Positions 1 through 64,000 of a stretch of DNA of 64,000 bases are shown here, in pieces. The notes below the pieces were generated by a model. It did not search any database. It had not been told where the DNA came from and was given only the letters and a program-made list of their open reading frames with translations. Each line of letters opens with the position of its first letter. Positions within the stretch are counted from its first letter, which is position 1. The stretch comes from Massilia mucilaginosa (GTDB taxonomy: Bacteria > Pseudomonadota > Gammaproteobacteria > Burkholderiales > Burkholderiaceae_D). The position numbers and the translations under genes were made by a program. The stretch is taken from assembly GCF_011682145.1 (NCBI RefSeq), contig NZ_WHJH01000024.1, positions 1 to 64,000 of the forward strand, read 5' to 3'.

Positions 1-127
1 CTTGCCAGCGGCGAAAACCGTGGATGACGTCGCGGCGCTGCTGCCGTGGAATATGAAGGATTTGCATACCCCCGATTTAACCAGCGGCGTGACTTCCTGA
101 ACAGTCTGGGGTTGATGGATCGCTTAC
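1..127 (+). mobile_element. 3' end of an IS66-family element (runs off the window)
   Basis: Positions 2-100 encode the last 32 residues of an IS66-type transposase, including the ALLPWN stretch typical of the family C-terminus, and end at TGA 98-100. The element appears to end at 127. Read on the minus strand from 127 the sequence begins GTAAGCG, the usual IS66 terminal inverted-repeat start. The rest of the element is outside the window. It interrupts the P-loop ATPase gene that follows on the minus strand. Confidence 0.6.
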
Positions 128-692
128 ATTGAAATAGCTTATGCACATGGCCTGCAATGCTCGCACTGCCGATTACGGCTCTGACCTTATCCATGCCCTG
201 CTTGTCGTGCTGGGTTTGCGCGCCCTCAATGGCGCTTGCCAACCGATCGAGTTGATCATAGAAGTCCTCAGCTTCCTTTCCTCCCCGGTCCAGCCGCGAT
301 TTAATTTGCTTGTCGCGCACCAGCGCAGCGATAAATATATTGAGGAACAATTCGTCCCCGTCTTCCAGCAAGGTTGGATCGATCGGCTTGAGTATAAGAA
401 GTTTATGAACCATGTCTGCACGCCATTGCTGCAGATAGAGTTCGAGATTGACCAAAATAGCGCTCTTGCCAGTTCCGCGCGCCCCTTGTAGCAGGATTGC
501 CTCGTGCGCGCGGTGCTCGTCAAGATCGTCACTGTCTTCTGCAGGTATGGCGCGCGCGAGCCCGCGTTCTAGCATATCGCCGATCTTTGCGTAGACATCT
601 CTGGCCAATAGATGCTCGGCCTTGGCTTGTTTTGCCTGTTCGCTTTGATCGATCGGAAAAAGTACTAATTTGCTGGAGTTGATTTCTGCCAT
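123..692 (-). pseudogene. Truncated P-loop NTPase (N-terminal part, cut by IS66)
   Basis: An open frame on the minus strand starts at ATG 692-690 (MAEINSSKLVLF) and runs about 188 residues before entering the IS66 end at 127. It contains a clear Walker A, GARGTGKSA, at residues 70-78, followed by a helical region rich in acidic residues (LEDGDELFLN). The frame stays open through the IS66 tail to the window edge, so the missing stop made it easy to overlook. It resembles the N-terminus of ATPases found in defence islands, but I cannot name the family. The C-terminal two thirds or so would lie beyond the IS, if it still exists. Confidence 0.6.
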
Positions 693-856
693 TTTTTATA
701 GTTGTCTCGTTTGTATTAAGTTCTACTGCTGATCTCTCCTCCATCGACAGCTCTGGCTGGCTCAGGAACAGTTGATGGTATCGGTTAAAACGGATTGATA
801 AAGTATCGACGATAACTGCAGATTTGTCGATTTAATATGTTCAGCAAGGCAATAAT

Positions 857-1346
857 TGGCTTCGGGCTTCACCGCTTTGATCGCCGCCGGCGCCGAGCCG
901 TCCCATCAAGCGCGGCATCGCCAGGCCGGGTCTGCTGGCGCACGTGCTGGTAGCAAAGTTCGCCGATCGTCTGCTGCTGTGCCGGCAGGCCGTCATTTAC
1001 GCACGCGACGGTGTCAATCTGAATCGCACCCTGCTGACCAGCTCGGTCGGTGCCGCCAGCGCGTTGCTGCGGCCCTTGGTTGATGCGATCCGGCGCCATG
1101 TGCTGGCCGGGGCCAAGCTGCACGCGGACGACACGCCGATTCCGGTAGTGGCGCCGGGTATCGAAAAAACCAAGACGGCTCGTCTGTGGACCTACGTGCG
1201 AGACGACAGGCCGAGTGGCGACACGGCGCCCCCGGACGTGTGGTTTGCCTAAACGCCTGATCGCAAGGGCATTCATCCGCAAACCCACCTAGCGTGCTTC
1301 AGGGGGCGTGCTGCACGCCGATGCTTATGCAAGCTTTAACGCGCTA
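857..1346 (+). pseudogene. IS66-family transposase internal fragment
   Basis: One plus-strand frame encodes IS66 transposase motifs: LLAHVLVAKFADRL, HVLAGAKLHADDTPIPV and RLWTYVRDDRP. It is interrupted by a TAA at 1250-1252, and the continuation is shifted to another frame (VLHADAYASFNAL, about 1308-1346). Both ends of the protein are missing, so this is a dead remnant. Its last bases underlie the 3' end of the neighbouring minus-strand nuclease gene, so that gene's stop codon (1325-1327) lies within IS66-derived DNA. Confidence 0.75.
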
Positions 1347-3112
1347 AGGGCAGTCGCACCGCGCGAATCACCATCGCCGTCTCCCTTCTGTTGGGTAACG
1401 AAGACAAGATCATCTATCGTCCATCGTGTACGGGTTTCCACCTCATGCTCATGAGGTTGCTCTGGTTTGATCATCTCTTCAATTTTATCGAACACCACTC
1501 CCAATGAAGCGCTATCACCTGCATCTTTTTTCGCCAGCTCGACTGCATTGTAGAACTGAGCCCAATTCGCGTATGTCGTGCCGTCACCCAATGCCACGTC
1601 CTTCAGTGGATAGGCGTAGTGCCTAGAGATTACGACACGCAGTATCGAAAAATTCCCGAGCGACTTCGGCAGACCTAAGGTTGCTCGCATCGTCGCGTCG
1701 TCCACAGACTTTGCCCAATGATCCAAAGCGCCAAGCCAACTTACGACCTGCTCTTTTAATCTCGTCGTGCGTTCTCTCTTTGCATGGAGATCTGCCCCAT
1801 ATAGTTCTTGGTACTTGAGCTGGCAAAGGAAAACGATGCCCGCTTTTCCATCGATCACTACAGCGTCCAAATCGGTCAACAGTTTGCCATCAACTTTGAT
1901 TTTAATATTTTCACGACATATCAAGTTCGGGATCGCGCCATCAAGCACACGCGCAAGCCCGATTTGCATGGATTTTTCGCGAGTCTGCTGGTTCCTGTCA
2001 TAGTCACCAGGATAGCGATGGCGTAGCGAATCCAGGAGGAACTTCACTGGGCTTAGCTGAGCTCCTGCAAGGCAACGTATGAATCCTTGCTCCGAGCTCT
2101 GAATGAGAAGCGGCACAGCGCTGCCGGGATTTTCCAGTAAAGCCAAGTTATCCCGACTAACGGACAGTACCGCGAAAATCTTCTGAGCATCGCCCAATCC
2201 AACTCTCTTGTAGCCTTGGATTGGTTGCCCGAAGTGGTTCAATGCCTCTACCAAGTTTTGCAAAAACTCAGGAGTATCCGATGTAATGGTCAGAACGTTT
2301 TCCAATTTACTGGTCGGATTTTTGCGTACCAGTGCCTCAGCAAACTGCTCATGGCGGATGAAAATAGCGACCAAGAAAGTCAACGCTAATAAATAGGTTT
2401 GATAAGGAATTCCACCGAACTCGATTTCGCCGTTGAAGGAATCGAACCCATCATGCACCTGGAGCTCCGCATATGCAACACTGAAAAAATACTCATCAAG
2501 GATTGGCGTTGCGCCGTATCCAATAAAATGCTCCTTCCATGGGTACACGAGCTCGTGCAATGCGTCTTCCACCTCGCCCTGGATCTTGCCTGCAACTTTT
2601 TTCTTGAAAATCTCGGAGAAGAATTGCCGCGACTGGTTGCTGTAGTGGGCTACAACAGCGCGTTCGTAGTGCTCATCATCGAGTACTTTTTCTGGCAACA
2701 TAATACGAAATTCGTTATCACCGATCTGTTCTATTTGGCCGATCCCGGCAAGGACCGACTGAGCTACACGACGACCGTGCTCAATCATTCCTAGTGCCCC
2801 GAGAATTTGCAAAGTGGGCAGGGAAACCGATGGATGACGCACGAAGGTTATTACCGGAAAATCGAACGAAGGTCGCATTTTAAGTGCCAGTTGCACAAGG
2901 CGCGTGATTCCGATTTGCAAAATGTAAGAATGCTCTTCTTGTTCCCGCGACATTTCGTCAATACGTAGAAAGTTGTACCTATACCAGTCCATCTCCGAAA
3001 TCGCTGCTTTCAGCAGCTGGCCAATATTATCGTGCTTGAAGAGTTCAGCGATCTTCGCTTCTTGAGATGTTAGCGCAGCAAAGAATTTGGTTAAAACAGG
3101 ATTTCGCTTCAT
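1325..3112 (-). CDS. Predicted PD-(D/E)xK-like nuclease, DISARM-associated (595 aa)
   Basis: The gene is the last of the minus-strand defence array. Residues 1-380 form a mostly helical region I do not recognise. Around residues 400-435 a conserved-looking block reads TDLDAVVIDGKAGIVFL followed by CQLKYQ. That matches a restriction-endonuclease fold core with a metal-binding Asp and a Q-x-K in place of E-x-K, preceded by a beta-rich segment. A role in DNA cleavage is inferred from this motif alone. A 230-base spacer separates it from drmC, so it may have its own promoter. Its stop codon falls in an IS66 remnant, so the native C-terminus may have been replaced over the last several residues. 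No match to a known DISARM subunit is recognised. Confidence 0.6.
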   Translation of the reverse strand: MKRNPVLTKFFAALTSQEAKIAELFKHDNIGQLLKAAISEMDWYRYNFLRIDEMSREQEEHSYILQIGITRLVQLALKMRPSFDFPVITFVRHPSVSLPTLQILGALGMIEHGRRVAQSVLAGIGQIEQIGDNEFRIMLPEKVLDDEHYERAVVAHYSNQSRQFFSEIFKKKVAGKIQGEVEDALHELVYPWKEHFIGYGATPILDEYFFSVAYAELQVHDGFDSFNGEIEFGGIPYQTYLLALTFLVAIFIRHEQFAEALVRKNPTSKLENVLTITSDTPEFLQNLVEALNHFGQPIQGYKRVGLGDAQKIFAVLSVSRDNLALLENPGSAVPLLIQSSEQGFIRCLAGAQLSPVKFLLDSLRHRYPGDYDRNQQTREKSMQIGLARVLDGAIPNLICRENIKIKVDGKLLTDLDAVVIDGKAGIVFLCQLKYQELYGADLHAKRERTTRLKEQVVSWLGALDHWAKSVDDATMRATLGLPKSLGNFSILRVVISRHYAYPLKDVALGDGTTYANWAQFYNAVELAKKDAGDSASLGVVFDKIEEMIKPEQPHEHEVETRTRWTIDDLVFVTQQKGDGDGDSRGATALSALKLA

Positions 3113-3342
3113 ATAGTGATCGCCCGGTTGCTAGTTGCAGGAAATTGTATTTGACTGCATTCGGCAGCCTGCCAAATTTCTGTGCCCTTCCCAAATGTTC
3201 CTCGCCAAATTCGTTGGGCACTAATTTCCAGCAGAAGCCATTCAGATTAGTTATTGTTGATCGTTGATCTGACGCTTACGGCTAATCAAGTGAAAGGATC
3301 GGATAGGAACCGAAAATCGCTATGGGCGAATTCCAACCTTGC

Positions 3343-4104
3343 TCATACAGCGACGATAACTCGCAGGTCAACAAGTGCACGGAGATGCGCGTCAAGCAGC
3401 GTAGGTATATGCCCGCCAGAAATTAGCACACCTGCTTCCATGTTTTTTTCCATTGCGTGACCGGTTAAATTTGCGCTTGTGATGAAACAGATTGCGCCGT
3501 CCGCGACTGCTAACTTTGCATGTACGCGTCCCCCGGAGAAGTCGCCAACTTTATCAATCCAAGCGTAAAGCCGAGCCGCAGGTACCAGAGCTCTCATCTT
3601 GCCTATTACATCGATATTGATGCTGCCACCATGATCCTGCGAAGACTCAAGAAGCATTGAGACGACGACACCTCGATTAGTCGCTGCATTCAATGCCTGA
3701 ACAATTGCAGAAAAGTCGTAAGCCACAAAGCTTGTTATTAGGAGTCTCGAATCCGCTGTATTGATAACCTGAAGTAGCGCTTGTTCTGTTCGGCGCGCAG
3801 AGATAAGAGGAGTCGTAGGTCCTGTCCAGACAAGCTCCGTAGATTGTTCGTTCGCCACCGTTGTGTACAAATGGCTGGCTGCTCCAAGCATGGCGGCCAA
3901 TTCAGCCGAAGTCACTGCGGTGCCTTTCCACGCCTCGACCAGCTTCTCGACAACGCTAAAGGCATGGGGAGTGCCAACAATGCTATTAAACGTATGGGTG
4001 CCATTAATCAGATCGGTTTGATGGACTCGCGCTGCGATTGCTCGTACCTTTTCTGGAGAAAGCAGGCGTACCACTGACGTGATTGCGTGTAGCAACTCCT
4101 CCAT
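3343..4104 (-). CDS. drmC: DrmC, phospholipase D-like protein of DISARM
   Basis: The protein has 253 residues with a single HKD-type PLD motif near residues 190-200 (VHAKLAVAD) followed by SANLTG, the usual arrangement in PLD-superfamily nucleases. An N-terminal helical region of about 110 residues precedes the PLD fold. It lies one base downstream of the drmB stop codon, so the two are probably translated from one message. In published DISARM systems DrmC is a PLD-domain protein that is dispensable in some tests. Position, size and motif all agree with that assignment. Confidence 0.85.
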   Translation of the reverse strand: MEELLHAITSVVRLLSPEKVRAIAARVHQTDLINGTHTFNSIVGTPHAFSVVEKLVEAWKGTAVTSAELAAMLGAASHLYTTVANEQSTELVWTGPTTPLISARRTEQALLQVINTADSRLLITSFVAYDFSAIVQALNAATNRGVVVSMLLESSQDHGGSINIDVIGKMRALVPAARLYAWIDKVGDFSGGRVHAKLAVADGAICFITSANLTGHAMEKNMEAGVLISGGHIPTLLDAHLRALVDLRVIVAV

Positions 4105-4105
4105 C

Positions 4106-5965
4106 TCAAAAGCCCCTGAAGAATGCAGCGTTCACGCATTCAAATGTTGGCACTAGCAGCGATCGATCAAGGTAACGGTTACCGTGCTCGCACGAAGTTT
4201 CAGCGACGAAGGAGCAAGCGTGGCATGCAGCCACATGCAATGAGCGGTCTTTTTGTGGGTCGTGCTCTGAACAAAGAGGGTCAGATGAGCAAATCTTCGA
4301 ACGACTCAACGCCTGTGCCAGTAACCTGCCGAGATTTTCTGGCTTGCCGAGGTCGACTAGCCCTCCAAGAGTTCCATCTGAATCAGCAGCAGCGGTATAG
4401 ATGAGAATACCAGCCTGTTGCTGTTTGTTGGTGGTGTCCGCGTAAATTCGTTCTCGAATGCTGGCTGCGTTGTAGCCACATTCAAGTGCTAGCTCGCGGA
4501 TAAGGAGATGTGAAAGCGTATGCAACATCGCATAGCGAATGCCAGGATAGCCGGTATTTGGATCAAGACGACGGGAGTTACGCCATCCCCGATGTCCGCC
4601 ACGGAGCATTAAATCAATTTTTTTGACGTCATCCAATAATTCCCAATTCATGAGAGCAGTCTCGTCGAATTGAATGAAAATGCCTTCGCCGTGGACCTGG
4701 TTTGCCGGGATCCAATCAGGTTTGTTGCGCGATAGGGCGGCCATTTGTGGCCGTGCACCAGTATCACCCGATTCTTCTGGAGCTTCCACGCGAGTAAATC
4801 CCAACAACGCGTTCACTTCCCGCAGGCGTTCAAGGAGCAGCACTCGACTTATACGATCGCTGAATCCTGGTGGCGTTCCGATTTTTCTGCTCATAAAATG
4901 CGGATAGTCGGTGGGCGGGTTTGGTTCTGTCAGAACATCCCACTCTGGCCCCTTAATATCGGCTTCACCCACCACCGCTTGTCCTGCACCTGAGAGCCGC
5001 GCCTCAATGGCGTTCCAAACCGCCGAGGGCTGGAACTTGTCGATTCCAGGTAGCGCGCCCGTTTTCTTTAAAGTCTTTACCGTCAACGATACTTCGGCTT
5101 CCGACTCTAGCTCCTCGAAAAACTCCCAGCCGTCTTGAATCAATTGGCTGAGCGGATTTTTTGCTTGTGGGATGGCAAGTGCGGACAGCGTGATCGGAAA
5201 CCAGCTATTTGTAGCCCCCAAAAGGACTGCCCGAGCCTCTTCGCCGCATTCGTTATCGAAATGATCAAGATGTGGATGGCGTCCACGGCAAGCAGGCAGA
5301 TTCTCTTTTCCTGCTTTGCCGAATGCATGCGCCATGCTTCTTGAGGCACCGCACGCATCACATTTCACCCACAAATTTTCCGTTTGAAGGGACGCGCCAC
5401 TCTCGAAGAAACGTAGCGTTCCTTTGCACGAGCTACTACCGCCGTGGACGAAGTAGTGCCATGGGAAATCGTCAAGATGGCCGTCGCGGCACGCCAGCAG
5501 AAAACGTGCGGGCACGGCGTCCGCATCTTTGGCTGGCTGGTCGCCTTTGGAGCCACGGCAACCCTTATGAACAAAGCGAGTTCTTTCCGGCCTGAAGCGG
5601 TTCTCCTTTATGTCGAACAGCGCGGCATCAAAGGGCGACAGCAGTCCGCACTTCACGCACCGCATCCAGCGCGGAAACGGTCGCACTGGTACGCCAATGT
5701 TTGCCTCGGCAGACCAGACGTCGGCCAGTTCACTCTTCTGGAATGGAGGCATCCGCAAACTCTCGACCTGCGAGCCTAAAACCTTCCGAACGGCAGCTAG
5801 CAGTCGGGCCTCTTGAATCGGTTGGCAGCGGTCTTTTTCCCATCTGTCGATGCCGAGCGTCACCACAGACAGGCTAGGCAGGTCAATCAATGCGCCGGGT
5901 CCATAGGTCCACAGCAATTGGCTGGGGCGAACCTCTCCCACTGGAGTCTTGTTGTTGATTATCAT
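4106..5965 (-). CDS. drmB: DrmB, DUF1998 protein of DISARM
   Basis: This is a protein of about 619 residues with the cysteine pairs of the DUF1998/MrfB-like family: CVKCGLLSPF, CDACGAS and a C-terminal CHACSFVAETSCEHGNRYLDR. These probably bind zinc. I place the start at ATG 5965 (MIINNKTPVGEVRPSQLLWTYGPG), two bases after the drmA stop; an upstream ATG at 6004 inside drmA is the alternative. Known DrmB works with the DrmA helicase to form the core complex that recognises incoming phage DNA. The adjacent coupled drmA and drmC support the call. Confidence 0.88.
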   Translation of the reverse strand: MIINNKTPVGEVRPSQLLWTYGPGALIDLPSLSVVTLGIDRWEKDRCQPIQEARLLAAVRKVLGSQVESLRMPPFQKSELADVWSAEANIGVPVRPFPRWMRCVKCGLLSPFDAALFDIKENRFRPERTRFVHKGCRGSKGDQPAKDADAVPARFLLACRDGHLDDFPWHYFVHGGSSSCKGTLRFFESGASLQTENLWVKCDACGASRSMAHAFGKAGKENLPACRGRHPHLDHFDNECGEEARAVLLGATNSWFPITLSALAIPQAKNPLSQLIQDGWEFFEELESEAEVSLTVKTLKKTGALPGIDKFQPSAVWNAIEARLSGAGQAVVGEADIKGPEWDVLTEPNPPTDYPHFMSRKIGTPPGFSDRISRVLLLERLREVNALLGFTRVEAPEESGDTGARPQMAALSRNKPDWIPANQVHGEGIFIQFDETALMNWELLDDVKKIDLMLRGGHRGWRNSRRLDPNTGYPGIRYAMLHTLSHLLIRELALECGYNAASIRERIYADTTNKQQQAGILIYTAAADSDGTLGGLVDLGKPENLGRLLAQALSRSKICSSDPLCSEHDPQKDRSLHVAACHACSFVAETSCEHGNRYLDRSLLVPTFECVNAAFFRGF

Positions 5966-5967
5966 GC

Positions 5968-8900
5968 TCAATCCTCGTCCGTCGTTGTAGGGCGCGGCTT
6001 CCAATCGTGTTCGTCAACGATATGACTTGTATTCATAATCAGACGCACACCGGGCTCAACTTCTCGCATTGACATTGGCACAGTCCAGTTATCCCAAGCC
6101 TGCAAGCCAGGAGACTTGATCAACGCAACAGTCATGTCTTTTTGAGGGCCACGTTTTTCATAGGCCAGGATACGGCCACCTTTGCTTACTTCTTTCGCCC
6201 ACTCGTCGGAACGCTCTTTCAGTTCAGCCTCAGCTAACTGTTTGCGGGAATTGTCCTCGGCAACATTGCCGGCGCGAGTCGCCAGTACCTTAATCGCGTC
6301 GATCATTTCAATTTGATTCGACATGTTCAACTGCCCAGCACCTTCGTTTGGACTGAACATGTCGTTATCAAGACGCATGAGGCTCAGCAATGCTCCAGTC
6401 AAACCCCGGTCCATCGCCCTAGGTGAGAATGGCGTTACCGATTGCGCTTCGACATGCTTGTAGAACGTGGCGTGGTAGTGCTCGAAGGTTTCGTAATGGG
6501 ATAAATCTCTGGGCCTAGCCCAAGTCAGCACTGTGCAGACCAAGCCAGGGAACGATCGTCCGACACGACTGGTAGCCTGAATGTACTCAGCAGTGCCTTT
6601 GGGCTGTCCGTTCACTGCCATCAGACCGAGCCGATTCACGTCGACACCTACAGACAACATGTTCGTCGCAAGCACGACATCAATGGCACGCGTGTCGCCT
6701 TCTTGCCAGCGGGTTACATACTTGCCTTTTGCGACATCGAATTCAGACTTAAACTTGACCTCAAGATTGTCCAAGTACTTAGGAATATCTTGGCTAGATA
6801 CCCTTGATGTCAGTTCTCGAATATTGTTGATACTACGCTGAGCGAGCGCCGGCCGCTCGACCATACTCATCTGCACGCGGTAAGAACGAGTTTGCACGTC
6901 ATCCTCTGCCAATCGCTTCATCCCGCCCAATTCACGCAGGGAGTTGAAATAGCCGACCATGGTCATGTACGGGTCAGCAGGTTCCCCAAAGTGGTCGAAC
7001 AATTCCTGTGCCGCAGTTAAGAACGCAGTGTAGACGCGGATCAGCATCGCAGGCCGTGAGCTGCCCGGTGAGCACACACCTATGTAACGTCGGCCCGACT
7101 TTTCCTTTATTGGCCGCTGGACGGAGAAAAAGTTGTCCTCAATGTCTAGGCCGTGCGGTGGAAACACCGAGACCCGGCGCATGAAGACATTGTTGACTTG
7201 CTCCTTTGCCTTTCGTACTGTCGCAGTTGAGGCAATGATTTTTGGCTTGACAGTCTTGTCGCCTAATCTCCAACCGCACAGCTCATCAACGGCAGCTTCG
7301 TACAAACCAACCATAGTGCCCAACGGTCCACTGATCAAGTGAAACTCATCTTGAATGATTAGATCTGGCGGGCGAATCGGACTGATGGTTTTTACTTTTG
7401 TCGAAGTTTGACCTTTACTCGCTTGGTGGTTTCCATTGCAATCAGAACCTTGCCAAAGCAGACCATGGCGCTCGCATTCCTGTCTCGCACGTCCAAACAG
7501 GGTGCGCACCTGGCCTCGCCATGCCATCATGGCGAACTTGTCGACTGTGGCGATCATCATGGTTGGAGGGCGGTGATAGATTTCTTCATCAACAACTAAT
7601 ACCGGAAGTCCCGGATGCGGCTGCTTGCTGGACTTGCCCTTGGAAAAATCGCAGCGGCCTTTCTTATCACCGCAATAAACGAAGGTGCGGCCAGCCCCTC
7701 TATCGACCTCAACATCCCGACCGGGAGCGACTTCAGAGCCGCACCATGGGCAACTGGTAAGTTGGGCGGGCGATGCCGCTCCAGCGTTGTATTTGCCGGG
7801 ATTCCGAGTATCTTCAATGGCGCGGTGGCTGTCCTCGGTCGTGCCGGGTGTCACCTTATTGCCAACCCAGAGTCCAATGGTGAAAGGTTCCGTGCCCAGC
7901 GGTTTCTCGCCCTTGTCGAGCGCTTCACGTCGCAGAACTTCCATTGCGCAGATTAATGCAGTGGCACGTTGGAACTGTTGTAGCGTCAGCAAGCGAAGCG
8001 TGTAACGCATTACTACGGCCAACCCACGTGAACTGTCGTATCCGCCGAGATTTCCCTGCATTCGCCGGATGGCCATGGTGAAAGCGGCCACCCCCAAATA
8101 TGCCTCTGTCTTACCGCCGCCGGTAGGGAACCACAGAAGATCGGCGTATGCTTCGACAGGTTCAACACGATCCGGGTGACTCGGATCTGCCAGCGAAGCG
8201 ATCGAAAGCAGGAGAAACGCTAACTGAAATGGCCGCCAACTGCGGTTTTTCAACACATCGAACTTGCTGATGGTGACATCCTCCCCGCGACGCATGGCCA
8301 ATGCGTATTGGCTACGCACACGTTGTGTCGCCATTGCTTGATTGGCAAACCGGAAGGCAGCCAGCGCTTTCTCATCGTTCTTCAGCGTATTAATACCCTG
8401 CTGCAGGCGTGCTTGGATCTCTTGACACCGATCCATCGCTTGTTGCGACTGCGTGTCGTACCCTGTGACTTCTGCCCCGATACGAGCGCGCTGGGAATTG
8501 ATCCAGGCTGCGTAGTCCTTGGTCAGCATGCTCAATGCATGGACCAGCGGGTCGATTGCTAAAGTTGCCAGTCGCTGCATATCGAGCAGACCACTGCTGA
8601 CCATCTCGCGCATCGCCGGGCGATCGGACGGATCAAGTCCTGGCGTTTCCGTAACTTGCACTTCGTATTGAGGCATCACGGTGGTCCGCACCTCCGTGGC
8701 CAGCGTCACGTCGTCCGCTATCTCTGCATGGATGGCAACACCATGGCCCACGGCGAATTCGACGCGGTTACGATAGATCATCTCCAGAGCTTCACGCTCG
8801 GGGTCAAGGCCGTCTGAATCCAGCACCGGTCGGCGCCGAAAAATGGTGCGCTTGGCGGCATTCTTCTCCGAACGAACGATTAACTCGGGCTGGAAAACCC

Positions 8901-9936
8901 ACGCCATGTCGCGGTTAGTGTCTGGCTCTTCTTGCGCATTCACCAAGAACAGGGTGACTAGCCGATCGCCATTCGCATTCTTGGCCCGTATAGAGCCCTG
9001 CACTCGGACATCCGGGTATTCAGGGTCAGGTGCCTGATGTGGAATGACACCCTTGGTAAGACGTAGAGCGATCTTGCCGCCCGAGGGTATGCGCTGCCAT
9101 ACCTTGGCTTTTTGACCGTTTGACTTGAGCATCTCATGCTCATCGTTGGGTACTCGTTCATACCGGCCCCACCGCGCTTCGATTTCGATCTCGTCTACTT
9201 CGCCGTCTACGCAAAAGGTCATGCCGAGGCTGCTGGGCACCAGCGACTGATTGCTGGCAGCGTCAATCTCGTCAGCCGAATCTGACTCTGGCTCAACGCG
9301 GCCGGTAGCCGTTCCAAACTCCGCACCGGGTTCATGTCGACCGGGCGCCTTCACCTCGGTTGGCTCTTCGGCGTCCTCATTGGCCAATGGGCCATCTAGC
9401 CCCTCAATGCCACCCTGTGCCGCCTCACGGGGGGCCAGCTTTCCAACCAAGTAGCGGTCGCGAACACCCATGTCTACAATGCGCTCATTAGCGCCGCCAG
9501 CCGGGCCGAGCAGGTCGTCCATCACGGAAAATTGAAGCAGTTCGCGGATATAAGTCTGATCCTCGATCGTTGGCACTTCGGCGATAGTCTTATGCAGCAC
9601 CTTTGGAAGTGACTCAAGAAAATCCGTCCATTGGATACGACCGACGCCGCCAGAGGAGGGCGGGGCGAGCGATGTAAGATTAATCGAAACTGCCTGATCA
9701 GCCAGCAACATACGATCGAAATAAATCGTAGTGGTTTCCAGATTTGAACGAATCCGTAGCACTCGACCGACTCGTGTGATATAGCCAGCAGTGCTCAGGA
9801 TCAATACCCAATCATCCTCGGTGATAGCCTGATAATTGGAACGATCGCCCTCTAAGGCTAAGGTATAGGAGCCGAAGCGGTGATCAGTGCCGAGACCTTG
9901 ATTGATTGCGATCCATGCGTTGGGAGATTTCGTCAT
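5968..9936 (-). CDS. drmA: DrmA, SF2 helicase of DISARM, with N-terminal extension
   Basis: This 1322-residue protein carries SF2 helicase motifs. They are Walker A FPTGGGKTEAYLG near residue 605, motif II DEFHLISGPLG near 860, motif III IASTATVRKA, and a C-terminal block with NMLSVGVDVNRLG and QATSRVGR near 1125. A cysteine-bearing insertion (CPWCGSE and CGDKKGRCDF) sits between motifs I and II. The region from about residue 128 (LLQFSVMDDLLGPAGGANE) looks like the usual start of the family. The first 125 or so residues are an extra beta-rich domain (NAWIAINQGLG, WVLILSTAGYITRVGRVLRI) that could be PUA/EVE-like. It acts with DrmB in the DISARM core. Confidence 0.88.
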   Translation of the reverse strand: MTKSPNAWIAINQGLGTDHRFGSYTLALEGDRSNYQAITEDDWVLILSTAGYITRVGRVLRIRSNLETTTIYFDRMLLADQAVSINLTSLAPPSSGGVGRIQWTDFLESLPKVLHKTIAEVPTIEDQTYIRELLQFSVMDDLLGPAGGANERIVDMGVRDRYLVGKLAPREAAQGGIEGLDGPLANEDAEEPTEVKAPGRHEPGAEFGTATGRVEPESDSADEIDAASNQSLVPSSLGMTFCVDGEVDEIEIEARWGRYERVPNDEHEMLKSNGQKAKVWQRIPSGGKIALRLTKGVIPHQAPDPEYPDVRVQGSIRAKNANGDRLVTLFLVNAQEEPDTNRDMAWVFQPELIVRSEKNAAKRTIFRRRPVLDSDGLDPEREALEMIYRNRVEFAVGHGVAIHAEIADDVTLATEVRTTVMPQYEVQVTETPGLDPSDRPAMREMVSSGLLDMQRLATLAIDPLVHALSMLTKDYAAWINSQRARIGAEVTGYDTQSQQAMDRCQEIQARLQQGINTLKNDEKALAAFRFANQAMATQRVRSQYALAMRRGEDVTISKFDVLKNRSWRPFQLAFLLLSIASLADPSHPDRVEPVEAYADLLWFPTGGGKTEAYLGVAAFTMAIRRMQGNLGGYDSSRGLAVVMRYTLRLLTLQQFQRATALICAMEVLRREALDKGEKPLGTEPFTIGLWVGNKVTPGTTEDSHRAIEDTRNPGKYNAGAASPAQLTSCPWCGSEVAPGRDVEVDRGAGRTFVYCGDKKGRCDFSKGKSSKQPHPGLPVLVVDEEIYHRPPTMMIATVDKFAMMAWRGQVRTLFGRARQECERHGLLWQGSDCNGNHQASKGQTSTKVKTISPIRPPDLIIQDEFHLISGPLGTMVGLYEAAVDELCGWRLGDKTVKPKIIASTATVRKAKEQVNNVFMRRVSVFPPHGLDIEDNFFSVQRPIKEKSGRRYIGVCSPGSSRPAMLIRVYTAFLTAAQELFDHFGEPADPYMTMVGYFNSLRELGGMKRLAEDDVQTRSYRVQMSMVERPALAQRSINNIRELTSRVSSQDIPKYLDNLEVKFKSEFDVAKGKYVTRWQEGDTRAIDVVLATNMLSVGVDVNRLGLMAVNGQPKGTAEYIQATSRVGRSFPGLVCTVLTWARPRDLSHYETFEHYHATFYKHVEAQSVTPFSPRAMDRGLTGALLSLMRLDNDMFSPNEGAGQLNMSNQIEMIDAIKVLATRAGNVAEDNSRKQLAEAELKERSDEWAKEVSKGGRILAYEKRGPQKDMTVALIKSPGLQAWDNWTVPMSMREVEPGVRLIMNTSHIVDEHDWKPRPTTTDED

Positions 9937-9962
9937 GTGCTTGGTACCTTGATACGTATGCG

Positions 9963-10958
9963 TTAAAGCTCGACCCGCGAGAAATGCGGGTAGATGCGAT
10001 AGAATTTCTGGAACACTTCCAACGGATTTTCACCCATTGCTGATTTCGGCAACTCGAAGCCCATCTTGACCCGCGCATCTGCGTTCGATTCCATAGTAAG
10101 CCTTTCCAACGTCGAAAGCGCAGGCAGGTCTAATCGATGGGGAGCGTCTGTCGTCGTATAGAACTCCCAGCCAGTTACCAATTCCTCGACAGTATCGTCT
10201 TCGTTCTGGCAAACGACGAGTGCGGCGGTCACCATAGCTTGACCGTCGGCATAGTGTGTGGCCAAGGCCCAAACGATACGGCGATCCCGAAAACTGAGTA
10301 CCTCCTTTTCGACCGCCAACTTGAGGGCGCGCAGTACGCTCTTGCCATAGTTCTTTTGTGTCATGCCATCAGCGGACAAACCACTCGGATAGAGCGAGCC
10401 GAGACGTTCTTTAAAGCGTGCAAGACGCCATTCCTGAGTCGTCGGCTTCTGTGCTCGATCCGTCGAGACTTCACCCTCCGCCTCGACGGAGATTTCCTTC
10501 GGGTCAGGCTTTCCCAGGGACTCAGGATTGGCATTAAGCGTGATGCGCAGAATGCTCCCGATCGGAACTGTGCCAATCGTTCGCGCAAACCGCTCGATTT
10601 GCGCAGTGACGCCCTTTGGCTCGGTATAATCGAACCAGATAATTGCTGGAGAATCGAGATCGGTTTCGTCGAGATAATCCTCGAGACTCCTGTGGACGCA
10701 CTCAATCGAAGCGACGGGGCGATTGAAGAGCTGACGCTTATGCACCTGCTCCTCGGTCTCAATGCAAGTCATCTTTGCAATTCCGAGCCGACCATGGATT
10801 AGGCGGAAGTCTTCAAGGAATGGCCCCCCTAACCCAACATAGTGATATCTGTTGAGTGCGAGCTTGGGAGCCAACCGCATTAACAATGACAGAAACAACT
10901 CTCGATCTACTGCCTTGTTGGGTCGTAGTCGATACGGCAAAGACGAGCCTGCACCCAT
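9963..10958 (-). CDS. Methyltransferase-fold protein of unknown role, DISARM-associated (331 aa)
   Basis: The first half resembles a Rossmann methyltransferase: YHYVGLGGPFLEDF at residues 38-51 as a motif-I-like loop, then CIETEEQ as an acidic end of beta 2, then IIWFDYTEPKG as a possible motif IV. I see no base-specific DNA methylase signature such as NPPY or PCQ. The second half has no motif I know. The start codon shares one base with the stop of the GHKL ATPase gene (TAATG), implying tight translational coupling and a joint function. It is not one of the described DISARM core genes. Enzymatic activity is inferred only from the fold-like pattern. Confidence 0.6.
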   Translation of the reverse strand: MGAGSSLPYRLRPNKAVDRELFLSLLMRLAPKLALNRYHYVGLGGPFLEDFRLIHGRLGIAKMTCIETEEQVHKRQLFNRPVASIECVHRSLEDYLDETDLDSPAIIWFDYTEPKGVTAQIERFARTIGTVPIGSILRITLNANPESLGKPDPKEISVEAEGEVSTDRAQKPTTQEWRLARFKERLGSLYPSGLSADGMTQKNYGKSVLRALKLAVEKEVLSFRDRRIVWALATHYADGQAMVTAALVVCQNEDDTVEELVTGWEFYTTTDAPHRLDLPALSTLERLTMESNADARVKMGFELPKSAMGENPLEVFQKFYRIYPHFSRVEL

Positions 10959-12376
10959 TATTCAGCCTCCTGCTTCTTAGCCTTAGTGAGCTGCATTTCA
11001 AAGCACTTATCACCGACGATGCCCGGTTTCTCATCAGGATCGTCGAACAGCATCTTTGAAACGAGCCGGACCTCCTCGGCAGGGCGAGAGAATCCAATCT
11101 TTCTGGACGAGGGCTTCTTGTCCTCCGGAGCAGGTAGCACTTTCGCCTTCTGCGGATTAAACTCAATGGTGTCCGCTAGTTTCCTAGTTGCGCTTCGTGC
11201 GGAAACCGCCTCAATGGCTTTGCTTAATGGCATCGGCGTAGCGGTATCCCAATGACTCGACTGATCGGTGCGCGGATGGTTTTTCCAATGATTCGTGTAT
11301 GTAATCCAGATGCGCATACCTTCCTTCATTTTCACGAGGGACTCTAGCCAGACGTTCGACGACGTGTCGAGCGCCCGCTTCGTCGTGGTGACTGGCAGTT
11401 TATCCGCGTGCTTGGAGCGAAACTCGATGATGCCGGTGATGACAGCAAATTGTGGATGGTAGAGCGGAATGCCGTCCCCCCAGCCCGTCAAGCGGCTCTT
11501 GTCACCAACGATGACCGCCCTATCATTGCAAAGCACCGTCCAACCTGCGGTTGCAGATGAGCGGTCACTCTCAAAGCCAGCATCATCCTCCTCATCGTCG
11601 CCAAGGCTCCTTCCCGTGTTTAGACCGACGGCAATCGAGACAGACACGCCATCAATTGTTCTCTGATAAATGTATGGAGCTGGACGATTCTCGTCCGTCG
11701 AAACAAGCACCTCGACTCGAACGGACGCCACAGGTGTGCCGTTGAGGACCACCCTCAATCCCCATTGGATAAACATCGTAAAATGTTCAGCAATAGCAGT
11801 TCGCACTTCGTTCTCGAAGGCTACGTTGGAGAAATGACGCGAAACGCCTTCGTATAGGTCGTTAACGTAGATCGTCGTGCCTGGCTCCTCCAATTGTTCG
11901 CTTGCTTCGGTCGGTTCGTTGATCGGCAGAGGCTCCCAGTTCTTAGCCTCTAACCAATGCGAGGTAATCGGCACTTCGAACGTATCATTCTCATAGCGGG
12001 TGCGCACGAGAGCGTTACGCCCCATCTTGAAGATTGCACGTTTCATTCCGACTCCGTACATGCCGATGGTTTCGGCGTCCGAATCACGATCGTCGTCTGG
12101 CTCCCGCCCCATCTTGAATGCGTAGTTCTTAGCGACATTGCGTGGAATTCCCCCGCAGTTGTCGACGATAGAGAAGTGGTCACCGTTGATTTCGATATTC
12201 ACGAAATGCTTGGTGTAGTCGACTGCCCCACCGTTCGCCAGACGCATCGCTCCGTCGAGGCAGTTGTCAAGCAAGTCGAGTATCGCATCTGCGAGGCTGA
12301 TGTCCCGCGTGAGCATCGACACGAAGAATTGTTTTGTCGGGCTGGCCTGAGCCTGGTCTGTACTCGGTTTGGTCAT
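10958..12376 (-). CDS. GHKL (MORC/HSP90-like) ATPase, DISARM-associated (472 aa)
   Basis: The N-terminus has all three GHKL ATP-binding signatures. They are the N box DAILDLLDNCLDGA (residues 30-43), the G1 box IVDNCGGIP, and the glycine-rich lid IGMYGVGMKRAIFKMG near residue 106. The remaining 300 or so residues match the size of the second domain in MORC- and HSP90-like ATPases. MORC/MutL-like ATPases are known from restriction-modification-like operons, where a DNA clamp or loop-trapping role has been proposed. It is placed between drmMI and drmA, and coupled to the methyltransferase-fold gene. This suggests an added module of the DISARM system. Confidence 0.8.
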   Translation of the reverse strand: MTKPSTDQAQASPTKQFFVSMLTRDISLADAILDLLDNCLDGAMRLANGGAVDYTKHFVNIEINGDHFSIVDNCGGIPRNVAKNYAFKMGREPDDDRDSDAETIGMYGVGMKRAIFKMGRNALVRTRYENDTFEVPITSHWLEAKNWEPLPINEPTEASEQLEEPGTTIYVNDLYEGVSRHFSNVAFENEVRTAIAEHFTMFIQWGLRVVLNGTPVASVRVEVLVSTDENRPAPYIYQRTIDGVSVSIAVGLNTGRSLGDDEEDDAGFESDRSSATAGWTVLCNDRAVIVGDKSRLTGWGDGIPLYHPQFAVITGIIEFRSKHADKLPVTTTKRALDTSSNVWLESLVKMKEGMRIWITYTNHWKNHPRTDQSSHWDTATPMPLSKAIEAVSARSATRKLADTIEFNPQKAKVLPAPEDKKPSSRKIGFSRPAEEVRLVSKMLFDDPDEKPGIVGDKCFEMQLTKAKKQEAE

Positions 12377-12455
12377 GGGCTGGCTTTCTGTTGGTGTGGC
12401 GACTTCGTTTTAGGCAAGCAAACCGTCTCGCACGGCAATGACGCTTAGGGCCGAA

Positions 12456-15400
12456 TCATGGTGTTCCCTTCGGCTGTTCGTCCCTCTGGCTGGGCTGGAA
12501 ATGATAGCGTGCACCGCGCCTTTCGCCTTGACGCTTAACCCTGTCGGTCAAGATTAGCTCCGAGATCGCGGTGTTCCATTGGCCGTCAGTGACGCCAGTG
12601 GCGGCGATAATGTCCGATTTCGAGTGCCAGCCGAGATGGGTTCTCAGGTATTCAACGATGACGGGGGTCGGTCCCGCGTTATACTCTGCGTGGGATTCGG
12701 CGGCCTTATAGTAGGTCTCTTCATTTGCTTGAGGAGTATCGAAGCCAAACGATGATTGCCATGCAGGCCTATCTTCGGTGCGCTGGACGCGAGATTTGCG
12801 GACAGCCGCACCATTGATCTTGTTCATATGCAAACCTTGGGCGACTTCTTCCTCGTGCCGAATGCGGTTCAACTCCGACAGTCGCCGCAGCACTTCGACG
12901 CGTGCTCTCTCCGAAATGGTGAAGCGGACGCGGTCGTTCTCCGGCAGATATGGCACTTCGTGGAAGCCGTGTTGGAGATCAAGGTCATCCCAGCCGTAGG
13001 CGCGCGCGACAGCATCGTCCAATGCACGCTGCACCGCGCGCAACTTCTCAATGCGAGGATCGTCCTCAGTCTCGATATGGAAGCGGTTGTAGAGTTTGGT
13101 TAGACCGATACGATCGACTCGCATTAAATCTATGCGACCCTGGTGGAGTCGATCACCCAAGTCATCAAGCGCCCCCACGGGTGCGTCATAGAATCCAGGA
13201 GGGAAAGCAAACGGATCGAGTGCATCGGTCGGGGTATACCGAAGGTCGCTCTTCAGACGCGAGGCGTGCTGCCAGGCGAAGCCGGCATGGACACTTGATT
13301 GCAACACCGCAAAATCTCTTGCCCGGCTAAGCGAGAATACGACGGTGGCATCCGAGAATATAATATTACGGTCGACAAACGAGAACGCCAGCGTCTTGCT
13401 GACGCGTGTGATCACTAACACTCTTGGGGCTTCACTCGAGTTGGCCGACCAGCCTTCCGGATGGCGCTCGAAATAGCTACCATGACCAATGGCATGATAT
13501 AGGGCAGGGCGCTTGTCAGCATAGTGCCACCAACGTTCAGGGAGCGGTTTTCGGAGCACAAAATCACCACGTTCGTTGCGGCGTTGCCGTTCCGGCTTCA
13601 CTCGATCTTCAATCCACTGCCACGGCATCTCGTATTTTCGTGCGCGCTCCTCTGGCCAATCCCAAAAGTTGATTGCCCAGCGGCTCGGTCGCTGCTCGCA
13701 GTCGGAATTGAGGTCATCGCCGTTTATATAAGGGAAGATCACCTCGGCATTCTTCGGGTCCGCGTCGAGCATCCGCTGCGCCTCGTCTGACGTTAGCACG
13801 AAGCCCATTCCAAGTACGTAGGAGCCAATGAACGCTTTACCTTCGTTTGCTTTCAATCGCATCGGACTCCACTCCTCACGATCGGACAGAAAGGCCGAAA
13901 TGTAGGAAACCGGTCGCCCAAGCAGCGAGCGTTCGCCCTGCCAAACACCTTTATGGACATGAACTCGACTGGTGATGACCGCCGCTTTTCCTGGCCAAGG
14001 TTCGTTCGGATAGGCAGCATGGATAACAGCGCCCGAACCGACCATTGCTTCAAGCCCTACTTGTCGCGTATCACCTTCTGCGATCGTGTTGACCGCAAGC
14101 AGCCCAAACCCGCCGCCTTCTCGAAGTATGCTCCAAGCCCGCAGAAAGAAGTATGCGACCAGATCCGCCGATCCGCGGCGCCCATCAGCGAGATTGTTCA
14201 CTAGCCAGTTGCGGTATGCATCGCCCGTTGCACCTGTGATGCGCTTGCCGCCGAGGAATGGCGGGTTTCCCACTATCGCGTCAAAGCCACCGCGCTCGTT
14301 CGCAAATACCTCTGGAAATTCCAACGGCCAGTGGAAAGGTCGATGTGCAGGCTTGTCAACAGGCACGTCGGTCGAGAGAGCGACAAGCGACCTCTGGCAC
14401 ATAAGGCTAAGTTCGTTGTGGTCGCCGTTGATTGCCTGCCCTACCTGTACAGTCAGCGATTCTAGGATGCTATTCAACGGCGCGCCGTTGCCGCGTGATG
14501 TGAACACTGCCCCAATAAGCGCATCGGCTATATATTCCGGCACTTTGACCCTGCTGCGCGCGTCGGCGTCCAAATGGGCCATCGTTTCGACGTCGTGGAT
14601 GTCGCGGATGGGTATCTCACGCAGGCGTGAGCGCAATTCAATGGCCTCGCGCACGGCGATCTCAATGTTCTGTCCAAATAGGCGTTGTTGGCCTTTGCCT
14701 GTCGGATTCATCGACAATTCCGTGAGTTGTTCCAGCCTGTGGATTCCGAGCAGGCTATCGCCGTGGCGCAGGTTGTGATCGAGAAAGCCGAAGGGACGTC
14801 CCTTAGCCATTGTCACCAACCAAATGGAAAGCTTGGCCAGTTCAACGGCTAGTGGATTCACATCGACGCCATAGAGGCAGCGCTCGGCGATTAGGCGGCG
14901 GGCGATTACGATGCGTATTTCGGTGTCGCGTGGCAGTGGTTCTTTGACATCGGAAGCACAACGTACGTCGCCATCGACGCTCACCACTTCACCTGAAGTT
15001 TCAACCACAGCCCAAGCTTCAACTAGTCGGTCGGCGAACCAACGGCAGGCTTGTACCAGGAAGGCACCCGAGCCCATGGCGGGGTCGCAGATCTTGAGAG
15101 CCAAAAGCTCTGCCGGAGATTTAAGCTTCCAATTCTCGCGGGCCGCTCCTACTGCAGGGCCTACGTATGCGACGGGTGTCAACGTCTCGCTTACGATGGC
15201 CTCTGTCAGCGATTTAGGAGTGTAGTGGGTGCCGGTTTCGCGCCGGTCGGAACCGGTGGTGACGATGAAGGCACCTGCTGGATAAACAAGCGGATAGCCC
15301 CATGGATCGGTGCGCAGCAAATGGGCATAGGGTTTGACGCGATCGCGGAGCTTTGTGTCGCCTTGGCAAGCCGTCAGCAAGCGGTCGGCCAAGTTGTCAT

Positions 15401-16880
15401 CGACGGCTTTCGCTAGATCATTGCGCACCCGGCTGTCAGAACTGCCAGAGCGCTCTTGCAGCAACTCGGCCAATCGCACGGCACCATCCAAGCGTGCCGA
15501 ATCCAGTTCGGCCAACTTAACCCATGGTGCATTGGCGTTTTTGGCGGAATCTAGTTCCAGCGTGACCTCATCGATGCGCTTGACAGTGCGTTCGAGCAGT
15601 CCTTCGTACACGTAGCCGATCTGTTCGACATCCAGCGCACGGTAAGAAAGTGTGCGGCCCTGAAATTGCTGGATGGCTTCCAGCAACAACAGCACAGTGC
15701 GGTTGTCGATGGGTAGTGGATTGGCTGCGCCGGTGCGCCAGTTGGAGCCCTTCACCCGACCTTCGAGGAACGGAAAGCGGTCGGGATCGAACAGCGAGCC
15801 GCCCAATGCAGGCAGGCGAAGGTTTTCGTGCTCAATGCCACCGAACACCGCGCGGAAGGTCGCCAGCAGGCGCGACCAGGCATCCCAGCGGCGCTCCAGA
15901 ATTTCCTCGCACTCTTTGCGCAACTGCATGCGCAGGGTGGAGAGCGCGTAGTTGGCCTCGTAGCATTCGTCGCCCATCAGGAGTAGACCACGCTCCTCAG
16001 CCGAGAGCAGGAACACCAGGCGCATCATCACTGTCAGCGCGGCCTCATACAGTTCGGGTTCTTTGACGTCGTGCAGGAGCTCTCGATTGCGGTCTTGGTC
16101 GGCTTTGTCGAGCGTCTGAACTAATACTTCGACGGCGCGGCGGACTTGCTCGCCAAGGGCGTCGGTGACTTCGTCCTGAAACTTCAGGGAGCGATCGAAC
16201 AGCACAGGCAATTGTTCGGATTCATCGACAAAGAAACGGCGAATGCCGAGCAGGTGAACGAAAGCCTGCAGGGTGATGGGCTCTTGGCTCCAGACCCGGG
16301 CATACCAACTGGCAAAGGTGCTAACGGCACCCACTGGGGCATCTACAAGCATCCAACGCTCACCGTTGGTCACCAAACCAAGTCGACAACCGAGCGAGCG
16401 GCACAACTGCACCATTCGATCGGCAGGGGTGGCAGCCCAGCCATCTTGCTTCACGGTTGCATTGAGGTCGACCTCCTGCGCATAGCTCTGGATCAGCAGC
16501 AGTGGCGTGTTGGCACGTTGCTCGTCAATCACCGCATAATCGGGCGACAGTGTCACGCCAGGTTCTGCCAAACTGGCTTGGAGGTTGGCGGCGCACCAGT
16601 CGGCGCGCTTGAGAAGGGCGCCTTTTCCGTCTTCATCAAGCTCAAGGCCACGCGAAAGCACTTCCTCGATCCATGCAACGTGCAACTCGACGAACTCCGG
16701 GTCTTCCAGCTCCAGCGCTTCGCGCCATTCCTCGTAGGCTTGACGCAGACGTTTGCGCTTCGTGGCATCAAGTTCTTCTAGCCCTTGCGGAAAGGCTTCC
16801 TTCAGAACGGGAACAGCGAGGAAGGGGCCGGAGATCTCGATCAGCGACAGCCAATCATCATGCATGCTGGGAGCACTCAT
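12456..16880 (-). CDS. drmMI: DrmMI, adenine-specific DNA methylase of DISARM
   Basis: This 1474-residue protein has a SAM-binding motif CDPAMGSGAFLVQ near residue 600 and a catalytic GNPPFLGGKR near residue 870. These are typical of N6-adenine methylases in the Eco57I/type IIG-like family. The N-terminal 500 or so residues resemble the specificity/helical part of such enzymes. The last 90 or so include a winged-helix-like segment (HSKSDIIAATGVTDGQWNTAIS). Its ATG overlaps the drmD stop by four bases. DrmMI marks class 1 DISARM and protects host DNA. Confidence 0.88.
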   Translation of the reverse strand: MSAPSMHDDWLSLIEISGPFLAVPVLKEAFPQGLEELDATKRKRLRQAYEEWREALELEDPEFVELHVAWIEEVLSRGLELDEDGKGALLKRADWCAANLQASLAEPGVTLSPDYAVIDEQRANTPLLLIQSYAQEVDLNATVKQDGWAATPADRMVQLCRSLGCRLGLVTNGERWMLVDAPVGAVSTFASWYARVWSQEPITLQAFVHLLGIRRFFVDESEQLPVLFDRSLKFQDEVTDALGEQVRRAVEVLVQTLDKADQDRNRELLHDVKEPELYEAALTVMMRLVFLLSAEERGLLLMGDECYEANYALSTLRMQLRKECEEILERRWDAWSRLLATFRAVFGGIEHENLRLPALGGSLFDPDRFPFLEGRVKGSNWRTGAANPLPIDNRTVLLLLEAIQQFQGRTLSYRALDVEQIGYVYEGLLERTVKRIDEVTLELDSAKNANAPWVKLAELDSARLDGAVRLAELLQERSGSSDSRVRNDLAKAVDDNLADRLLTACQGDTKLRDRVKPYAHLLRTDPWGYPLVYPAGAFIVTTGSDRRETGTHYTPKSLTEAIVSETLTPVAYVGPAVGAARENWKLKSPAELLALKICDPAMGSGAFLVQACRWFADRLVEAWAVVETSGEVVSVDGDVRCASDVKEPLPRDTEIRIVIARRLIAERCLYGVDVNPLAVELAKLSIWLVTMAKGRPFGFLDHNLRHGDSLLGIHRLEQLTELSMNPTGKGQQRLFGQNIEIAVREAIELRSRLREIPIRDIHDVETMAHLDADARSRVKVPEYIADALIGAVFTSRGNGAPLNSILESLTVQVGQAINGDHNELSLMCQRSLVALSTDVPVDKPAHRPFHWPLEFPEVFANERGGFDAIVGNPPFLGGKRITGATGDAYRNWLVNNLADGRRGSADLVAYFFLRAWSILREGGGFGLLAVNTIAEGDTRQVGLEAMVGSGAVIHAAYPNEPWPGKAAVITSRVHVHKGVWQGERSLLGRPVSYISAFLSDREEWSPMRLKANEGKAFIGSYVLGMGFVLTSDEAQRMLDADPKNAEVIFPYINGDDLNSDCEQRPSRWAINFWDWPEERARKYEMPWQWIEDRVKPERQRRNERGDFVLRKPLPERWWHYADKRPALYHAIGHGSYFERHPEGWSANSSEAPRVLVITRVSKTLAFSFVDRNIIFSDATVVFSLSRARDFAVLQSSVHAGFAWQHASRLKSDLRYTPTDALDPFAFPPGFYDAPVGALDDLGDRLHQGRIDLMRVDRIGLTKLYNRFHIETEDDPRIEKLRAVQRALDDAVARAYGWDDLDLQHGFHEVPYLPENDRVRFTISERARVEVLRRLSELNRIRHEEEVAQGLHMNKINGAAVRKSRVQRTEDRPAWQSSFGFDTPQANEETYYKAAESHAEYNAGPTPVIVEYLRTHLGWHSKSDIIAATGVTDGQWNTAISELILTDRVKRQGERRGARYHFQPSQRDEQPKGTP

Positions 16881-19800
16881 GCACCACCTCCCTGCACGGC
16901 AGATGCGGGCACTAGAAAGATGACGGCGACCGGGAAGGTGCGGTCGTTGAGTTTGGCGTAGCGGCTTTCGATGGCTTTAGCCTCCTGCTGGCGCTCGGCC
17001 GGAATGCGGGCAAGTCGGGCCTCCAGTGCGGCGGTGTCGCGTCTGAGCTGTGTTCGTTCGTCTTCGGAGAACAAGGAAAGCTGGGCAGGTTGCTGATCTT
17101 TTTTTAGTTCGGCGTGGATGGCTTTTTCAAGCTCATCAAGGACGGCGCCAATGTCGGCCACTTCCTGCTGCTCGCGGGACTGCAAGGTGTGGGTCAGGAA
17201 TTTGAGCCGATCTTTTGAACGCGCATCCACTGACTGTAGGATGACGCCTTGGGTGCGATCGAAACGTACACGGATAGCATCGAAGAGTGAGTCTGGAGCC
17301 GTAAGTGGCTTAGCGATATCCAGCCATTGCTGGACTTTTGTGACGCCTTCCTCGCGACGGAAAGACTTATCCCCCAGATAGCCCCCTGCCACTGTAAGCT
17401 CTTCATGTAGGCGATGATGGTTGCCGCCTGTGATGACCAGTCGTGAGACGACGACGACGGCAGGGTCGGCGATCAGGGCGTCCGGTACCGAACGCACGGT
17501 GACGCGATGCAACTTCTTCACGTCGTCTTGGGCCCACACCTCAGCGCGCAGCAAGCGCAGACACATCTGTACGAGTCGGTGGTTCAGGTGAACTAACACT
17601 ACGTCGTCACGCCCGGTTGCAACCGCATGGTCGAAAGTGATCGGACGAATTTGCAGCGTGTGAGGATGGCGCAGCCCCTCAAGGCATCGTGCCCACGAGC
17701 CCGACAGCGCGGGCATCTTGAATACGGCGCCAGTCCGGGCATCAGCCAGGGCAAAGGGTTCCAGCGGTGGGCGACCTGCCAACAGAAGACCTGTCTTGAC
17801 CGCCATGAGGATGTGCTCTGGCGTGAGATGGAAATCCTGTTGTGTGGTCAGCAGCCGCTCGTGGAGCTTAGCGACGCGGTCTTTCAGTTCTCGCTCGGCT
17901 CGCACAAAGCGTCTGGCTTTGGCGATTTTGGCTTCAGCGAGTCTGGTGTCGAGCTCCTTGAGCGAGCCTTCTATCAGCCCCGAAATTTGTGGTGCGATGA
18001 CCGGGTTAACGCTGCCCATGTCAGACCGCATAGATTCGAGCTTGCGAAGTGCCCGGATAATGTCGTCGCCGTGGCCACCGATCGTCGCTTTGCCCTGTTC
18101 GCCGCCATCAACGGGGTGCCAAATCAATACTTCCTTGTGACGCTGGCCGTGCCGGTCGATACGGCCATTGCGCTGCTCCATAACATTGGGATTGTACGGA
18201 ATCTCAAGATGGATGAGGCAGTTGCAGTGGTTCTGCAAGTCGATACCTTCAGATGCGGCATCGGTGGCCAGCAAAATCCGGACTGGTGAATCCTTCGGCG
18301 AGGTCTGGAAAGCGGCTTTAATTTTCTCTCGCTCATCTTGCGGCATACCGCCATGAAGGATGGCCAATCTGTCGCCGCCAAAATCGTGGCTAGCGAGAAT
18401 TTCGTGCATCCATTGGTGGGTGGTGCGGTATTCGGTGAACAAGATCACTCGGCGATCATTCCACTGACGGTCGGTTTTTAGATTAGTCGTGAGCCAGTCG
18501 AGGACGGCTTTGGCTTTGGCGTCGACCTGGTTCTTAGCCGATTGCGCCCACGACCGCAGCTCATTTAACATTTGTTGCTGGTCTGCTGTGAGCGGTTGCG
18601 CGCGACGCGAGGCTTCTTCAACGGCCTCTGCTTGCGCATTTTCGACTTCCTGGTCGTTGGCGTAGTCTTCCTCGACCCGCAGGATGGCTTTGCGCAAAAT
18701 GCGATCGGCCATCGCATCCTTGTCTTTGCGTTGGCTTCCATTGACGAGGCTGGCGATGTGCTTCTCAAGGGTGGATGCGAAAGCGGCAGGAGAAGAAAAG
18801 AGTCGTTTTTTGAGCAACTGATTAACGAACGACGTGCCCAACAAATTGCCGACCTTCGCTGCATCCTGCTCCCGGCTCGCGCAGTAGTCATTCAGCTTTT
18901 GGTGGATGGCGCGGTCCTGTGCGGAGTATGAGGCCAGCAGCGCTCGCAGCTTGCGCTGTGCATAGAGCGGCTTGCCTTCTGAATCGACGAGGTCGCTTTT
19001 CAGTCGGCGGATCATTACCTGACTCAACTGCCTTTCATCCGGCAAGATATTTCGAGCGAAACGTTGGTCGTCGAGCAACTCCAGCAACGAAGTGAAGGAT
19101 TCGGTGTAGCCGTTATGCGGAGTGGCCGTAAGAAACAGACGATGCTGGAAGTGCGGACTGATGTAGCGAATAAAGCGTGTGCGCTGACTCTCAAGCGCGT
19201 AGTTCGCGCCGGCTGCGGGGGCGACGTTGTGTGCTTCATCGACGACCAACATGTCGAATTTGCGCGGATAGCTGGTGTGCGTAGGCAATACGTCACGCAT
19301 AGCGCGCAAGCCTTCGCCGCTTTTGACCCAGTCCATAGACGCAATAAGGCGTGGATGCGAAGTCCAGGGATTGGCATGGATGCCGCGATCTCGGCGCAAC
19401 TGTTTGATATATCCGGTGTCAACTACCTTGAACTCAAGGCCGAACTTTTCCAGCATCTCCACCCGCCACTTTTCTTGCAGCGATGCGGGGCAGATGATCA
19501 GGACGGAACGGGCGCGGTGCCGCAGCAACATCTCCTGGATGACGAGACCGGCTTCAATGGTTTTGCCCAATCCAACATCGTCGGCGATGAGTAAATTGAC
19601 GCGGGCCATATCAATGGCGCGGACAAGAGGGTCCAGTTGGAAATCCTCAATGCTAACCCCGCTGCGGAAGGGGGCCTGTAGGAACCCACGATCTGCGTTC
19701 GTTGCGGCACCCCACCTGACCGCATCAAGGAACGCCTCAAGGGTGGCGGACTCATCTTGGCCCGTAATCGACGGCAGACCGGACCGTTCGATTACTTGGG

Positions 19801-20017
19801 CACCTGGCTCAATCTCCCAAATTACCTCAAGTTGTTCGCCTAGTCCGTCTTCGTCAATCGACGAAAGGGTCACTAAGTTCTGCTCAGTAGAGTTCGCCGC
19901 CCAATTAGAGGAAGCGACATCCGCAACTACCCACTGCCGGCGACGCACCTCGACAAGTTGTCCCAATTCCGGAGGCGCGCGATAACCTTGACTTATTTGA
20001 TCCACTGTAATTTCCAC
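16877..20017 (-). CDS. drmD: DrmD, SNF2-family helicase of DISARM
   Basis: The protein has 1046 residues with a SNF2-type ATPase core. It shows ADDVGLGKTIEAGLV (motif I, near residue 142), VVDEAHNVAP (motif II, near 258), LFLTATPHNGY (motif III), and ATDAASEGIDLQ with QRNGRIDRHGQ (motifs V-VI, near 590-612). A coiled-coil-prone region follows near residues 430-500 and near the C-terminus. DrmD is the class 1 DISARM helicase and always sits with DrmMI, as here. The spacer of about 150 bases upstream separates it from the cytosine methyltransferase gene and may carry a promoter. Confidence 0.88.
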   Translation of the reverse strand: MEITVDQISQGYRAPPELGQLVEVRRRQWVVADVASSNWAANSTEQNLVTLSSIDEDGLGEQLEVIWEIEPGAQVIERSGLPSITGQDESATLEAFLDAVRWGAATNADRGFLQAPFRSGVSIEDFQLDPLVRAIDMARVNLLIADDVGLGKTIEAGLVIQEMLLRHRARSVLIICPASLQEKWRVEMLEKFGLEFKVVDTGYIKQLRRDRGIHANPWTSHPRLIASMDWVKSGEGLRAMRDVLPTHTSYPRKFDMLVVDEAHNVAPAAGANYALESQRTRFIRYISPHFQHRLFLTATPHNGYTESFTSLLELLDDQRFARNILPDERQLSQVMIRRLKSDLVDSEGKPLYAQRKLRALLASYSAQDRAIHQKLNDYCASREQDAAKVGNLLGTSFVNQLLKKRLFSSPAAFASTLEKHIASLVNGSQRKDKDAMADRILRKAILRVEEDYANDQEVENAQAEAVEEASRRAQPLTADQQQMLNELRSWAQSAKNQVDAKAKAVLDWLTTNLKTDRQWNDRRVILFTEYRTTHQWMHEILASHDFGGDRLAILHGGMPQDEREKIKAAFQTSPKDSPVRILLATDAASEGIDLQNHCNCLIHLEIPYNPNVMEQRNGRIDRHGQRHKEVLIWHPVDGGEQGKATIGGHGDDIIRALRKLESMRSDMGSVNPVIAPQISGLIEGSLKELDTRLAEAKIAKARRFVRAERELKDRVAKLHERLLTTQQDFHLTPEHILMAVKTGLLLAGRPPLEPFALADARTGAVFKMPALSGSWARCLEGLRHPHTLQIRPITFDHAVATGRDDVVLVHLNHRLVQMCLRLLRAEVWAQDDVKKLHRVTVRSVPDALIADPAVVVVSRLVITGGNHHRLHEELTVAGGYLGDKSFRREEGVTKVQQWLDIAKPLTAPDSLFDAIRVRFDRTQGVILQSVDARSKDRLKFLTHTLQSREQQEVADIGAVLDELEKAIHAELKKDQQPAQLSLFSEDERTQLRRDTAALEARLARIPAERQQEAKAIESRYAKLNDRTFPVAVIFLVPASAVQGGGA

Positions 20018-20170
20018 GCAAGTATTTCTTGTTCTGTCTGATCAAATAGGCTATGTCTAGACTGGTAGATTCACAACGTGCTTCTTGTGACCACCAGAAA
20101 TCCTTGTTCGCGTCGCGTGATTGGCATCTGCTAAACCGGTGCGCGGCACTCGGATCAAATTTATGCCCGA

Positions 20171-21211
20171 CTAATTCAAAAGCGGTGCGATGTGGGCACT
20201 AATACTTCTTGCGATCGCCCTCCCCAAATCCACGGGTACTGCGTTACCAATTAGGCGTCCAAGTGCTGTGAAGCTGACTTCGCCACCGGCCGGCACAAAA
20301 ACATAGTCACGGGGGAAGCTCTGCAAGATTGCGGCCTCCCGCAATGAGATCGCCCTATCTTGTTTTGGATGTCCAAAGCGCCCATTTCCGAATCCGTAGC
20401 ATTGCGTAGTCATTGTGGGAGCTGGCTTGTTCCATTCCATGCGGCCGTACACGCCTGGATATGTTCGTCCGCTCTCAGCCCGGTGGCACTCTGCAACAAG
20501 ATGTCCGGGCCAATCCCGCCAAGTTCCTCCTGGTCGCGAGGCTCGAATACGTTGCAGATTTTTTTCCGACAACGATGCTGTTGCATGGAGCTTATCCCTT
20601 GTTGCAGACTCCCCTGCATGCAGACTTCGCAAGCGACCGATGGCTTGACGAACTGTTTTCGGCTTCACATGAGTTGCCGGTACCATCGTGATGCTACCGT
20701 GCTTTGAGGCTAACAGGACCATTCGGCGTCGAATCTGAGGAACTCCGTATTTTGAACTATCGACGATATCGAACCAGACGTGGTAGCCGAGCCTTTTTAG
20801 GGTGTCAATGAAATCGTGAAAGACCGCGTGCCGCGCCACAGATGGCACATTTTCCATCGTAATAACATCGGGAGACGCCCCTTCAGCAAGGCGTGCAAAT
20901 TCGTAAAGGAGTCCCCACTTTCCTTCTTTTCCGTCTATTTCATATCGGTGCGCATACGTTGAGAATGGTTGGCAAGGCGCGCAACCTGCGAGAATCTTCA
21001 CATCTGCATTGCCAAAGAGTGTCAGCAGTTCTTCGGCAGATACTTTGCTGATATCTCGCTCCAAGAATTTCGCCTCGTTATTCGACTCGTAGGGGTACCT
21101 GCAAGCAGGGTCCAAATCAATGCCCGCTGTTACAGGCAAGCCTTCCAAAACAAATCCATGGGTAAGCCCCCCCGCGCCGCAGAACAAGTCGACACAAGCA
21201 ATTTTCTTCAC
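20171..21211 (-). CDS. DNA (cytosine-5-)-methyltransferase
   Basis: This 346-residue C5 methyltransferase has the motifs in canonical order: DLFCGAGGLTHGF (I), GCAPCQPFSTYAH with the catalytic Cys near residue 81 (IV), ITMENVPSV (VI), QIRRRMVLL (VIII) and IGNAVPVDLG (X). The short target-recognition region lies near residues 200-270. Class 2 DISARM uses a C5 methylase (DrmMII), whereas this locus is otherwise class 1. This protein could therefore be a DrmMII-like subunit or an orphan methylase in the same defence array. It precedes drmD on the same strand. Confidence 0.85.
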   Translation of the reverse strand: MKKIACVDLFCGAGGLTHGFVLEGLPVTAGIDLDPACRYPYESNNEAKFLERDISKVSAEELLTLFGNADVKILAGCAPCQPFSTYAHRYEIDGKEGKWGLLYEFARLAEGASPDVITMENVPSVARHAVFHDFIDTLKRLGYHVWFDIVDSSKYGVPQIRRRMVLLASKHGSITMVPATHVKPKTVRQAIGRLRSLHAGESATRDKLHATASLSEKNLQRIRASRPGGTWRDWPGHLVAECHRAESGRTYPGVYGRMEWNKPAPTMTTQCYGFGNGRFGHPKQDRAISLREAAILQSFPRDYVFVPAGGEVSFTALGRLIGNAVPVDLGRAIARSISAHIAPLLN

Positions 21212-21276
21212 ATTACATCTCCATGATTGATTTGATTCCTACCGCATAGCGAAGCCATACCATCAGTTAACAAAAA

Positions 21277-21489
21277 TTAACCTTTGCTCCGGTTTTCGAT
21301 CTCAGCAGCGCCACCAGAGCGTACCCAGTCGTCGACTTCGTCGGATTTGAATTTCCAAAGCCTGCCGATGCGATGAGCTGGCATGTTCCGCTTGCTTATC
21401 CAAGCGTAGACGGTGTCCTTGCTCACTCCGAGGTATTCAGCAATCTCCTCGACCGACAACCAGCGTTCTGACATAACAGGAGGTTCCAT
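21277..21489 (-). CDS. AlpA/excisionase-type helix-turn-helix protein (70 aa)
   Basis: This small protein has one MerR-like/HTH_17 domain: WLSVEEIAEYLGVSKDTVYAWI, then RIGRLWKFKSDEVDDWV. Such proteins occur at the head of many restriction, BREX and DISARM loci, and as AlpA or Xis regulators of integrated elements. It stands first in the minus-strand defence array, 65 bases before the cytosine methyltransferase. It may bind the array promoter, or may serve as a recombination directionality factor for the island. Residues 1-5 before the internal Met 6 are uncertain. Confidence 0.75.
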   Translation of the reverse strand: MEPPVMSERWLSVEEIAEYLGVSKDTVYAWISKRNMPAHRIGRLWKFKSDEVDDWVRSGGAAEIENRSKG

Positions 21490-21939
21490 CTCAAAAGCGA
21501 AAATTGGGCAATTTCGAATGATCGCATGCCCACGAGAAGATGTAAATGAACTTCGACGCGGTTTGCCATGGATTGGCTTGTTTTAACCTGGTTAAGCCTG
21601 ATTAAGACCGTACAGAAGGTTTAATGCGAGTCCTGGCGACCGAAAAAAGGTTGCCTGGAGGACAGAGGGGGCAGGTCGTTGGGCGGGCGCTTCGACGACC
21701 TCCAAGTATCGAGTTTTTGGGTCCTGGCGAAGCGAATCGAAATTCTTTACGATCCACGACATCATGCCCGACCTGAGCCAAGTATCCGGCGCGGAAGTCC
21801 CAGTCCGCGCGGCAGGGAGATCCAGTTGAGAGCACACTGGCATAGCACCCAATAGTTGGCGTTCGCGTCGCGATTGCCCGACGGTGGTAGGGAGCCGAGC
21901 ATTGATGCGTGAAGGCCGGTTGTTCCATCGCTGCGTATC
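21490..21939. other. 450-base gap between the defence array and the IS4 remnant
   Basis: I see no supportable gene here. Open frames on the minus strand are low in recognisable content. The region should hold the promoter of the HTH/methyltransferase genes and the decayed 5' flank of the IS4-family element. I could not identify terminal inverted repeats. Confidence 0.4.
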
Positions 21940-23111
21940 GTGCGAATTTGCGTCGAACTTGCCATCCGAGGCGCAGGCGGTGCTACTGCTGCCCGTAGCG
22001 GCAAGCCTGAACTTTCTAGGCCGGAAAAAAACGACCTTCACGCCAACCGGTACACCCGTACTGTGCACACGCACTTGCCATTGCTCGTCGCGCTCATGCT
22101 CAGCGGCATGCGCATGAGCATTCAGGCCGAGCTCGACACATTTTTTGGTCACCTGGCCGGGCAGGCCCAATTGTTGCGCGTGGTTTCCGAGCAGGCGTTC
22201 GCACAAGCGCGCGCCAAACTGTCCTTGACCGCCATTCCTTTGCTCAACGATTGGCTCGTCAACCGCGCCGAGCTACACGGGTTCGTGCCGCGCTGGCACG
22301 GCTTGCGCCTGGTCGCCGCCGACGCATCAACGGTGCGCTTCGGCGTACGTGCCACCCGCCGCGCGCACGCTGCGCCGCCCGACCAGATTCTCTTTGGCTT
22401 GTTTCTGCCCGGCGCCGAGTTGATGGTGGCGACCTCGCTCCACGGCATTGAGGAGTGCGGCGAGCGCCAGGCGTTGGTCCAGCATCTGGACCGGCTCTCC
22501 AGCGACGACTCGCTGCTGCTATACCGGGCTATCCGTCGCGCTGGCTCGTTGCCCTGCTCAATGAGCGTGCCATTTCATTCTGCATGCGGGTGGAAAAAGC
22601 TGGCTACGGCGGCTTCGCCTGCGTGCAGGCGTTTTTGCGCTCCGGTCTTGATGAGCAGATTGTCACGCTCAGTGCACCATCGCAGCGCGATGCCGCCGAT
22701 TGCGAGTTCGCCTGCACGCCACAGCAGGTTCTCCTGGTGCGCGACGTCGCACCGAACGGCAAAGTGCGTGTGTTGATGACCAATTTGTTAGGCACCGCAC
22801 GCTTTCCGGCCGCCGCCTTTGGCGACTTCTACCACAAGCGCTGGCGCATCGAGAAAGCCTTCAAACGGCTCAAGGGCCGCCTCAACTTGGGGCACGTTTC
22901 CGGCCTATCCCAGCAGGCCGTGGTTCAGTATGTCGCCGCCAGAATCATGTGCGACAACCTACAGACCTTGGCCGCGCTGACCGCACATGACCAAGCCGAC
23001 CTGCGGGCCGTCGACTGCATCAATCACGCCTATTGCATCCTTGTTTTACACTCTCAGTGCCGCAGTGTTGACAACATTACATCAATGAAGTCAGCCCAAT
23101 TTTTCGTATGA
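21940..23111 (+). pseudogene. IS4-family transposase, frameshifted and inactive
   Basis: Two overlapping frames (about 21940-22530 and 22530-23111) together encode an IS4-type DDE transposase. The first holds SEQAFAQARAKLS, VAADASTVRFG (first catalytic Asp) and QILFGLFLPGAE. The second holds GYPSRWLVALLN and the signature YHKRWRIEKAFKRLK, which fits Y-(2)-R-(3)-E-(6)-K. The join near 22523 appears to lack about four bases compared with the usual LLLYDRGYPSRW. This shifts the frame and removes the second catalytic Asp. The N-terminus before LMLSGMRMSIQAELD is also degraded. Confidence 0.75.
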
Positions 23112-23300
23112 TGGGGTTGCAGCACATGCTACGCCCGAACCGCCGCATGGTATGCAATCTACAAATTTCTGAAGACCTGGCCAACCTCCAGTGCCTCCGC
23201 ACATGGCGCATTCCTTGCCTTCTGCGGAAAGCTGACGTGCCCGTGCAAGGCGGATAATCCAATCGTTTGGTAGCCCTCGAAATTCTTCCTGCTCAGACAT
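23091..23300 (-). CDS. Small CxxCxGxG zinc-knuckle protein (69 aa)
   Basis: The start ATG at 23300 (MSEQEEFRGLPND) lies two bases after the stop of the upstream membrane-protein gene, so the pair is cotranscribed. Two DnaJ-like zinc half-sites are visible, CAMCGGTG at residues 31-38 and CIPCGGSG at residues 49-56. The protein is too small to be a DnaJ. The function is unknown; RNA or protein binding through a zinc knuckle is a guess. An upstream extension of the same frame to 23654 runs through the neighbouring gene and is not credible. Confidence 0.55.
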   Translation of the reverse strand: MSEQEEFRGLPNDWIIRLARARQLSAEGKECAMCGGTGGWPGLQKFVDCIPCGGSGVACAATPSYEKLG

Positions 23301-23302
23301 AC

Positions 23303-23620
23303 CTATGCCTTTAGCCAGTGCCACAGTGCCATGCCAGAAAGCGTCATGAGTGTTCCACCTATTGCTAACACGACCACTACTGCTATTACTCTGTGATAAA
23401 TATGGGACACACAGAAGACTGTCAGGCCGAGAAGGACGTAAATTAGTTTGGCGGTCGTCGTGTGCACGACAAAGTACGAGACTCCACTCAGATACCCATG
23501 TAAGTAGTAAACGGCGACCGCCGTGACGATAGCTGGGATCACAATTGACATGGTCTCCTCGCTTCTGCCCCGGATTTCGTCGTCGGAATAGATCGAGTTG
23601 CCGATGCGATGGAACGCCAT
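23303..23620 (-). CDS. Small membrane protein (105 aa), function unknown
   Basis: After a polar N-terminus of about 23 residues there are three likely membrane segments: IVIPAIVTAVAVYYLHGYL, AKLIYVLLGLTVFCVSHIY and VIAVVVVLAIGGTLMTLSGMA. There is no recognised family. It is transcribed divergently from an Xre-type regulator, with a palindrome in the intergenic space. It is followed directly by a zinc-knuckle gene. The arrangement resembles a small regulated cassette, possibly toxin-like or superinfection-related, but nothing in the sequence proves that. Confidence 0.55.
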   Translation of the reverse strand: MAFHRIGNSIYSDDEIRGRSEETMSIVIPAIVTAVAVYYLHGYLSGVSYFVVHTTTAKLIYVLLGLTVFCVSHIYHRVIAVVVVLAIGGTLMTLSGMALWHWLKA

Positions 23621-23654
23621 TTTTTACTCCATCAGAGCTGAACATGTCACACAT

Positions 23655-23675
23655 ATTATCCCATTTTGGGATAAT
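23655..23675. promoter_or_regulatory. Palindromic operator for the Xre-type regulator
   Basis: A perfect inverted repeat, ATTATCCC - ATTTT - GGGATAAT, lies between the divergent starts at 23620 (minus) and 23700 (plus). It resembles HipB-type operators (TATCC, spacer, GGATA), but here the spacer between those five-base arms is seven bases, not eight. It is probably bound by the neighbouring helix-turn-helix protein to control both genes. Confidence 0.6.
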
Positions 23676-23699
23676 TGTGCTGTGATGATCACATGGGGG

Positions 23700-23945
23700 A
23701 TGAAATCAATCCACGATCCTCGTTACTGCGAATTTATTGAACACATGATAACTGCAAGAATGACACGGAAAGTTACGCAGTGGCAACTAGCGCAACTGCT
23801 CGCCAGACCTCAATCCTATGTTGCAAAGGTAGAGAATCTCGACCGGCGTCTCGACGTGGTAGAGACTAGAGATTGGCTGATTGCCCTTGGCGTCAGCCCA
23901 GATTCTTTCATGCACGAGATTCGATGGTGGTCACAATTGACCTAA
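23700..23945 (+). CDS. Xre-family helix-turn-helix regulator (81 aa)
   Basis: I chose the ATG at 23700 (MKSIHDPRYCEFIEHM) because an earlier ATG at 23598 would place the protein over the divergent gene and the operator. Residues 20-55 form an Xre HTH, VTQWQLAQLLARPQSYVAKVE, followed by LDVVETRDWLIALG, typical of HipB-like or phage repressor-like antitoxin regulators. It is divergent from the three-TM membrane protein and probably autoregulates through the palindrome at 23655-23675. Confidence 0.75.
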   Translation: MKSIHDPRYCEFIEHMITARMTRKVTQWQLAQLLARPQSYVAKVENLDRRLDVVETRDWLIALGVSPDSFMHEIRWWSQLT

Positions 23946-24003
23946 GAGGGTGAGCATTGCGACGTTTTGCTCGTTGGGAGTCAAGGCAACGGAATTTTTA
24001 GCT

Positions 24004-24033
24004 AAAAAGCCGCCATTGATGAGTTAGGGCGGC
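24004..24033 (-). terminator. Rho-independent terminator of the recombinase operon
   Basis: Read on the minus strand, GCCGCC (24033-24028) and GGCGGC (24014-24009) form a six-pair stem with a 13-base loop, followed by TTTTT (24008-24004). It lies about 120 bases after the stop of the last recombinase-module gene. A second inverted repeat, GCCGAAAT/ATTTCGGC at 24032-24059, lies just before it. Confidence 0.65.
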
Positions 24034-24150
24034 CGAAATGGCTCGGCGCCTATTTCGGCTGACTCGGGGCGGGGGGGCGCATCCGGAAAACTCGGTAAAC
24101 ACGCCTCCTCGAAACGGCAGTGACTGCGCGACCATGATTTCTAGAATTAT

Positions 24151-24654
24151 TCACTTTCCCGCACGTTTTTTTGGAGGCGATTTCTTCCGTTCTTTTGCTG
24201 CAATTCCACTTATTTTTCTTGCGCTTTCTGGGAGTGCATTAAGTTGTGCCAGTGAATCCCGTAGTTCAGAGAAACGATTATAGTAGCTCGACAGTTTTGT
24301 GGTGCCCCCGAGCTCCGCCATAACGGCAATAAGTGAAACATGGCCCCGAAGAAGAATTTCCTCGTTCCGCTCTAGCTGCTCAATCCGGCTCTGTTGTTGT
24401 TCCAGCTTTGTAGCGACCTCAGCTTTGCTCCCTTTCTTGAGGCGATCTTGCCATTTGTTTAGCTCAACTTGGCGCAACTGATAAATTTCAAGTAGTTCTC
24501 TGCGAGCGCGGTCGCGGGTGATTGTAGAAGCGCTTGCTACCTCAGGGTGGCGCTTTGCGACCTCACGTGCGCTGATATTGATGTTTTCAGCCAAAAGGCT
24601 TTCTAAAATCGCTGTGAGCTGAGTGTCAGCCTCGTCGGAACGCTTACGTACCAT
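24151..24654 (-). CDS. TnpC-like coiled-coil protein of the recombinase module (167 aa)
   Basis: This small basic protein starts with a putative HTH region (ISAREVAKRHPEVASASTITRDRARRE). It then has a coiled coil near residues 75-105 (KLEQQQSRIEQLERNEEILL) and a lysine-rich tail (KKSPPKKRAGK). It is the fourth gene of an overlapping quartet and overlaps the 778-aa gene by 11 bases. Tn554-like elements carry a small DNA-binding accessory protein (TnpC) after their recombinases, which fits size and position. A role in choosing the insertion site or orientation is inferred. Confidence 0.6.
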   Translation of the reverse strand: MVRKRSDEADTQLTAILESLLAENINISAREVAKRHPEVASASTITRDRARRELLEIYQLRQVELNKWQDRLKKGSKAEVATKLEQQQSRIEQLERNEEILLRGHVSLIAVMAELGGTTKLSSYYNRFSELRDSLAQLNALPESARKISGIAAKERKKSPPKKRAGK

Positions 24655-26980
24655 CTAGTAGGTCCTTTCTTTTGGTATCGCTTGAGAAATCGCGGCCCTC
24701 TGGGAAAACGCGTTCGCCTGGTTCTGTTGCGAGAAGCAATCCTACGTTTGCTAGACGAAGCTCAGCGTGCTGAATTTGATTCTCCCTGCCCACAGTTGAT
24801 GGCGGTTTCGATCGCGCGAGATCAACGGCAGCCTTAAGTTTTCCTTGCAGCGCGACGAGATTGCGGCGATTTTCAGGCAGGTCCGTTGCTGACAAATGCA
24901 TGCAGCCGTTAAAACATTCGAGGTGCGTAGGGCAGGGCGCCACGGTAAAAGAATTCAGACAATGACCATAAGGAGTTGCATGAAATCCATCCGCCTCGCC
25001 TTTTAGAAAGCTATACGCGACTTCTGAACCTTGCGTTTTTTCTAAATGTCGGAACTCTGCGACTATAGGACCATTTGCCCGACCTGCCTTGATAAGCTTG
25101 GCTACAGTGTTAGCCTTGGGGCCGAGAAACTCCTCCCACTCGTCTGGTAAAGAAACTTGATCTAGCTCCTCCTGAAGACTTCGATGATCATACTCGTAAC
25201 TCTGAGCGACAGATCTACGATTAAATCGCTTGGTAATAATAGTATCGGCAATGCCAAGCCGGAATAGCTCGGTATTTTGGAGATGTCGTAAACTATGCGG
25301 AAGTAGTAAAAGTTTCTGATCCACCGCTGTCTGGCCGTAGGTCTGAAATATACTTGGGCCATTCGGCCCATTCGAAGTCAACGCGTTTCCAATGATCTCT
25401 GGCGTCGCTATTCCTACTCCCATTGTGTAGCCAATATGACATGGATTGTCGCCGCGACCTTCTCCGACAGCACGTTTGGGGATTAGGAAGATCAGCTCAT
25501 GCGATTGGAGGCTACCACCGCCGTCCAGCCTGAATGCCGCCGTGTCAGATATCTTTGTTGGTAATTTTGCTCGTATATAGTGTTCAATCTCATCAATACG
25601 GAGGAATTGGTTGGTCACGCCTCTGCCAGCCCAAGGTCTACCGTCAGCACTCCTAAACTGTAAGCCTTCGGTTTGAAGTCGATTTGCGAAAGTGTAAAAT
25701 GCGGATCTAGCCGGGTGTCCAACGTCGCTTTGTAGGAGCATTAGCTCGTCCAAAAGTGCGACATCAAAACTTTCGCGGTAACGTGAAAGGTACGGGCCAA
25801 CCACGTTATCGGGAACGTCCTTGAATAAAACACTTCCAGTAAGTCGACTATACAGAACGCTTATGGGTTGAACCGACTCTGGACTGTACATCGGTAGAAT
25901 TCGACCCGAATCCGTCTGCATTTTCAATGTTTTGCGCAGCGGCCCGGTAATCTGCGCTACGTGGTCAAGAATTTCGCCGATCAAAGTTTCAAAAACCGAC
26001 GGAATAAACTGGGTATTTTCCCAAAGGGCGCCTATTTCCCGCCGTTTACTTCCCTGTTTTTCCGCGAAATGACGCAAAAGAGTAGCGCTCCCGAAGCCCC
26101 CATATCTTTCAGCGCTCACCCCTTTGATATCCCTATATTCAAGGACACGCTTCCAGTCAAGCGGAACCATCGAAATTTCACCGACACGAAGACCCGTTAG
26201 GACCAGCAATTTACATTGCGCAAATCTTATTGCGTCGATAAAGGTGCGTGGTGATTCAGTAAAGATGATTCTGATTAGCTCCCAAAAAGCTCGCTGTTCA
26301 GGCAGCTTCTCCGCATTTTTACGAATTGATAGCGAATCTCGGATTGTGGTTTCCGCGGTTTTAAACTTCGCGCTTCGCTTGTTTTGCGGAGAAGTTGGGC
26401 GAGCAGAGTCGATCTTAGAAAACAGAGGGCAGTGTGGCGAAAGATGATACGTATCAACAGTTGTCTTAACGAAAGCGCCGATAATGACTGCTGTTTGACC
26501 GGATGGCTGAATATCCCGAGCGATCGCCATACATTCCCGGAAATCCTCATCAGTCAACAACCATAGTGGCTTTTGTTTCACGGTGGCGAGAAGGCGAATA
26601 GCATTGCATACGCCGGCCAGATAAGGCAGACTCAGACCTAACACCATTAAGTGGTTCAAGGTATATGCCTTGATCAGATCTTGCCAGCTTTCGGAGATAA
26701 CTCCCGGACGACAGCTCTCAACCGTGCTATTGATAATTCGATCGGATTTAGCTTTGACTTTGGCTACGATTGAGAAGTTTCGAAGTTTTGCCTGAAGTGG
26801 ATTTCCATCGCTGATAAGCGCGCGCAGGTCCCATGCTGTGCCTTCAGAAGCGTATCCATCATCGCTGACCATCATCGTCCAGTTAAGCCCAGCAGATTTG
26901 GCCAATTTTTTTCCCTGTTCAATATATGCGTCGAACTCTAGGGGGGTATGATCGCTTCTTATGTCCAAGGAATTAAGCAT
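24644..26980 (-). CDS. Large tyrosine recombinase-like protein (778 aa), third of the module
   Basis: The C-terminal part holds tyrosine-recombinase elements: GLRVGEISMVPLDW (Arg I, near residue 265), HSLRHLQNTELF (near 565) and a candidate nucleophile in SYEYDHR (near 597). A cysteine cluster follows near residues 665-695 (CLNSFTVAPCPTHLECFNGC) that may bind zinc. The protein is about twice the usual integrase length. It overlaps the upstream gene by eight bases and the downstream one by 11. TnpB of Tn554 is the nearest analogue I can name. Confidence 0.7.
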   Translation of the reverse strand: MLNSLDIRSDHTPLEFDAYIEQGKKLAKSAGLNWTMMVSDDGYASEGTAWDLRALISDGNPLQAKLRNFSIVAKVKAKSDRIINSTVESCRPGVISESWQDLIKAYTLNHLMVLGLSLPYLAGVCNAIRLLATVKQKPLWLLTDEDFRECMAIARDIQPSGQTAVIIGAFVKTTVDTYHLSPHCPLFSKIDSARPTSPQNKRSAKFKTAETTIRDSLSIRKNAEKLPEQRAFWELIRIIFTESPRTFIDAIRFAQCKLLVLTGLRVGEISMVPLDWKRVLEYRDIKGVSAERYGGFGSATLLRHFAEKQGSKRREIGALWENTQFIPSVFETLIGEILDHVAQITGPLRKTLKMQTDSGRILPMYSPESVQPISVLYSRLTGSVLFKDVPDNVVGPYLSRYRESFDVALLDELMLLQSDVGHPARSAFYTFANRLQTEGLQFRSADGRPWAGRGVTNQFLRIDEIEHYIRAKLPTKISDTAAFRLDGGGSLQSHELIFLIPKRAVGEGRGDNPCHIGYTMGVGIATPEIIGNALTSNGPNGPSIFQTYGQTAVDQKLLLLPHSLRHLQNTELFRLGIADTIITKRFNRRSVAQSYEYDHRSLQEELDQVSLPDEWEEFLGPKANTVAKLIKAGRANGPIVAEFRHLEKTQGSEVAYSFLKGEADGFHATPYGHCLNSFTVAPCPTHLECFNGCMHLSATDLPENRRNLVALQGKLKAAVDLARSKPPSTVGRENQIQHAELRLANVGLLLATEPGERVFPEGRDFSSDTKRKDLLDGT

Positions 26981-28460
26981 TTCTATCTTCGATAATTGCG
27001 ATCACGTCTTGCACCTCATTAATTGTTTGCTTTAGCTGTAAGTACGCGGGCGACTGATTCTCTCCTCTTGACGAGACATAGAAAAACCGGACAATTTCGC
27101 GAAACTCGCTGAGAACTTGCTTATGGATTTCTACATCAGTCGTTGCGAGAAATTTCGGACATCCATAGCAAGCTGTTATTGGATTATAGGGGCAAGTTGG
27201 CTGGCCAGTTTCGCATGCTCCAATACCCGAGATAGGGATCCCGTGCGGGGCACCGGCTATTTGATTTTCACCCTTTAAAGTTGAGAGCTCGTTTGGAGAT
27301 ATGAAGCCCATAGCTGCGATTTTTACAACAGTTCTATAAGTTTGAGAAATTCCTAGCGCTTGGTTGACGCGTTCCGCCTGAGTCGCGGAAGTGTCATAAT
27401 AAACCGTTCCAGAGTCTAGACTGGAGTGCCCCATAAATTCAGCAAGTTCTTCAGCGCTCGCTCCAGCATCGACCTGTCGCATCGCGCCGGAATGTCTTAG
27501 GTCGGTAGGCGTCCATTCATCACCAGTGATTCGAATGAGTGCAGCTTGCAACCGCGTAGATACATTTGAGGCAACTGTTATGCCAAAAAGATGAGAGTCA
27601 CCTGATAATTTTGTTCGCGCCAATAGTTCGGAGAATATGGGTACCCACTCCTTTTTTACCTTCCGTATTAGAGGGCAACGTTTGGACGTCGCCGCACGTT
27701 GTTTCAACATGTGGAAGGTCAAATGGACCGACTCATCACCAGCTTGGGAAGTAAAAAATCGCATGTCACGATAGCGCAGCAATCCAATCTGTTTCGGACG
27801 CATTGCGAACTGATAGCAACATATGACCATGCCAGCATCTATTAGATCAGGAAGTGCCAAGGAGGATGCGGTTTGAGCAGCGTTCTGGATCCATCGCACT
27901 AATTTCGCTTCCGCGTTAATGTCGATAAAAACATCACCGGACCGTACAGCTGCATGTTTGTCCCGGCTGGGGAGCGGTAGAGACGAAGAGATATATGATA
28001 TATAGGAGGGCGCCCAGGTTCCGATCTTCTGCGATGCTGAGAACTTGAGTAAAGACTTTAGAGCTTGATAACTATGCAGGTGCATTTGCTGCGCCAATAA
28101 TTCGTCCCAAATAAACCGGCACTGGCTTACTTCAGTTGTAAGCAGCCTGGTTATGTCATTTGGGGCGATTGCGCGCAACCCGAAAATATAATGGCCAGCG
28201 GTGACTCCGCTAGTGGTGCGTATCATTTCACATACAAAGGCCTTTATTATTATAAGTAACGGTCCGGATTCGATAAATTTATCAAAGTTAATCTTTAATA
28301 TCGCACCGTTAGCATAAACTGGCCAAATATCACATGAGAAATCCGAGAAACTGTGATGCTTGTCGGTGTAGTCGTCGTGATATCGGACAACCGACGGTAG
28401 GAGGAGGGCGGGGATGCTTATCGGTACTTGCTCTCTGTTCAAATTTACTTGAGGTTTCAT
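26973..28460 (-). CDS. Tyrosine recombinase (495 aa), second of the module
   Basis: Catalytic elements are visible: FAMRPKQIGLLRY (Arg I), PTDLRHSGAMRQV (Arg II, near residue 323), FMGHSSLDSGTVYYD with the His and the Tyr nucleophile near residue 352. A C-terminal cysteine-rich segment (GACETGQPTCPYNPITACYG) near residues 412-432 resembles the zinc-binding tails of Tn554/RIT-type recombinases. Its start overlaps the stop of the first recombinase gene by four bases. It is AT-rich compared with genes after 30 kb, a sign of horizontal origin. Confidence 0.8.
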   Translation of the reverse strand: MKPQVNLNREQVPISIPALLLPSVVRYHDDYTDKHHSFSDFSCDIWPVYANGAILKINFDKFIESGPLLIIIKAFVCEMIRTTSGVTAGHYIFGLRAIAPNDITRLLTTEVSQCRFIWDELLAQQMHLHSYQALKSLLKFSASQKIGTWAPSYISYISSSLPLPSRDKHAAVRSGDVFIDINAEAKLVRWIQNAAQTASSLALPDLIDAGMVICCYQFAMRPKQIGLLRYRDMRFFTSQAGDESVHLTFHMLKQRAATSKRCPLIRKVKKEWVPIFSELLARTKLSGDSHLFGITVASNVSTRLQAALIRITGDEWTPTDLRHSGAMRQVDAGASAEELAEFMGHSSLDSGTVYYDTSATQAERVNQALGISQTYRTVVKIAAMGFISPNELSTLKGENQIAGAPHGIPISGIGACETGQPTCPYNPITACYGCPKFLATTDVEIHKQVLSEFREIVRFFYVSSRGENQSPAYLQLKQTINEVQDVIAIIEDRNA

Positions 28461-29638
28461 TCCGGAAGCTCCATTAGCATTGCAGTACGCTCATCGAACT
28501 CGTCTGACCAAACCGTCGCCAACCGCTCTTCAAAGGCTGCCTTTGCGTATAGTTGAGGCATAGTGGAGTCCCTGGCCCAACCAAAAAAACTGCGCATCTT
28601 CTGTAAGGCTTCTGGCATGGGGTCACCTTTAGACAAAAGTTGTTTCATCCTAATAACTGCTGCTGTATGCCTCAGGTCGTGTGGAGAAATACTGTGCATT
28701 CCTGTTCGGTCTTCAAGCATTTTTAGGGCTGTCTTAGATAAAGATCTACTGAGTAGTCTCAGGAAATAGTTCACACCTTCTGCTGAAAGCGGACGGTTTT
28801 TCGCACTACTCAGAAAGTAGGAATGATTTTGATTCCCTCTGTAGTTCTCAGCGTAAGCCATTAATGCTTGTGCTGTAGTGGCACTCACTGGAATTTGGCG
28901 TATAGAACTAACCGTTTTAATACTCGGCGTTGAATAACGACTATCGTCTTCCTGGGACGTCGCCTTTACATTTAACCAATATTGCACACCTTTCGCCGAA
29001 CGCTCGTGCTTAAGAAAATCGACGGGGAGAATCAATGTCTCACTACGGCGTAAGCCTTGATGAAGCAGGAGTAGGAAGGTGGCGTAAACTCGCCATTGAG
29101 TCGTAGGGTTGGGAAATGGGTTTTTCTCTGCACCAGGAACAACGTTGCTATACAGTTCTTCTAATACGGCAGCAGGTAGCGCGCGTACAAACGTTACGGT
29201 TTGGGGTTTCGGAGGACGAAGCTGCCCATATAGGCGCTCAAGTCGCTCCAAACGAACTGCGATATCAGCGAAGCGTGCGCCTGTCGCATCCGACCGAGCA
29301 AGTCGCTCTGAAATGTCTCGACAAAAATTCAGATTTGTGCGCCAACGTTCGCCAATTGAAGAACTCACTTTAGATACGTTTCGCAACGAAACAAAATATG
29401 ATTCCAAAAGATCCTCGATTTGTTCAAATTTCAGCGTGTTGAGGGCGTCGTCGAGATGGGTTGGAGGAAGCGTTGACTCAACATGTGCATAGAAATCATC
29501 GATGTGTAAGAGCCTTTTTTTCAAAGTTGCAGGTGCGAGCCCTGCACCTGCAAGCAGGCTCCACGCCGTCGACCAGAAGCGAGGCCAGCCAGTCTGGTCA
29601 GTCAGGACATAACCGAAGTGTTCGATTTTTCTTAACAT
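28457..29638 (-). CDS. Tyrosine recombinase (393 aa), first of the module
   Basis: This is a canonical-looking tyrosine recombinase with LLHQGLRRSETLILP (Arg I, near residue 196), SPHDLRHTAAVIRM (His-x-x-Arg, near 319), and FFGWARDSTMPQLYAKA with Tyr near residue 363. The N-terminal core-binding-like region spans residues 1-150. It heads the operon at the right end of the island, about 20 bases from a candidate crossover-like inverted repeat. TnpA of Tn554 has a similar place at the element end. Confidence 0.82.
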   Translation of the reverse strand: MLRKIEHFGYVLTDQTGWPRFWSTAWSLLAGAGLAPATLKKRLLHIDDFYAHVESTLPPTHLDDALNTLKFEQIEDLLESYFVSLRNVSKVSSSIGERWRTNLNFCRDISERLARSDATGARFADIAVRLERLERLYGQLRPPKPQTVTFVRALPAAVLEELYSNVVPGAEKNPFPNPTTQWRVYATFLLLLHQGLRRSETLILPVDFLKHERSAKGVQYWLNVKATSQEDDSRYSTPSIKTVSSIRQIPVSATTAQALMAYAENYRGNQNHSYFLSSAKNRPLSAEGVNYFLRLLSRSLSKTALKMLEDRTGMHSISPHDLRHTAAVIRMKQLLSKGDPMPEALQKMRSFFGWARDSTMPQLYAKAAFEERLATVWSDEFDERTAMLMELPE

Positions 29639-29659
29639 TCAATAGCTACGCCCAAAGTA

Positions 29660-29679
29660 CACAATATTTTCTAATTGTG
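29660..29679. repeat. Inverted repeat, candidate recombinase crossover site
   Basis: CACAAT - ATTTTCTA - ATTGTG: six-base arms around an eight-base spacer, 21 bases upstream of the first recombinase start. Arms flanking a 6-8 base spacer are typical of tyrosine-recombinase core sites. It could equally be an operator. No second copy was found. Confidence 0.35.
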
Positions 29680-29778
29680 CGCACAAGTTGTCCCGAAACG
29701 CAACACCATCTCAACTGCATCGCATTCGCATAATCAATATTATGTTAAATTAAGGGTGATGGAAACGTCATCGTCGGC

Positions 29779-29904
29779 TCATCTGTTCGATTGCTCGGCA
29801 GCGATCAGGGTCGGTGCGTTGACCTCAAAGAATGCGGATTTGCCATTGAAGACCGAGCCGACGGCGCGACCGTGCGCATCCGGCCCTTGGTTAGCCAGGC
29901 TCAT
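29779..29904 (-). CDS. Possible 41-residue protein or 3' remnant at the island edge
   Basis: An open minus-strand frame (MSLANQGPDAHGRAVGSVFN, ending EQSNR) has protein-like composition and continues upstream without a stop for another 17 codons. No family is recognised. It may be the tail of a core gene into whose 3' end the island inserted, or chance. Confidence 0.25.
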   Translation of the reverse strand: MSLANQGPDAHGRAVGSVFNGKSAFFEVNAPTLIAAEQSNR

Positions 29905-29980
29905 CAACAATCCAGCTTCCACGCGGCGTGTGTAGAATCCGGTGGGTGTGCCACGTCAGCGCTCAGGCAATCTGCCGCCC

Positions 29981-30364
29981 ATGGCGAACCCTGCCTCAAC
30001 AATGATCGATAGGATTCACGTGCCATTGCTGTTCTCGTACGGAAGCTTGCAACAAGAAGGTGTCCAGCTCGCCACATTTGGAAGACGCCTCGCCGGCAGC
30101 GCAGACGCACTGGTTGGCTTTGCGCAGGCAATCGTGCAAAGCGAGGACCCGGAGTTCGCCGCCACGAGCGGCAAGACGCACCACCCAATCGTCCGGTTTA
30201 GTGACAATGCAGAGGATCGGGTGCAAGGAACTGTATTCGAAGTTTCCGAGGCCGAGCTCGTGGACGCCGACGCGTATGAAGCCGATGCCTGCAAGCGGAT
30301 TGTGGCGACGTTAGCGTCAGGGGCGCAAGCATGGATCCTCTTGCCTACGCCTATTTTTCGCTGA
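29981..30364 (+). CDS. Gamma-glutamylcyclotransferase (AIG2-like) family protein
   Basis: About 127 residues with the family's LFSYGSLQQ loop near the N-terminus and a conserved acidic position in ELVDADAYEADA. The AIG2/GGCT fold releases 5-oxoproline from gamma-glutamyl peptides or amines; the substrate here is unknown. The start is uncertain: ATG 29981, ATG 30002 and GTG 29942 are in frame, and none has a strong ribosome site. The downstream zinc-knuckle gene follows after 17 bases. Confidence 0.75.
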   Translation: MANPASTMIDRIHVPLLFSYGSLQQEGVQLATFGRRLAGSADALVGFAQAIVQSEDPEFAATSGKTHHPIVRFSDNAEDRVQGTVFEVSEAELVDADAYEADACKRIVATLASGAQAWILLPTPIFR

Positions 30365-30381
30365 CGGATCCGAGATATTCG

Positions 30382-30768
30382 ATGAGAAAAATCGATGACA
30401 TTGTCAGTGCGGACAGCCGCTTTCGCGTCGCGTTTGTCAGGCGTGATGACGGCACCCATGGCTATGCTGGGTTCATCAATACAGAAACCGCAGCGAGCCC
30501 TGTATGGAAACTGGAGTCAAAAGCCACATCACGCTTTGAATCGCATGAAGTCGCGCTAAATGAAGCCAGGGGACGCCTGGCCTGGTTGAAGAAAGAAACG
30601 GACTGGCCGGCCAAAGACCGGGAACCGGTTGCGGCCATTGAATACACGCCAGGCTGGATGAAGTGTCCCTTCTGCGGCATCCGATTCTGCCTGCAGGACC
30701 TGGATCGATGGGGTGGCGGCCGTCATCTCACCTGCGGACAGAGAATCGTCAAACAGGCTCATGTTTGA
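30382..30768 (+). CDS. Hypothetical protein with a C-terminal zinc knuckle (128 aa)
   Basis: I chose ATG 30382 (MRKIDDIVSADSRF) rather than the upstream frame opening because the latter lies within the previous gene. Residues 1-90 form an alpha/beta region of no known family. Near residue 92 comes WMKCPFCGIRFC and later HLTCGQR, a possible four-ligand zinc site. It follows the gamma-glutamylcyclotransferase-like gene closely, so the two may be cotranscribed. The function is unknown. Confidence 0.55.
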   Translation: MRKIDDIVSADSRFRVAFVRRDDGTHGYAGFINTETAASPVWKLESKATSRFESHEVALNEARGRLAWLKKETDWPAKDREPVAAIEYTPGWMKCPFCGIRFCLQDLDRWGGGRHLTCGQRIVKQAHV

Positions 30769-30877
30769 TCGACCTTGTGTCCAGACAGAGCAAATCCCGG
30801 TAAAAGTCGATTCCGCGCTTTCAACGGCCGGGAGCAGTGGCAGACAGCCCGCCACCACTGTTCGCCCACGCGAAATC

Positions 30878-30910
30878 TAAATCGACAATATTTCGGGTAA
30901 TGTCGATTTA
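30878..30910. repeat. Ten-base perfect inverted repeat upstream of the HupE-like gene
   Basis: TAAATCGACA - 13 bases - TGTCGATTTA. It lies about 105 bases before the HupE/UreJ start and 110 bases after the preceding stop. It could be a regulator site or an RNA hairpin ending the upstream transcript. There is no T-run right after it. Confidence 0.5.
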
Positions 30911-31014
30911 AAGATTCAGGATGTTCAGCGATCCTGCATCGCCCAAAGCCAGCAATCACGCTGCAATCGGCGATAATCACGCTTCGTTTACCGGTCAACC
31001 AGGAGAAAACTGCA

Positions 31015-31716
31015 ATGTCGTTCAATGATCGGGCCAATCGCGCCCGTGCGTGCCTGCTCGGCATGGCGCTTTGCGTGCTAGCTACCGGCGCCCTTGCCCA
31101 TGGCGTTTCCGAGTCGGACCAGAGTTTCCTGCAAGGCGCCACCGGCGTGCATTTCCTGCCCTATCTGTACCTGGGCGCCAAGCACATGGTGACCGGCTAC
31201 GACCACCTGCTGTTCCTGTGCGGCGTGATCTTCTTCCTGTACCGGATGAAGGATATCGGCGTCTATGTCACCTTGTTCGCGCTCGGCCACAGCACCACCC
31301 TGCTGCTCGGCGTTCTCAACGGCTGGCATATCAACGCCTATCTGGTGGACGCCATTATCGGCCTGTCGATCGTGTACCGCGCCTTCGACAACCTGGGTGG
31401 TTTCAAGACCGTGGCCGGCGTGCAGCCGAACAAAAAGGCGGCTGTCCTGATTTTCGGCTTCTTCCACGGCCTGGGACTGGCCACGAAATTGCAGGACTTC
31501 TCGCTCTCGCCAGATGGCCTGGTCCCGAACATGATCGCCTTCAACCTAGGGGTCGAGCTCGGCCAGCTGCTCGCGCTCGGCATGATCCTGATCGTCATGC
31601 GCTACTGGCGCACCACCGCCAGCTTTGCGCGGCATGCCTTCACCAGCAACTTTGCGCTCATGAGCGCCGGTTTCGTCCTGGCCGGCTATCAATTCACCGG
31701 CTTTCTCAGTCAATAG
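31015..31716 (+). CDS. HupE/UreJ-family membrane protein
   Basis: This 233-residue protein has a signal peptide (ending near ALAHG), the family's histidine-containing GYDHLLFLCGVIFFL segment, FALGHSTTLLLG, and about six membrane spans. HupE/UreJ proteins are secondary permeases linked to nickel or other metal uptake; the metal here is not evident. The ribosome site AGGAG sits nine bases before ATG 31015. It is followed after eight bases by a membrane-anchored beta-rich protein, a pairing I believe recurs in beta-proteobacteria. Confidence 0.85.
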   Translation: MSFNDRANRARACLLGMALCVLATGALAHGVSESDQSFLQGATGVHFLPYLYLGAKHMVTGYDHLLFLCGVIFFLYRMKDIGVYVTLFALGHSTTLLLGVLNGWHINAYLVDAIIGLSIVYRAFDNLGGFKTVAGVQPNKKAAVLIFGFFHGLGLATKLQDFSLSPDGLVPNMIAFNLGVELGQLLALGMILIVMRYWRTTASFARHAFTSNFALMSAGFVLAGYQFTGFLSQ

Positions 31717-31724
31717 GAAACACC

Positions 31725-32354
31725 ATGTCTTTGCCACCATCGAACGCCGGCGTCGTCGCGCCGAAAAAGGAACTCTTGCGTGGCTGCCTGATCGCCGCGG
31801 CGGCCGCCGCCGTGCTGCTCGTCGTTGCCGTGTTGCCCGCCGAGTACGGAATCGATCCGACCGGCGCGGGCAAGGCGCTCGGATTGACCAAATTGCACAG
31901 TGCCGCCGCGCCTGCGGCCCTGCCGGCCAAGGCGGCCGCCACGCCGGTGCCGACGGCAAAAGGATCGACCGTATCCGCGCCGGGCGAAGTGCGCGGCATC
32001 ACCATCGCATCGAAGCAAACCGTCGCCTACCGCGCCGACACGCAGGAAATTACCCTGGCGCCCGGCAAGGGCGTGGAAGTGAAAACCCATCTGGCGAAAG
32101 GGTCTGCCCTGATGTTTTCGTGGAAGACGACCAAAGGCGAAGTACTTAACCACGATTTTCATGGCGAACCGGTCAACGCCAAGGGCGACGAATTCGAGAG
32201 CTTCATCCTGGAAGACGACGTCAGCCACTCCAGCGGCGTGCTGATTGCCCCGTTCACCGGCGTGCATGGCTGGTATTGGAAAAACCTGAACGATGAACCG
32301 GTCACCATGGTGCTGCAGGCCAGCGGCTATTACAGCGATATTTTCAAGAAGTAG
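31725..32354 (+). CDS. Membrane-anchored protein paired with HupE/UreJ (209 aa)
   Basis: A short cytoplasmic start leads to one membrane helix (LIAAAAAAVLLVVAVLPAEY, residues 21-40). An Ala/Pro-rich linker follows, then a beta-rich periplasmic domain with VLNHDFHGEP, SHSSGVLIAPFTGVHGWYW and YYSDIFKK. The histidines and aromatic residues suggest a cupredoxin-like or metal-binding fold, but I cannot assign it. ATG 31725 follows the HupE-like stop by eight bases with AGGAAAC before it, so the two genes form an operon. A frame extension upstream overlaps the HupE-like gene and is a shadow. Confidence 0.75.
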   Translation: MSLPPSNAGVVAPKKELLRGCLIAAAAAAVLLVVAVLPAEYGIDPTGAGKALGLTKLHSAAAPAALPAKAAATPVPTAKGSTVSAPGEVRGITIASKQTVAYRADTQEITLAPGKGVEVKTHLAKGSALMFSWKTTKGEVLNHDFHGEPVNAKGDEFESFILEDDVSHSSGVLIAPFTGVHGWYWKNLNDEPVTMVLQASGYYSDIFKK

Positions 32355-32383
32355 CTGGATGCGGACTGGCGCCGCAGCTTCCA

Positions 32384-32410
32384 CGGCGCGCCGGATGAAC
32401 AGGCGCGCCG
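32384..32410. terminator. Stem-loop between convergent genes
   Basis: CGGCGCGCC - nine bases - GGCGCGCCG forms a nine-pair GC stem between the stop at 32354 (plus) and the BON gene stop at 32420 (minus). It lacks a T-run. It may serve as a bidirectional transcription end. Confidence 0.45.
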
Positions 32411-32419
32411 CCCGGCGCG

Positions 32420-32743
32420 CTACTTCACGATCAGCGCGTTCTTGACTTCGCGCACGCCGTCGACACGCTTGGCCACATCGGTGGCGCGCCGCACGTTCTC
32501 GGGCGAATCGACGAAGCCGCTCAACTGCACGACCCCGCGAAAGGTCTCGACCTGGACCTCGCGTGCCTTGACGTCGGGGTCGCCCGCCAGCGCCGCCTTG
32601 ACGCGCGCGCTGATGGCGGTATCTTCGAGGACCACGCCGACGCTGCGGTCGGTCGGGTCGGACGCACAGCCTGCGAGCGACAGGGCGGCGGCAAGGAACA
32701 GGCTGCGGATGACAGTCGATGTGCTTGATCTGACAAGGTTCAT
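32420..32743 (-). CDS. BON-domain lipoprotein
   Basis: The start ATG 32743 gives a 107-residue protein with a lipoprotein signal (LFLAAALSLAGC, Cys near residue 27). A single BON domain follows (DTAISARVKAALAGDPDVKAREVQVETF, then VVQLSGFVDSPENV and GVREVKNALIV). BON proteins of the OsmY/DolP type bind phospholipid and protect the envelope under stress. A longer frame to 32929 runs beyond the natural signal peptide and is not preferred. It is cut off from the upstream pbpG by about 110 bases. Confidence 0.85.
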   Translation of the reverse strand: MNLVRSSTSTVIRSLFLAAALSLAGCASDPTDRSVGVVLEDTAISARVKAALAGDPDVKAREVQVETFRGVVQLSGFVDSPENVRRATDVAKRVDGVREVKNALIVK

Positions 32744-32852
32744 GGCGTTCTCCAGTTGAATGCGAATCGGCCCGAAATCACGGGCGACCAGGATTCGATC
32801 GTCAAAATCGCCATCGGTTCCTGCGTCCGGTAACGGAAGCCGCAACGCGTAC

Positions 32853-33839
32853 TCAACGCCGCGCTCGCACCAGCCAGGAGCGCACCTGGTTGGCGTCGCT
32901 GGCGCGCGAATACTTCCCGTGGGAGTCAAGAAAAACCATCACCACCGCGCGCCCTTGCACCCTCGCATGCAGCACCATGCAGCGCCCCGCTTCCGCTATG
33001 TAGCCGGTCTTCTGGGTGCCGATCCGCCAGCCCGGGCTGGCGATCAGGCGGTTCGAATTGCGGTAGCGCGTGGCCTGGCGGCCTTGCGCGATGGTATGGT
33101 CGGGATCGGTCGAATAGCGCCGGATCAGCGGCTGCCGCTGCGCCGCCATGACCAGCCTGGCCAGGTCCTCGGGCGTCGACACGTTCAGGCTCGACAAACC
33201 GGTCGGTTCGACGAAGCGGGTGCGCTGCATGCCCAGTTCGCGCGCCTTCGCGTTCATGGCCCGCACGAAGGCCGGCGTGCCGCCGGGATAATGGCGCCCC
33301 AGCGCCGAAGCCGCGCGGTTTTCCGAACTCATCAGCGCGATGTGCAGCATGGTCGAGCGCGCCAGCCGGGTGCCGACCCGCAGGCGCGAGGACGAATACT
33401 TGAGGCGGTCGACATCGGCGTCGCTCACGGTCAGCACCTCGTCGAGCGCCTGCCCTGCCCCGATCACCACCAGCGCGGTCATCAGTTTGGTGACCGAGGC
33501 GATCGGCATGACCGCGCCGGCATTCTTCTGGTACAGCACCTGGCGCGCGGCCGGATCGAGAATCAGCACCGCGCTCGACCTGAGCGCCGCCATCTTCGCC
33601 TGCTGCGGCGAATAGGCCCGATGACGCGCGGCGGGTGTGCGCCCGGGTGCGGCCTTGCGCTTCGCCAGCCTGGCCCCGGGCTTTGCCTTGAGCCGTGCCG
33701 CCGGCTTGACCTGGATATGGCGCGCCCCTTTTGCTACCGCGTGGGCGCCGGCCTTGCCGCCGCGCGCCAGCGCCGGCGCCCCCAGCACCGCCAGCACCAT
33801 GGCCGCCACGCCCAGCATGGCGGGAAGAGTGATTTTCAT
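32853..33839 (-). CDS. pbpG: D-alanyl-D-alanine endopeptidase (PBP7-like, peptidase S11)
   Basis: A signal peptide (residues 1-25) and an Ala/Lys/Arg-rich linker of about 70 residues precede the S11 catalytic domain. The active-site triad motifs are SVTK (SxxK), SEN (SxN) and KTG, in the right order. The family trims DD-crosslinks in peptidoglycan in the periplasm. It follows the histidine kinase gene by 46 bases on the same strand, so it may be read from the same message. The basic linker is longer than in E. coli PBP7. Confidence 0.88.
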   Translation of the reverse strand: MKITLPAMLGVAAMVLAVLGAPALARGGKAGAHAVAKGARHIQVKPAARLKAKPGARLAKRKAAPGRTPAARHRAYSPQQAKMAALRSSAVLILDPAARQVLYQKNAGAVMPIASVTKLMTALVVIGAGQALDEVLTVSDADVDRLKYSSSRLRVGTRLARSTMLHIALMSSENRAASALGRHYPGGTPAFVRAMNAKARELGMQRTRFVEPTGLSSLNVSTPEDLARLVMAAQRQPLIRRYSTDPDHTIAQGRQATRYRNSNRLIASPGWRIGTQKTGYIAEAGRCMVLHARVQGRAVVMVFLDSHGKYSRASDANQVRSWLVRARR

Positions 33840-33885
33840 GACATCGTCGACGGCCGCGCCGCCCCTGGTTGATCGACAAGCCGCT

Positions 33886-35235
33886 TCAACTGGCTAGCCG
33901 GAAGGTGACAAGGACACGCAGCCCCGTGTGCGGGGGGCGTGAATCGGACAGGGCGATCGTCGCCTGCATGCTGTCGGCGACGCTGCGGGTGATGGCCAGG
34001 CCCAGGCCGGAGCCGATTTCGCCATTGCCCAGTACCCGGTAAAAGGCGTCGAACACGCGCTCGCGTTCGCTGACGGCGATGCCGGGGCCGGTATCGTCCA
34101 CCTGCAGGATCAGCGCCCCGCCTTCGCGCCGCACCGCCAGGTCGACCCGGCCGCCGGGCGGGGTGTAGCGCACCGCATTGTCGAGCAGGTTCTTGACCAG
34201 TACCTTGAGGTCGACCAGGCGGGCCCGGACGTCGCCGTCGGCCTCGCCGATCAGGCCCAGGTCGATCTGTTTCGCTTCGGCGATCGGAACGATGTCTTCC
34301 AGTACCTCGCGGATGACGTGCGCGATCGCTACCCGGGCGGCGGCGTCGCGCGGCGCTTCCTGGGTGCGCGCCAGGGTCAGCAGCTGGTCGAGCAGGATGC
34401 GGGTGCGCTGCAGGCCGGCGCTCAGGGCGTCCAGGCGCGAGCGGGCTTCCTGCGGCATATTCGCCGCGCCCAGGCGCTCGGCCTGCAAGGACATGGCCGT
34501 CAGCGGCGAGCGCAGCTCGTGGGCGGCATCGGCGATGAAACGGCGCTGGGCCGCCAGCGAGCGCCCCATCCGCACCAGCAGCGCATTGATCGCCACCACG
34601 AACGGCCACACTTCCGACGGCAGGCCGGCGTGATCGAGGGGGCCGAGCTCGGCTTCGGTCCTGGCGCCGAGTTCGGCAGCGAGCGTCTCGAAGGGCTTGA
34701 ACATCTGTTTCAGCAGCACGCCCAGCAGCAACACCAGCAGCGGCACCAGTAGCAGGATCGGCGTCAAGGTGCGCAAGGCGCTGGCGCGGGCGGCGGCGTC
34801 GCGCACCGTGGTCTGCTGGCCGACCGCGACCCGCACGCCCCTGGCGTTGGTCTTGACGAACACGCGCCACTGTTCCTGACCGACGAACACGGTTTGCAAT
34901 CCATCCCTGAGCTGGCTGGAAAACAGCGGCGGGCGCGGCGCCGTGGCGGCCGGCGAGCCGTCGCCGGTGCGCAGGAAGCGCACCACCACGCGCGCATCGA
35001 AGTCGACGTCGCCGGCCTTTTCGCGCGCCAGCGGCGAGGCCGGCACGGCGTCGAGGCGGCTGATCAGGTAGCCGGTCTGGCGCAATTGCAGGTCCTGCAA
35101 GGTGTGCGCTTCCTCGGTCGCCCACCGGAACGAGATCGCCCCGGCCACGGCGGCGATGGCCACGATCGCCAGCGACAGCCAGAGCGACAGGCGCCAGCGC
35201 AGCGAGGCCCCTAGCGGCCCTTGGACACCATCCAT
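33886..35235 (-). CDS. Sensor histidine kinase (QseC/TctE-type)
   Basis: This 449-residue protein has two membrane helices (near residues 14-33 and 153-170) that flank a periplasmic sensor region of about 120 residues. The kinase core shows the H box FIADAAHELRSPL, N box LVKNLLDNAVRYTPPGG, G1 VDDTGPGI and G2 GSGLGLAI. It starts within the end of the response-regulator gene (25-base overlap). The signal is unknown; neighbouring cell-wall and transport genes hint at envelope stress. Confidence 0.9.
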   Translation of the reverse strand: MDGVQGPLGASLRWRLSLWLSLAIVAIAAVAGAISFRWATEEAHTLQDLQLRQTGYLISRLDAVPASPLAREKAGDVDFDARVVVRFLRTGDGSPAATAPRPPLFSSQLRDGLQTVFVGQEQWRVFVKTNARGVRVAVGQQTTVRDAAARASALRTLTPILLLVPLLVLLLGVLLKQMFKPFETLAAELGARTEAELGPLDHAGLPSEVWPFVVAINALLVRMGRSLAAQRRFIADAAHELRSPLTAMSLQAERLGAANMPQEARSRLDALSAGLQRTRILLDQLLTLARTQEAPRDAAARVAIAHVIREVLEDIVPIAEAKQIDLGLIGEADGDVRARLVDLKVLVKNLLDNAVRYTPPGGRVDLAVRREGGALILQVDDTGPGIAVSERERVFDAFYRVLGNGEIGSGLGLAITRSVADSMQATIALSDSRPPHTGLRVLVTFRLAS

Positions 35236-35876
35236 CCGACTCCCCTCACATTCTTGATGACGTCGGCGCCGAGCTTCTTGCGCAGGCTGTGGATCAAAAA
35301 CTCGACCGCGTTGCTTTCCACCTCTTCGTTCCAGCCGTACAGCCGGTTTTCGAGTTCGCTGCGCGACAAGATCGCGCCCGGGCGCAGCAGCAGCGATTGC
35401 AGCAGCGAGAATTCGCGCGCCGTCAGGCGCACTTCAAGGTCGCCGGCCTGCGCTTCGTGGGTGGCCGGGTCCAGCGTCACGATCCCGTTCGACAGATTCG
35501 GGCCGACCGCCTGTTCCTTGCGCCGGGTCAGCGCGCGCATGCGCGCCAGCAGTTCGCGCATGGCGAAGGGCTTGACCAGGTAGTCGTCGGCGCCGCTGTC
35601 GAGCCCGGCCACGCGGTCGTCGGTGGCGTCGCGCGCGGTCAGCACCAGCACCGGCACATCGTTTTTGGCCTGGCGGATCGCGCGCAGCACGTCCATGCCA
35701 TCCTTTTTGGGCAAGCCCAGGTCGAGCAGCACGAGCGAGTAGCCCAGGCCGGTGGCGATGCTGGTCAGCGCGGCCTGGCCGTCGCACACCCAGTCGACCG
35801 CATAGCTGGCGTCGCGCAGTTCCTGCTGCACCACATTGCCGATCATCGGGTCGTCTTCGACCAGCAACACCCTCAT
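35211..35876 (-). CDS. OmpR-family response regulator
   Basis: I place the start at ATG 35876 (MRVLLVEDDPMIGNVV); an upstream frame extension to 36869 is a shadow of the ligase gene. The receiver domain has the acidic pair EDD, phospho-acceptor Asp in YSLVLLDLGLPKKDG near residue 51, and Lys in YLVKPFAMREL. The C-terminal winged helix follows (VRLTAREFSLLQSL, then VEFLIHSLRKKLG and VRGVGWM). It overlaps the YbdK-like stop by four bases and pairs with the kinase downstream. Confidence 0.92.
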   Translation of the reverse strand: MRVLLVEDDPMIGNVVQQELRDASYAVDWVCDGQAALTSIATGLGYSLVLLDLGLPKKDGMDVLRAIRQAKNDVPVLVLTARDATDDRVAGLDSGADDYLVKPFAMRELLARMRALTRRKEQAVGPNLSNGIVTLDPATHEAQAGDLEVRLTAREFSLLQSLLLRPGAILSRSELENRLYGWNEEVESNAVEFLIHSLRKKLGADVIKNVRGVGWMVSKGR

Positions 35877-37081
35877 GGCGCCGTTCCCGGCGGCGCGCGC
35901 TCGAACATTTCGCTGGCCACCCGCGCCAGGTCGTTCATGCCGGAACCGGCCTCCAGGTGGGCGGTGAGCCAGCGCGCCTGGCCGCCCTTGTCCATCAGTT
36001 GCCCGATCATGCGGCGCGCCTCGTCGAAGCCGGGATCGGTGGAACGCCGGCCCAGGCGCTCCAGGTCGTCCAGCACCACCTGCCGCACCGGCAGGCCGAT
36101 TCCGCTGCAGGGATTGATCCAGACCGCCTCGACCCCGTCCTTGGCGGCATTGAAGCGATTCCACGCGTACAGTTCGCGCGAATCGTCGCTCGGCCAGCTG
36201 CCGGCGGCGTCGTAGGCCTCGATGCACAGTTCGCGCGCGTAGCAGGCCAGCGCGCCGGCGTAGGACGGATGCAGCGGGGTGTCGAGCACGCGCAGTTCGA
36301 TGGTGCCGAATTCGGGCTTGGGCCGCACATCCCAGTAAAAATCCTTGATGCTGTTGACGATGCCGTGCCCGGCCAGGCGCGCGAAGTGCTGCTCGAAATC
36401 GTGCCAGCTCCGAATGTGGGCCGGCATCGTGCCGCTCATCGGAAAGGCCCCGACCACGTTGCTGCGGGCGCTGCAAAAGCCGGAATCCTCGCCTTGCCAG
36501 CAGGGCGAATTGGCCGACAGCGCGATGAACAGCGGCGCGCGCTGGGTCAGCCAGGCGCACAGGCGGATCGCTTCGTCGGCGCTGGGCACGCCGACGTGCA
36601 CGTGCATGCCGAACACCGTGAACATCTTGGCCAGGTAGCCGTACTTCTTGGCCGACTCGCGGTAGCGCTCCTTGGGGTAGATGCGCTGCTCGTTCCACTT
36701 CTGGAACGGGTGCGCCCCGCCGCCCGAGATGGCGGCGCCCACCTGGAAAGCGGCGCGCTGCACGCTGGCGCGGATTTCCTCGATCTCGGCGGCCGCCTCG
36801 GCGTAGCTGCCGAGGATCGAACTGGCCACTTCCAGCATCGAGGTGGTGATTTCGGGCGTGGCGATCCATTTCTTGCTCTGCATGTCGAGCAGGCGCAGGA
36901 TGTCGGGCGCGGCCGGCATCAGGTCGTAGGTGAGGCGGTCGAGCACCATCAGTTCGAGTTCGATGCCCATCGTGCCCAGCTGCGAGACCGTAAACGGCGG
37001 CAGGTAGGCCGGACCCTGCCCGGCCACGGCCAGCGCCTGGGCGGCGGCGAGGCGCTCTTGTTCCAGGTTGGCGTCAGCCAT
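35873..37081 (-). CDS. YbdK-like carboxylate-amine ligase (glutamate-cysteine ligase family 2)
   Basis: The 402 residues match the GCS2 family: LGTMGIELELMVLD at the N-terminus (ATP/metal-binding Glu residues), ISGGGAHPFQKWNEQRIYP, and MFTVFGMHVHVGV. YbdK has weak glutamate-cysteine ligase activity in E. coli, and its physiological substrate is unclear. The gene overlaps the antiporter stop by eight bases upstream and the response regulator start by four downstream. This ties a thiol/peptide ligase to an ion antiporter and a two-component pair. Confidence 0.88.
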   Translation of the reverse strand: MADANLEQERLAAAQALAVAGQGPAYLPPFTVSQLGTMGIELELMVLDRLTYDLMPAAPDILRLLDMQSKKWIATPEITTSMLEVASSILGSYAEAAAEIEEIRASVQRAAFQVGAAISGGGAHPFQKWNEQRIYPKERYRESAKKYGYLAKMFTVFGMHVHVGVPSADEAIRLCAWLTQRAPLFIALSANSPCWQGEDSGFCSARSNVVGAFPMSGTMPAHIRSWHDFEQHFARLAGHGIVNSIKDFYWDVRPKPEFGTIELRVLDTPLHPSYAGALACYARELCIEAYDAAGSWPSDDSRELYAWNRFNAAKDGVEAVWINPCSGIGLPVRQVVLDDLERLGRRSTDPGFDEARRMIGQLMDKGGQARWLTAHLEAGSGMNDLARVASEMFERAPPGTAP

Positions 37082-38288
37082 GTTCGTCTCCTTCGTGGGT
37101 TTCGTCGGCCAGTTTCAGTCCCCACCAGGTCAGGCCGGGTCCGGCCAGCACGTTCAGGGCCAGCAGGGCCGCCATGATGCTGGCCGCGGCCTCGCTCATG
37201 TAGGACGCGCCGCTGAGCGAATTGTCGACCACCAGCGAGCCGAAACTGACCAGCGAGCACAGCGACAACGCGATGGCGTGCTTCTTGTCGCCGCTCCAGG
37301 CCTTGCTCGGCATCAGGGCCAGCCGGGTCAGGCCGATGCGCAGGCCGAACACCAGCAGCGCGGCCAGCAAGGGCATCAGCTGGAACAATTGCTGGATCTG
37401 GACCAGCGCGGCCGACATCATGAACAGCAGCGCATAGCCGATATCCTGGGCGGTCTTGACCTGCGCCTGGAACACATTGTCGCGCGTTTCGACATTCCGC
37501 AGCAGCAGTCCCATCAGCAGCAGCGACAGCAGCGCGCTGGCCGAGGTGACCGAGCACAGGCCCAGGTCCATCATCAGCGCCGCCAGCAGGATACCGGGAC
37601 GCAAGCCGGCCTGCGCTTTCGCCATGCGCGTGGCCAGCGCATACAAACCATAGCAGACCAGCGCAATGCCGACGCCCATTGCCAGCTGGCTGGCCTGGCG
37701 CAGCAGTTCGCCCGAAAAGCCGAACTCGGCGTTGATATTGTGGCTGCGCATCCACGCCAGCGAACCGGCCAGGGCCAGCAGCGCGAGCAGGTTGCTGATG
37801 CCGACCGTGTTGGCGGCGGCGTAGGTGGCCACCCCGCTGGCGTGCGAATCCGACACCATCGAGGTAAACACCACCGGGTTGACGGCGATCAGGATGGCGG
37901 CGATGAAGGCCGCTTCGGCCCGGCCGAGGCCGAAAGCGAGCAGCAGCGCCCACGCGCCCAGGCCGCGCAGCACGCAGCCGAGCGCCAGCGCGCCGCCCTG
38001 GCGCCCGCTGCGCCACAGCCACGCCAGGTCCATCTTGCGCCCGACTTCGAACAGGACCAGCGCCGAGGCCGCATTGAACAGTTCCTGGAACTGGGTCAGC
38101 AGCGCCGCATCGACCAGGCCCAGTCCGCTGACGCCGAGCGCCAGGCCGGCGATGACCGCGCCGTACAGCTTGGGCCAGCCGCGCGCCTGCAGCAGGACCC
38201 CGAGCACTTGCGACAGCAGCAAGCCGGCGCCGACCACGGCCAGCGGCGACAGCAGCCACAGGGGAAGTGTTGCGGCGTCCTCATTCAT
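37074..38288 (-). CDS. CPA-type cation:proton antiporter
   Basis: This 404-residue membrane protein has about 12 predicted spans and the Na/H exchanger look: ALVLFEVGRKMDL, AFIAAILIAVNPVVFTSMVSDS and VDNSLSGASYMSE. No C-terminal TrkA-N domain is present, unlike KefB/KefC. The ion is uncertain. It overlaps both neighbours by eight bases. KefC-like antiporters respond to glutathione adducts, so the link to a glutamate-cysteine-ligase-like gene is suggestive, but this is inference. Confidence 0.82.
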   Translation of the reverse strand: MNEDAATLPLWLLSPLAVVGAGLLLSQVLGVLLQARGWPKLYGAVIAGLALGVSGLGLVDAALLTQFQELFNAASALVLFEVGRKMDLAWLWRSGRQGGALALGCVLRGLGAWALLLAFGLGRAEAAFIAAILIAVNPVVFTSMVSDSHASGVATYAAANTVGISNLLALLALAGSLAWMRSHNINAEFGFSGELLRQASQLAMGVGIALVCYGLYALATRMAKAQAGLRPGILLAALMMDLGLCSVTSASALLSLLLMGLLLRNVETRDNVFQAQVKTAQDIGYALLFMMSAALVQIQQLFQLMPLLAALLVFGLRIGLTRLALMPSKAWSGDKKHAIALSLCSLVSFGSLVVDNSLSGASYMSEAAASIMAALLALNVLAGPGLTWWGLKLADETHEGDEHG

Positions 38289-39357
38289 GTTCGGCCGCCC
38301 AGCGCGTGGCCAGCGCCGTCAATTCGTTTTGCAGCACTTGCTCGGCGCGCGCGGCGCCGTGCGCGCCGGCCGGCGGCACGGTGGTGATGCGCAGGCGCAC
38401 CAGCGGCCCGCCGCCTCGGGTCGGAATCCACAGCTGCCCCTTGAACGTGGCGTTTTCCATCCACACGGCGAGGAACTTGGCGCCGCCGCGCGCGTGCGGC
38501 GCCTTCGGCACCAGGCTGAAGGGCGTGAGCCAGGTCGCCTTGGGATAGCGCCGCGCCAGTTGCAATTGCATGGCGGCGCGCTGCTCCATGCGGCTGTCGT
38601 CGGCCGCGTACGGCAGTTGCATGAGTTGTTGCCCAAGTCCCACCGCATCGACGGTCAGGCACAGCCGTTCCGCCTGCCACTGCCAGGTGCGCTCGCCGAT
38701 CTCGCCGGTGCGCTGCGCCAGGTGCGCTTCGAGCACGCTGTGCAGCATGCGCTCCCCAACCGGCCCCGAGGGTGGTTCGGCGGGCGAACGCCAGCGGGCG
38801 GCGCTGGCCGCCAGCAATGCCCAGCGCTGCTCCTGCCAGCGCCGGGTGGCGGCGCGCTCGGACGGGTCCCAGCGCCATTCGGTCACGCTCCATTGGCCAT
38901 CGTCCTGGCGGCGCAGGGTGACGATGCGCTGTTGCGCGCCCTGCCCGCCGCTGACGGCCTGGCTGTTCCAGGCGCTGCGCCAGACCGGCGCCACGTTGGC
39001 GGACGGCGCGGCGCCGGCGCGGGCCCAGCCCCACCAGTGCGCCTGGGCGCTGACGCAAGCACCCGGCGCGACGCCGCCCTGCCCGCTCCAGCGGCGCATG
39101 CGCAAGCGGTTCTGCCAGGCGCATTCAGCCACGCCGCCGGTCAGGCCGGGGCCGGGAGCCGGGGTGGCCGGCTGGTCGGCGCAGGTCCAGGGGCGCTGCT
39201 GCGCAAGCAGGCGCAGCTCGGTGCCGACATCGGCCGCCGCCTTGCGCGACGGCGCCGCCGCGCCGCTGGCGATCCCCGGCAAGGCGACGGCAAGGGCGAT
39301 GGCGGGCAGGATGCAGGGAAAAAATGCCCTGTTGCCAGCGCGGAACGGTTGGGACAA
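38281..39357 (-). CDS. Secreted hypothetical protein (358 aa), TTG start
   Basis: I place the start at TTG 39357. A strong ribosome site GAGGAG lies six bases upstream (39364-39369), and the new N-terminus is a clean signal peptide (FFPCILPAIALAVALPGIASG). A longer reading to 39435 from an earlier codon gives an unlikely N-terminus. The mature protein is Trp- and Arg-rich (WSVTEWRWDPSERAATRRWQ), with a C-terminal beta region (ATFKGQLWIPTRGGGPLVRL). I recognise no family. It begins the overlapping operon that ends with the histidine kinase and overlaps the antiporter start by eight bases. Confidence 0.6.
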   Translation of the reverse strand: MSQPFRAGNRAFFPCILPAIALAVALPGIASGAAAPSRKAAADVGTELRLLAQQRPWTCADQPATPAPGPGLTGGVAECAWQNRLRMRRWSGQGGVAPGACVSAQAHWWGWARAGAAPSANVAPVWRSAWNSQAVSGGQGAQQRIVTLRRQDDGQWSVTEWRWDPSERAATRRWQEQRWALLAASAARWRSPAEPPSGPVGERMLHSVLEAHLAQRTGEIGERTWQWQAERLCLTVDAVGLGQQLMQLPYAADDSRMEQRAAMQLQLARRYPKATWLTPFSLVPKAPHARGGAKFLAVWMENATFKGQLWIPTRGGGPLVRLRITTVPPAGAHGAARAEQVLQNELTALATRWAAEHE

Positions 39358-39590
39358 TCGGCTCTCCTCGGTGATCGGCGTGTGGGCGCGCAGCGTCCTG
39401 GTGGACACCGGCCCGGCCATGGTAGAGCGGCACACTTAGCGAATACTTAGCGATTCGCACATGCGCGCGCAGCATGCAAATATGCCACTTTTCGAGGGTA
39501 AACGCCTGTTCGGCTGCGCATTATCGCTATAGAATCAGCGCCCATTACTCGTACCTGCGGCAATTTGTACCGTACCGACACACTGCATCA

Positions 39591-39941
39591 ATGGCGAAAA
39601 CAACGATCCCTCCCGCGGTGCGCCGCCTCATTCTGACCAGCATTCCTTCGGTGCCGCATCTGGAAGCGCTGATGCTGTTGCGCGCCAGTGCGCCCACGCC
39701 CTGGTCGGCCCCCGCGCTGGCGCAGCGGCTGTACGTGACGCCCGCCGCTGCCGGCGCGGTGCTGGAGTACCTGTGCCATGCGGGCATGCTCAATGCCGAT
39801 GCCGACGCCGATGCCTCCCCCCGCGCCTACCGGCTGCGCCCGCAGCGCGACCGGCTGCTCGCCACCCTGGCGCAGCTGTATTCGACCCACCTGGTGGAAA
39901 TCACCCGTCTCATCCACGACAGGCCAGGCACCGCGCGCTAG
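39591..39941 (+). CDS. Small winged-helix-like protein (116 aa)
   Basis: ATG 39591 (MAKTTIPPAVRRLILTSIP) is preferred over the frame opening at 39474. Residues 12-95 suggest a winged helix: HLEALMLLRASAPTPWSAPAL, then LYVTPAAAGAVLEYLCHAGML and YRLRPQRDRLLATLAQLYS. It may be a MarR- or ArsR-like regulator of a small type, but the family is not sure. An AT-rich promoter-like element (TATCGCTATAGAAT near 39522) precedes it. It converges with the MDR oxidoreductase gene. Confidence 0.6.
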   Translation: MAKTTIPPAVRRLILTSIPSVPHLEALMLLRASAPTPWSAPALAQRLYVTPAAAGAVLEYLCHAGMLNADADADASPRAYRLRPQRDRLLATLAQLYSTHLVEITRLIHDRPGTAR

Positions 39942-39972
39942 CCCGGCCCCAGCCAGCCCGCCGCTGGCGGCG

Positions 39973-40980
39973 TCATTCGTCCACCAGCCGCACCACCACC
40001 TTGCCCCTGGCACGCCCGGTCTCCAGGTACGCCAGCCCTTCCCTGGCCTGCGCAAACGGAAACACCTTGTCGATCACCGGCCGGATGCGCCCTTGCGCAA
40101 GCAGTTCGCCGATGCCGGCCAGCTGCTTGCCGTCCGCCCGCACGAACAGGAAGCAATACTGCGCATCGCGCCGTTTCGCCAGGCCGATGATCTTGCGGCT
40201 CAAGAGGCTGAAGACGAAGCGCAACAGCACGTTCATCCCGCGCCGGCGCGCAAACGCGGCGTCCGGCGGGCCGATCAGCGACACCACCGCACTGCCCGGC
40301 TTGACGATGCGCAGCGCCTTTTCCAGCCCGTCTTCCTTGATCGTGCCGAGCACGGCATCGTAACCGTGCAGGACTTGTTCGAATTCCTGCTCCTTGTAGT
40401 CCACCACTTCGTCCGCGCCGAGTTCGCGCACCATGGCCACATTGGCGGTGCTGGTGGTGGTGCCGACGATGGCGCCGAGGTGCTTGGCGAGCTGGATCGC
40501 AAAGGTGCCGATCCCGCCCGACCCGGCCGGAATGAACACCTTTTGCCCCGGTTTGACGGCGGCGCGCTCGGCCAGCGCCTGCCACGAGGTCAGCCCGACC
40601 ATGGGAATCGATGCCGCCTGCACGAAGTCGAGATTGGCCGGTTTCAACGCCGCCGCATGTTCGGGCACGGCGGCGAACTCGGCCAGCGAGCCGGCGCCCA
40701 GGTCGAACAGGCTGGCGAACACCGCGTCGCCCACCTTGAAGCGGGTCACGCGGCTGCCGGTTTCCACCACCACACCAGCCAGATCGCTGCCCATGGTGGC
40801 GGGCAGGCGCAACTTGATGATCGGCTTGAAGTCGCCTTTGGGGATCATGTTGTCAATCGGATTGAGGCCGGCCGCGTGCACCCGCACCAGGATCTCGTCA
40901 TCCTTGATGGTGGGGCGTTCGAGGTCGGCAAAGTCGATCTGGCCCGGTCCGCCGTAGCGCTTCAATATCAGTGCTTTCAT
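39973..40980 (-). CDS. Zinc-independent MDR-family NADP oxidoreductase
   Basis: The start ATG 40980 (MKALILKRYGGPGQIDF) gives 335 residues, typical of quinone-oxidoreductase-like MDR enzymes. The nucleotide-binding loop is PAGSGGIGTFAIQLAKHLGA near residues 145-165. The catalytic-zinc cysteine of alcohol dehydrogenases is absent. It probably reduces quinones or enones. It is last in the TetR-led operon (TetR, SDR, SDR, OYE, MDR). The upstream extension to 41046 overlaps the intergenic space and is not supported. Confidence 0.85.
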   Translation of the reverse strand: MKALILKRYGGPGQIDFADLERPTIKDDEILVRVHAAGLNPIDNMIPKGDFKPIIKLRLPATMGSDLAGVVVETGSRVTRFKVGDAVFASLFDLGAGSLAEFAAVPEHAAALKPANLDFVQAASIPMVGLTSWQALAERAAVKPGQKVFIPAGSGGIGTFAIQLAKHLGAIVGTTTSTANVAMVRELGADEVVDYKEQEFEQVLHGYDAVLGTIKEDGLEKALRIVKPGSAVVSLIGPPDAAFARRRGMNVLLRFVFSLLSRKIIGLAKRRDAQYCFLFVRADGKQLAGIGELLAQGRIRPVIDKVFPFAQAREGLAYLETGRARGKVVVRLVDE

Positions 40981-41008
40981 GATGCTCTTTCCGATGTGGC
41001 GGTGACGT

Positions 41009-42079
41009 TCAGCTTGCGCTTGGATAGTCGGTGTAGCCCTTTTCACCGGGGGTGTAGAAGGTGGACGGGTCCGGCTGGTTCAGCGCAAGATCGTCGCGCA
41101 GGCGCGCAAGCAGGTCGGGATTGGCCAGGAACGGCCGGCCGAAGGCGATCAGGTCGGCCTGGCCCGCCGTCAGCGCCTGTTCCGCGCTGGCCTTGCCGAA
41201 GCCGCCGGCCAGGATGAAGGGGCCGTCGAAGGCGGCGCGCAGGCTCGCTTTCAGGCTGGCCGGCACCGGCGGCGCGCCCATGGCCGAGTGGTCGAGCAGG
41301 TGCACATACATCAGGTCCAGCGCCGACAGTTCCTTGACGAGCACCAGATACTGCTCGTCCACGCCTTCAAACGTACCGGTGGCGTTGAAGGCGCCATGCG
41401 GCGACAGGCGAATCCCGACCCGGCCGGCACCGATGGCGGCCGTGGTGGCGCGGGCGATGTCGAGCACGATGCGGTTGCGGCCCTCGGGCGTGCCGCCGTA
41501 GCCATCGGTCCGCTGGTTGACGTTGGCGTTGAGGAATTGTTCGAGCAGATAGCCGTTGGCGGCGTGCAGTTCGATCCCGTCGAAGCCGGCGGCAACGGCC
41601 AGGCGCGCGGCGTTGACGTATTCCTCGATGGTGGCGGCGATGTCGGCGCCGTCCATGGCGCGCGGCGCCGTGTGCGCCTGGCTACCCTCGCTGTCGGTAA
41701 AGATTTCGCCCGGGCAGGTCTGCGCCGACGGCCCCAGTACCACGGCGCCGGCCGGCAGGTTGGCCGCGTGCCCCACCCGGCCGGTGTGCATCAGCTGCAC
41801 CACGATCTTGCCGCCTTTGGCGTGCACGGCATCGGTTACCTGTTTCCATCCAGCCACTTGGGCATCGTTGAACAAGCCGGGAATGCGCGCATAGCCCAGG
41901 CCGTTCGGTGAGGGCGAGGTGCCTTCGGTAATGATCAGGCCGGCACCGGCGCGCTGGGCGTAGTAGGTCGCCATCAGGCTGTTCGGAATGTTGCCGATGG
42001 CGCGATTGCGCGTGAGCGGGGACATCACCGCGCGGTTGGCGAGCGGCGTGGCGCGCAGGGAGAAGGTGTCGAATAACAT
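41009..42079 (-). CDS. Old Yellow Enzyme-family alkene reductase (NemA-like)
   Basis: The protein has 356 residues with OYE landmarks. They are the N-terminal FDTFSLRATPLANRAVMSPLTRNRA, VQLMHTGRVGH for FMN contacts, GIELHAANGYLLEQFLN with the substrate-binding His/Asn pair, RVGIRLSPHGAF, and a C-terminal LIAFGRPFLANP phosphate site. It would reduce activated C=C bonds, maleimides, nitro-esters and similar electrophiles using NAD(P)H. It fits a detoxification operon under the TetR regulator. A gap of 38 bases separates it from the upstream SDR gene. Confidence 0.9.
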   Translation of the reverse strand: MLFDTFSLRATPLANRAVMSPLTRNRAIGNIPNSLMATYYAQRAGAGLIITEGTSPSPNGLGYARIPGLFNDAQVAGWKQVTDAVHAKGGKIVVQLMHTGRVGHAANLPAGAVVLGPSAQTCPGEIFTDSEGSQAHTAPRAMDGADIAATIEEYVNAARLAVAAGFDGIELHAANGYLLEQFLNANVNQRTDGYGGTPEGRNRIVLDIARATTAAIGAGRVGIRLSPHGAFNATGTFEGVDEQYLVLVKELSALDLMYVHLLDHSAMGAPPVPASLKASLRAAFDGPFILAGGFGKASAEQALTAGQADLIAFGRPFLANPDLLARLRDDLALNQPDPSTFYTPGEKGYTDYPSAS

Positions 42080-42117
42080 GTCGGGGTTCCTTGATGTAGT
42101 GTAAAGGGTAAGGTGGT

Positions 42118-42918
42118 TCAGGCTGGCAACAGTCGCGGGGCGACCTTGCCGGTTTGCGAGGCGGCGAACAGGGCTGAACGGGCGGCGTCGAAATGCGCGA
42201 CCAGCTCGCTGTTGTGCACGGACGGCATGGTCATCGCTTCGCCACGGTCGAGCGCGACCAGGGCGGCGTCGACCATGTGCTCGGTCAGCATGACCGCCTC
42301 GGGGGCCAGGGCCGAGAGCGGCACGCCGGACTGGTCCCAGATGTCGGTGGCGGTCGAGGCCGGCAGAACGACCTGCACCGTGACGCCGGTACCGGCCAGT
42401 TCTTCCTGCAAACCCTGGCTGAAGGCGAGAACGAAGGCCTTGGTGCCGCTGTAGACCGCGCTGAAGGCCAGCGACTTGAGGGCCAGCACCGAGGCGACGT
42501 TGACGATGGTGCCGGCGTTGCGCGCTTTCATGCCCGGCAGGACGGCGTGCGCCAGGCGCGTCAGCGCGCCGATATTGAGTGCGATCTGCGACAGGGAATC
42601 GTCCAGCGGGCCGCCGCTCAGCGGGGCCAGGCGCGCGATGCCGGCGTTGTTGACCAGCATGTCGACCGGGTTTGCGCTCAAAAATTGCGCGACGCTCGCC
42701 TGGCCCGCTTCGGTGCCGAGGTCGGCGATCATGGATTCCACCCGCACGCCATGGCTGGCGGCAATGGTCCGGGCCAGCGCGTGCAGGCGGTCGGCGCGGC
42801 GCGCCACCAGGACCAGGTCGTAGCCGCGCTTGGCCAGGCGCTCGGCGTACACCGCGCCAATGCCGGACGAGGCACCGGTGACGAGGGCAATTTTTCGGGA
42901 AGTCGTGCTCATGGTCAT
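42118..42918 (-). CDS. SDR-family oxidoreductase
   Basis: This 266-residue short-chain dehydrogenase has the cofactor motif TGASSGIG near residues 15-22 followed by Arg-rich VARRADR, suggesting NADP. The active-site Tyr and Lys are in SAVYSGTKAF. The substrate is unknown. It is third in the TetR-led operon. Two in-frame ATGs at 42918 and 42912 are possible starts. Confidence 0.88.
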   Translation of the reverse strand: MTMSTTSRKIALVTGASSGIGAVYAERLAKRGYDLVLVARRADRLHALARTIAASHGVRVESMIADLGTEAGQASVAQFLSANPVDMLVNNAGIARLAPLSGGPLDDSLSQIALNIGALTRLAHAVLPGMKARNAGTIVNVASVLALKSLAFSAVYSGTKAFVLAFSQGLQEELAGTGVTVQVVLPASTATDIWDQSGVPLSALAPEAVMLTEHMVDAALVALDRGEAMTMPSVHNSELVAHFDAARSALFAASQTGKVAPRLLPA

Positions 42919-42965
42919 ATCCTTGAAGTGAAGTAGTTCTAGTGGAAGTGTTACGGGGGAAGTTC

Positions 42966-43772
42966 TTAAGCCAGTTGCAGGTCTTTGCGCATGCCCGCGT
43001 CCAGCATGGCGGCCGGGGCGAAGGTGCGCAGCAGGCGCAGGCGGGCCGCCAGTCCGCCGGCGGTGTAGCGCAGTTTCGGCCGCGCGGCGCTGGCGGCCTT
43101 GAGCACGGTCTCGGCCACCACTTCCGGGCCTTCGGCGCCGGCCATGATGTCCTGGATGCGGCGCGCCACGGCGGTGCGCACGGCGTGATAGGCGTCGAGC
43201 TTGGTGTCCGCCTCGATCAGGTTGGCGTCGAACGGGGTCCTGGTGTAGGCCGGTTCGATCACCACCGAGCGGATGCCCCAGTTGCGCAATTCATGGTCGA
43301 GCGACTCGGAATAGCCTTCGATGGCGTGCTTGCTGGCGGCATACAGCGCGCCATACGGCATCGGCAGGAAGCCGAGCACCGAGCCGATGTGCAGAATGCG
43401 CCCGCCTTTTTGGCCCCGCATGTGCGGCAGCACGGCGCGCGTCATGCGCACCGCGCCGAAAAAATTGGTGTCGAAAACGGCCTGGGCCTGGGCGATCGAA
43501 CTTTCTTCGGCAGCGGCGGCGGCCACGCCAAAGCCGGCGTTGTTGACCAGCAGGTCGATGCGTCCTTCCTGCTTGATCACCGCCTCGACGGCGGCCGCGA
43601 CCGAGGCGTCGCTGGTCACGTCCAGGGCCAGCATCCGGAACCCTGCGCCGGCCGCTTGCGCGCCGCGCCGGCTGGTGCCGAATACTTTCCAGCCGGCTTG
43701 CGCCAGGCGCGCCGCCGTCGCTTGACCGATGCCGGACGAGGCGCCGGTGACCAGTGCGATCTTGCACTCCAT
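42966..43772 (-). CDS. SDR-family oxidoreductase
   Basis: ATG 43772 (MECKIALVTGASSGIGQ) gives 268 residues, with the catalytic YAASKHAIEGY and the NNAGFG motif. The region upstream up to the TetR stop carries the operator-like palindrome, so the longer start at 43820 would place coding sequence over the operator and is rejected. The protein is the first enzyme gene after the TetR gene and probably works with the OYE and MDR enzymes on reactive carbonyls or quinones. Confidence 0.88.
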   Translation of the reverse strand: MECKIALVTGASSGIGQATAARLAQAGWKVFGTSRRGAQAAGAGFRMLALDVTSDASVAAAVEAVIKQEGRIDLLVNNAGFGVAAAAAEESSIAQAQAVFDTNFFGAVRMTRAVLPHMRGQKGGRILHIGSVLGFLPMPYGALYAASKHAIEGYSESLDHELRNWGIRSVVIEPAYTRTPFDANLIEADTKLDAYHAVRTAVARRIQDIMAGAEGPEVVAETVLKAASAARPKLRYTAGGLAARLRLLRTFAPAAMLDAGMRKDLQLA

Positions 43773-43819
43773 GGTGTTTCCTCTCAAAAAACCGAGACGA
43801 CACTCCGTCCGGCGATTCA

Positions 43820-43841
43820 AAATATGACGCTCATCATATTT
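43820..43841. promoter_or_regulatory. Operator-like palindrome before the SDR operon (TetR site 1)
   Basis: AAATATGA - CGCTCA - TCATATTT, a perfect eight-base inverted repeat, lies 48 bases upstream of the SDR start. The inner 16 bases (43824-43839) match a copy at the TetR start in 15 of 16 positions. This pairing strongly suggests a TetR operator. Confidence 0.7.
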
Positions 43842-43871
43842 GCAGTCAAAAAAAACCGGCCGCAGACCTGC

Positions 43872-44468
43872 TCAGTCCGCATCCGGGGAAAATTGTTTCA
43901 AGGTGGCCGCGCACAGCGCTGCCGCCAGCCTGGGGTCGTCCACCGCGCGCGCCAGCATGGTGGTGCCGATCAGCGCGCACACCGTGGCCATGGCCTGCTC
44001 GTGCGCCCGGGGCTGGCCCCAGTCGGGCATCTGGCGGGCGAACAGGTCGATGATTTCCTTGATGTGCACCGTGGCGGCGTGGCGTACTTCGGGCGCCTGG
44101 CGCGGCATCTCCGAGCCCAGCGCGCACACCGGGCATCCGTTCTCGATGGCGGCGATATGCTGGGGCGACAGATACGCATCCATCAGCGCCTGCAGGGCCT
44201 GGCCCGGCGGGGCGCTGGCGGCAACCCGCGTGGCCAGCGCCACCGCGTCGGCGCCGGCGCGGTCGCCCGCCTCGGCCAGCAAGGCGTCGCGCGAGTCGAA
44301 GTGGGCATAAAAGCCGCCGTGGGTCAGGCCCGCCTCTTTCATGATGTCGGCCACGCCGGTGCCGTCGTAGCCGCTGCGCCGGATCGCCCGCGAAGCGACT
44401 TCCACGATGCGTTCGTGGGTGGCCTCCTTGCGGCTGGCGGTCGGGCTTTTGGCGGGTTTCGATTTCAT
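43872..44468 (-). CDS. TetR-family repressor
   Basis: The protein has about 198 residues. The N-terminal HTH is typical ([22 protein letters not shown] then [20 protein letters not shown]). The ligand domain has Cys residues in [12 protein letters not shown]. This matches the NemR/AcrR-like group that senses electrophiles, some through cysteines. Starts at ATG 44468 or 44477 are both in frame. An operator copy overlaps them, so the gene should repress itself as well as the SDR-OYE-MDR genes. Confidence 0.88.
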
Positions 44469-44482
44469 GACGGTCATCATAT
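44467..44482. promoter_or_regulatory. TetR operator copy at its own start (site 2)
   Basis: ATGACGGTCATCATAT differs from site 1 (ATGACGCTCATCATAT at 43824-43839) at one base. It overlaps the two candidate start codons of the repressor. It also contains the perfect palindrome ATGAC-G-GTCAT. Confidence 0.65.
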
Positions 44483-44520
44483 ACCATTTTGAAACCGGGT
44501 GCACGCCGGCGCCAACATCA

Positions 44521-45684
44521 TTACGGGCCACCCCTGCCGATCACCGAGGCGATGATTTCGTCGTGCCGCTCGTTATCGGTCTTGTGCAGATACGCCGCCG
44601 TGGTGGCAATGTTGGCGTGCCCGGCCGTGTCTTGCAGGGTTTTCAGCTGCACGCCATTGTTGGCGTGGTTGGTCAGCATGCTGTGGCGCAGCCAGTGCGG
44701 CGAGGCCTGGCGCAGCACGGCGGCCGTTTCGGTATCGCCCTGGCCGGCGGCGGCCGAGGCGGCGGCAGCGAACACGGCCTTGAGCGCCTGGGCGGCGGCT
44801 TCATCGGTGATGCGCGCCAGCGAATGCTTGCGGCTCGACAGCACCAAGGGCGTGCGGTCAGTGCGCGAGGTCTGCGGCAGCAGGCCGAAGGCCTGGCGGT
44901 AGTCGCGCAAGGCGGCCAGCATCTCGGGTGGCACCGGCAGGCGGCGCGGCTTGTTGCCTTTGCCAATCACATCGAGCCACCAGCGGCCGTTGCCCTCGGT
45001 GTAGATCGCGCCCATGTTGGCGCTGACGATCTCGTTCAGGCGCGCACCCGTCTGCGTGAACGCCACCAGCAAGAAGCGGTCGCGCGCGCGCCGCCGCAGG
45101 GCCGACGGCGTCTCGGCCGGACGCACCGAGACGGTGGCGAGCGCCAGGGCGATGGCGTGCGGGGTCAGGTAGCGCGTGATGCGGCTGGCCACCGGCGCCC
45201 GCACGTTCTTGACCAGGCGCGCCGGATTGCGCCGCATGTAGCCGGTCTGCTCGGCAAACGCCAGCAAGCCCTTGACGGCGATCATCGCCTGGCGCCGGCT
45301 GGCGTCCGACAGCGGCCCCGTGAACGGGCGGTAGCGCGGGTCGGTGCGCGGCCATTTGGTGCTGGCGACCCAGTCGGACGGCGGGTTCTTGAGGAATTCC
45401 TTGTACAGGTTCAGGTCGGCCACGCTGAGCTGGTGGAAGGAGCGGCCCGCTTCTTCGCGGCACCAGGTGAGGAAGCGAAACAGTTCCTTCTGGGTGTTGG
45501 CGATCGATTTTTCGCTCAGTTCGCCGTGGGCGATGAATTCGCGCGCGATTTCGCTGTCGGTGCTGGCATTCGTGATGGCGTCGTCGGCCACGTGGAAGAT
45601 GCCGATGTCGGGGCGCTTGGTGTCGCTGGGCAGCGGACCGCTGCGCGGCACCGGTTCCAGGTTGATCGGTGTGAATTTGTGCAT
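44521..45684 (-). CDS. Tyrosine recombinase/integrase with LexA-type promoter box
   Basis: ATG 45684 ([15 protein letters not shown]) is chosen over a TTG at 45699, which lies at the edge of the LexA-like box. The 387 residues hold [14 protein letters not shown] (Arg I), [14 protein letters not shown] (His-x-x-Arg) and [15 protein letters not shown] with the Tyr nucleophile. A SAM-like N-terminal domain spans about residues 60-165. It stands alone, without an excisionase gene or a second recombinase. It has GC content like its neighbours, so it may be an old resident. Confidence 0.85.
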
Positions 45685-45698
45685 GCGGGGACGATTCA

Positions 45699-45720
45699 AT
45701 ACTGTACGAATGTACAGTAT
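45699..45720. promoter_or_regulatory. LexA (SOS) box candidate
   Basis: ATACTGTAC - GAAT - GTACAGTAT is a perfect nine-base inverted repeat containing CTG-N10-CAG at 45702-45717, the E. coli/beta-proteobacterial LexA consensus. It lies 14 bases upstream of the recombinase ATG. The divergent TerC-like gene starts 139 bases away on the other side. Confidence 0.75.
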
Positions 45721-45858
45721 AGCAGTTTGATCAGCTTCCTTCTACCCGTCTCCGGCCTCATCCGCGCCGTGACAGGAGGTATAATTTCACCCCATTCCGC
45801 CTGGCGGTCCAGGATCGGCTTCGACCTTTTACACACTTCATCACGACAGGCGTTTTAT

Positions 45859-47418
45859 ATGGAATGGTTCTTTGACCCAAATATCTGGGTCGGCTTGCTG
45901 ACACTGGTGGTACTTGAGATCGTGCTGGGCATCGACAATCTCATTTTTATCGCCATCCTTGCCGAAAAGGTTCCGCCCCATCAACGCGACAAGGCCCGCC
46001 TGATCGGCCTGTCGCTGGCCATGCTGATGCGGCTCGGCTTGCTGACCATGATTTCCTGGATGGTCACCCTGACCGAACCGCTCATTTCCTTGATGGGAAA
46101 GGCGGTTTCCGGGCGCGACCTCATCTTGCTGCTCGGCGGGGTCTTCCTGTTGTTCAAGGCAACCATGGAACTGCACGAGCGGGTCGAGGGAAAAACCCAT
46201 GTGCACAGCGGGCCCCGCGTGTACGCGAGCCTGGGTGCCGTTATCGCCCAGATCATCGTGCTCGACGCGGTCTTCTCGCTCGACGCCGTGATCACCGCCG
46301 TCGGCATGGTCGATGAGCTGGGCGTGATGATGGCGGCCGTGATCATTTCCATGGCGGTGATGATCCTCGCGTCCAAGCCGCTGACGCGCTTCGTCAACGC
46401 CCATCCCACCGTGGTCGTGCTGTGCCTGAGTTTCCTGTTGATGATCGGCTTGAGCCTGGTCGCCGAGGGACTCGGGTTCAAGATTCCGAAAGGCTATCTG
46501 TATGCCGCGATCGGTTTCTCGATCGTCATCGAATTTTTCAACCAGCTTGCCCACAAGAACTTCACCAGGAAAGACGCGCACCTGCCCCTGCGTGAGCGCA
46601 CCGCCGACGCCATCTTGCGCCTGCTGGGAAGCAGGACGCGCGCGGAAGTGAATCAGGAAGCGGAAAACACGGTCGAGCCCGCCGAAGCGTCCGCCTTCGA
46701 CAGTGAAGAGCGCAATATGGTCAGCGGCGTCCTGAGCCTGTCGCAGCGCTCGGTGCGGTCGGTCATGACGACCAGGTCGGACCTGACCTGGATCGATCTG
46801 AACGCCAGCGCGGCCACGATCCGGCAACAGGTGCTCGATACGCCCCACAGCTTTTTCCCGGTGTGCCGGGGCCAGCTCGATGACATTGTCGGGGTGGCAA
46901 GGGCGAAAGACCTGATTGCCGATCTGTCCGCGCACGGAAAAATCGACGCGGCCAGCCTGCGCGATCCGATCATCATGCCGGACTCGGTCGGCGTCCTGAA
47001 GGTGATGGACACCCTCAAGCGCTCGCATGGGCAACTGGTCCTGATCGCCGATGAGTATGGAACGATCCAAGGCCTGGTGACGCCGATCGATATCCTGGAG
47101 GCGATCGCCGGCGAATTTCCGGACGAGGATGAGCAGCCTGTCATTCAGGCAATCGGCAAGGACCAGTGGAAAATCGATGGCACCGCCGACCTGCTGTATC
47201 TCCAGCAGGTGCTGCACAGCGACGCGCTGGTATCGGTCGACGATGAATACACCTCGCTGGCCGGTTTCATGCTGGAGCGCTTCACTACCCTGCCGCAGGC
47301 CGGTGAAACGATCGATGTCGACGGCCTGCGCTTTGAAGTGCTGGAAGTCGTCGAGCGCCGCATCGCCACGGTGCTGGTGACGCGCCTTTCGCCGGACGGC
47401 GAGCCGCAAGCCACATGA
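45859..47418 (+). CDS. TerC-family membrane protein with CBS pair and CorC/HlyC domain
   Basis: The start ATG 45859 ([18 protein letters not shown]) gives 519 residues. A TerC-like membrane part of seven or so spans has [17 protein letters not shown] and [19 protein letters not shown]. Two CBS repeats follow (about residues 300-420), then a CorC/HlyC C-terminal domain. YoaE-like proteins of this build are linked to metal or envelope homeostasis. A TATAAT at 45780-45785 may be its -10 box. The longer upstream frame reads through the recombinase gene on the other strand and is a shadow. Confidence 0.88.
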
Positions 47419-47435
47419 AAACCGGAGTAGAAGGC

Positions 47436-48503
47436 ATGTCCAGATTTCCTTTCCTGCCGATCGTCTTTGCGATCGCGCTGGCTTTCCTGCTCCAGCACTT
47501 CCTTGGCTCGCTGGCTTGGGCCGGACTGCTGGCGGTGATTACCTGGCCACTGCACGAGCGCCTGTTGCAGCGAGGCTGGTCGCGGGTTGCCAGCGCGAGC
47601 ACGCTGGTCGCGCTGCTGGTGATCACGCTGGCGGGCCCGTCCATCTTCCTGATCAATACGCTGAGTAATGAACTGGAAACGGTGGAGCGCTTGCTCGGCC
47701 AGATCAACCAGACCGGCGTGGCGGCGCCGGAATGGCTGGCGCGCTTGCCGGTGGTCGCCGAACCGGCGATGAAATGGTGGCAGGAAAACCTGGCGCAGCC
47801 GGGCGGGCTGAGCGCCCTGATCCAGACCACGGCGGGCGAATTCGTGCCATTCCTGACGGGTACCGCCCGAACGCTGGGCACCACCATCCTGACCAACGCC
47901 CTCTACCTGTTCCTGGCCATCCTCACGCTGTTCATCCTGTATTTGCATGGGCCTGCGGTCGCGCACTATGCCGACCACGCCGGCGAACGCCTGCTGCCGA
48001 AGCACTACGCGGCACTGCGCCGCCTGCTGCCGCTGTCGGTGCGCGGCACCGCGCTCGGCCTGTGCTCGGTCGCGCTGCTCGAAGGCCTGGTCCTGGGGCT
48101 GGCCTACGCGGTAGCGGGAGCGCCTGCTCCGGTCCTGCTCGGCGTCGTCACCGGCTACCTTGCGCTCATTCCGGGCGGTGCGCCGCTGGCATTCACCTCG
48201 GTCTCGCTGCTGTTGCTGGGCCAGGGCCATGCGGGCGCGGCGCTGGGCTTGTTCTGCTGGGGCGCCTTCGAGCTGTTTTTGGTCGATAAGTTCGTGCGCC
48301 CCAAACTGATTGGCCAGCGCGTCAACCTGCCCTTCCTGGCAGTGCTGTTCGGTTTGCTTGGCGGGGTCTCGACCATGGGCGTGCTCGGCCTGTTTATCGG
48401 CCCGTTCATGATGGCGGTGCTGTTCTGGTGGCTGCGCGGCGGCGAGGCCGAGCCGGTACCGATGATCGTCCCGGCCGAATCGGATCACGCACCCGTTCCC
48501 TGA
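47436..48503 (+). CDS. AI-2E-family transporter (membrane permease)
   Basis: ATG 47436 (MSRFPFLPIVFAIALAF) has GGAG eight bases ahead; an in-frame ATG at 47415 overlapping the TerC-like stop is the alternative. The protein has about 355 residues with eight likely spans and the family's LIPGGAPLAFTS and LLGGVSTMGVLGLFIGP motifs. The family includes proposed AI-2 exporters and Na/H or amino-acid exporters, and the true substrate is unknown. It is cotranscribed with the TerC/CorC gene. Confidence 0.85.
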   Translation: MSRFPFLPIVFAIALAFLLQHFLGSLAWAGLLAVITWPLHERLLQRGWSRVASASTLVALLVITLAGPSIFLINTLSNELETVERLLGQINQTGVAAPEWLARLPVVAEPAMKWWQENLAQPGGLSALIQTTAGEFVPFLTGTARTLGTTILTNALYLFLAILTLFILYLHGPAVAHYADHAGERLLPKHYAALRRLLPLSVRGTALGLCSVALLEGLVLGLAYAVAGAPAPVLLGVVTGYLALIPGGAPLAFTSVSLLLLGQGHAGAALGLFCWGAFELFLVDKFVRPKLIGQRVNLPFLAVLFGLLGGVSTMGVLGLFIGPFMMAVLFWWLRGGEAEPVPMIVPAESDHAPVP

Positions 48504-48507
48504 TTCC

Positions 48508-48537
48508 ATTCGCCGCCGGCGCTCGCCGGCGGCGAAT
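48508..48537 (+). terminator. Stem-loop terminator after the AI-2E-family gene
   Basis: A 14-base perfect inverted repeat, ATTCGCCGCCGGCG and its complement, separated by two bases, begins five bases after the stop codon. No T-run follows, so it may act as a 3' stabiliser or a weak terminator. Confidence 0.55.
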
Positions 48538-48641
48538 GCGGGCGCGCGCAACGGTCGCCGTTTTCCGCCTTCAGCGTCAATATGGGTGCGCGATTCGTCG
48601 CGCCCTTCCAACACTTCCTCACAAAAAACCACCAAAGTGGA

Positions 48642-48655
48642 TGGTAACGTTTCCA
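48642..48655. promoter_or_regulatory. LacI-family-like operator
   Basis: TGGTAACGTTTCCA is a 12-of-14 palindrome with a central AACGTT, the shape of LacI/GalR-family sugar-repressor sites. It lies 20 bases before a TATAAA, at the position of a promoter for the discoidin/di-haem protein. No LacI-type gene is in the window. Confidence 0.4.
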
Positions 48656-48821
48656 GATTGTCATATGTGCATGTTATAAAGATGCAAATTGAATGCAGTG
48701 CAATCAGGAAACTGCACACCGTCAGGGTGGCCGGTCGCCCTGGACAAAACAAGAGAAGCATGCCGCCCGGCCCTGCGCTGGCGGCATCACTTTTAATGAA
48801 GTCCGACAAAACGAGGTAAAC

Positions 48822-51800
48822 ATGAGGTATTCAACATCGGGCGCTCGCCGGCAAGGCGCGTCGCAGGGACAGCTGCGCAAGCTGTCAGTCCAGGGGCTTC
48901 CCCTTGCCCTGACGTTGCTGCTGGCCGCTTGCGGCGGCAATGGCAACGGTGGCGGCGACGCGGCCCCATCGGGCCAGGGCAGCATGAGCGGCACATCGCG
49001 CATGGTCGCGGCAGCGGCGGCGGAAACCGCCCTCACCCCCGTCACCGCCAGCGCCAGTTCGGCCGAGCGGCCCGACCTGGCCGGTGCCGCCGCCATCGAC
49101 CACAACGACAAAACGCGCTGGGGCAGCGGCTTTGGCGACGGCGAATCGCTCACGCTCGACTTCGGCAAGTCCGAACTCATCAGCCGGGTGCGGATCGACT
49201 GGGAAAACGCCCATGCCAGTGCCTACCTCTTGCAAGTGTCGGACGACAACGCCAACTGGACCACGATCAAGACCGTGAGCGACAGCCAGGGCGGCACCGA
49301 AGACATCGCCGGCCTTAACGGCAAAGGCCGCTATCTGCGCATGCAGGGCGTCAAGCGCTCCTCGCAGTACGGCTATTCGATCTTTGAAATCCAGGCGTTT
49401 TCGGGCTCGCCGCTGCCAACCACCCCGACGCCGACCCAGCCCCCCGCCCCCGGCCCGGCAGATCCAGGCCAGCCCGGCGTGGCCATCAAGCCGGTCGCCG
49501 CGAGCTCGTCGCCGGTGGAAAACCAGGGCATGTCGGCCGCCATGACGATCGACGGCAAAGCCGCCACGCGCTGGGCCAGCAAGGCCGAAGACGGCGCCTG
49601 GATCGCGTTCGACTTCGGCGTCAAGACGCAAGTCGGCTACATGAAGCTGCAATGGGAAAACGCCTACGGCAAGCAGTACGAACTGCGCGTGTCGGACGAC
49701 GGCCAGAACTGGACCGCTCTGCGCAGCGTCAGCAATGGCCGCGGCGGCATCGAAGAGTTCTTCAATCTCGGTGTCAACGCCCGCTTCATCCGCCTGCAGG
49801 GCGTGGCGCGCGCCAGCCAGTACGGCTACTCGCTGTTCGAAGTCGAATTCAAGAGCCCGGGCAGCGACAACACCGTGCCGCCGGCGGTCACCTCGGCCCA
49901 TCCCTTCCCCGCCAACGGCAGTGCGATGAGCCCGCTGCCAGCGGCGGCCGAACCGCTCGAAACGCTGCAGTTCACCCTGCCCGACGGCACCCTGGTCACC
50001 CGCTTCGGCGCGCGCGGCCTGGCCCGTCACGGGCGCGAGCGTGGCGAGGACTGGAACGAGATCGGCGAAGGCCCGAACGAAACGGTCGACCCGGCCACCG
50101 GCCTGGCCGTCAACAAAGGCCCGGGCAACTACCTCACCTTCGTGCCGCAATACTTCAAGAACCGCACCTGGGGCGTCGAAATCATCGACAACAGCCGCGT
50201 GGCCGGCGTCACCAAGCCGCAGCTGATCGTCAACCAGTACACGCAGACCGACTTTCTGTCGGGCGGGATCGCCTTCTTCCGTGCCTTCGACCGGCCCGGC
50301 GTAACCGGCTACGGCTGGATGAATCCCGGCGAACTGGTCGACCGCAGCGTGGCCCAGTGCGCACCGGTCGCCTACCCCGCCAACAGCAAGCTGACCAATG
50401 CCAACGGCATCAACGGCGCCTGCACCCTGCTGGTCAAGGGCTATCCGGGCCACGGCGGCATCGACGCCAACGGCATGCCGAACGGTAAGAGCGTGCCGGG
50501 ACGCGCGCTGGTCGCCGGCGACATCATCGAGGTCTCGCCGTCGTTCTTCTCGACCAAGGAGTCGATGGCCGCCAAGGGCGACACCGGCGGCATCCGCTAT
50601 TACTCCTACGAGTGGGTGTACGTGGTCGGCGCGGGCCTGAAACCGTGGTACGGCGTGCAGCCGCGCCTGAACTCGGTGCCGCTGCCGGAAGAGACCCTGT
50701 CCGGCGGCCAGGGCTCGATTTCGTACAACTACACCGACAACGGCCTGTTCATGTTCCAGCAGCCGCACAACAACGTCGGCATGCAGAACATGCAGCGTTT
50801 CGTCGAAGGCCGGCGCCTGGTGCATACCAGCTTCCTGAGCGGCGACCATAACGAGGGCGGCAACGACCGCTACCTGCCGGCGGTCGGCCTGCAAGGCCAG
50901 CGCTACAACCAGTCCGCCTGTATCGCCTGCCACGTCAACAACGGCCGCAGCCCGGCACCGGCCGCACTGGGCCAGCGCCTCGACAGCATGTCGGTGCGGG
51001 TGGCAAGCACCGGCGCCAACGGCCAGCAACTGCCGCATCCGCTGTACGGCACCGCGGTCCAGATGAACGCCGTGTCGCCAACCGGCAGCGCGCAGAACTG
51101 GGGCATGGGCGCGCGCGTGTCCGGCTTCGAGACGCGCTCGGTCAAGCTGGCCGACGGCACCACGGTCGAACTGCGCAAGCCGACGCTCGGCTTCGAAGGT
51201 CCGGTGCCAAGCGCCTTTTCGCTGCGCGCGGCCCAGCCGATGATCGGTACCGGCCTGCTCGAAGCGATTCCGGAAGCCGATATCCTGGCGCGCGCGGCCC
51301 AGCCGGCCGACGCCGACGGGGTCAAGGGCACGGCCAACTTCGTGTTCGATCCGGAAAGCGGCGCCGTGCGCCTGGGGCGTTTCGGCTGGAAGGCATCGAA
51401 GGCGACCCTGCGTCACCAGAGCGCCGACGCGCTGCTGCTCGACATGTCGGTCACCTCGCCGGTGTATCCGAACCGCGGCTGCGCCTTTGACCCAGCCGGT
51501 TGCGCAACGAAAGGTGCGCAGAAGGGCATCATCGAGTCCGACCTGAAATCGATCGCGCAGTACCTGGCCCTGGTCGGCGTGCCGGCCCAGCGCAGCGTTG
51601 CCAGCGGCTTTCCGAAGGGCGTGGCGGCGCTCGACGAGCACCGTGTCGACGCCCAGCAGATCAGCGCCGGCGGCAAGCTGTTCCAGGGCATGCGCTGCGC
51701 CGCCTGCCATACGGTGCAGATGAAAACCGGTGCCGGCCACCTGTTCGCCGAGCTGCGCAACCAGACCATCCGTCCGTACACCGACATGCTGCTGCATGAC

Positions 51801-52064
51801 ATGGGCGCCGGACTGGCGGACAAGTTCGCCGAAGGCCAGGCTAAGGGCAATATGTGGCGTACCGCGCCACTGTGGGGCATCGGCTACACCGATATGGTCA
51901 TGGGCAAGGAAGGCAAGGTCGGCTATCTGCACGATGGCCGCGCGCGCAACCTGACCGAGGCGATCCTGTGGCACGGCGGCGAAGCCGACCGCTCGCGCCA
52001 GCGTTTCGAGGCGCTGTCGGGGCAGGACCGGGAGGCGCTGCTGGCGTTCCTCAAGTCGCTGTAA
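48822..52064 (+). CDS. Di-haem oxidoreductase-like lipoprotein with two discoidin (F5/8 type C) domains
   Basis: ATG 48822 gives 1080 residues. A lipoprotein signal ends at LLLAACGGN. Two F5/8 type C/CBM32-like domains (about residues 60-190 and 215-345) share SRVRIDWENAHASAYLLQVS and MKLQWENAYGKQYELRVS. A Pro-rich linker separates them. The C-terminal 700 residues match the DUF1111 di-haem family, with CXXCH sites CIACH near residue 702 and CAACH near 963. Likely a periplasmic or surface redox protein docked on a polysaccharide. Spacing and a LacI-like site suggest control by a sugar signal. Confidence 0.82.
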   Translation: MRYSTSGARRQGASQGQLRKLSVQGLPLALTLLLAACGGNGNGGGDAAPSGQGSMSGTSRMVAAAAAETALTPVTASASSAERPDLAGAAAIDHNDKTRWGSGFGDGESLTLDFGKSELISRVRIDWENAHASAYLLQVSDDNANWTTIKTVSDSQGGTEDIAGLNGKGRYLRMQGVKRSSQYGYSIFEIQAFSGSPLPTTPTPTQPPAPGPADPGQPGVAIKPVAASSSPVENQGMSAAMTIDGKAATRWASKAEDGAWIAFDFGVKTQVGYMKLQWENAYGKQYELRVSDDGQNWTALRSVSNGRGGIEEFFNLGVNARFIRLQGVARASQYGYSLFEVEFKSPGSDNTVPPAVTSAHPFPANGSAMSPLPAAAEPLETLQFTLPDGTLVTRFGARGLARHGRERGEDWNEIGEGPNETVDPATGLAVNKGPGNYLTFVPQYFKNRTWGVEIIDNSRVAGVTKPQLIVNQYTQTDFLSGGIAFFRAFDRPGVTGYGWMNPGELVDRSVAQCAPVAYPANSKLTNANGINGACTLLVKGYPGHGGIDANGMPNGKSVPGRALVAGDIIEVSPSFFSTKESMAAKGDTGGIRYYSYEWVYVVGAGLKPWYGVQPRLNSVPLPEETLSGGQGSISYNYTDNGLFMFQQPHNNVGMQNMQRFVEGRRLVHTSFLSGDHNEGGNDRYLPAVGLQGQRYNQSACIACHVNNGRSPAPAALGQRLDSMSVRVASTGANGQQLPHPLYGTAVQMNAVSPTGSAQNWGMGARVSGFETRSVKLADGTTVELRKPTLGFEGPVPSAFSLRAAQPMIGTGLLEAIPEADILARAAQPADADGVKGTANFVFDPESGAVRLGRFGWKASKATLRHQSADALLLDMSVTSPVYPNRGCAFDPAGCATKGAQKGIIESDLKSIAQYLALVGVPAQRSVASGFPKGVAALDEHRVDAQQISAGGKLFQGMRCAACHTVQMKTGAGHLFAELRNQTIRPYTDMLLHDMGAGLADKFAEGQAKGNMWRTAPLWGIGYTDMVMGKEGKVGYLHDGRARNLTEAILWHGGEADRSRQRFEALSGQDREALLAFLKSL

Positions 52065-52089
52065 TCATTTAATCGCCCTGGCAATGGCA

Positions 52090-52124
52090 AGAGCGCCGGA
52101 CGGGTTACTGTCCGGCGCTCTTTC
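52090..52124 (+). terminator. Rho-independent terminator
   Basis: AGAGCGCCGGAC (52090-52101) and GTCCGGCGCTCT (52110-52121) form a 12-pair stem with an eight-base loop, followed by TTCTATATA. It lies 26 bases after the stop of the di-haem protein gene. Confidence 0.8.
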
Positions 52125-52215
52125 TATATAGGCGCGGGTCGATTAAGATCTGTCTCTGCGGCATATTTACAGATGCTATCGACAAATCAGAACAATTTCA
52201 TCGCGGTAATCATCC

Positions 52216-52710
52216 ATGAAGCCGGTGTATATCAACTATGTTGCGTGCGTCATGGCGTTCCTGGCGCTCGGGCTGTATGACGTAAAGGACAACTTCAAGG
52301 GACTGTTCAGTGGCATGGCGTTGATGCTGCTGCTGTTGGCCGCGATTGTCGGGTCGGCGTCAAGAGGCCGGTTCTTTGCCAACTGGAAGCTGTTTTTCAC
52401 CGGACTGTTCGGGTTTGTGTTGAGTACCTTCGTCGGCTCGATGTTCAATCCCGCTGTCGAACGGGCGGCGACAGCGGTGGTAGCGTCCATTTATGACTAC
52501 AAGAAGCAGACGGGCGTTTATCCCGACTCCTTGATGCAAGTCGCCGTCGCCGACAATATCAAGGATATGTCGAAGAATAGAATCAAATACGGCTCCCGGG
52601 TTCACTACCTGCGCATGGACGATGGCTTTTATCTGGGCTATGACACCTACGCATTCAATGGCCGGGCGTGGGACATGGAAAAGAAGGCGTTTGTCGAGGT
52701 GATCGATTGA
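52216..52710 (+). CDS. Small membrane protein (164 aa), function unknown
   Basis: Three likely membrane spans lie in the first 90 residues (YVACVMAFLALGLYDV, FSGMALMLLLLAAIVGSA, LFFTGLFGFVLSTFVGSMF). They are followed by a soluble tail with a pilin-like pattern, IYDYKKQTGVYPDSLMQV, and aromatic-rich HYLRMDDGFYLGYDTYAF. No family is recognised. It is followed by nhaA after about 105 bases; transcription is likely separate because a terminator lies before it and a promoter after it. Confidence 0.6.
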   Translation: MKPVYINYVACVMAFLALGLYDVKDNFKGLFSGMALMLLLLAAIVGSASRGRFFANWKLFFTGLFGFVLSTFVGSMFNPAVERAATAVVASIYDYKKQTGVYPDSLMQVAVADNIKDMSKNRIKYGSRVHYLRMDDGFYLGYDTYAFNGRAWDMEKKAFVEVID

Positions 52711-52735
52711 CGAGCGGGCGCACGCCGAAATAGGG

Positions 52736-52815
52736 TATACTTCGCGCTGGGTGTCCACACGTCCGTGTGGCAGGTTTTGCGATGGTCGGGCCGCCACGCG
52801 GTTTTCTTGCGACCT
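52736..52815 (+). promoter_or_regulatory. nhaA promoter and structured leader (possible Li/Na-type riboswitch)
   Basis: A TATACT (52736-52741) is the likely -10 box, giving a start near 52748 and a leader of about 68 bases. The leader can form a hairpin CCACACG/CGTGTGG (52755-52770). It can also form a second stem GGTCG (52784-52788) with CGACC (52810-52814) enclosing CCGC/GCGG, ending directly at the ATG (52816). No plain Shine-Dalgarno sequence is exposed. Known lithium-responsive riboswitches (nhaA-I class) occur before nhaA; whether this is one needs a covariance-model check. Confidence 0.4.
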
Positions 52816-54060
52816 ATGAATCCACACTCCTCCCCTACTGTTTCCAAATCCCTCTCCAAGAGTTTCAAGGAGTTCTTTGCTTCGAGCAAAGCCGGTGGCA
52901 TTGTCCTCATTGTGTGCACCCTGGTATCGCTGGTGCTGGCCAATTCGGCTGCCGGTCCCGACTATCTGGCTTTCTGGCACATCAAGCTGGCCGGAATGAG
53001 CGTCGAGCACTGGATTAACGATGCGCTGATGGCGATCTTCTTCCTGCTGATCGGGCTCGAACTCGAACGCGAGCTGTATAACGGCGAGCTGTCCAACTTC
53101 AAGAATGCGCTGCTGCCGATCGTGGCGGCGGTGGGCGGCATTTGCGTGCCGGCGCTGATCCATTTTGCTTTCAATAACGGCTCGCCCACGCAAGCCGGCA
53201 TCGGCATTCCGATGGCGACCGATATCGCCTTCGCCCTCGGCGTGCTGGCCCTGCTGGGCAGCCGCGTGCCGGCCTCGCTCAAGATTTTCCTGACCGCACT
53301 GGCCGTCATGGACGACCTGGGCGCGATTATCGTGATCGCCGTGTTTTACACCGCGCAATTGTCGGTGCCGTATCTGCTTGGGGCCATCGCCATGTTCGGG
53401 GTGCTGCTGTGCATGAACCGATTTTTGCGCATCATGGCGCTGGCGCCGTATCTGCTCGGCGGCGCCATCATGTGGTTCCTGATGCTCAAATCGGGCGTGC
53501 ATGCGACCATCGCCGGCGTGCTGCTGGCCTTCGCCATTCCCTTCTCCGCCAAACAGGACGATCAGGACTCGCCATCGCACCGGCTTGAACATTTCCTGCA
53601 CAAGCCGGTCGCGTTCATCATCTTGCCGATTTTTGCCTTGGCCAACACCGGCATCATCATCGCGTCGGGCTGGACCGCCGACCTGGCGTCGGCCAACAGC
53701 CTGGGCATCCTGGCCGGCCTGGTGATCGGCAAGCCGCTTGGCATCACCGTGTTTTGCCTGGCGGCGGTGACGGTGGGCATCTGCCGCCTCCCGCTGGACC
53801 TTGCCTGGCGCCATGTGTTCGGCGCGGGATTGCTGGGCGGGATCGGCTTTACGATGTCGATTTTCATCACCAACCTGGCCTTCGTTGGTCAGGCCGAGGT
53901 GGTCAACGCGTCGAAGATGGCGATTTTGCTGGCCTCGCTGGTGGCAGGCGTGATCGGTTTCACGTGGCTCAAGATATTCGGCAAGCCGCAGGCCGGCGAC
54001 AGCGACCTCGATACCCTCGATTTCGAGGAAGATCCAGCCGCGTCACCCGCGAAGGCGTGA
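52816..54060 (+). CDS. nhaA: Na+/H+ antiporter NhaA
   Basis: ATG 52816 (MNPHSSPTVSKSLS) gives 414 residues and about 12 spans. Family marks include FFLLIGLELERELYNGEL, PMATDIAFALGVLALLG and the paired ion-binding aspartates in TALAVMDDLGAIIVIAVFYT. The later GGIGFTMSIFITNLAF is also conserved. It exports sodium or lithium in exchange for protons at the inner membrane. The next gene on the other strand ends 14 bases later. The frame opening before ATG 52816 lies over the leader and is not used. Confidence 0.92.
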   Translation: MNPHSSPTVSKSLSKSFKEFFASSKAGGIVLIVCTLVSLVLANSAAGPDYLAFWHIKLAGMSVEHWINDALMAIFFLLIGLELERELYNGELSNFKNALLPIVAAVGGICVPALIHFAFNNGSPTQAGIGIPMATDIAFALGVLALLGSRVPASLKIFLTALAVMDDLGAIIVIAVFYTAQLSVPYLLGAIAMFGVLLCMNRFLRIMALAPYLLGGAIMWFLMLKSGVHATIAGVLLAFAIPFSAKQDDQDSPSHRLEHFLHKPVAFIILPIFALANTGIIIASGWTADLASANSLGILAGLVIGKPLGITVFCLAAVTVGICRLPLDLAWRHVFGAGLLGGIGFTMSIFITNLAFVGQAEVVNASKMAILLASLVAGVIGFTWLKIFGKPQAGDSDLDTLDFEEDPAASPAKA

Positions 54061-54073
54061 CGCGGCCCTGGCC

Positions 54074-57000
54074 TTACGGCTGGTTTCCCTCCGGCGGGAA
54101 CAGCCGGGCCAGGCGTTTTTCGATCTCCTTGAGGTCGGCGCCGTTGTCGCGCACATTGTCCCAGATGCTGTGATCGAGCCGCATCTTGTGGTTCATGGAA
54201 CTGATCAACGGCAATAACGCCTGTTCGTAGCTGTCGGCCAGGCGCAGCACGGCCTCCTGCAGGCGGGCCTGTTCCGGCACGGTCACATGCACCGCCGGCG
54301 CCATGTGCTGGCCCAGCGCGGCGATCTGCTTGCCGATCTCGGACAAGGTGTTGGCCACGCGGGTGGCGCCGTCGGCGTCGGCCCCGCCCTGCTTGCGCAG
54401 GCGCACGAAATCGGCCACCAGGGCGGCCCAGCGCGCCTGTTCGGCCTCGCTCGGCTGTCCCAGCAGGTGCGCCAGCTTGAGCAGGTTTTCCTCGGCGCCG
54501 GTGGTGAGCGTCTGGGCTTCGCCGCGATAGTGGTCGCGCAGCAGCGCATCGAGTTCGGCATCGTTCATCAGCGCCGACACTTTGGGCACGAGTTTGCTCA
54601 TGTTGCGGTAACTGCCCTGCAACTTGAACGGCGGCTCGGTGCGGTAGGCATCGTCCTGCGCGGCCGAGGCGATGTAGGCCATGTTCACGCCCAGCAGCGC
54701 GTCGCGCACCTTGAACAGGCGTTGCAGGACTTTGACGATCTCGGCCACCTCGGCACTGGTGTAGGGGTGCGCCAGTTCGCCGGTCGCCAGCGCTTCGCCC
54801 TGGGCCATGCGGATCAGGCGCACCACATCCTGCGGATCGCGCATCGCCAGCGGCTGCAGTTCCGGATGCGAGACCAGCGCGTTTTCGATATACGACATGG
54901 CAAACACGTCTTCGCGCCCGCTGAGCACGTCGCCGAGGTTGTAGATGTCGGCCCGGTTGGCCAGCATGTCCGGAATCTTGAACACGTCGCCCGACTCGGT
55001 GTACGGGTTGCCGGCCATGACGATCGCAAAGCGCTTGCCGCGCAGGTCGTAGCTGCGGCTGCCGCCCTGCCACACGCCCTCGACGCGGCGGGTGCCGTCG
55101 GCCAGGCCGATGAATTTTTGCAGGAATTCCGGGTTGGTGTGCTGGATGTCGTCCAGGTACAGCATGACGTTATTGCCCATCGCCAGGCCCAGATTCAGCT
55201 TTTCGAGCTCGGCCCTGGCCGCGCTGTTGGCGGCCTGCGCCGGGTCGAGCGAGGTGATGGCGTGGCCCAGCACCGGGCAATTGATGCGCACGAAAATCAT
55301 GCCGAGGCGGTCGGCCAGGTATTCCATTAAGGTGGTCTTGCCGTAGCCCGGCGGCGAAATGAGCAGCAGCATGCCCATCGAATCGGTGCGGCGGGCGTCG
55401 CCGGCCGCGCCGATCTGCTTGGCCAGGTTGTCGCCCACCAGCGGCAGGTAGACGTCGTCGATCAGGCGGTTGCGCACGAAACTCGACAGCGGCTTGGCCT
55501 GGAACTGTTCCAGCCGCAGGCGCCGCTTTTCTTCCTGCACCAGGCTCTGGCGCAGTTGCTGCAACTGCTCGCAGGCCGGCACGATCACGTCGGCGTGCCA
55601 GGTCAGGCGCCGCAAGAAGTCGTTGAGCTGGAGCGTCAGCGCTTGCTCGTTGATCCGCGCATGTTCGCCCAGCAAGCCGTCGACCCGCGCTGTCAGCTCG
55701 GCCGGCTGAACGTGGCGCGCCATGCCGCACAGGAGGCTGGCCGCCGCTTCCGGCAGCAATGCCAGGTCATGTTGGCCCTGCTGCATGAAGGCATGCAGCC
55801 ATTCGGTCGCCAGTTGCCAGCGGGTACGCCAGCCAAGCGTGGTGTTCAGCCACGGCAGCGCGATGGCGTGCCGCTCCAGGTGCTGCTGCAAGCCGTGCGC
55901 CAGCTCGGCGCCGGCGCGGCTGGCGACCCATTCGTGCGGCGCCGCGTGGTGCGCGTCGGCGGCGTGGGAGCCGAGTTCGGCCAGCAGGTAGGCGGCGCTC
56001 TGGTCGAGCAGGCTGCCGACGGTTTCGGTAGCGCTGTCGAGCCACGGGTCGATCTCGAGCCCGTGCTGCGAGAGGAAATCACGCAGGTCGTTGCCGAACT
56101 GGACCGCCACTTGCTTGCCCATGCGTTCGCTACCGAACTGGCTGCGCATCAGCGCCGCCTGTTGGGCCTGGTGCCTTGCGGCTTGCGCCGTGGCTTGCAG
56201 GTCTTGCGTGCCTTCCAGGTGTTGCCAGTAGATCAGGGCGACGGCGCGCGCCAGCGGACTGTAACGCAGCAGCCTGGCGTCTTCCAGCATCGGCAGCAAC
56301 TTGCGCAGGATCAGGCTGGCGTCGTGGTCGTGGATGCCTTTCTGGTAGCCCTCGTGGAAGCGCGGCGCGGCGAAGCGGCGCACGGCCTCTTCCAGCGCCG
56401 GCTCAAGCGGGGCGCGCGCGCCCTGCACCAAGGCAGTCCACTCCGTGCCGGCGTTGCCTTGCTGCGCGGCCAGCACGAATTGCCAGGCCAGGTATTCGGC
56501 GCGGTAAATCTGGCTGCTTTCGGAAACGGTCTCGAACCCCCAGTACGCTTGCAGCGCATCGAGGCGGGCGTCGGCCAGCGGCGCGAAGTAGTCGGTGCCG
56601 GCCAGGTGGTAGGCCGGGCGGCCCTCGTGCGTGACCAGGGCCAGGTCGAGCGCCTGCTGGTTGACGGTAAACGCGTGCTTGCCGAGGCGGATGGTGTTGC
56701 CGGTGACCAGCTCGTTGCGGTCGCGCAGGGAGCGCTGGCCCTGCTCGCGCAGCGCTTTCAACTGGCCGGCCAGGTCGTCGGCGCCGACCGCGCCGCCCAG
56801 TTTGCGCAAGTCGGTAATGCTGTTGCGTAGCTTGCCGAGCAAGGCGTCGGAGGCGAAATACGCTTCCAGCTGGGCCGCGTCGTTCAGTTGCGCCAGGCGC
56901 TTGGGCACGCCCGCCAGGATGCGGCGCGCCGCTTCGACGATGGCTTGCACGCGCCGGCCGCGCTGGTCCAGCAGGGCCTGCTTGCGCCCTTCGAACGCTT

Positions 57001-59305
57001 CGTACACGGATTCGCGCTTGTGGCCGATTTCGGCCAGGTAATCTTCTTGCTCGGCGAAGCGGGCTTCCAGGTCTTCCAGCTGGGCCAGCAGGCGCGTCAG
57101 CAGTTCGTCGCAGCGTTCGGGCGAGTCGCTTTGCTCGAGCGCGCTTTCGACCGACTGGCCGAACAGCTGGAACTGGGCGGCGAACTCGGCCGCCGATTCG
57201 CCCTGCGAGAGTTGCTTGCGCCGCTGGCGCGCCTGGGCGCGCAGCTTGTTGACGTCGGCGTAGATGGTCGAGATGGTGTTGAGGATACGCGTGCGCAAGG
57301 TGGCGTCGCCCACCGCAAGCGTCCCCAGCAGTTCGGTCAGGCCGTCCAGGCGCGCGGCGTTCTGGTCGAGCGTGTCGTTGAGCGGGACCAGCTCGGCCGT
57401 GGTGTGCATCTCGGGCAGCTGGGCGCGTTGCTTGGCCAGTTCTTCGGTGAAGCGGACAAAGGCGTCGTCGCGCGCCAGGAAGGTGACGGTGTTGCCCGAG
57501 ACGCGCGCTTCTTCGGCCGCCAGTTCGGCGTCGAGCACGCCCAGCTGCGCCACGTCCATGTAGCGCTGTTCCTTGAGGCTGGCCAGGCGCCCGCGCGCCA
57601 GCCGGATCGCGTTGAGGGCGTCGATGAAGTCGGCGGGCGACTGCCACAGGCGGCTGGCGGTATCGGTCAGCAACTGGCGCTGCGCCAGCGCGGCCTGGGC
57701 CAGGGTGGCGGCGGCGTCGCGCCGCACGGCGGCGGCCTTGTCGAATTCGTCGAGCGTGGCGCCGGCTACGCCGATCATGGCGTGCACTTCGCTGCCGGCG
57801 TCATGCGCCTCGGGCGTGCCCAGCCAGTGGAAGGCGTCGGCGATGCGGCGGCACTGGCGCAGCAGGGCTTCGAACATGAAGCGGCCGGGCAACTGGTCGC
57901 GCGGGGCATCGGCCTGCTCGCGCACCGCGCGCGCCAGCGAGAGCAGTTCGGACAGGCCGCGCACCAGCTCGCGGTTGCCGATCTTGCCGAGGTAGCTCTG
58001 GCGCGGCGCTTGCAGCGCAGCATGGTCGTCGCTCACGAACGCGGTCTGCCACAGTTGCATGGCGTGGTTGCGGGTCGGTTCTTCGCTTTCGGCGGCAAAT
58101 AGCAGCATGGCGCCGTCGGCGTAATGCGCATAGCCGTGCGCAACCAGCGGCTGGGCCAGGGTCTTGCTGATCATATTGTAGGTGAGCAAGACGTACACGC
58201 CCTGCTCCACCCCGTAAAACACGTACAGCACGTCCTCGCCGTTGGGCGAGATCACGCGCCGCTTGAATTGCAGGCCCTGCGGCATGTCGGCGAAAATTTT
58301 GGCGTCGCCGCTTTGCAGGATGTAGCCTTCGGGGAAGACGATGCCGTGGTCTTCGGGCAATTGCACGCAGGAAGCGCCGATGGCGTCGACCCGGGTCACC
58401 TGCGCCGTGCGGCGGTTGAAGACCAGGTAGCGGAACACCGATTCGCGGTAGGCCTTGATGCGCAGCAGGATCAGTTCGCCCACGGCGGCATAGGCGATGT
58501 CGCCATCGTTGAGCGACTGGTTGCGGTCCTCGACCGGCTCGGCATAGATCCCGAGGCCCGTTTCGGTATTGTTTTCGATCTTGACGGTCAGGTCGCCGCC
58601 TACCGTTTCGACGAACAGGGTGTCGAGGATGTTGATGTGCGGATGCTTGCCCAGCACGTGCTGCTCGCGCGTGGTCTGGATCCACTCGAAATCGTGGGTC
58701 GGCGGCAGCGCAATGTCGCGCTCGCCCCGGTTGTCGATGTAGGTGGCCTGGCCATCGGCATCCAGTTGCCAGCGGAATACACGCACATCGCTGATGCGCT
58801 CGCCGATCTTGAAGGCGGCCAGCAACTTGCCCTGGTGCACGCGCAACTGGACCAGCTGGGCGTTCTTGTAATAACTGTACAGCTCGCGGAATTCCGCCAG
58901 AAAGCGCGGCTGGTCGAGAAAGGTGTTGTCCAGCGCGAGCGGTTCGAGTTCGGCGTCTTCCCCTTCGGCGCGCAGGCGGTACAGGGCGAACACGTCCGCG
59001 ACCTGGGTTTCCTGGCGCAAGCCCATGAAGACTCTGTAGCCGAACAGCAGCACGCCGCCGACCAGGACCAGATCGCGCGCCACGCAATTGTTCTCGGTGC
59101 GGGCGCGGGTGCGGGCGCGCAGCAGCATTTCCTGGCGTCCGAATTCGGCCAGGCGCGATGCGTTGAGCAAGGCCGCCTTGGCTTGCAGAGCGTTGCCGTG
59201 TTCGCCCAGGCGCGCGCGCAGCAGGTCGAAACTGCTCGATTCGAGCGCGCCGTCTGAAGGATTGCCGGAGTCGGCCGGCGCCGGTGCTGCGTGTGCGTCG
59301 GTCAT
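54074..59305 (-). CDS. Giant AAA-type ATPase of the flotillin/PspA operon (DUF3686 DNA repair ATPase-like)
   Basis: The start at ATG 59305 (MTDAHAAPAPADSGNPSDG) follows the zf-TFIIB stop by four bases; a further ATG at 59338 is possible. The protein has about 1743 residues. The N-terminal two thirds are beta-rich and coiled coil-rich. The AAA domain is near residues 1290-1480, with Walker A SPPGYGKTTLMEYLA and Walker B MLYLDDIQHTNPEFL. The family name mentions DNA repair, but its constant neighbours are flotillin, OB-fold and PspA proteins, so membrane remodelling is more likely. Function is not proven. Confidence 0.82.
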   Translation of the reverse strand: MTDAHAAPAPADSGNPSDGALESSSFDLLRARLGEHGNALQAKAALLNASRLAEFGRQEMLLRARTRARTENNCVARDLVLVGGVLLFGYRVFMGLRQETQVADVFALYRLRAEGEDAELEPLALDNTFLDQPRFLAEFRELYSYYKNAQLVQLRVHQGKLLAAFKIGERISDVRVFRWQLDADGQATYIDNRGERDIALPPTHDFEWIQTTREQHVLGKHPHINILDTLFVETVGGDLTVKIENNTETGLGIYAEPVEDRNQSLNDGDIAYAAVGELILLRIKAYRESVFRYLVFNRRTAQVTRVDAIGASCVQLPEDHGIVFPEGYILQSGDAKIFADMPQGLQFKRRVISPNGEDVLYVFYGVEQGVYVLLTYNMISKTLAQPLVAHGYAHYADGAMLLFAAESEEPTRNHAMQLWQTAFVSDDHAALQAPRQSYLGKIGNRELVRGLSELLSLARAVREQADAPRDQLPGRFMFEALLRQCRRIADAFHWLGTPEAHDAGSEVHAMIGVAGATLDEFDKAAAVRRDAAATLAQAALAQRQLLTDTASRLWQSPADFIDALNAIRLARGRLASLKEQRYMDVAQLGVLDAELAAEEARVSGNTVTFLARDDAFVRFTEELAKQRAQLPEMHTTAELVPLNDTLDQNAARLDGLTELLGTLAVGDATLRTRILNTISTIYADVNKLRAQARQRRKQLSQGESAAEFAAQFQLFGQSVESALEQSDSPERCDELLTRLLAQLEDLEARFAEQEDYLAEIGHKRESVYEAFEGRKQALLDQRGRRVQAIVEAARRILAGVPKRLAQLNDAAQLEAYFASDALLGKLRNSITDLRKLGGAVGADDLAGQLKALREQGQRSLRDRNELVTGNTIRLGKHAFTVNQQALDLALVTHEGRPAYHLAGTDYFAPLADARLDALQAYWGFETVSESSQIYRAEYLAWQFVLAAQQGNAGTEWTALVQGARAPLEPALEEAVRRFAAPRFHEGYQKGIHDHDASLILRKLLPMLEDARLLRYSPLARAVALIYWQHLEGTQDLQATAQAARHQAQQAALMRSQFGSERMGKQVAVQFGNDLRDFLSQHGLEIDPWLDSATETVGSLLDQSAAYLLAELGSHAADAHHAAPHEWVASRAGAELAHGLQQHLERHAIALPWLNTTLGWRTRWQLATEWLHAFMQQGQHDLALLPEAAASLLCGMARHVQPAELTARVDGLLGEHARINEQALTLQLNDFLRRLTWHADVIVPACEQLQQLRQSLVQEEKRRLRLEQFQAKPLSSFVRNRLIDDVYLPLVGDNLAKQIGAAGDARRTDSMGMLLLISPPGYGKTTLMEYLADRLGMIFVRINCPVLGHAITSLDPAQAANSAARAELEKLNLGLAMGNNVMLYLDDIQHTNPEFLQKFIGLADGTRRVEGVWQGGSRSYDLRGKRFAIVMAGNPYTESGDVFKIPDMLANRADIYNLGDVLSGREDVFAMSYIENALVSHPELQPLAMRDPQDVVRLIRMAQGEALATGELAHPYTSAEVAEIVKVLQRLFKVRDALLGVNMAYIASAAQDDAYRTEPPFKLQGSYRNMSKLVPKVSALMNDAELDALLRDHYRGEAQTLTTGAEENLLKLAHLLGQPSEAEQARWAALVADFVRLRKQGGADADGATRVANTLSEIGKQIAALGQHMAPAVHVTVPEQARLQEAVLRLADSYEQALLPLISSMNHKMRLDHSIWDNVRDNGADLKEIEKRLARLFPPEGNQP

Positions 59306-59309
59306 TGGC

Positions 59310-59843
59310 TTAATCCGCTTTGGCGTTGAGGAAGGCAATCATTTCGGATTGGTTCGGCTGGGCCGCCAGCCAGCTGCGCATCTGCGCCAATTGTTCGTAG
59401 GCGGCGTCGCCGAAGCGCAGGCGCATGGCTTTTTCGGCGCGCTCGCGCGAGGCGGCGTGCTTGAGGTCGTTCTGCCAGCGCTCCGAGACGATCGCGTCGA
59501 GCTGGTCGTGCAGGCCCATGTCGAGCAGGCGCTCCCACTCGCCCTTGTCGAGCCAGACCGCTTGCGCCATGGCGCTGTAGTCGAGGCGCAGCGGGTTGTC
59601 GTTGCTGACCTTGATGCGGGTCATCAGGCGCCCGCTGGTGGCGCACACGCGCACCGGTTCGTTGACCTGGGAAATATCGCCGGCGTACTCGGGCGCGGCC
59701 ACCTCGGGCCGGCTCTTGCGCCAGCTCCGGTAGCGGTCGAGCTCGACCCAGGCGCCCTGGCAGTCGGCGCAACGCTCGGCCGGCAGGCCGCCTTCGATCT
59801 TCACGGGCGCAAAATGGCGGCTGCCGCATGCTGGACAAATCAT
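59310..59843 (-). CDS. zf-TFIIB zinc-ribbon protein
   Basis: A 177-residue protein begins with the zinc-ribbon CPACGSRHFAPVKIEGGLPAE then CADCQGAWVELDRY, the zf-TFIIB pattern in which CxxC pairs about 30 residues apart hold one zinc. The rest is helical and ends with QPNQSEMIAFLNAKAD. It sits between the flotillin gene and the giant ATPase, so it probably is an adaptor in that complex. A shifted frame in the same place is a shadow. Confidence 0.75.
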   Translation of the reverse strand: MICPACGSRHFAPVKIEGGLPAERCADCQGAWVELDRYRSWRKSRPEVAAPEYAGDISQVNEPVRVCATSGRLMTRIKVSNDNPLRLDYSAMAQAVWLDKGEWERLLDMGLHDQLDAIVSERWQNDLKHAASRERAEKAMRLRFGDAAYEQLAQMRSWLAAQPNQSEMIAFLNAKAD

Positions 59844-59899
59844 GATGTCTCCTGAAAATGGTCGATGCGGGCGGGGCAGCGCCCCGCCCTGGTGCTTGT

Positions 59900-61972
59900 T
59901 TAGTCGGCGCGCGGTGCTTCCAGCGCCGGCTTGAAGGTTGCCAGCAGGCTTTGCAGCGCTTTCTGCTGCTGCGCCGTGCCGTCGCTGCCGATCCTGGCCA
60001 GCAGGGCCGACACGGTCAGGTTCTGCAATTCGCCCGACGAGCTGCCCAGCGCGCCGACCAGGCCGCGAATGTCGCCCACCATGTCGCGCTCGCCGCTGAG
60101 GTGGTCCTTCAGGCCCACTTGCAGGGTGCGGCTCTTCTCGACCGTGGCATCGATGCCCTTGCCGATCGACAGCGCCTTGACGAAGCGGTCGAAGTAATCG
60201 CCTTCGCCGCCGACGATGTCGATGCGCGCATTCTGCAGCGCCTTGCCCAGCACTTCGGCCTGGTCCTTGGCGATCAGGGTTTGCGCGTCGATGCCCTTGT
60301 TGATCTGCTGGTTATGGATTTCGAGCTGCATGCGGAACTCTTCGTGCGCCCGGGTTTCTTCGCTCATGGCCGACATGGCTTCGAATTTCAGGGCCAGGCC
60401 CTTCGATTCGGCTTCGAAACGCGCCTGGATGACTTGCGCCTCGGCATCGCCATGGGTGGCGGTGGCGGCGGCGTCCGCGCTCTTGACGGCCGCTTGCGCC
60501 AGGCCCATCTGCTCAACACCCGCCGCTTCGGCGTGCATGCGCAGGCGCATCGATTCGGCTTCGGCCGCGCCCTGCTTGAGGATCGCTTCGGACGAGGCGA
60601 TCATCACCTTGGCGCTGGCCAGGCCCGGTGCGGCCAGTTCGGCTTCCTTGCCTTCGGCTTCGCGTTTTTGCGCTTCGGCATGGCGTTCGGCCACTTTCAG
60701 GGCGGCGTCGGCGGCGGTCAGGTCTTGCACGGCGCGGTGCTTGGCCGAGCGTTCCGACGCTTCGGCGGCCTTGACCGTCATGACCAGTTTTTCCTCGGCG
60801 GACGCTTCGGCCGAAATGATGACCGACTTTTTCAGACGGTCGGCTTCGGCGATGGCCCGCACATCCTTGATTGCTTCTTCCTGCTCGGCCACCGTGCGTT
60901 CGACCACGATGCGCTCGCGTATGACGTCGGCAATCGCCTTCTTCTGGATTTCGATGGCCTTTTCTTTCTCGATGGTTTGCAGCGCGACTTCCTTCTCGCG
61001 GTCCACCACTTCGAGCTGGCGCGCGCGGGTGACGCGTTCTTCTTCGATCGCCACGGCGCGCTTGCGGTTGTTCTCCGCCACTTCCTTCTCGCGGGTGGTG
61101 TTTTCCTGCTGCACCATCACCGTCTGTTCGGACTGCAGGCGCGCCATTTCGGACTTGGTGAATTCTTCCGACTGGATTTTCTGGGTTTCGGCCTGTTCGC
61201 GCGCCCGCACCGAGCTCACTTCGCGCCCCTGGCGCGATTCGGCGTCGGCCTGCTGGCGTTCGAGTTCGAGGATCGCTTCGCGGGTTTCCACGTCTTTCTT
61301 TTTGATGCGCATCTCTTCATCACGCTTGAGTTCGTTCGTACGGATGTTTTCGATGGCGGTCAGCTCGGTGATCTTCTTGATACCCTGGGCGTCGAGAATG
61401 TTATGGCCGTCGAGCTTGTCGAGCGGGGTCTGCTCGATGTAGTCGATGGCGGCGTCTTCCAGCACGTAACCGGACAGGTCGTCGCCGATCTGGCGGATGA
61501 TGTCGTCGCGGAAGCGGTCGCGCGCCTGGTACAGCTCGACGAAATCCATCGCCTTGCCGACCGTTTTGAGGGCTTCGGCGAACTTGGCGGCGAACAGGTT
61601 TTCCAGGGTTTGCTGGTTCGATGCGCGCATGCAGCCGACCGCCTGGGCCACTTTCAGCACATCCTGGGTGGTCTTGTTGACGCGCAGGAAGAAGGTGACT
61701 TTAATGTCGGCGCGAATATTGTCCTGGCAAATCAGGCCGTCCTTGCCGTGGCGATTGATTTCAATTGTCTTCAACGAAATTTCCATCATCTCTTTTTTGT
61801 GGATGATCGGATACACCATGCCGCCGGTGAAGGTGACCTCGGGCTCGGCGCGCAGCGTGTTGATGATCATGACGTGGCCCTGCTCGACCTTGTGGTAAAA
61901 CTTGGAGAACAGCGCAAAACAGCCCAGAACGATGACGGTGATGATACCGATCGAGAGCAACAGAATGTCCAT
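59900..61972 (-). CDS. Flotillin-like SPFH/band 7 protein (YqiK-type)
   Basis: This 690-residue protein has an N-terminal membrane helix (LLLSIGIITVIVLGCFALF) and an SPFH domain to about residue 200. A very long coiled coil with repeated Arg/Glu-rich and Ala/Glu-rich segments (EREKEVALQTIEKEKAIEIQ, and AEAQKREAEGKEAE) spans about residues 210-560. Flotillins of this group build membrane microdomain scaffolds. It follows the OB-fold gene by 29 bases, the YqiJ-YqiK order of E. coli. Confidence 0.9.
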   Translation of the reverse strand: MDILLLSIGIITVIVLGCFALFSKFYHKVEQGHVMIINTLRAEPEVTFTGGMVYPIIHKKEMMEISLKTIEINRHGKDGLICQDNIRADIKVTFFLRVNKTTQDVLKVAQAVGCMRASNQQTLENLFAAKFAEALKTVGKAMDFVELYQARDRFRDDIIRQIGDDLSGYVLEDAAIDYIEQTPLDKLDGHNILDAQGIKKITELTAIENIRTNELKRDEEMRIKKKDVETREAILELERQQADAESRQGREVSSVRAREQAETQKIQSEEFTKSEMARLQSEQTVMVQQENTTREKEVAENNRKRAVAIEEERVTRARQLEVVDREKEVALQTIEKEKAIEIQKKAIADVIRERIVVERTVAEQEEAIKDVRAIAEADRLKKSVIISAEASAEEKLVMTVKAAEASERSAKHRAVQDLTAADAALKVAERHAEAQKREAEGKEAELAAPGLASAKVMIASSEAILKQGAAEAESMRLRMHAEAAGVEQMGLAQAAVKSADAAATATHGDAEAQVIQARFEAESKGLALKFEAMSAMSEETRAHEEFRMQLEIHNQQINKGIDAQTLIAKDQAEVLGKALQNARIDIVGGEGDYFDRFVKALSIGKGIDATVEKSRTLQVGLKDHLSGERDMVGDIRGLVGALGSSSGELQNLTVSALLARIGSDGTAQQQKALQSLLATFKPALEAPRAD

Positions 61973-62001
61973 GATTTCTTTCAGGTTCTAATGGTTGGTC
62001 G

Positions 62002-62658
62002 TTAAAAAACGGCGGGTGCTGCCTGTACTTCGTATTGTTGGTTCACCGGGTCGTAGGCGACGATGATGGCCTTGCTGCCTTTGGCCAGCGCGTTCGGCAC
62101 CACCGCCCAGACCCGGATATTGATGCTCACGCCGTGGGCGTCGACATCGGCGCGCCCGAAACCCGGGTCCACGCTTTGCGTCGTGATGCGGCAGTCCTGG
62201 CCCACCAGGCTTTCGTTGGTGCGCGCGGCGTGCTTGACGAACAGCCCGCGCAAGGGTTGCAAGATGCGCGCGGCGACCGGAATCGACATGGCGCCGGAAA
62301 ACAGCAGCACGCCGCAGCCGGCCGCCATGCGCAGCGTGTCGGTCGGCACCCAGGCCAGCACGTACTGGTGCAGCAAGGCGGTCGAGAGCCAGGTGCAAAA
62401 CACCAGCACGCTGGCCGCCACCGACAGCGGCACCCCGCCCAGGCCGAGCGCGACCAGATAGCCGGCCAGCGTGTGCAGGTCGGGCAAGTCATGCAGGTCG
62501 TGCGCGCCGTGGCCGTGGCCGGCGTCGGTGTGCAGATGGAGCGTGTCGCCCACGTCGACCAGGCCGATGATCGACATCAGCCAGTACACCAGCAGCACGG
62601 CCAGGAAAACGGTGGGTACGGCGGTCGGAAAAGTGCTCAAAAGCTGCCAGAGGGTCAT
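62002..62658 (-). CDS. YqiJ/NfeD-like OB-fold membrane protein
   Basis: The 218 residues have membrane spans near residues 14-35, 68-90 and 98-125. A soluble C-terminal OB-fold-like domain follows (LVGQDCRITTQSVDPGFGRADV then INIRVWAVVPNALAKGSKAIIVAYD). NfeD/YqiJ proteins partner flotillins, and the gene is directly followed by the flotillin gene. A His-rich loop (HLHTDAGHGHGAHDLHDL) between spans could bind metal. Confidence 0.82.
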   Translation of the reverse strand: MTLWQLLSTFPTAVPTVFLAVLLVYWLMSIIGLVDVGDTLHLHTDAGHGHGAHDLHDLPDLHTLAGYLVALGLGGVPLSVAASVLVFCTWLSTALLHQYVLAWVPTDTLRMAAGCGVLLFSGAMSIPVAARILQPLRGLFVKHAARTNESLVGQDCRITTQSVDPGFGRADVDAHGVSINIRVWAVVPNALAKGSKAIIVAYDPVNQQYEVQAAPAVF

Positions 62659-62686
62659 GCCGGGCTTCCCTTCTTGTCGAGGTTGT

Positions 62687-63037
62687 TCATGCGGATGATG
62701 GTGGATCGCCGTCAGGCGCCTGTTGTTGTCTGGCGAAGTTGATCAGGGCCTCGTGCAGCGATTCCTTGATCTTGCGCTTGTCGTCCACCGCCAGGCCGAA
62801 GCGCCGGGCCAGGATGTCGTAATCGGCATCGCTGAGCGAGACGGTCAGGCGCGGGCGCACCGGTTTGCTGGTGCACGGCAAGCCGAGAATGGTGCGGATC
62901 TGGTCCGACGGCGAGAGCTGGTTCTTGAACGCGGCGTAACGCACCGCGTCGATCACCTGCTTCTCGACGTCGAACGCGACCTGGAGCGAGCGCAAGGCGG
63001 CGTCCGATCCGGTCCAGCGCGGGGAACTGCGTACCAT
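62687..63037 (-). CDS. Small hypothetical protein (116 aa) of the PspA/flotillin operon
   Basis: A mixed-charge, mostly helical protein (DVEKQVIDAVRYAAFKNQLS then LTVSLSDADYDILARRFGLA). It looks like a ribbon-helix-helix or similar dimeric protein, but no family can be named. It lies 12 bases after the PspA-like stop and 28 bases before the OB-fold gene. Its position in the operon suggests an accessory or regulatory role. Confidence 0.55.
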   Translation of the reverse strand: MVRSSPRWTGSDAALRSLQVAFDVEKQVIDAVRYAAFKNQLSPSDQIRTILGLPCTSKPVRPRLTVSLSDADYDILARRFGLAVDDKRKIKESLHEALINFARQQQAPDGDPPSSA

Positions 63038-63049
63038 CGGCCCGCCCCT

Positions 63050-63769
63050 TTACAGCGGCTTGTCGGCGCTGGCGGCCGCGAGCGCGGCGCGCTGTTGCAG
63101 GCGCGCCATCACCTCGGCCTTGCGGTTGGGTGTGTCGCCGATGCCGGCCGCGGCCAGCTTGCGTTCGAGCGCCTTGTCGCCGAATTCGCCGTCGAGGGCG
63201 TCGGCCGCCTGCATGCGGTCGGCGGTGTCCTGGTGACGCTGCTTGATGCGTTCGAGCGACTCTTTCGCGCTCATCAGCTTCGAGCCGCTGTTGCCCATGC
63301 TGCTGGAAATCGTGGCCGTGGCGCGGTACACGCTCTCGGTGGTCTTGGCCATCGCCAGTTCGCGCTCGTGGTCGCGCAGCACCGCTTCGGCGCCGCGGAT
63401 CAGGTCTTTCAGGCGCGCGATGTGGCCGGCCAGCTCATCGCGCACGGCGCTTTCCGCGGCCAGCGCGGTTTCGATATCGGCCACCTTGCCGGCCACTTCC
63501 TCGGCCAGGGCGGACTGGTTTTTGGTCAGCGCTTCCAGGGCCAGCCCTTCGTAGCGCTGGACCTCGCGTTGCAGGCGCTCGACTTCGCGGGTGGCCTGCA
63601 TTTCCTTGGCCATGACCGCGGTCAGGTCGTGGCGCGCGGTGGCGACGTGGGCCTTCGCTTCGACGATTTCCTGCTCGTAGATGCGGTTGGCGTTGTTGTC
63701 GACGATGCTCTGGCCGATCGAATGCACGTCGCCGCGCAGCATGGTGAGGATTTTTGAAAAGACAGCCAT
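63050..63769 (-). CDS. PspA/IM30 family protein (YjfJ-like)
   Basis: The 239 residues are almost all coiled coil, with the family's N-terminal MAVFSKILTMLRGDVHSIGQS. Long helices follow (IVEAKAHVATARHDLTAVMAKE, then LERIKQRHQDTADRM). PspA/IM30/ESCRT-III proteins polymerise on stressed membranes and repair or remodel them. It stands between DUF2170 and the small hypothetical gene, as YjfJ follows YjfI in E. coli. Confidence 0.88.
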   Translation of the reverse strand: MAVFSKILTMLRGDVHSIGQSIVDNNANRIYEQEIVEAKAHVATARHDLTAVMAKEMQATREVERLQREVQRYEGLALEALTKNQSALAEEVAGKVADIETALAAESAVRDELAGHIARLKDLIRGAEAVLRDHERELAMAKTTESVYRATATISSSMGNSGSKLMSAKESLERIKQRHQDTADRMQAADALDGEFGDKALERKLAAAGIGDTPNRKAEVMARLQQRAALAAASADKPL

Positions 63770-63779
63770 GATGGACTCC

Positions 63780-64000
63780 TTACTTTAAGAATTCAGAAAA
63801 TACGTCGAGGGCTTCAAACGCGTTGTCGGCGACCATCGCCACATCCGTTGCAATGCTGTCGGCGCTGGCGTCGTGCGCCAGCGAACCGAAAATGACGTAG
63901 TGCTCGCCGACCCGTCCGAAGTTCGACAGCGGAATGGCGATGTTCAGGTCCATCATCGCTTCGAGCATCTCGTAGCGGCGTTCGGGGCGGATTTCGGCTT
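63780..64000 (-). CDS. DUF2170 (YjfI-like) protein, C-terminal part (runs off the window)
   Basis: The visible 73 residues end DNAFEALDVFSEFLK, and the frame continues open to the window edge (AEIRPERRYEMLEAMMDLNIAIPLSN). An internal ATG at 63968 is not the true start. DUF2170/YjfI proteins lie next to PspA-type genes in E. coli and elsewhere. The gene heads, or is near the head of, the minus-strand membrane-maintenance operon. Confidence 0.65.
   Translation of the reverse strand, partial: AEIRPERRYEMLEAMMDLNIAIPLSNFGRVGEHYVIFGSLAHDASADSIATDVAMVADNAFEALDVFSEFLK

Follow-up and report, generated by a model that had tools for sequence, protein, structure and literature searches.

A MORC-type ATPase and a methyltransferase-fold protein in the drmMI-drmA junction of class 1 DISARM loci

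The junction between drmMI and drmA in a class 1 DISARM locus of Massilia mucilaginosa holds a two-gene cassette (9963..12376, minus strand) for a MORC-type GHKL ATPase and a Methyltransf_35 protein (MT35). The cassette recurs at this position in other bacteria, and its history is only loosely coupled to that of the DISARM core. It is probably best viewed as part of an independent module of MORC ATPase, methyltransferase-fold protein and C5 methylase that occupies a swappable DISARM slot, where it would probably use the C5 methylase of DISARM. A first-pass annotation of this DNA had tentatively taken the pair for an integral step of DISARM; the recurrence of a MORC-like and methyltransferase-fold pair at one class 1 position stands, and the integral step is not supported. 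A suspected fixed subunit thereby becomes a testable module. To our knowledge, the role of bacterial MORCs is little known. Searches of open-licence PMC papers gave no description of the pair within DISARM.

Organization of the DISARM locus

Coordinates refer to the window, the whole stretch of 64,000 nt that was analysed (contig NZ_WHJH01000024.1). All genes of the DISARM locus lie on the minus strand. The first encodes a DrmMII-like C5-cytosine DNA methyltransferase (20171..21211, 346 aa; PF00145, 1.2e-56; PADLOC DrmMII, 7.5e-90). It is followed by drmD (16877..20017, 1046 aa), a SNF2-type helicase with SNF2-rel_dom and Helicase_C domains, and by drmMI (12456..16880, 1474 aa), a type IIG/MmeI-like methyltransferase with Eco57I, MmeI_Mtase and MmeI_TRD domains; drmD and drmMI overlap by 4 bp. 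Each matches a differently labelled PADLOC model with a higher score: DrmD reaches 1736 bits with a model labelled DrmA and 1544 bits with the DrmD model, and DrmMI scores slightly higher with REase_MTase_IIG (2085 bits) than with DrmMI (1981 bits). The ATPase gene (10958..12376, 472 aa) and the MT35 gene (9963..10958, 331 aa) come next. Downstream of them are drmA, a YprA-family helicase (5968..9936, 1322 aa; NF038325 DISARM_DrmAS, 1495.8 bits, cut-off 950), drmB (4106..6004, 632 aa; NF038324 DrmB_fam, 766 bits, cut-off 240) and drmC, a PLD nuclease (3343..4104, 253 aa; NF038319 DISARM_DrmC_I, 244 bits, cut-off 133). All five Drm proteins are strong PADLOC matches, and DrmA, DrmB and DrmC also exceed their NCBIfam cut-offs. 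The locus is a complete class 1 DISARM, as first annotated, and it resembles the Serratia operon in combining a C5 with an N6-adenine methylase (PMC9142583). It differs from known class 1 systems in the two extra genes between drmMI and drmA.

The presence of two genes at this junction and their TAATG coupling were both read correctly at first pass. In the overlap GAATAATGGG, the stop codon TAA of the ATPase gene and the start codon ATG of the MT35 gene have one A in common. This one-base overlap is not general, as a spacer of 3 bp separates the two genes in 16 of the 25 relatives measured. A Vsr search of the window gave none (best E 0.078), and promoter and terminator scans gave counts no different from the shuffle level. 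A 595-aa ORF downstream of drmC (1325..3112, minus strand) is a possible accessory gene. It has no match in Pfam, NCBIfam or PADLOC; three other loci (L002, L006, L009) have a weakly similar ORF 3' of drmC, with 24-30% in the best segment. Neither this ORF nor the upstream C5 methylase gene was mentioned in the first-pass annotation.

The ATPase and its methyltransferase-fold partner

The ATPase consists of a GHKL domain (HATPase_c_3, PF13589, 1.7e-9), an S5 domain and a C-terminal part. Its description as MORC-like is borne out by a sequence signature and by structural re-alignment. The MORC signature of the S5 domain, GhXhhpXXRhl (Iyer 2008), is present in all 41 family ATPases longer than 300 aa, against a background of 33 in 8,200 shuffles; of the window ORFs examined, the other 40 all lack it. 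In the structural re-alignment the first seven ranks go to MORC chains, with MORC3 the best; in Foldseek's own ranking, MORC2 comes only at rank 23, behind chains of SMCHD1 and Hsp90. A PDB sequence search with the ATPase alone returned only weak matches to Endoplasmin (E 0.008 and up), and a search with the ATPase profile returned nothing at E 0.01. The residues of the GHKL ATP site are conserved: D34, N38, D72, G108 and G110 are found in 75 of 76 distinct sequences and K333 in all 76, and simple patterns for three GHKL motifs each fit 39 of the 41 family ATPases. The usual general base in the GHKL ATP site is Glu, and this family has Asp where that Glu is expected. In eukaryotes, MORCs keep transposons and silent, methylated genes repressed, and topological trapping of DNA has been stated for C. 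elegans MORC-1 (PMC8277788). The fold of the bacterial ATPase would be compatible with a DNA clamp.

The second protein matches PF20553 (1.9e-84) and was rightly called a methyltransferase-fold protein. It combines a Rossmann fold with the SAM-pocket residues of a class I methyltransferase; among 76 sequences, G44 and D110 are invariant and E67 is present in 74, with Asp in the other two. Motif IV of DNA amino-methyltransferases reads (D/N/S)PP(Y/F). The corresponding motif in MT35 is W-F/L-D-Y/F, not DPPY, which sets it apart from those enzymes. PDB searches gave nothing at E 0.1 with MT35 alone and nothing credible with the MT35 profile (best E 0.035).

These assignments bear on whether the pair is a signalling or control device, in which the GHKL protein would sense ATP or DNA state and MT35 would modify RNA or protein to tune restriction. 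Such a device would resemble the HEF_HK/Response_reg_2 pair found by C5 methylases, where the methylase likewise has a HATPase_c_3 protein and one more protein as neighbors, and in many cases Vsr (PMC8011034). However, the second protein here has a methyltransferase fold, a Pfam scan of the pair at E 0.05 found neither HEF_HK nor Response_reg_2, and the ATPase re-aligns best with MORC3. A shared Rossmann fold does not reveal a substrate. We regard a signalling role as decidedly improbable.

Earlier work on GHKL proteins in defense offers further parallels. Prokaryotic MORC and paraMORC proteins in restriction-modification neighborhoods share the GHKL and S5 domains with the MORC signature and the company of a C5 methylase, Vsr and a SNF2 helicase (Iyer 2008, PMC2292703). 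The present case differs in its Methyltransf_35 partner and its location within DISARM, neither of which is named in the parts of that survey consulted. The GHKL-Shedu protein VcSduA (paraMORC3) is a GHKL ATPase that acts directly in anti-phage defense, and its ATPase mutant is inactive (PMC12137116). Unlike the present ATPase, VcSduA has its own DUF4263 nuclease domain; neither DUF4263 nor another PD-(D/E)xK domain was matched in the C-terminal part here by Pfam at E 0.05.

Recurrence of the pair within DISARM

Of 34 close relatives, 26 have the pair beside DISARM genes with gene order unchanged; these 26 span four phyla and include one (L017) whose contig begins at the pair, with drmMI out of view. 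This recurrence rules out chance adjacency. A C5 methylase is nearby in all 27 testable loci with DISARM and the pair, the window included; the count leaves out a decayed locus (L030) and two whose contigs end before the C5-methylase position (L017, L019). In five of the loci (L001, L002, L011, L015, L022) the methylase lies outside the fetched stretch, and its adjacency to drmD was inferred from contig coordinates. A C5 methylase also adjoins pairless DISARM, in five of eight genome loci and, by annotation, two of nine plasmid loci. The difference between 27/27 and 5/8 (Fisher p 0.009) is confounded by DrmA clade, and the presence of the methylase with the pair may therefore stem from the DISARM lineage. 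We rejected the C5 methylase as a pair-only gene because it tracks the DISARM core and adjoins pairless DISARM (G698, G249, G772, G885).

The constancy of position is an argument for the pair as an integral DISARM subunit, in which ATPase and MT35 would add a DNA-clamp step to an expanded subtype and act with DrmAB. Close spacing in those 26 relatives, a large DISARM-resident subclade spanning the four phyla, and the ability of DrmAB to sense DNA (PMC9142583), which a clamp could assist, all speak in its favor. We nevertheless consider an integral subunit unlikely, on the evidence of gene histories, of distribution and of other cassettes in the same junction.

Histories of the pair and the DISARM core

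Distance matrices of DrmA, DrmB, DrmC and DrmD agree closely with one another (Mantel 0.90-0.98 over 23-27 loci; DrmA-DrmB 0.97, DrmA-DrmD 0.98), as do those of the ATPase and MT35 (0.905). In contrast, pair and core are only loosely coupled, at 0.37-0.59 for DrmA to DrmD (DrmA-ATPase 0.53, DrmA-MT35 0.43) and 0.33-0.59 with DrmMI included. Although weak, these correlations exceed zero (p 0.0005 to 0.0035). The C5 methylase follows the core, with 0.85-0.90 against DrmA to DrmD vs 0.39-0.51 against the pair (15-17 loci, short pieces and L007/L033 left out). Individual swaps can be seen. Loci L015 and L024 share 89% identity in DrmA and 62% in MT35, and L022 and L024 share 61% in DrmA and 90% in MT35. 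The pair tree, which omits a broken pair (L072), has at least five changes between DISARM and other or standalone settings, each of them required by starred branches. Within the subclade of the window, nearly all pairs are DISARM-resident (28 of 36 inner-clade rows), and so the pair may have a lasting partnership with DISARM.

Genome samples point the same way. The pair is present in one of nine other class 1 DISARM loci and absent from eight, and five of six other Methyltransf_35 loci lie outside DISARM. The scan queried exact peptides taken from the window protein and thus favors close, DISARM-resident kin. A DrmA match was accepted as class 1 only if it reached the NF038325 cut-off. This requirement set aside 99 of 102 genomes for the class sample (E up to 0.001), 9 of 15 for the phylum sample (E up to 1e-60) and 1 of 6 for the order sample (E up to 1e-150), the contig-end pieces G536 and G875 included. 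With loose coupling, absence from most class 1 loci and a family found mostly elsewhere, neither an added step built into DISARM nor an expanded DISARM subtype, both proposed at first pass, is sustained.

The drmMI-drmA junction as a slot

The drmMI-drmA junction can be closed, with a 4-bp overlap and zero gap in class 1 loci G698, L127 and L135, and it can hold unrelated genes. An ORF of at least 90 aa occupies it in 9 of 15 pairless class 1 loci, compared with 3/15 for drmD-drmMI, 0/13 for drmA-drmB and 0/7 for drmB-drmC. Occupants include Helicase-DUF2290 and RT_UG5-nitrilase. G629 and the Pseudanabaena plasmid L130 have another gene order and are left out of these counts; for G249 and G573 a piece of drmMI is listed as an ORF of its own at the junction, and neither locus depends on that piece. 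The plasmid sample covers 10 of 53 records with a DrmA relative. A BrnT/BrnA pair lies between drmB and drmC in L130, and therefore junctions besides drmMI-drmA can also take inserts.

These occupants raise the alternative that the junction simply tolerates insertions and that the pair is a passenger, functionally unlinked to DISARM or its methylase. Acceptance of unrelated genes, some of them reversed (L128, L133), fits such a passenger, as do the loose pair-core coupling and a standalone pair beside a C5 methylase of another type (L020). However, the pair is co-directional and mostly tightly spaced, and in some loci drmMI overlaps the ATPase gene by 4 bp. Moreover, of the seven close-clade standalone modules with any C5 methylase, six have one of DISARM type, which chance insertion does not predict. 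We judge a mere passenger rather improbable, and favor an independent module in a slot. The internal junction of class 1 DISARM takes defense cassettes, and this extends the report of homologues of the Shield gene ShdA in DISARM-like operons of Pseudomonas, about 70 cases (PMC10270631). ShdA is an RmuC-domain protein and not a MORC, and a general slot is not described in the accessible portions of that report. Further systems can be sought at the drmMI-drmA junction.

The module outside DISARM

The first-pass reading had depended on the pair not living mostly away from DISARM. The family does live mostly away, in the sampled genomes and in all 45 loci on viral contigs, and the window's subclade does not. 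None of the viral-contig relatives is in DISARM, and 44 of the 45 have a C5 methylase nearby. One further apparent DISARM association, L173, was first scored as DrmD plus DrmMI and then rejected: its helicase matches best 'C3a139' HKD+Snf2, its methylase a type IIG model, and its 29.6-kb record has no DrmA or DrmB. The C5 methylases of six of the seven close-clade standalone modules nest among DISARM methylases in a tree of 37 rows, which includes 5 of the 44 viral-contig methylases. The exception, L020, lies deep in the DISARM-resident clade and was excluded from this tree by the score filter. Its methylase scores 399 bits with PADLOC MTase_II and 62 bits with DrmMII, a counterexample that argues against methylase sharing.

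We propose that the cassette supplies the effector half of a three-gene module (ATPase, Methyltransf_35 and C5 methylase) that also occurs alone in bacteria and prophages. The C5 methylase would mark host sites. With ATP, the ATPase would dimerize and close on DNA without the mark, and its partner MT35, with a conserved SAM-type pocket, would read or modify the target. Clamped DNA may be silenced or, in loci that encode a nuclease, handed on to that enzyme; candidates are DrmC/DrmAB in the window, Vsr in some standalone loci (L020, L025, L027, L095, L096, L179, L180) and HNH in L071. Within DISARM, the cassette most likely relies on the C5 methylase of DISARM for self-marking, so that two defenses would use one methylase.

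A further, tentative and rather doubtful, proposal takes the trio for an immune system that has yet to be catalogued. With no nuclease dedicated to the task, it would silence phage DNA lacking the mark through clamping by the MORC protein, and would thus be the bacterial equivalent of eukaryotic methylation-linked MORC silencing. Class 1 DISARM, with its internal slot, would lend this module its C5 methylase, one self-mark serving both defenses. PADLOC 2.0.0 returned no family for the window pair (E 0.01), the L146 pair or the L095 pair. Many prophages carry this minimal MORC system, with conserved active-site residues and no entry in that catalogue, and the three-gene, phage-borne set makes bacterial MORC function directly testable.

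The P2 portal-gpA (gpQ-gpA) locus, described as a defense hotspot (PMC9122126), holds 21 of the 45 viral-contig relatives (PHROG identities from one case, L146). The main text of that study contains none of the terms HATPase, ATP-binding, methyltransferase or cytosine. Between the portal and gpA genes of these 21 loci, the trio is accompanied by no other ORF of at least 80 aa in 8 cases and by only short extra ORFs (81-183 aa) in the other 13. Among phage records there is one relative, PfAC20. In E. coli, 117 of 5,426 genomes match the L146 module query, over at most 5% of the query, and the best hits fall at the flanks of the query.

Gene content of the locus

A complete class 1 DISARM system (DrmD, DrmMI, DrmA, DrmB and DrmC) occupies the minus strand of the window at 3343-20017. 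Two further minus-strand genes lie between drmMI and drmA. They encode a 472-aa HATPase_c_3 protein (10958-12376) and a 331-aa Methyltransf_35 protein (9963-10958) and are joined by a one-base overlap, TAATG; neither protein matched a PADLOC model. The first-pass annotation had the DISARM set and this pair right and left out a C5 methylase gene (PF00145; DrmMII in PADLOC) at 20171-21211, directly upstream of drmD. The excerpted description of a Serratia DISARM operon lists a C5 as well as an N6-adenine methylase (PMC9142583), so the C5 gene as such is no novelty.

Downstream of drmC, at 1325-3112, an ORF of 595 aa matched nothing in Pfam, NCBIfam or PADLOC. Judged by eye, its stretch LDAVVID...LCQLK resembles a PD-(D/E)xK-type core, and weak relatives come after drmC in loci L002, L006 and L009 (L-numbers designate compared loci and G-numbers sampled genomes). 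G+C is about 0.48-0.59 in the DISARM part (1-30000) and 0.59-0.71 beyond it (30000-64000). The shift places one edge of an island at around 30 kb; the contig starts at window position 1, and the other edge is outside view. Four closely packed minus-strand genes at 24151-29638 encode products of 393, 495, 778 and 167 aa, the first two being Phage_integrase matches. We take this set to resemble a multi-recombinase genomic-island operon of the GInt type, and it may be the carrier that brought the island.

Recurrence of the arrangement

A genome scan with exact peptides of the window's Methyltransf_35 protein, a search biased to close kin, returned 34 loci. The earlier observation that the pair lies within class 1 DISARM is correct and recurs in 26 of them, where tblastn with the window proteins found pair and DISARM genes in the window's order; these include a contig that begins at the pair (L017) and a locus without drmD (L004). 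By record name, the 26 come from Pseudomonadota, Planctomycetota, Myxococcota, Chlorobiota and one uncultured bacterium. An annotated Microvirga plasmid has the same order: C5 methylase, Vsr, drmD, MmeI-type enzyme, ATP-binding protein, O-methyltransferase, drmA, DUF1998 protein and drmC. In L004 (3866-8509), a MAG contig with a possible assembly error, drmMI comes immediately after the C5 methylase, and drmD was not found. One locus is decayed (L030). The remaining seven showed no DISARM genes beside the pair by tblastn (L020, L023, L025, L027, L029, L031 and L032), with a contig end within about 0.5 kb downstream in L020, L029 and L032. No account of the pair in DISARM was found in open-licence PMC papers. 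Embedding as such has precedent, since an excerpt of one report places about 70 ShdA homologues within DISARM-like operons (PMC10270631).

Loose coupling of the pair and DISARM

Overlapping genome samples at class (n=369), phylum (n=398) and order (n=220) level held Methyltransf_35 in 3, 5 and 2 genomes and DrmA above the NF038325 cut-off in 3, 6 and 5 genomes, respectively. With the window genome excluded, six distinct genomes had Methyltransf_35, nine had class 1 DrmA, and one (G915) had both, the pair being placed in the window's order.

Protein distances were correlated over 23-27 loci with DISARM and the pair (15-17 loci for the C5 methylase). DrmA, B, C and D correlate mutually at 0.90-0.98 and with DrmMI at 0.73-0.81; the two pair proteins correlate with each other at 0.905. 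The pair correlates weakly with DrmA, B, C and D (0.37-0.59) and with DrmMI (0.33-0.39). The C5 methylase follows DrmA, B, C and D (0.85-0.90) and not the pair (0.39-0.51). Individual comparisons diverge in both directions: L015 and L024 share 89% in DrmA and 62% in Methyltransf_35, and L022 and L024 show the reverse pattern (61% and 90%). On the pair tree (41 rows), DISARM residence requires five changes, all forced by starred branches. The histories of the pair and the DISARM core are loosely coupled. The weak correlation, the presence of the pair in only 1/9 other class 1 DISARM loci and the position of 5/6 other Methyltransf_35 loci outside DISARM make the first-pass wording that the pair is built into DISARM too strong. 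We lean towards the view that the pair belongs, as a cassette, to a separate MORC module carried by prophages and that it occupies a DISARM slot whose contents can be exchanged.

The drmMI-drmA junction

Fifteen class 1 loci that lack the pair and run from drmMI to drmA were surveyed for ORFs of at least 90 aa. Such ORFs occur at drmMI-drmA in 9/15 loci, at drmD-drmMI in 3/15, at drmA-drmB in 0/13 and at drmB-drmC in 0/7. There is no gap in G698 and on two plasmids, where drmMI overlaps drmA by 4 bp. Occupants of the drmMI-drmA junction include a helicase and DUF2290 set (G772, G885), an RT_UG5-nitrilase type reverse transcriptase (G249, where an IS66 transposase also splits drmMI) and XRE/M78 genes (G718 and G573, one in G573 matching RmrA models). 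Junctions that bear the pair can hold an extra gene as well: an AspBHI-like methyl-directed nuclease (L003, L009, L033), PDC-S39 (L001), PIN_8 (L022) or PDC-M65B (L026).

The drmD-drmMI junction can also take cargo, since G885 has a Schlafen group 3 helicase there (PADLOC PDC-S41; L122, 14991-17009). An ORF of 211-217 aa, possibly a small accessory gene, lies in the drmD-drmMI gap of about 490-630 bp in L002, L011 and L015. A rearranged DISARM locus on a Pseudanabaena plasmid, outside the junction table, carries a BrnT toxin and BrnA antitoxin between drmB and drmC (L130, 19608-20154).

The C5 methylase

A C5 methylase is present in all 27 testable loci with DISARM and the pair, window included. 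In two Pseudomonas loci it is not upstream of drmD and lies reversed downstream of drmC (L007, 17848-19291, accompanied by Vsr; L033, 19265-20323). Among DISARM loci lacking the pair, 5/8 genome loci and, by annotation, 2/9 plasmid loci have one. The contrast between 27/27 and 5/8 (p 0.009) is confounded by DrmA clade, because the three loci without the methylase carry a more distant DrmA.

Seven standalone modules close to the DISARM-resident ones on the pair tree have a C5 methylase in reach. Six of these methylases (L023, L025, L027, L029, L031, L136) nest among the DISARM methylases, apart from the outer standalone ones. The seventh, in L020, belongs to a different type (PADLOC MTase_II 399 bits, DrmMII 62 bits), which speaks against a fixed partnership. 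One C5 methylase common to DISARM and the pair is the simplest reading, not proof. On a Deinococcus plasmid (L127, 22599-26308), a class 1 DISARM without the pair is followed directly downstream by genes for Vsr, a C5 methylase and an ATP-binding protein (the last of 1,995 bases), perhaps another GHKL-type module.

Standalone modules and possible mechanism

Outside DISARM, the pair adjoins a C5 methylase in L020 (the other type), L023, L025, L027, L029, L031, L071, L095 and L096, and also in the Pseudomonas filamentous phage PfAC20. In L097 it is near an SNF2 helicase, and on the 4.3-kb contig of L032 no C5 methylase was seen. An HNH_2 protein with a weak EVE domain (under Pfam's cut-off) adjoins the pair and C5 methylase in L071 (13868-14800) and is a candidate for a nuclease partner that reads modified bases.

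Among viral contigs, a profile-guided scan found 45 relatives. The fetched stretches contain a C5 methylase in 44/45 and drmA, drmB or drmC in none. The exception is L173 (1-9328), where no C5 methylase was seen in the fetched stretch and a divergent pair is followed by DrmD- and DrmMI-like genes. A DISARM association was rejected here, as DrmA and DrmB are absent from the whole record; an HKD/SNF2 helicase with a type IIG methylase is the better reading of these genes and gives the pair a different restriction-like setting. P2-type portal and replication genes accompany 21/45 viral modules (PHROG identities for L146). This interval is described, in an excerpt of PMC9122126, as an anti-phage hotspot, which is indirect evidence that the pair and C5 methylase form a defence system.

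Sequence and fold support a MORC-type protein that binds ATP and a partner of SAM type, both strongly constrained and usually beside a C5 methylase. The C5 methylase would mark self, the MORC-type ATPase would close on DNA without the mark, and the Methyltransf_35 partner would read or modify the target. The three genes stand alone between the portal and gpA genes in 8/21 P2-type loci, with no other ORF of at least 80 aa, and the other 13 have only short additional ORFs (81-183 aa), which is compatible with silencing that involves no cutting. Other loci have Vsr or HNH genes, compatible with cutting.
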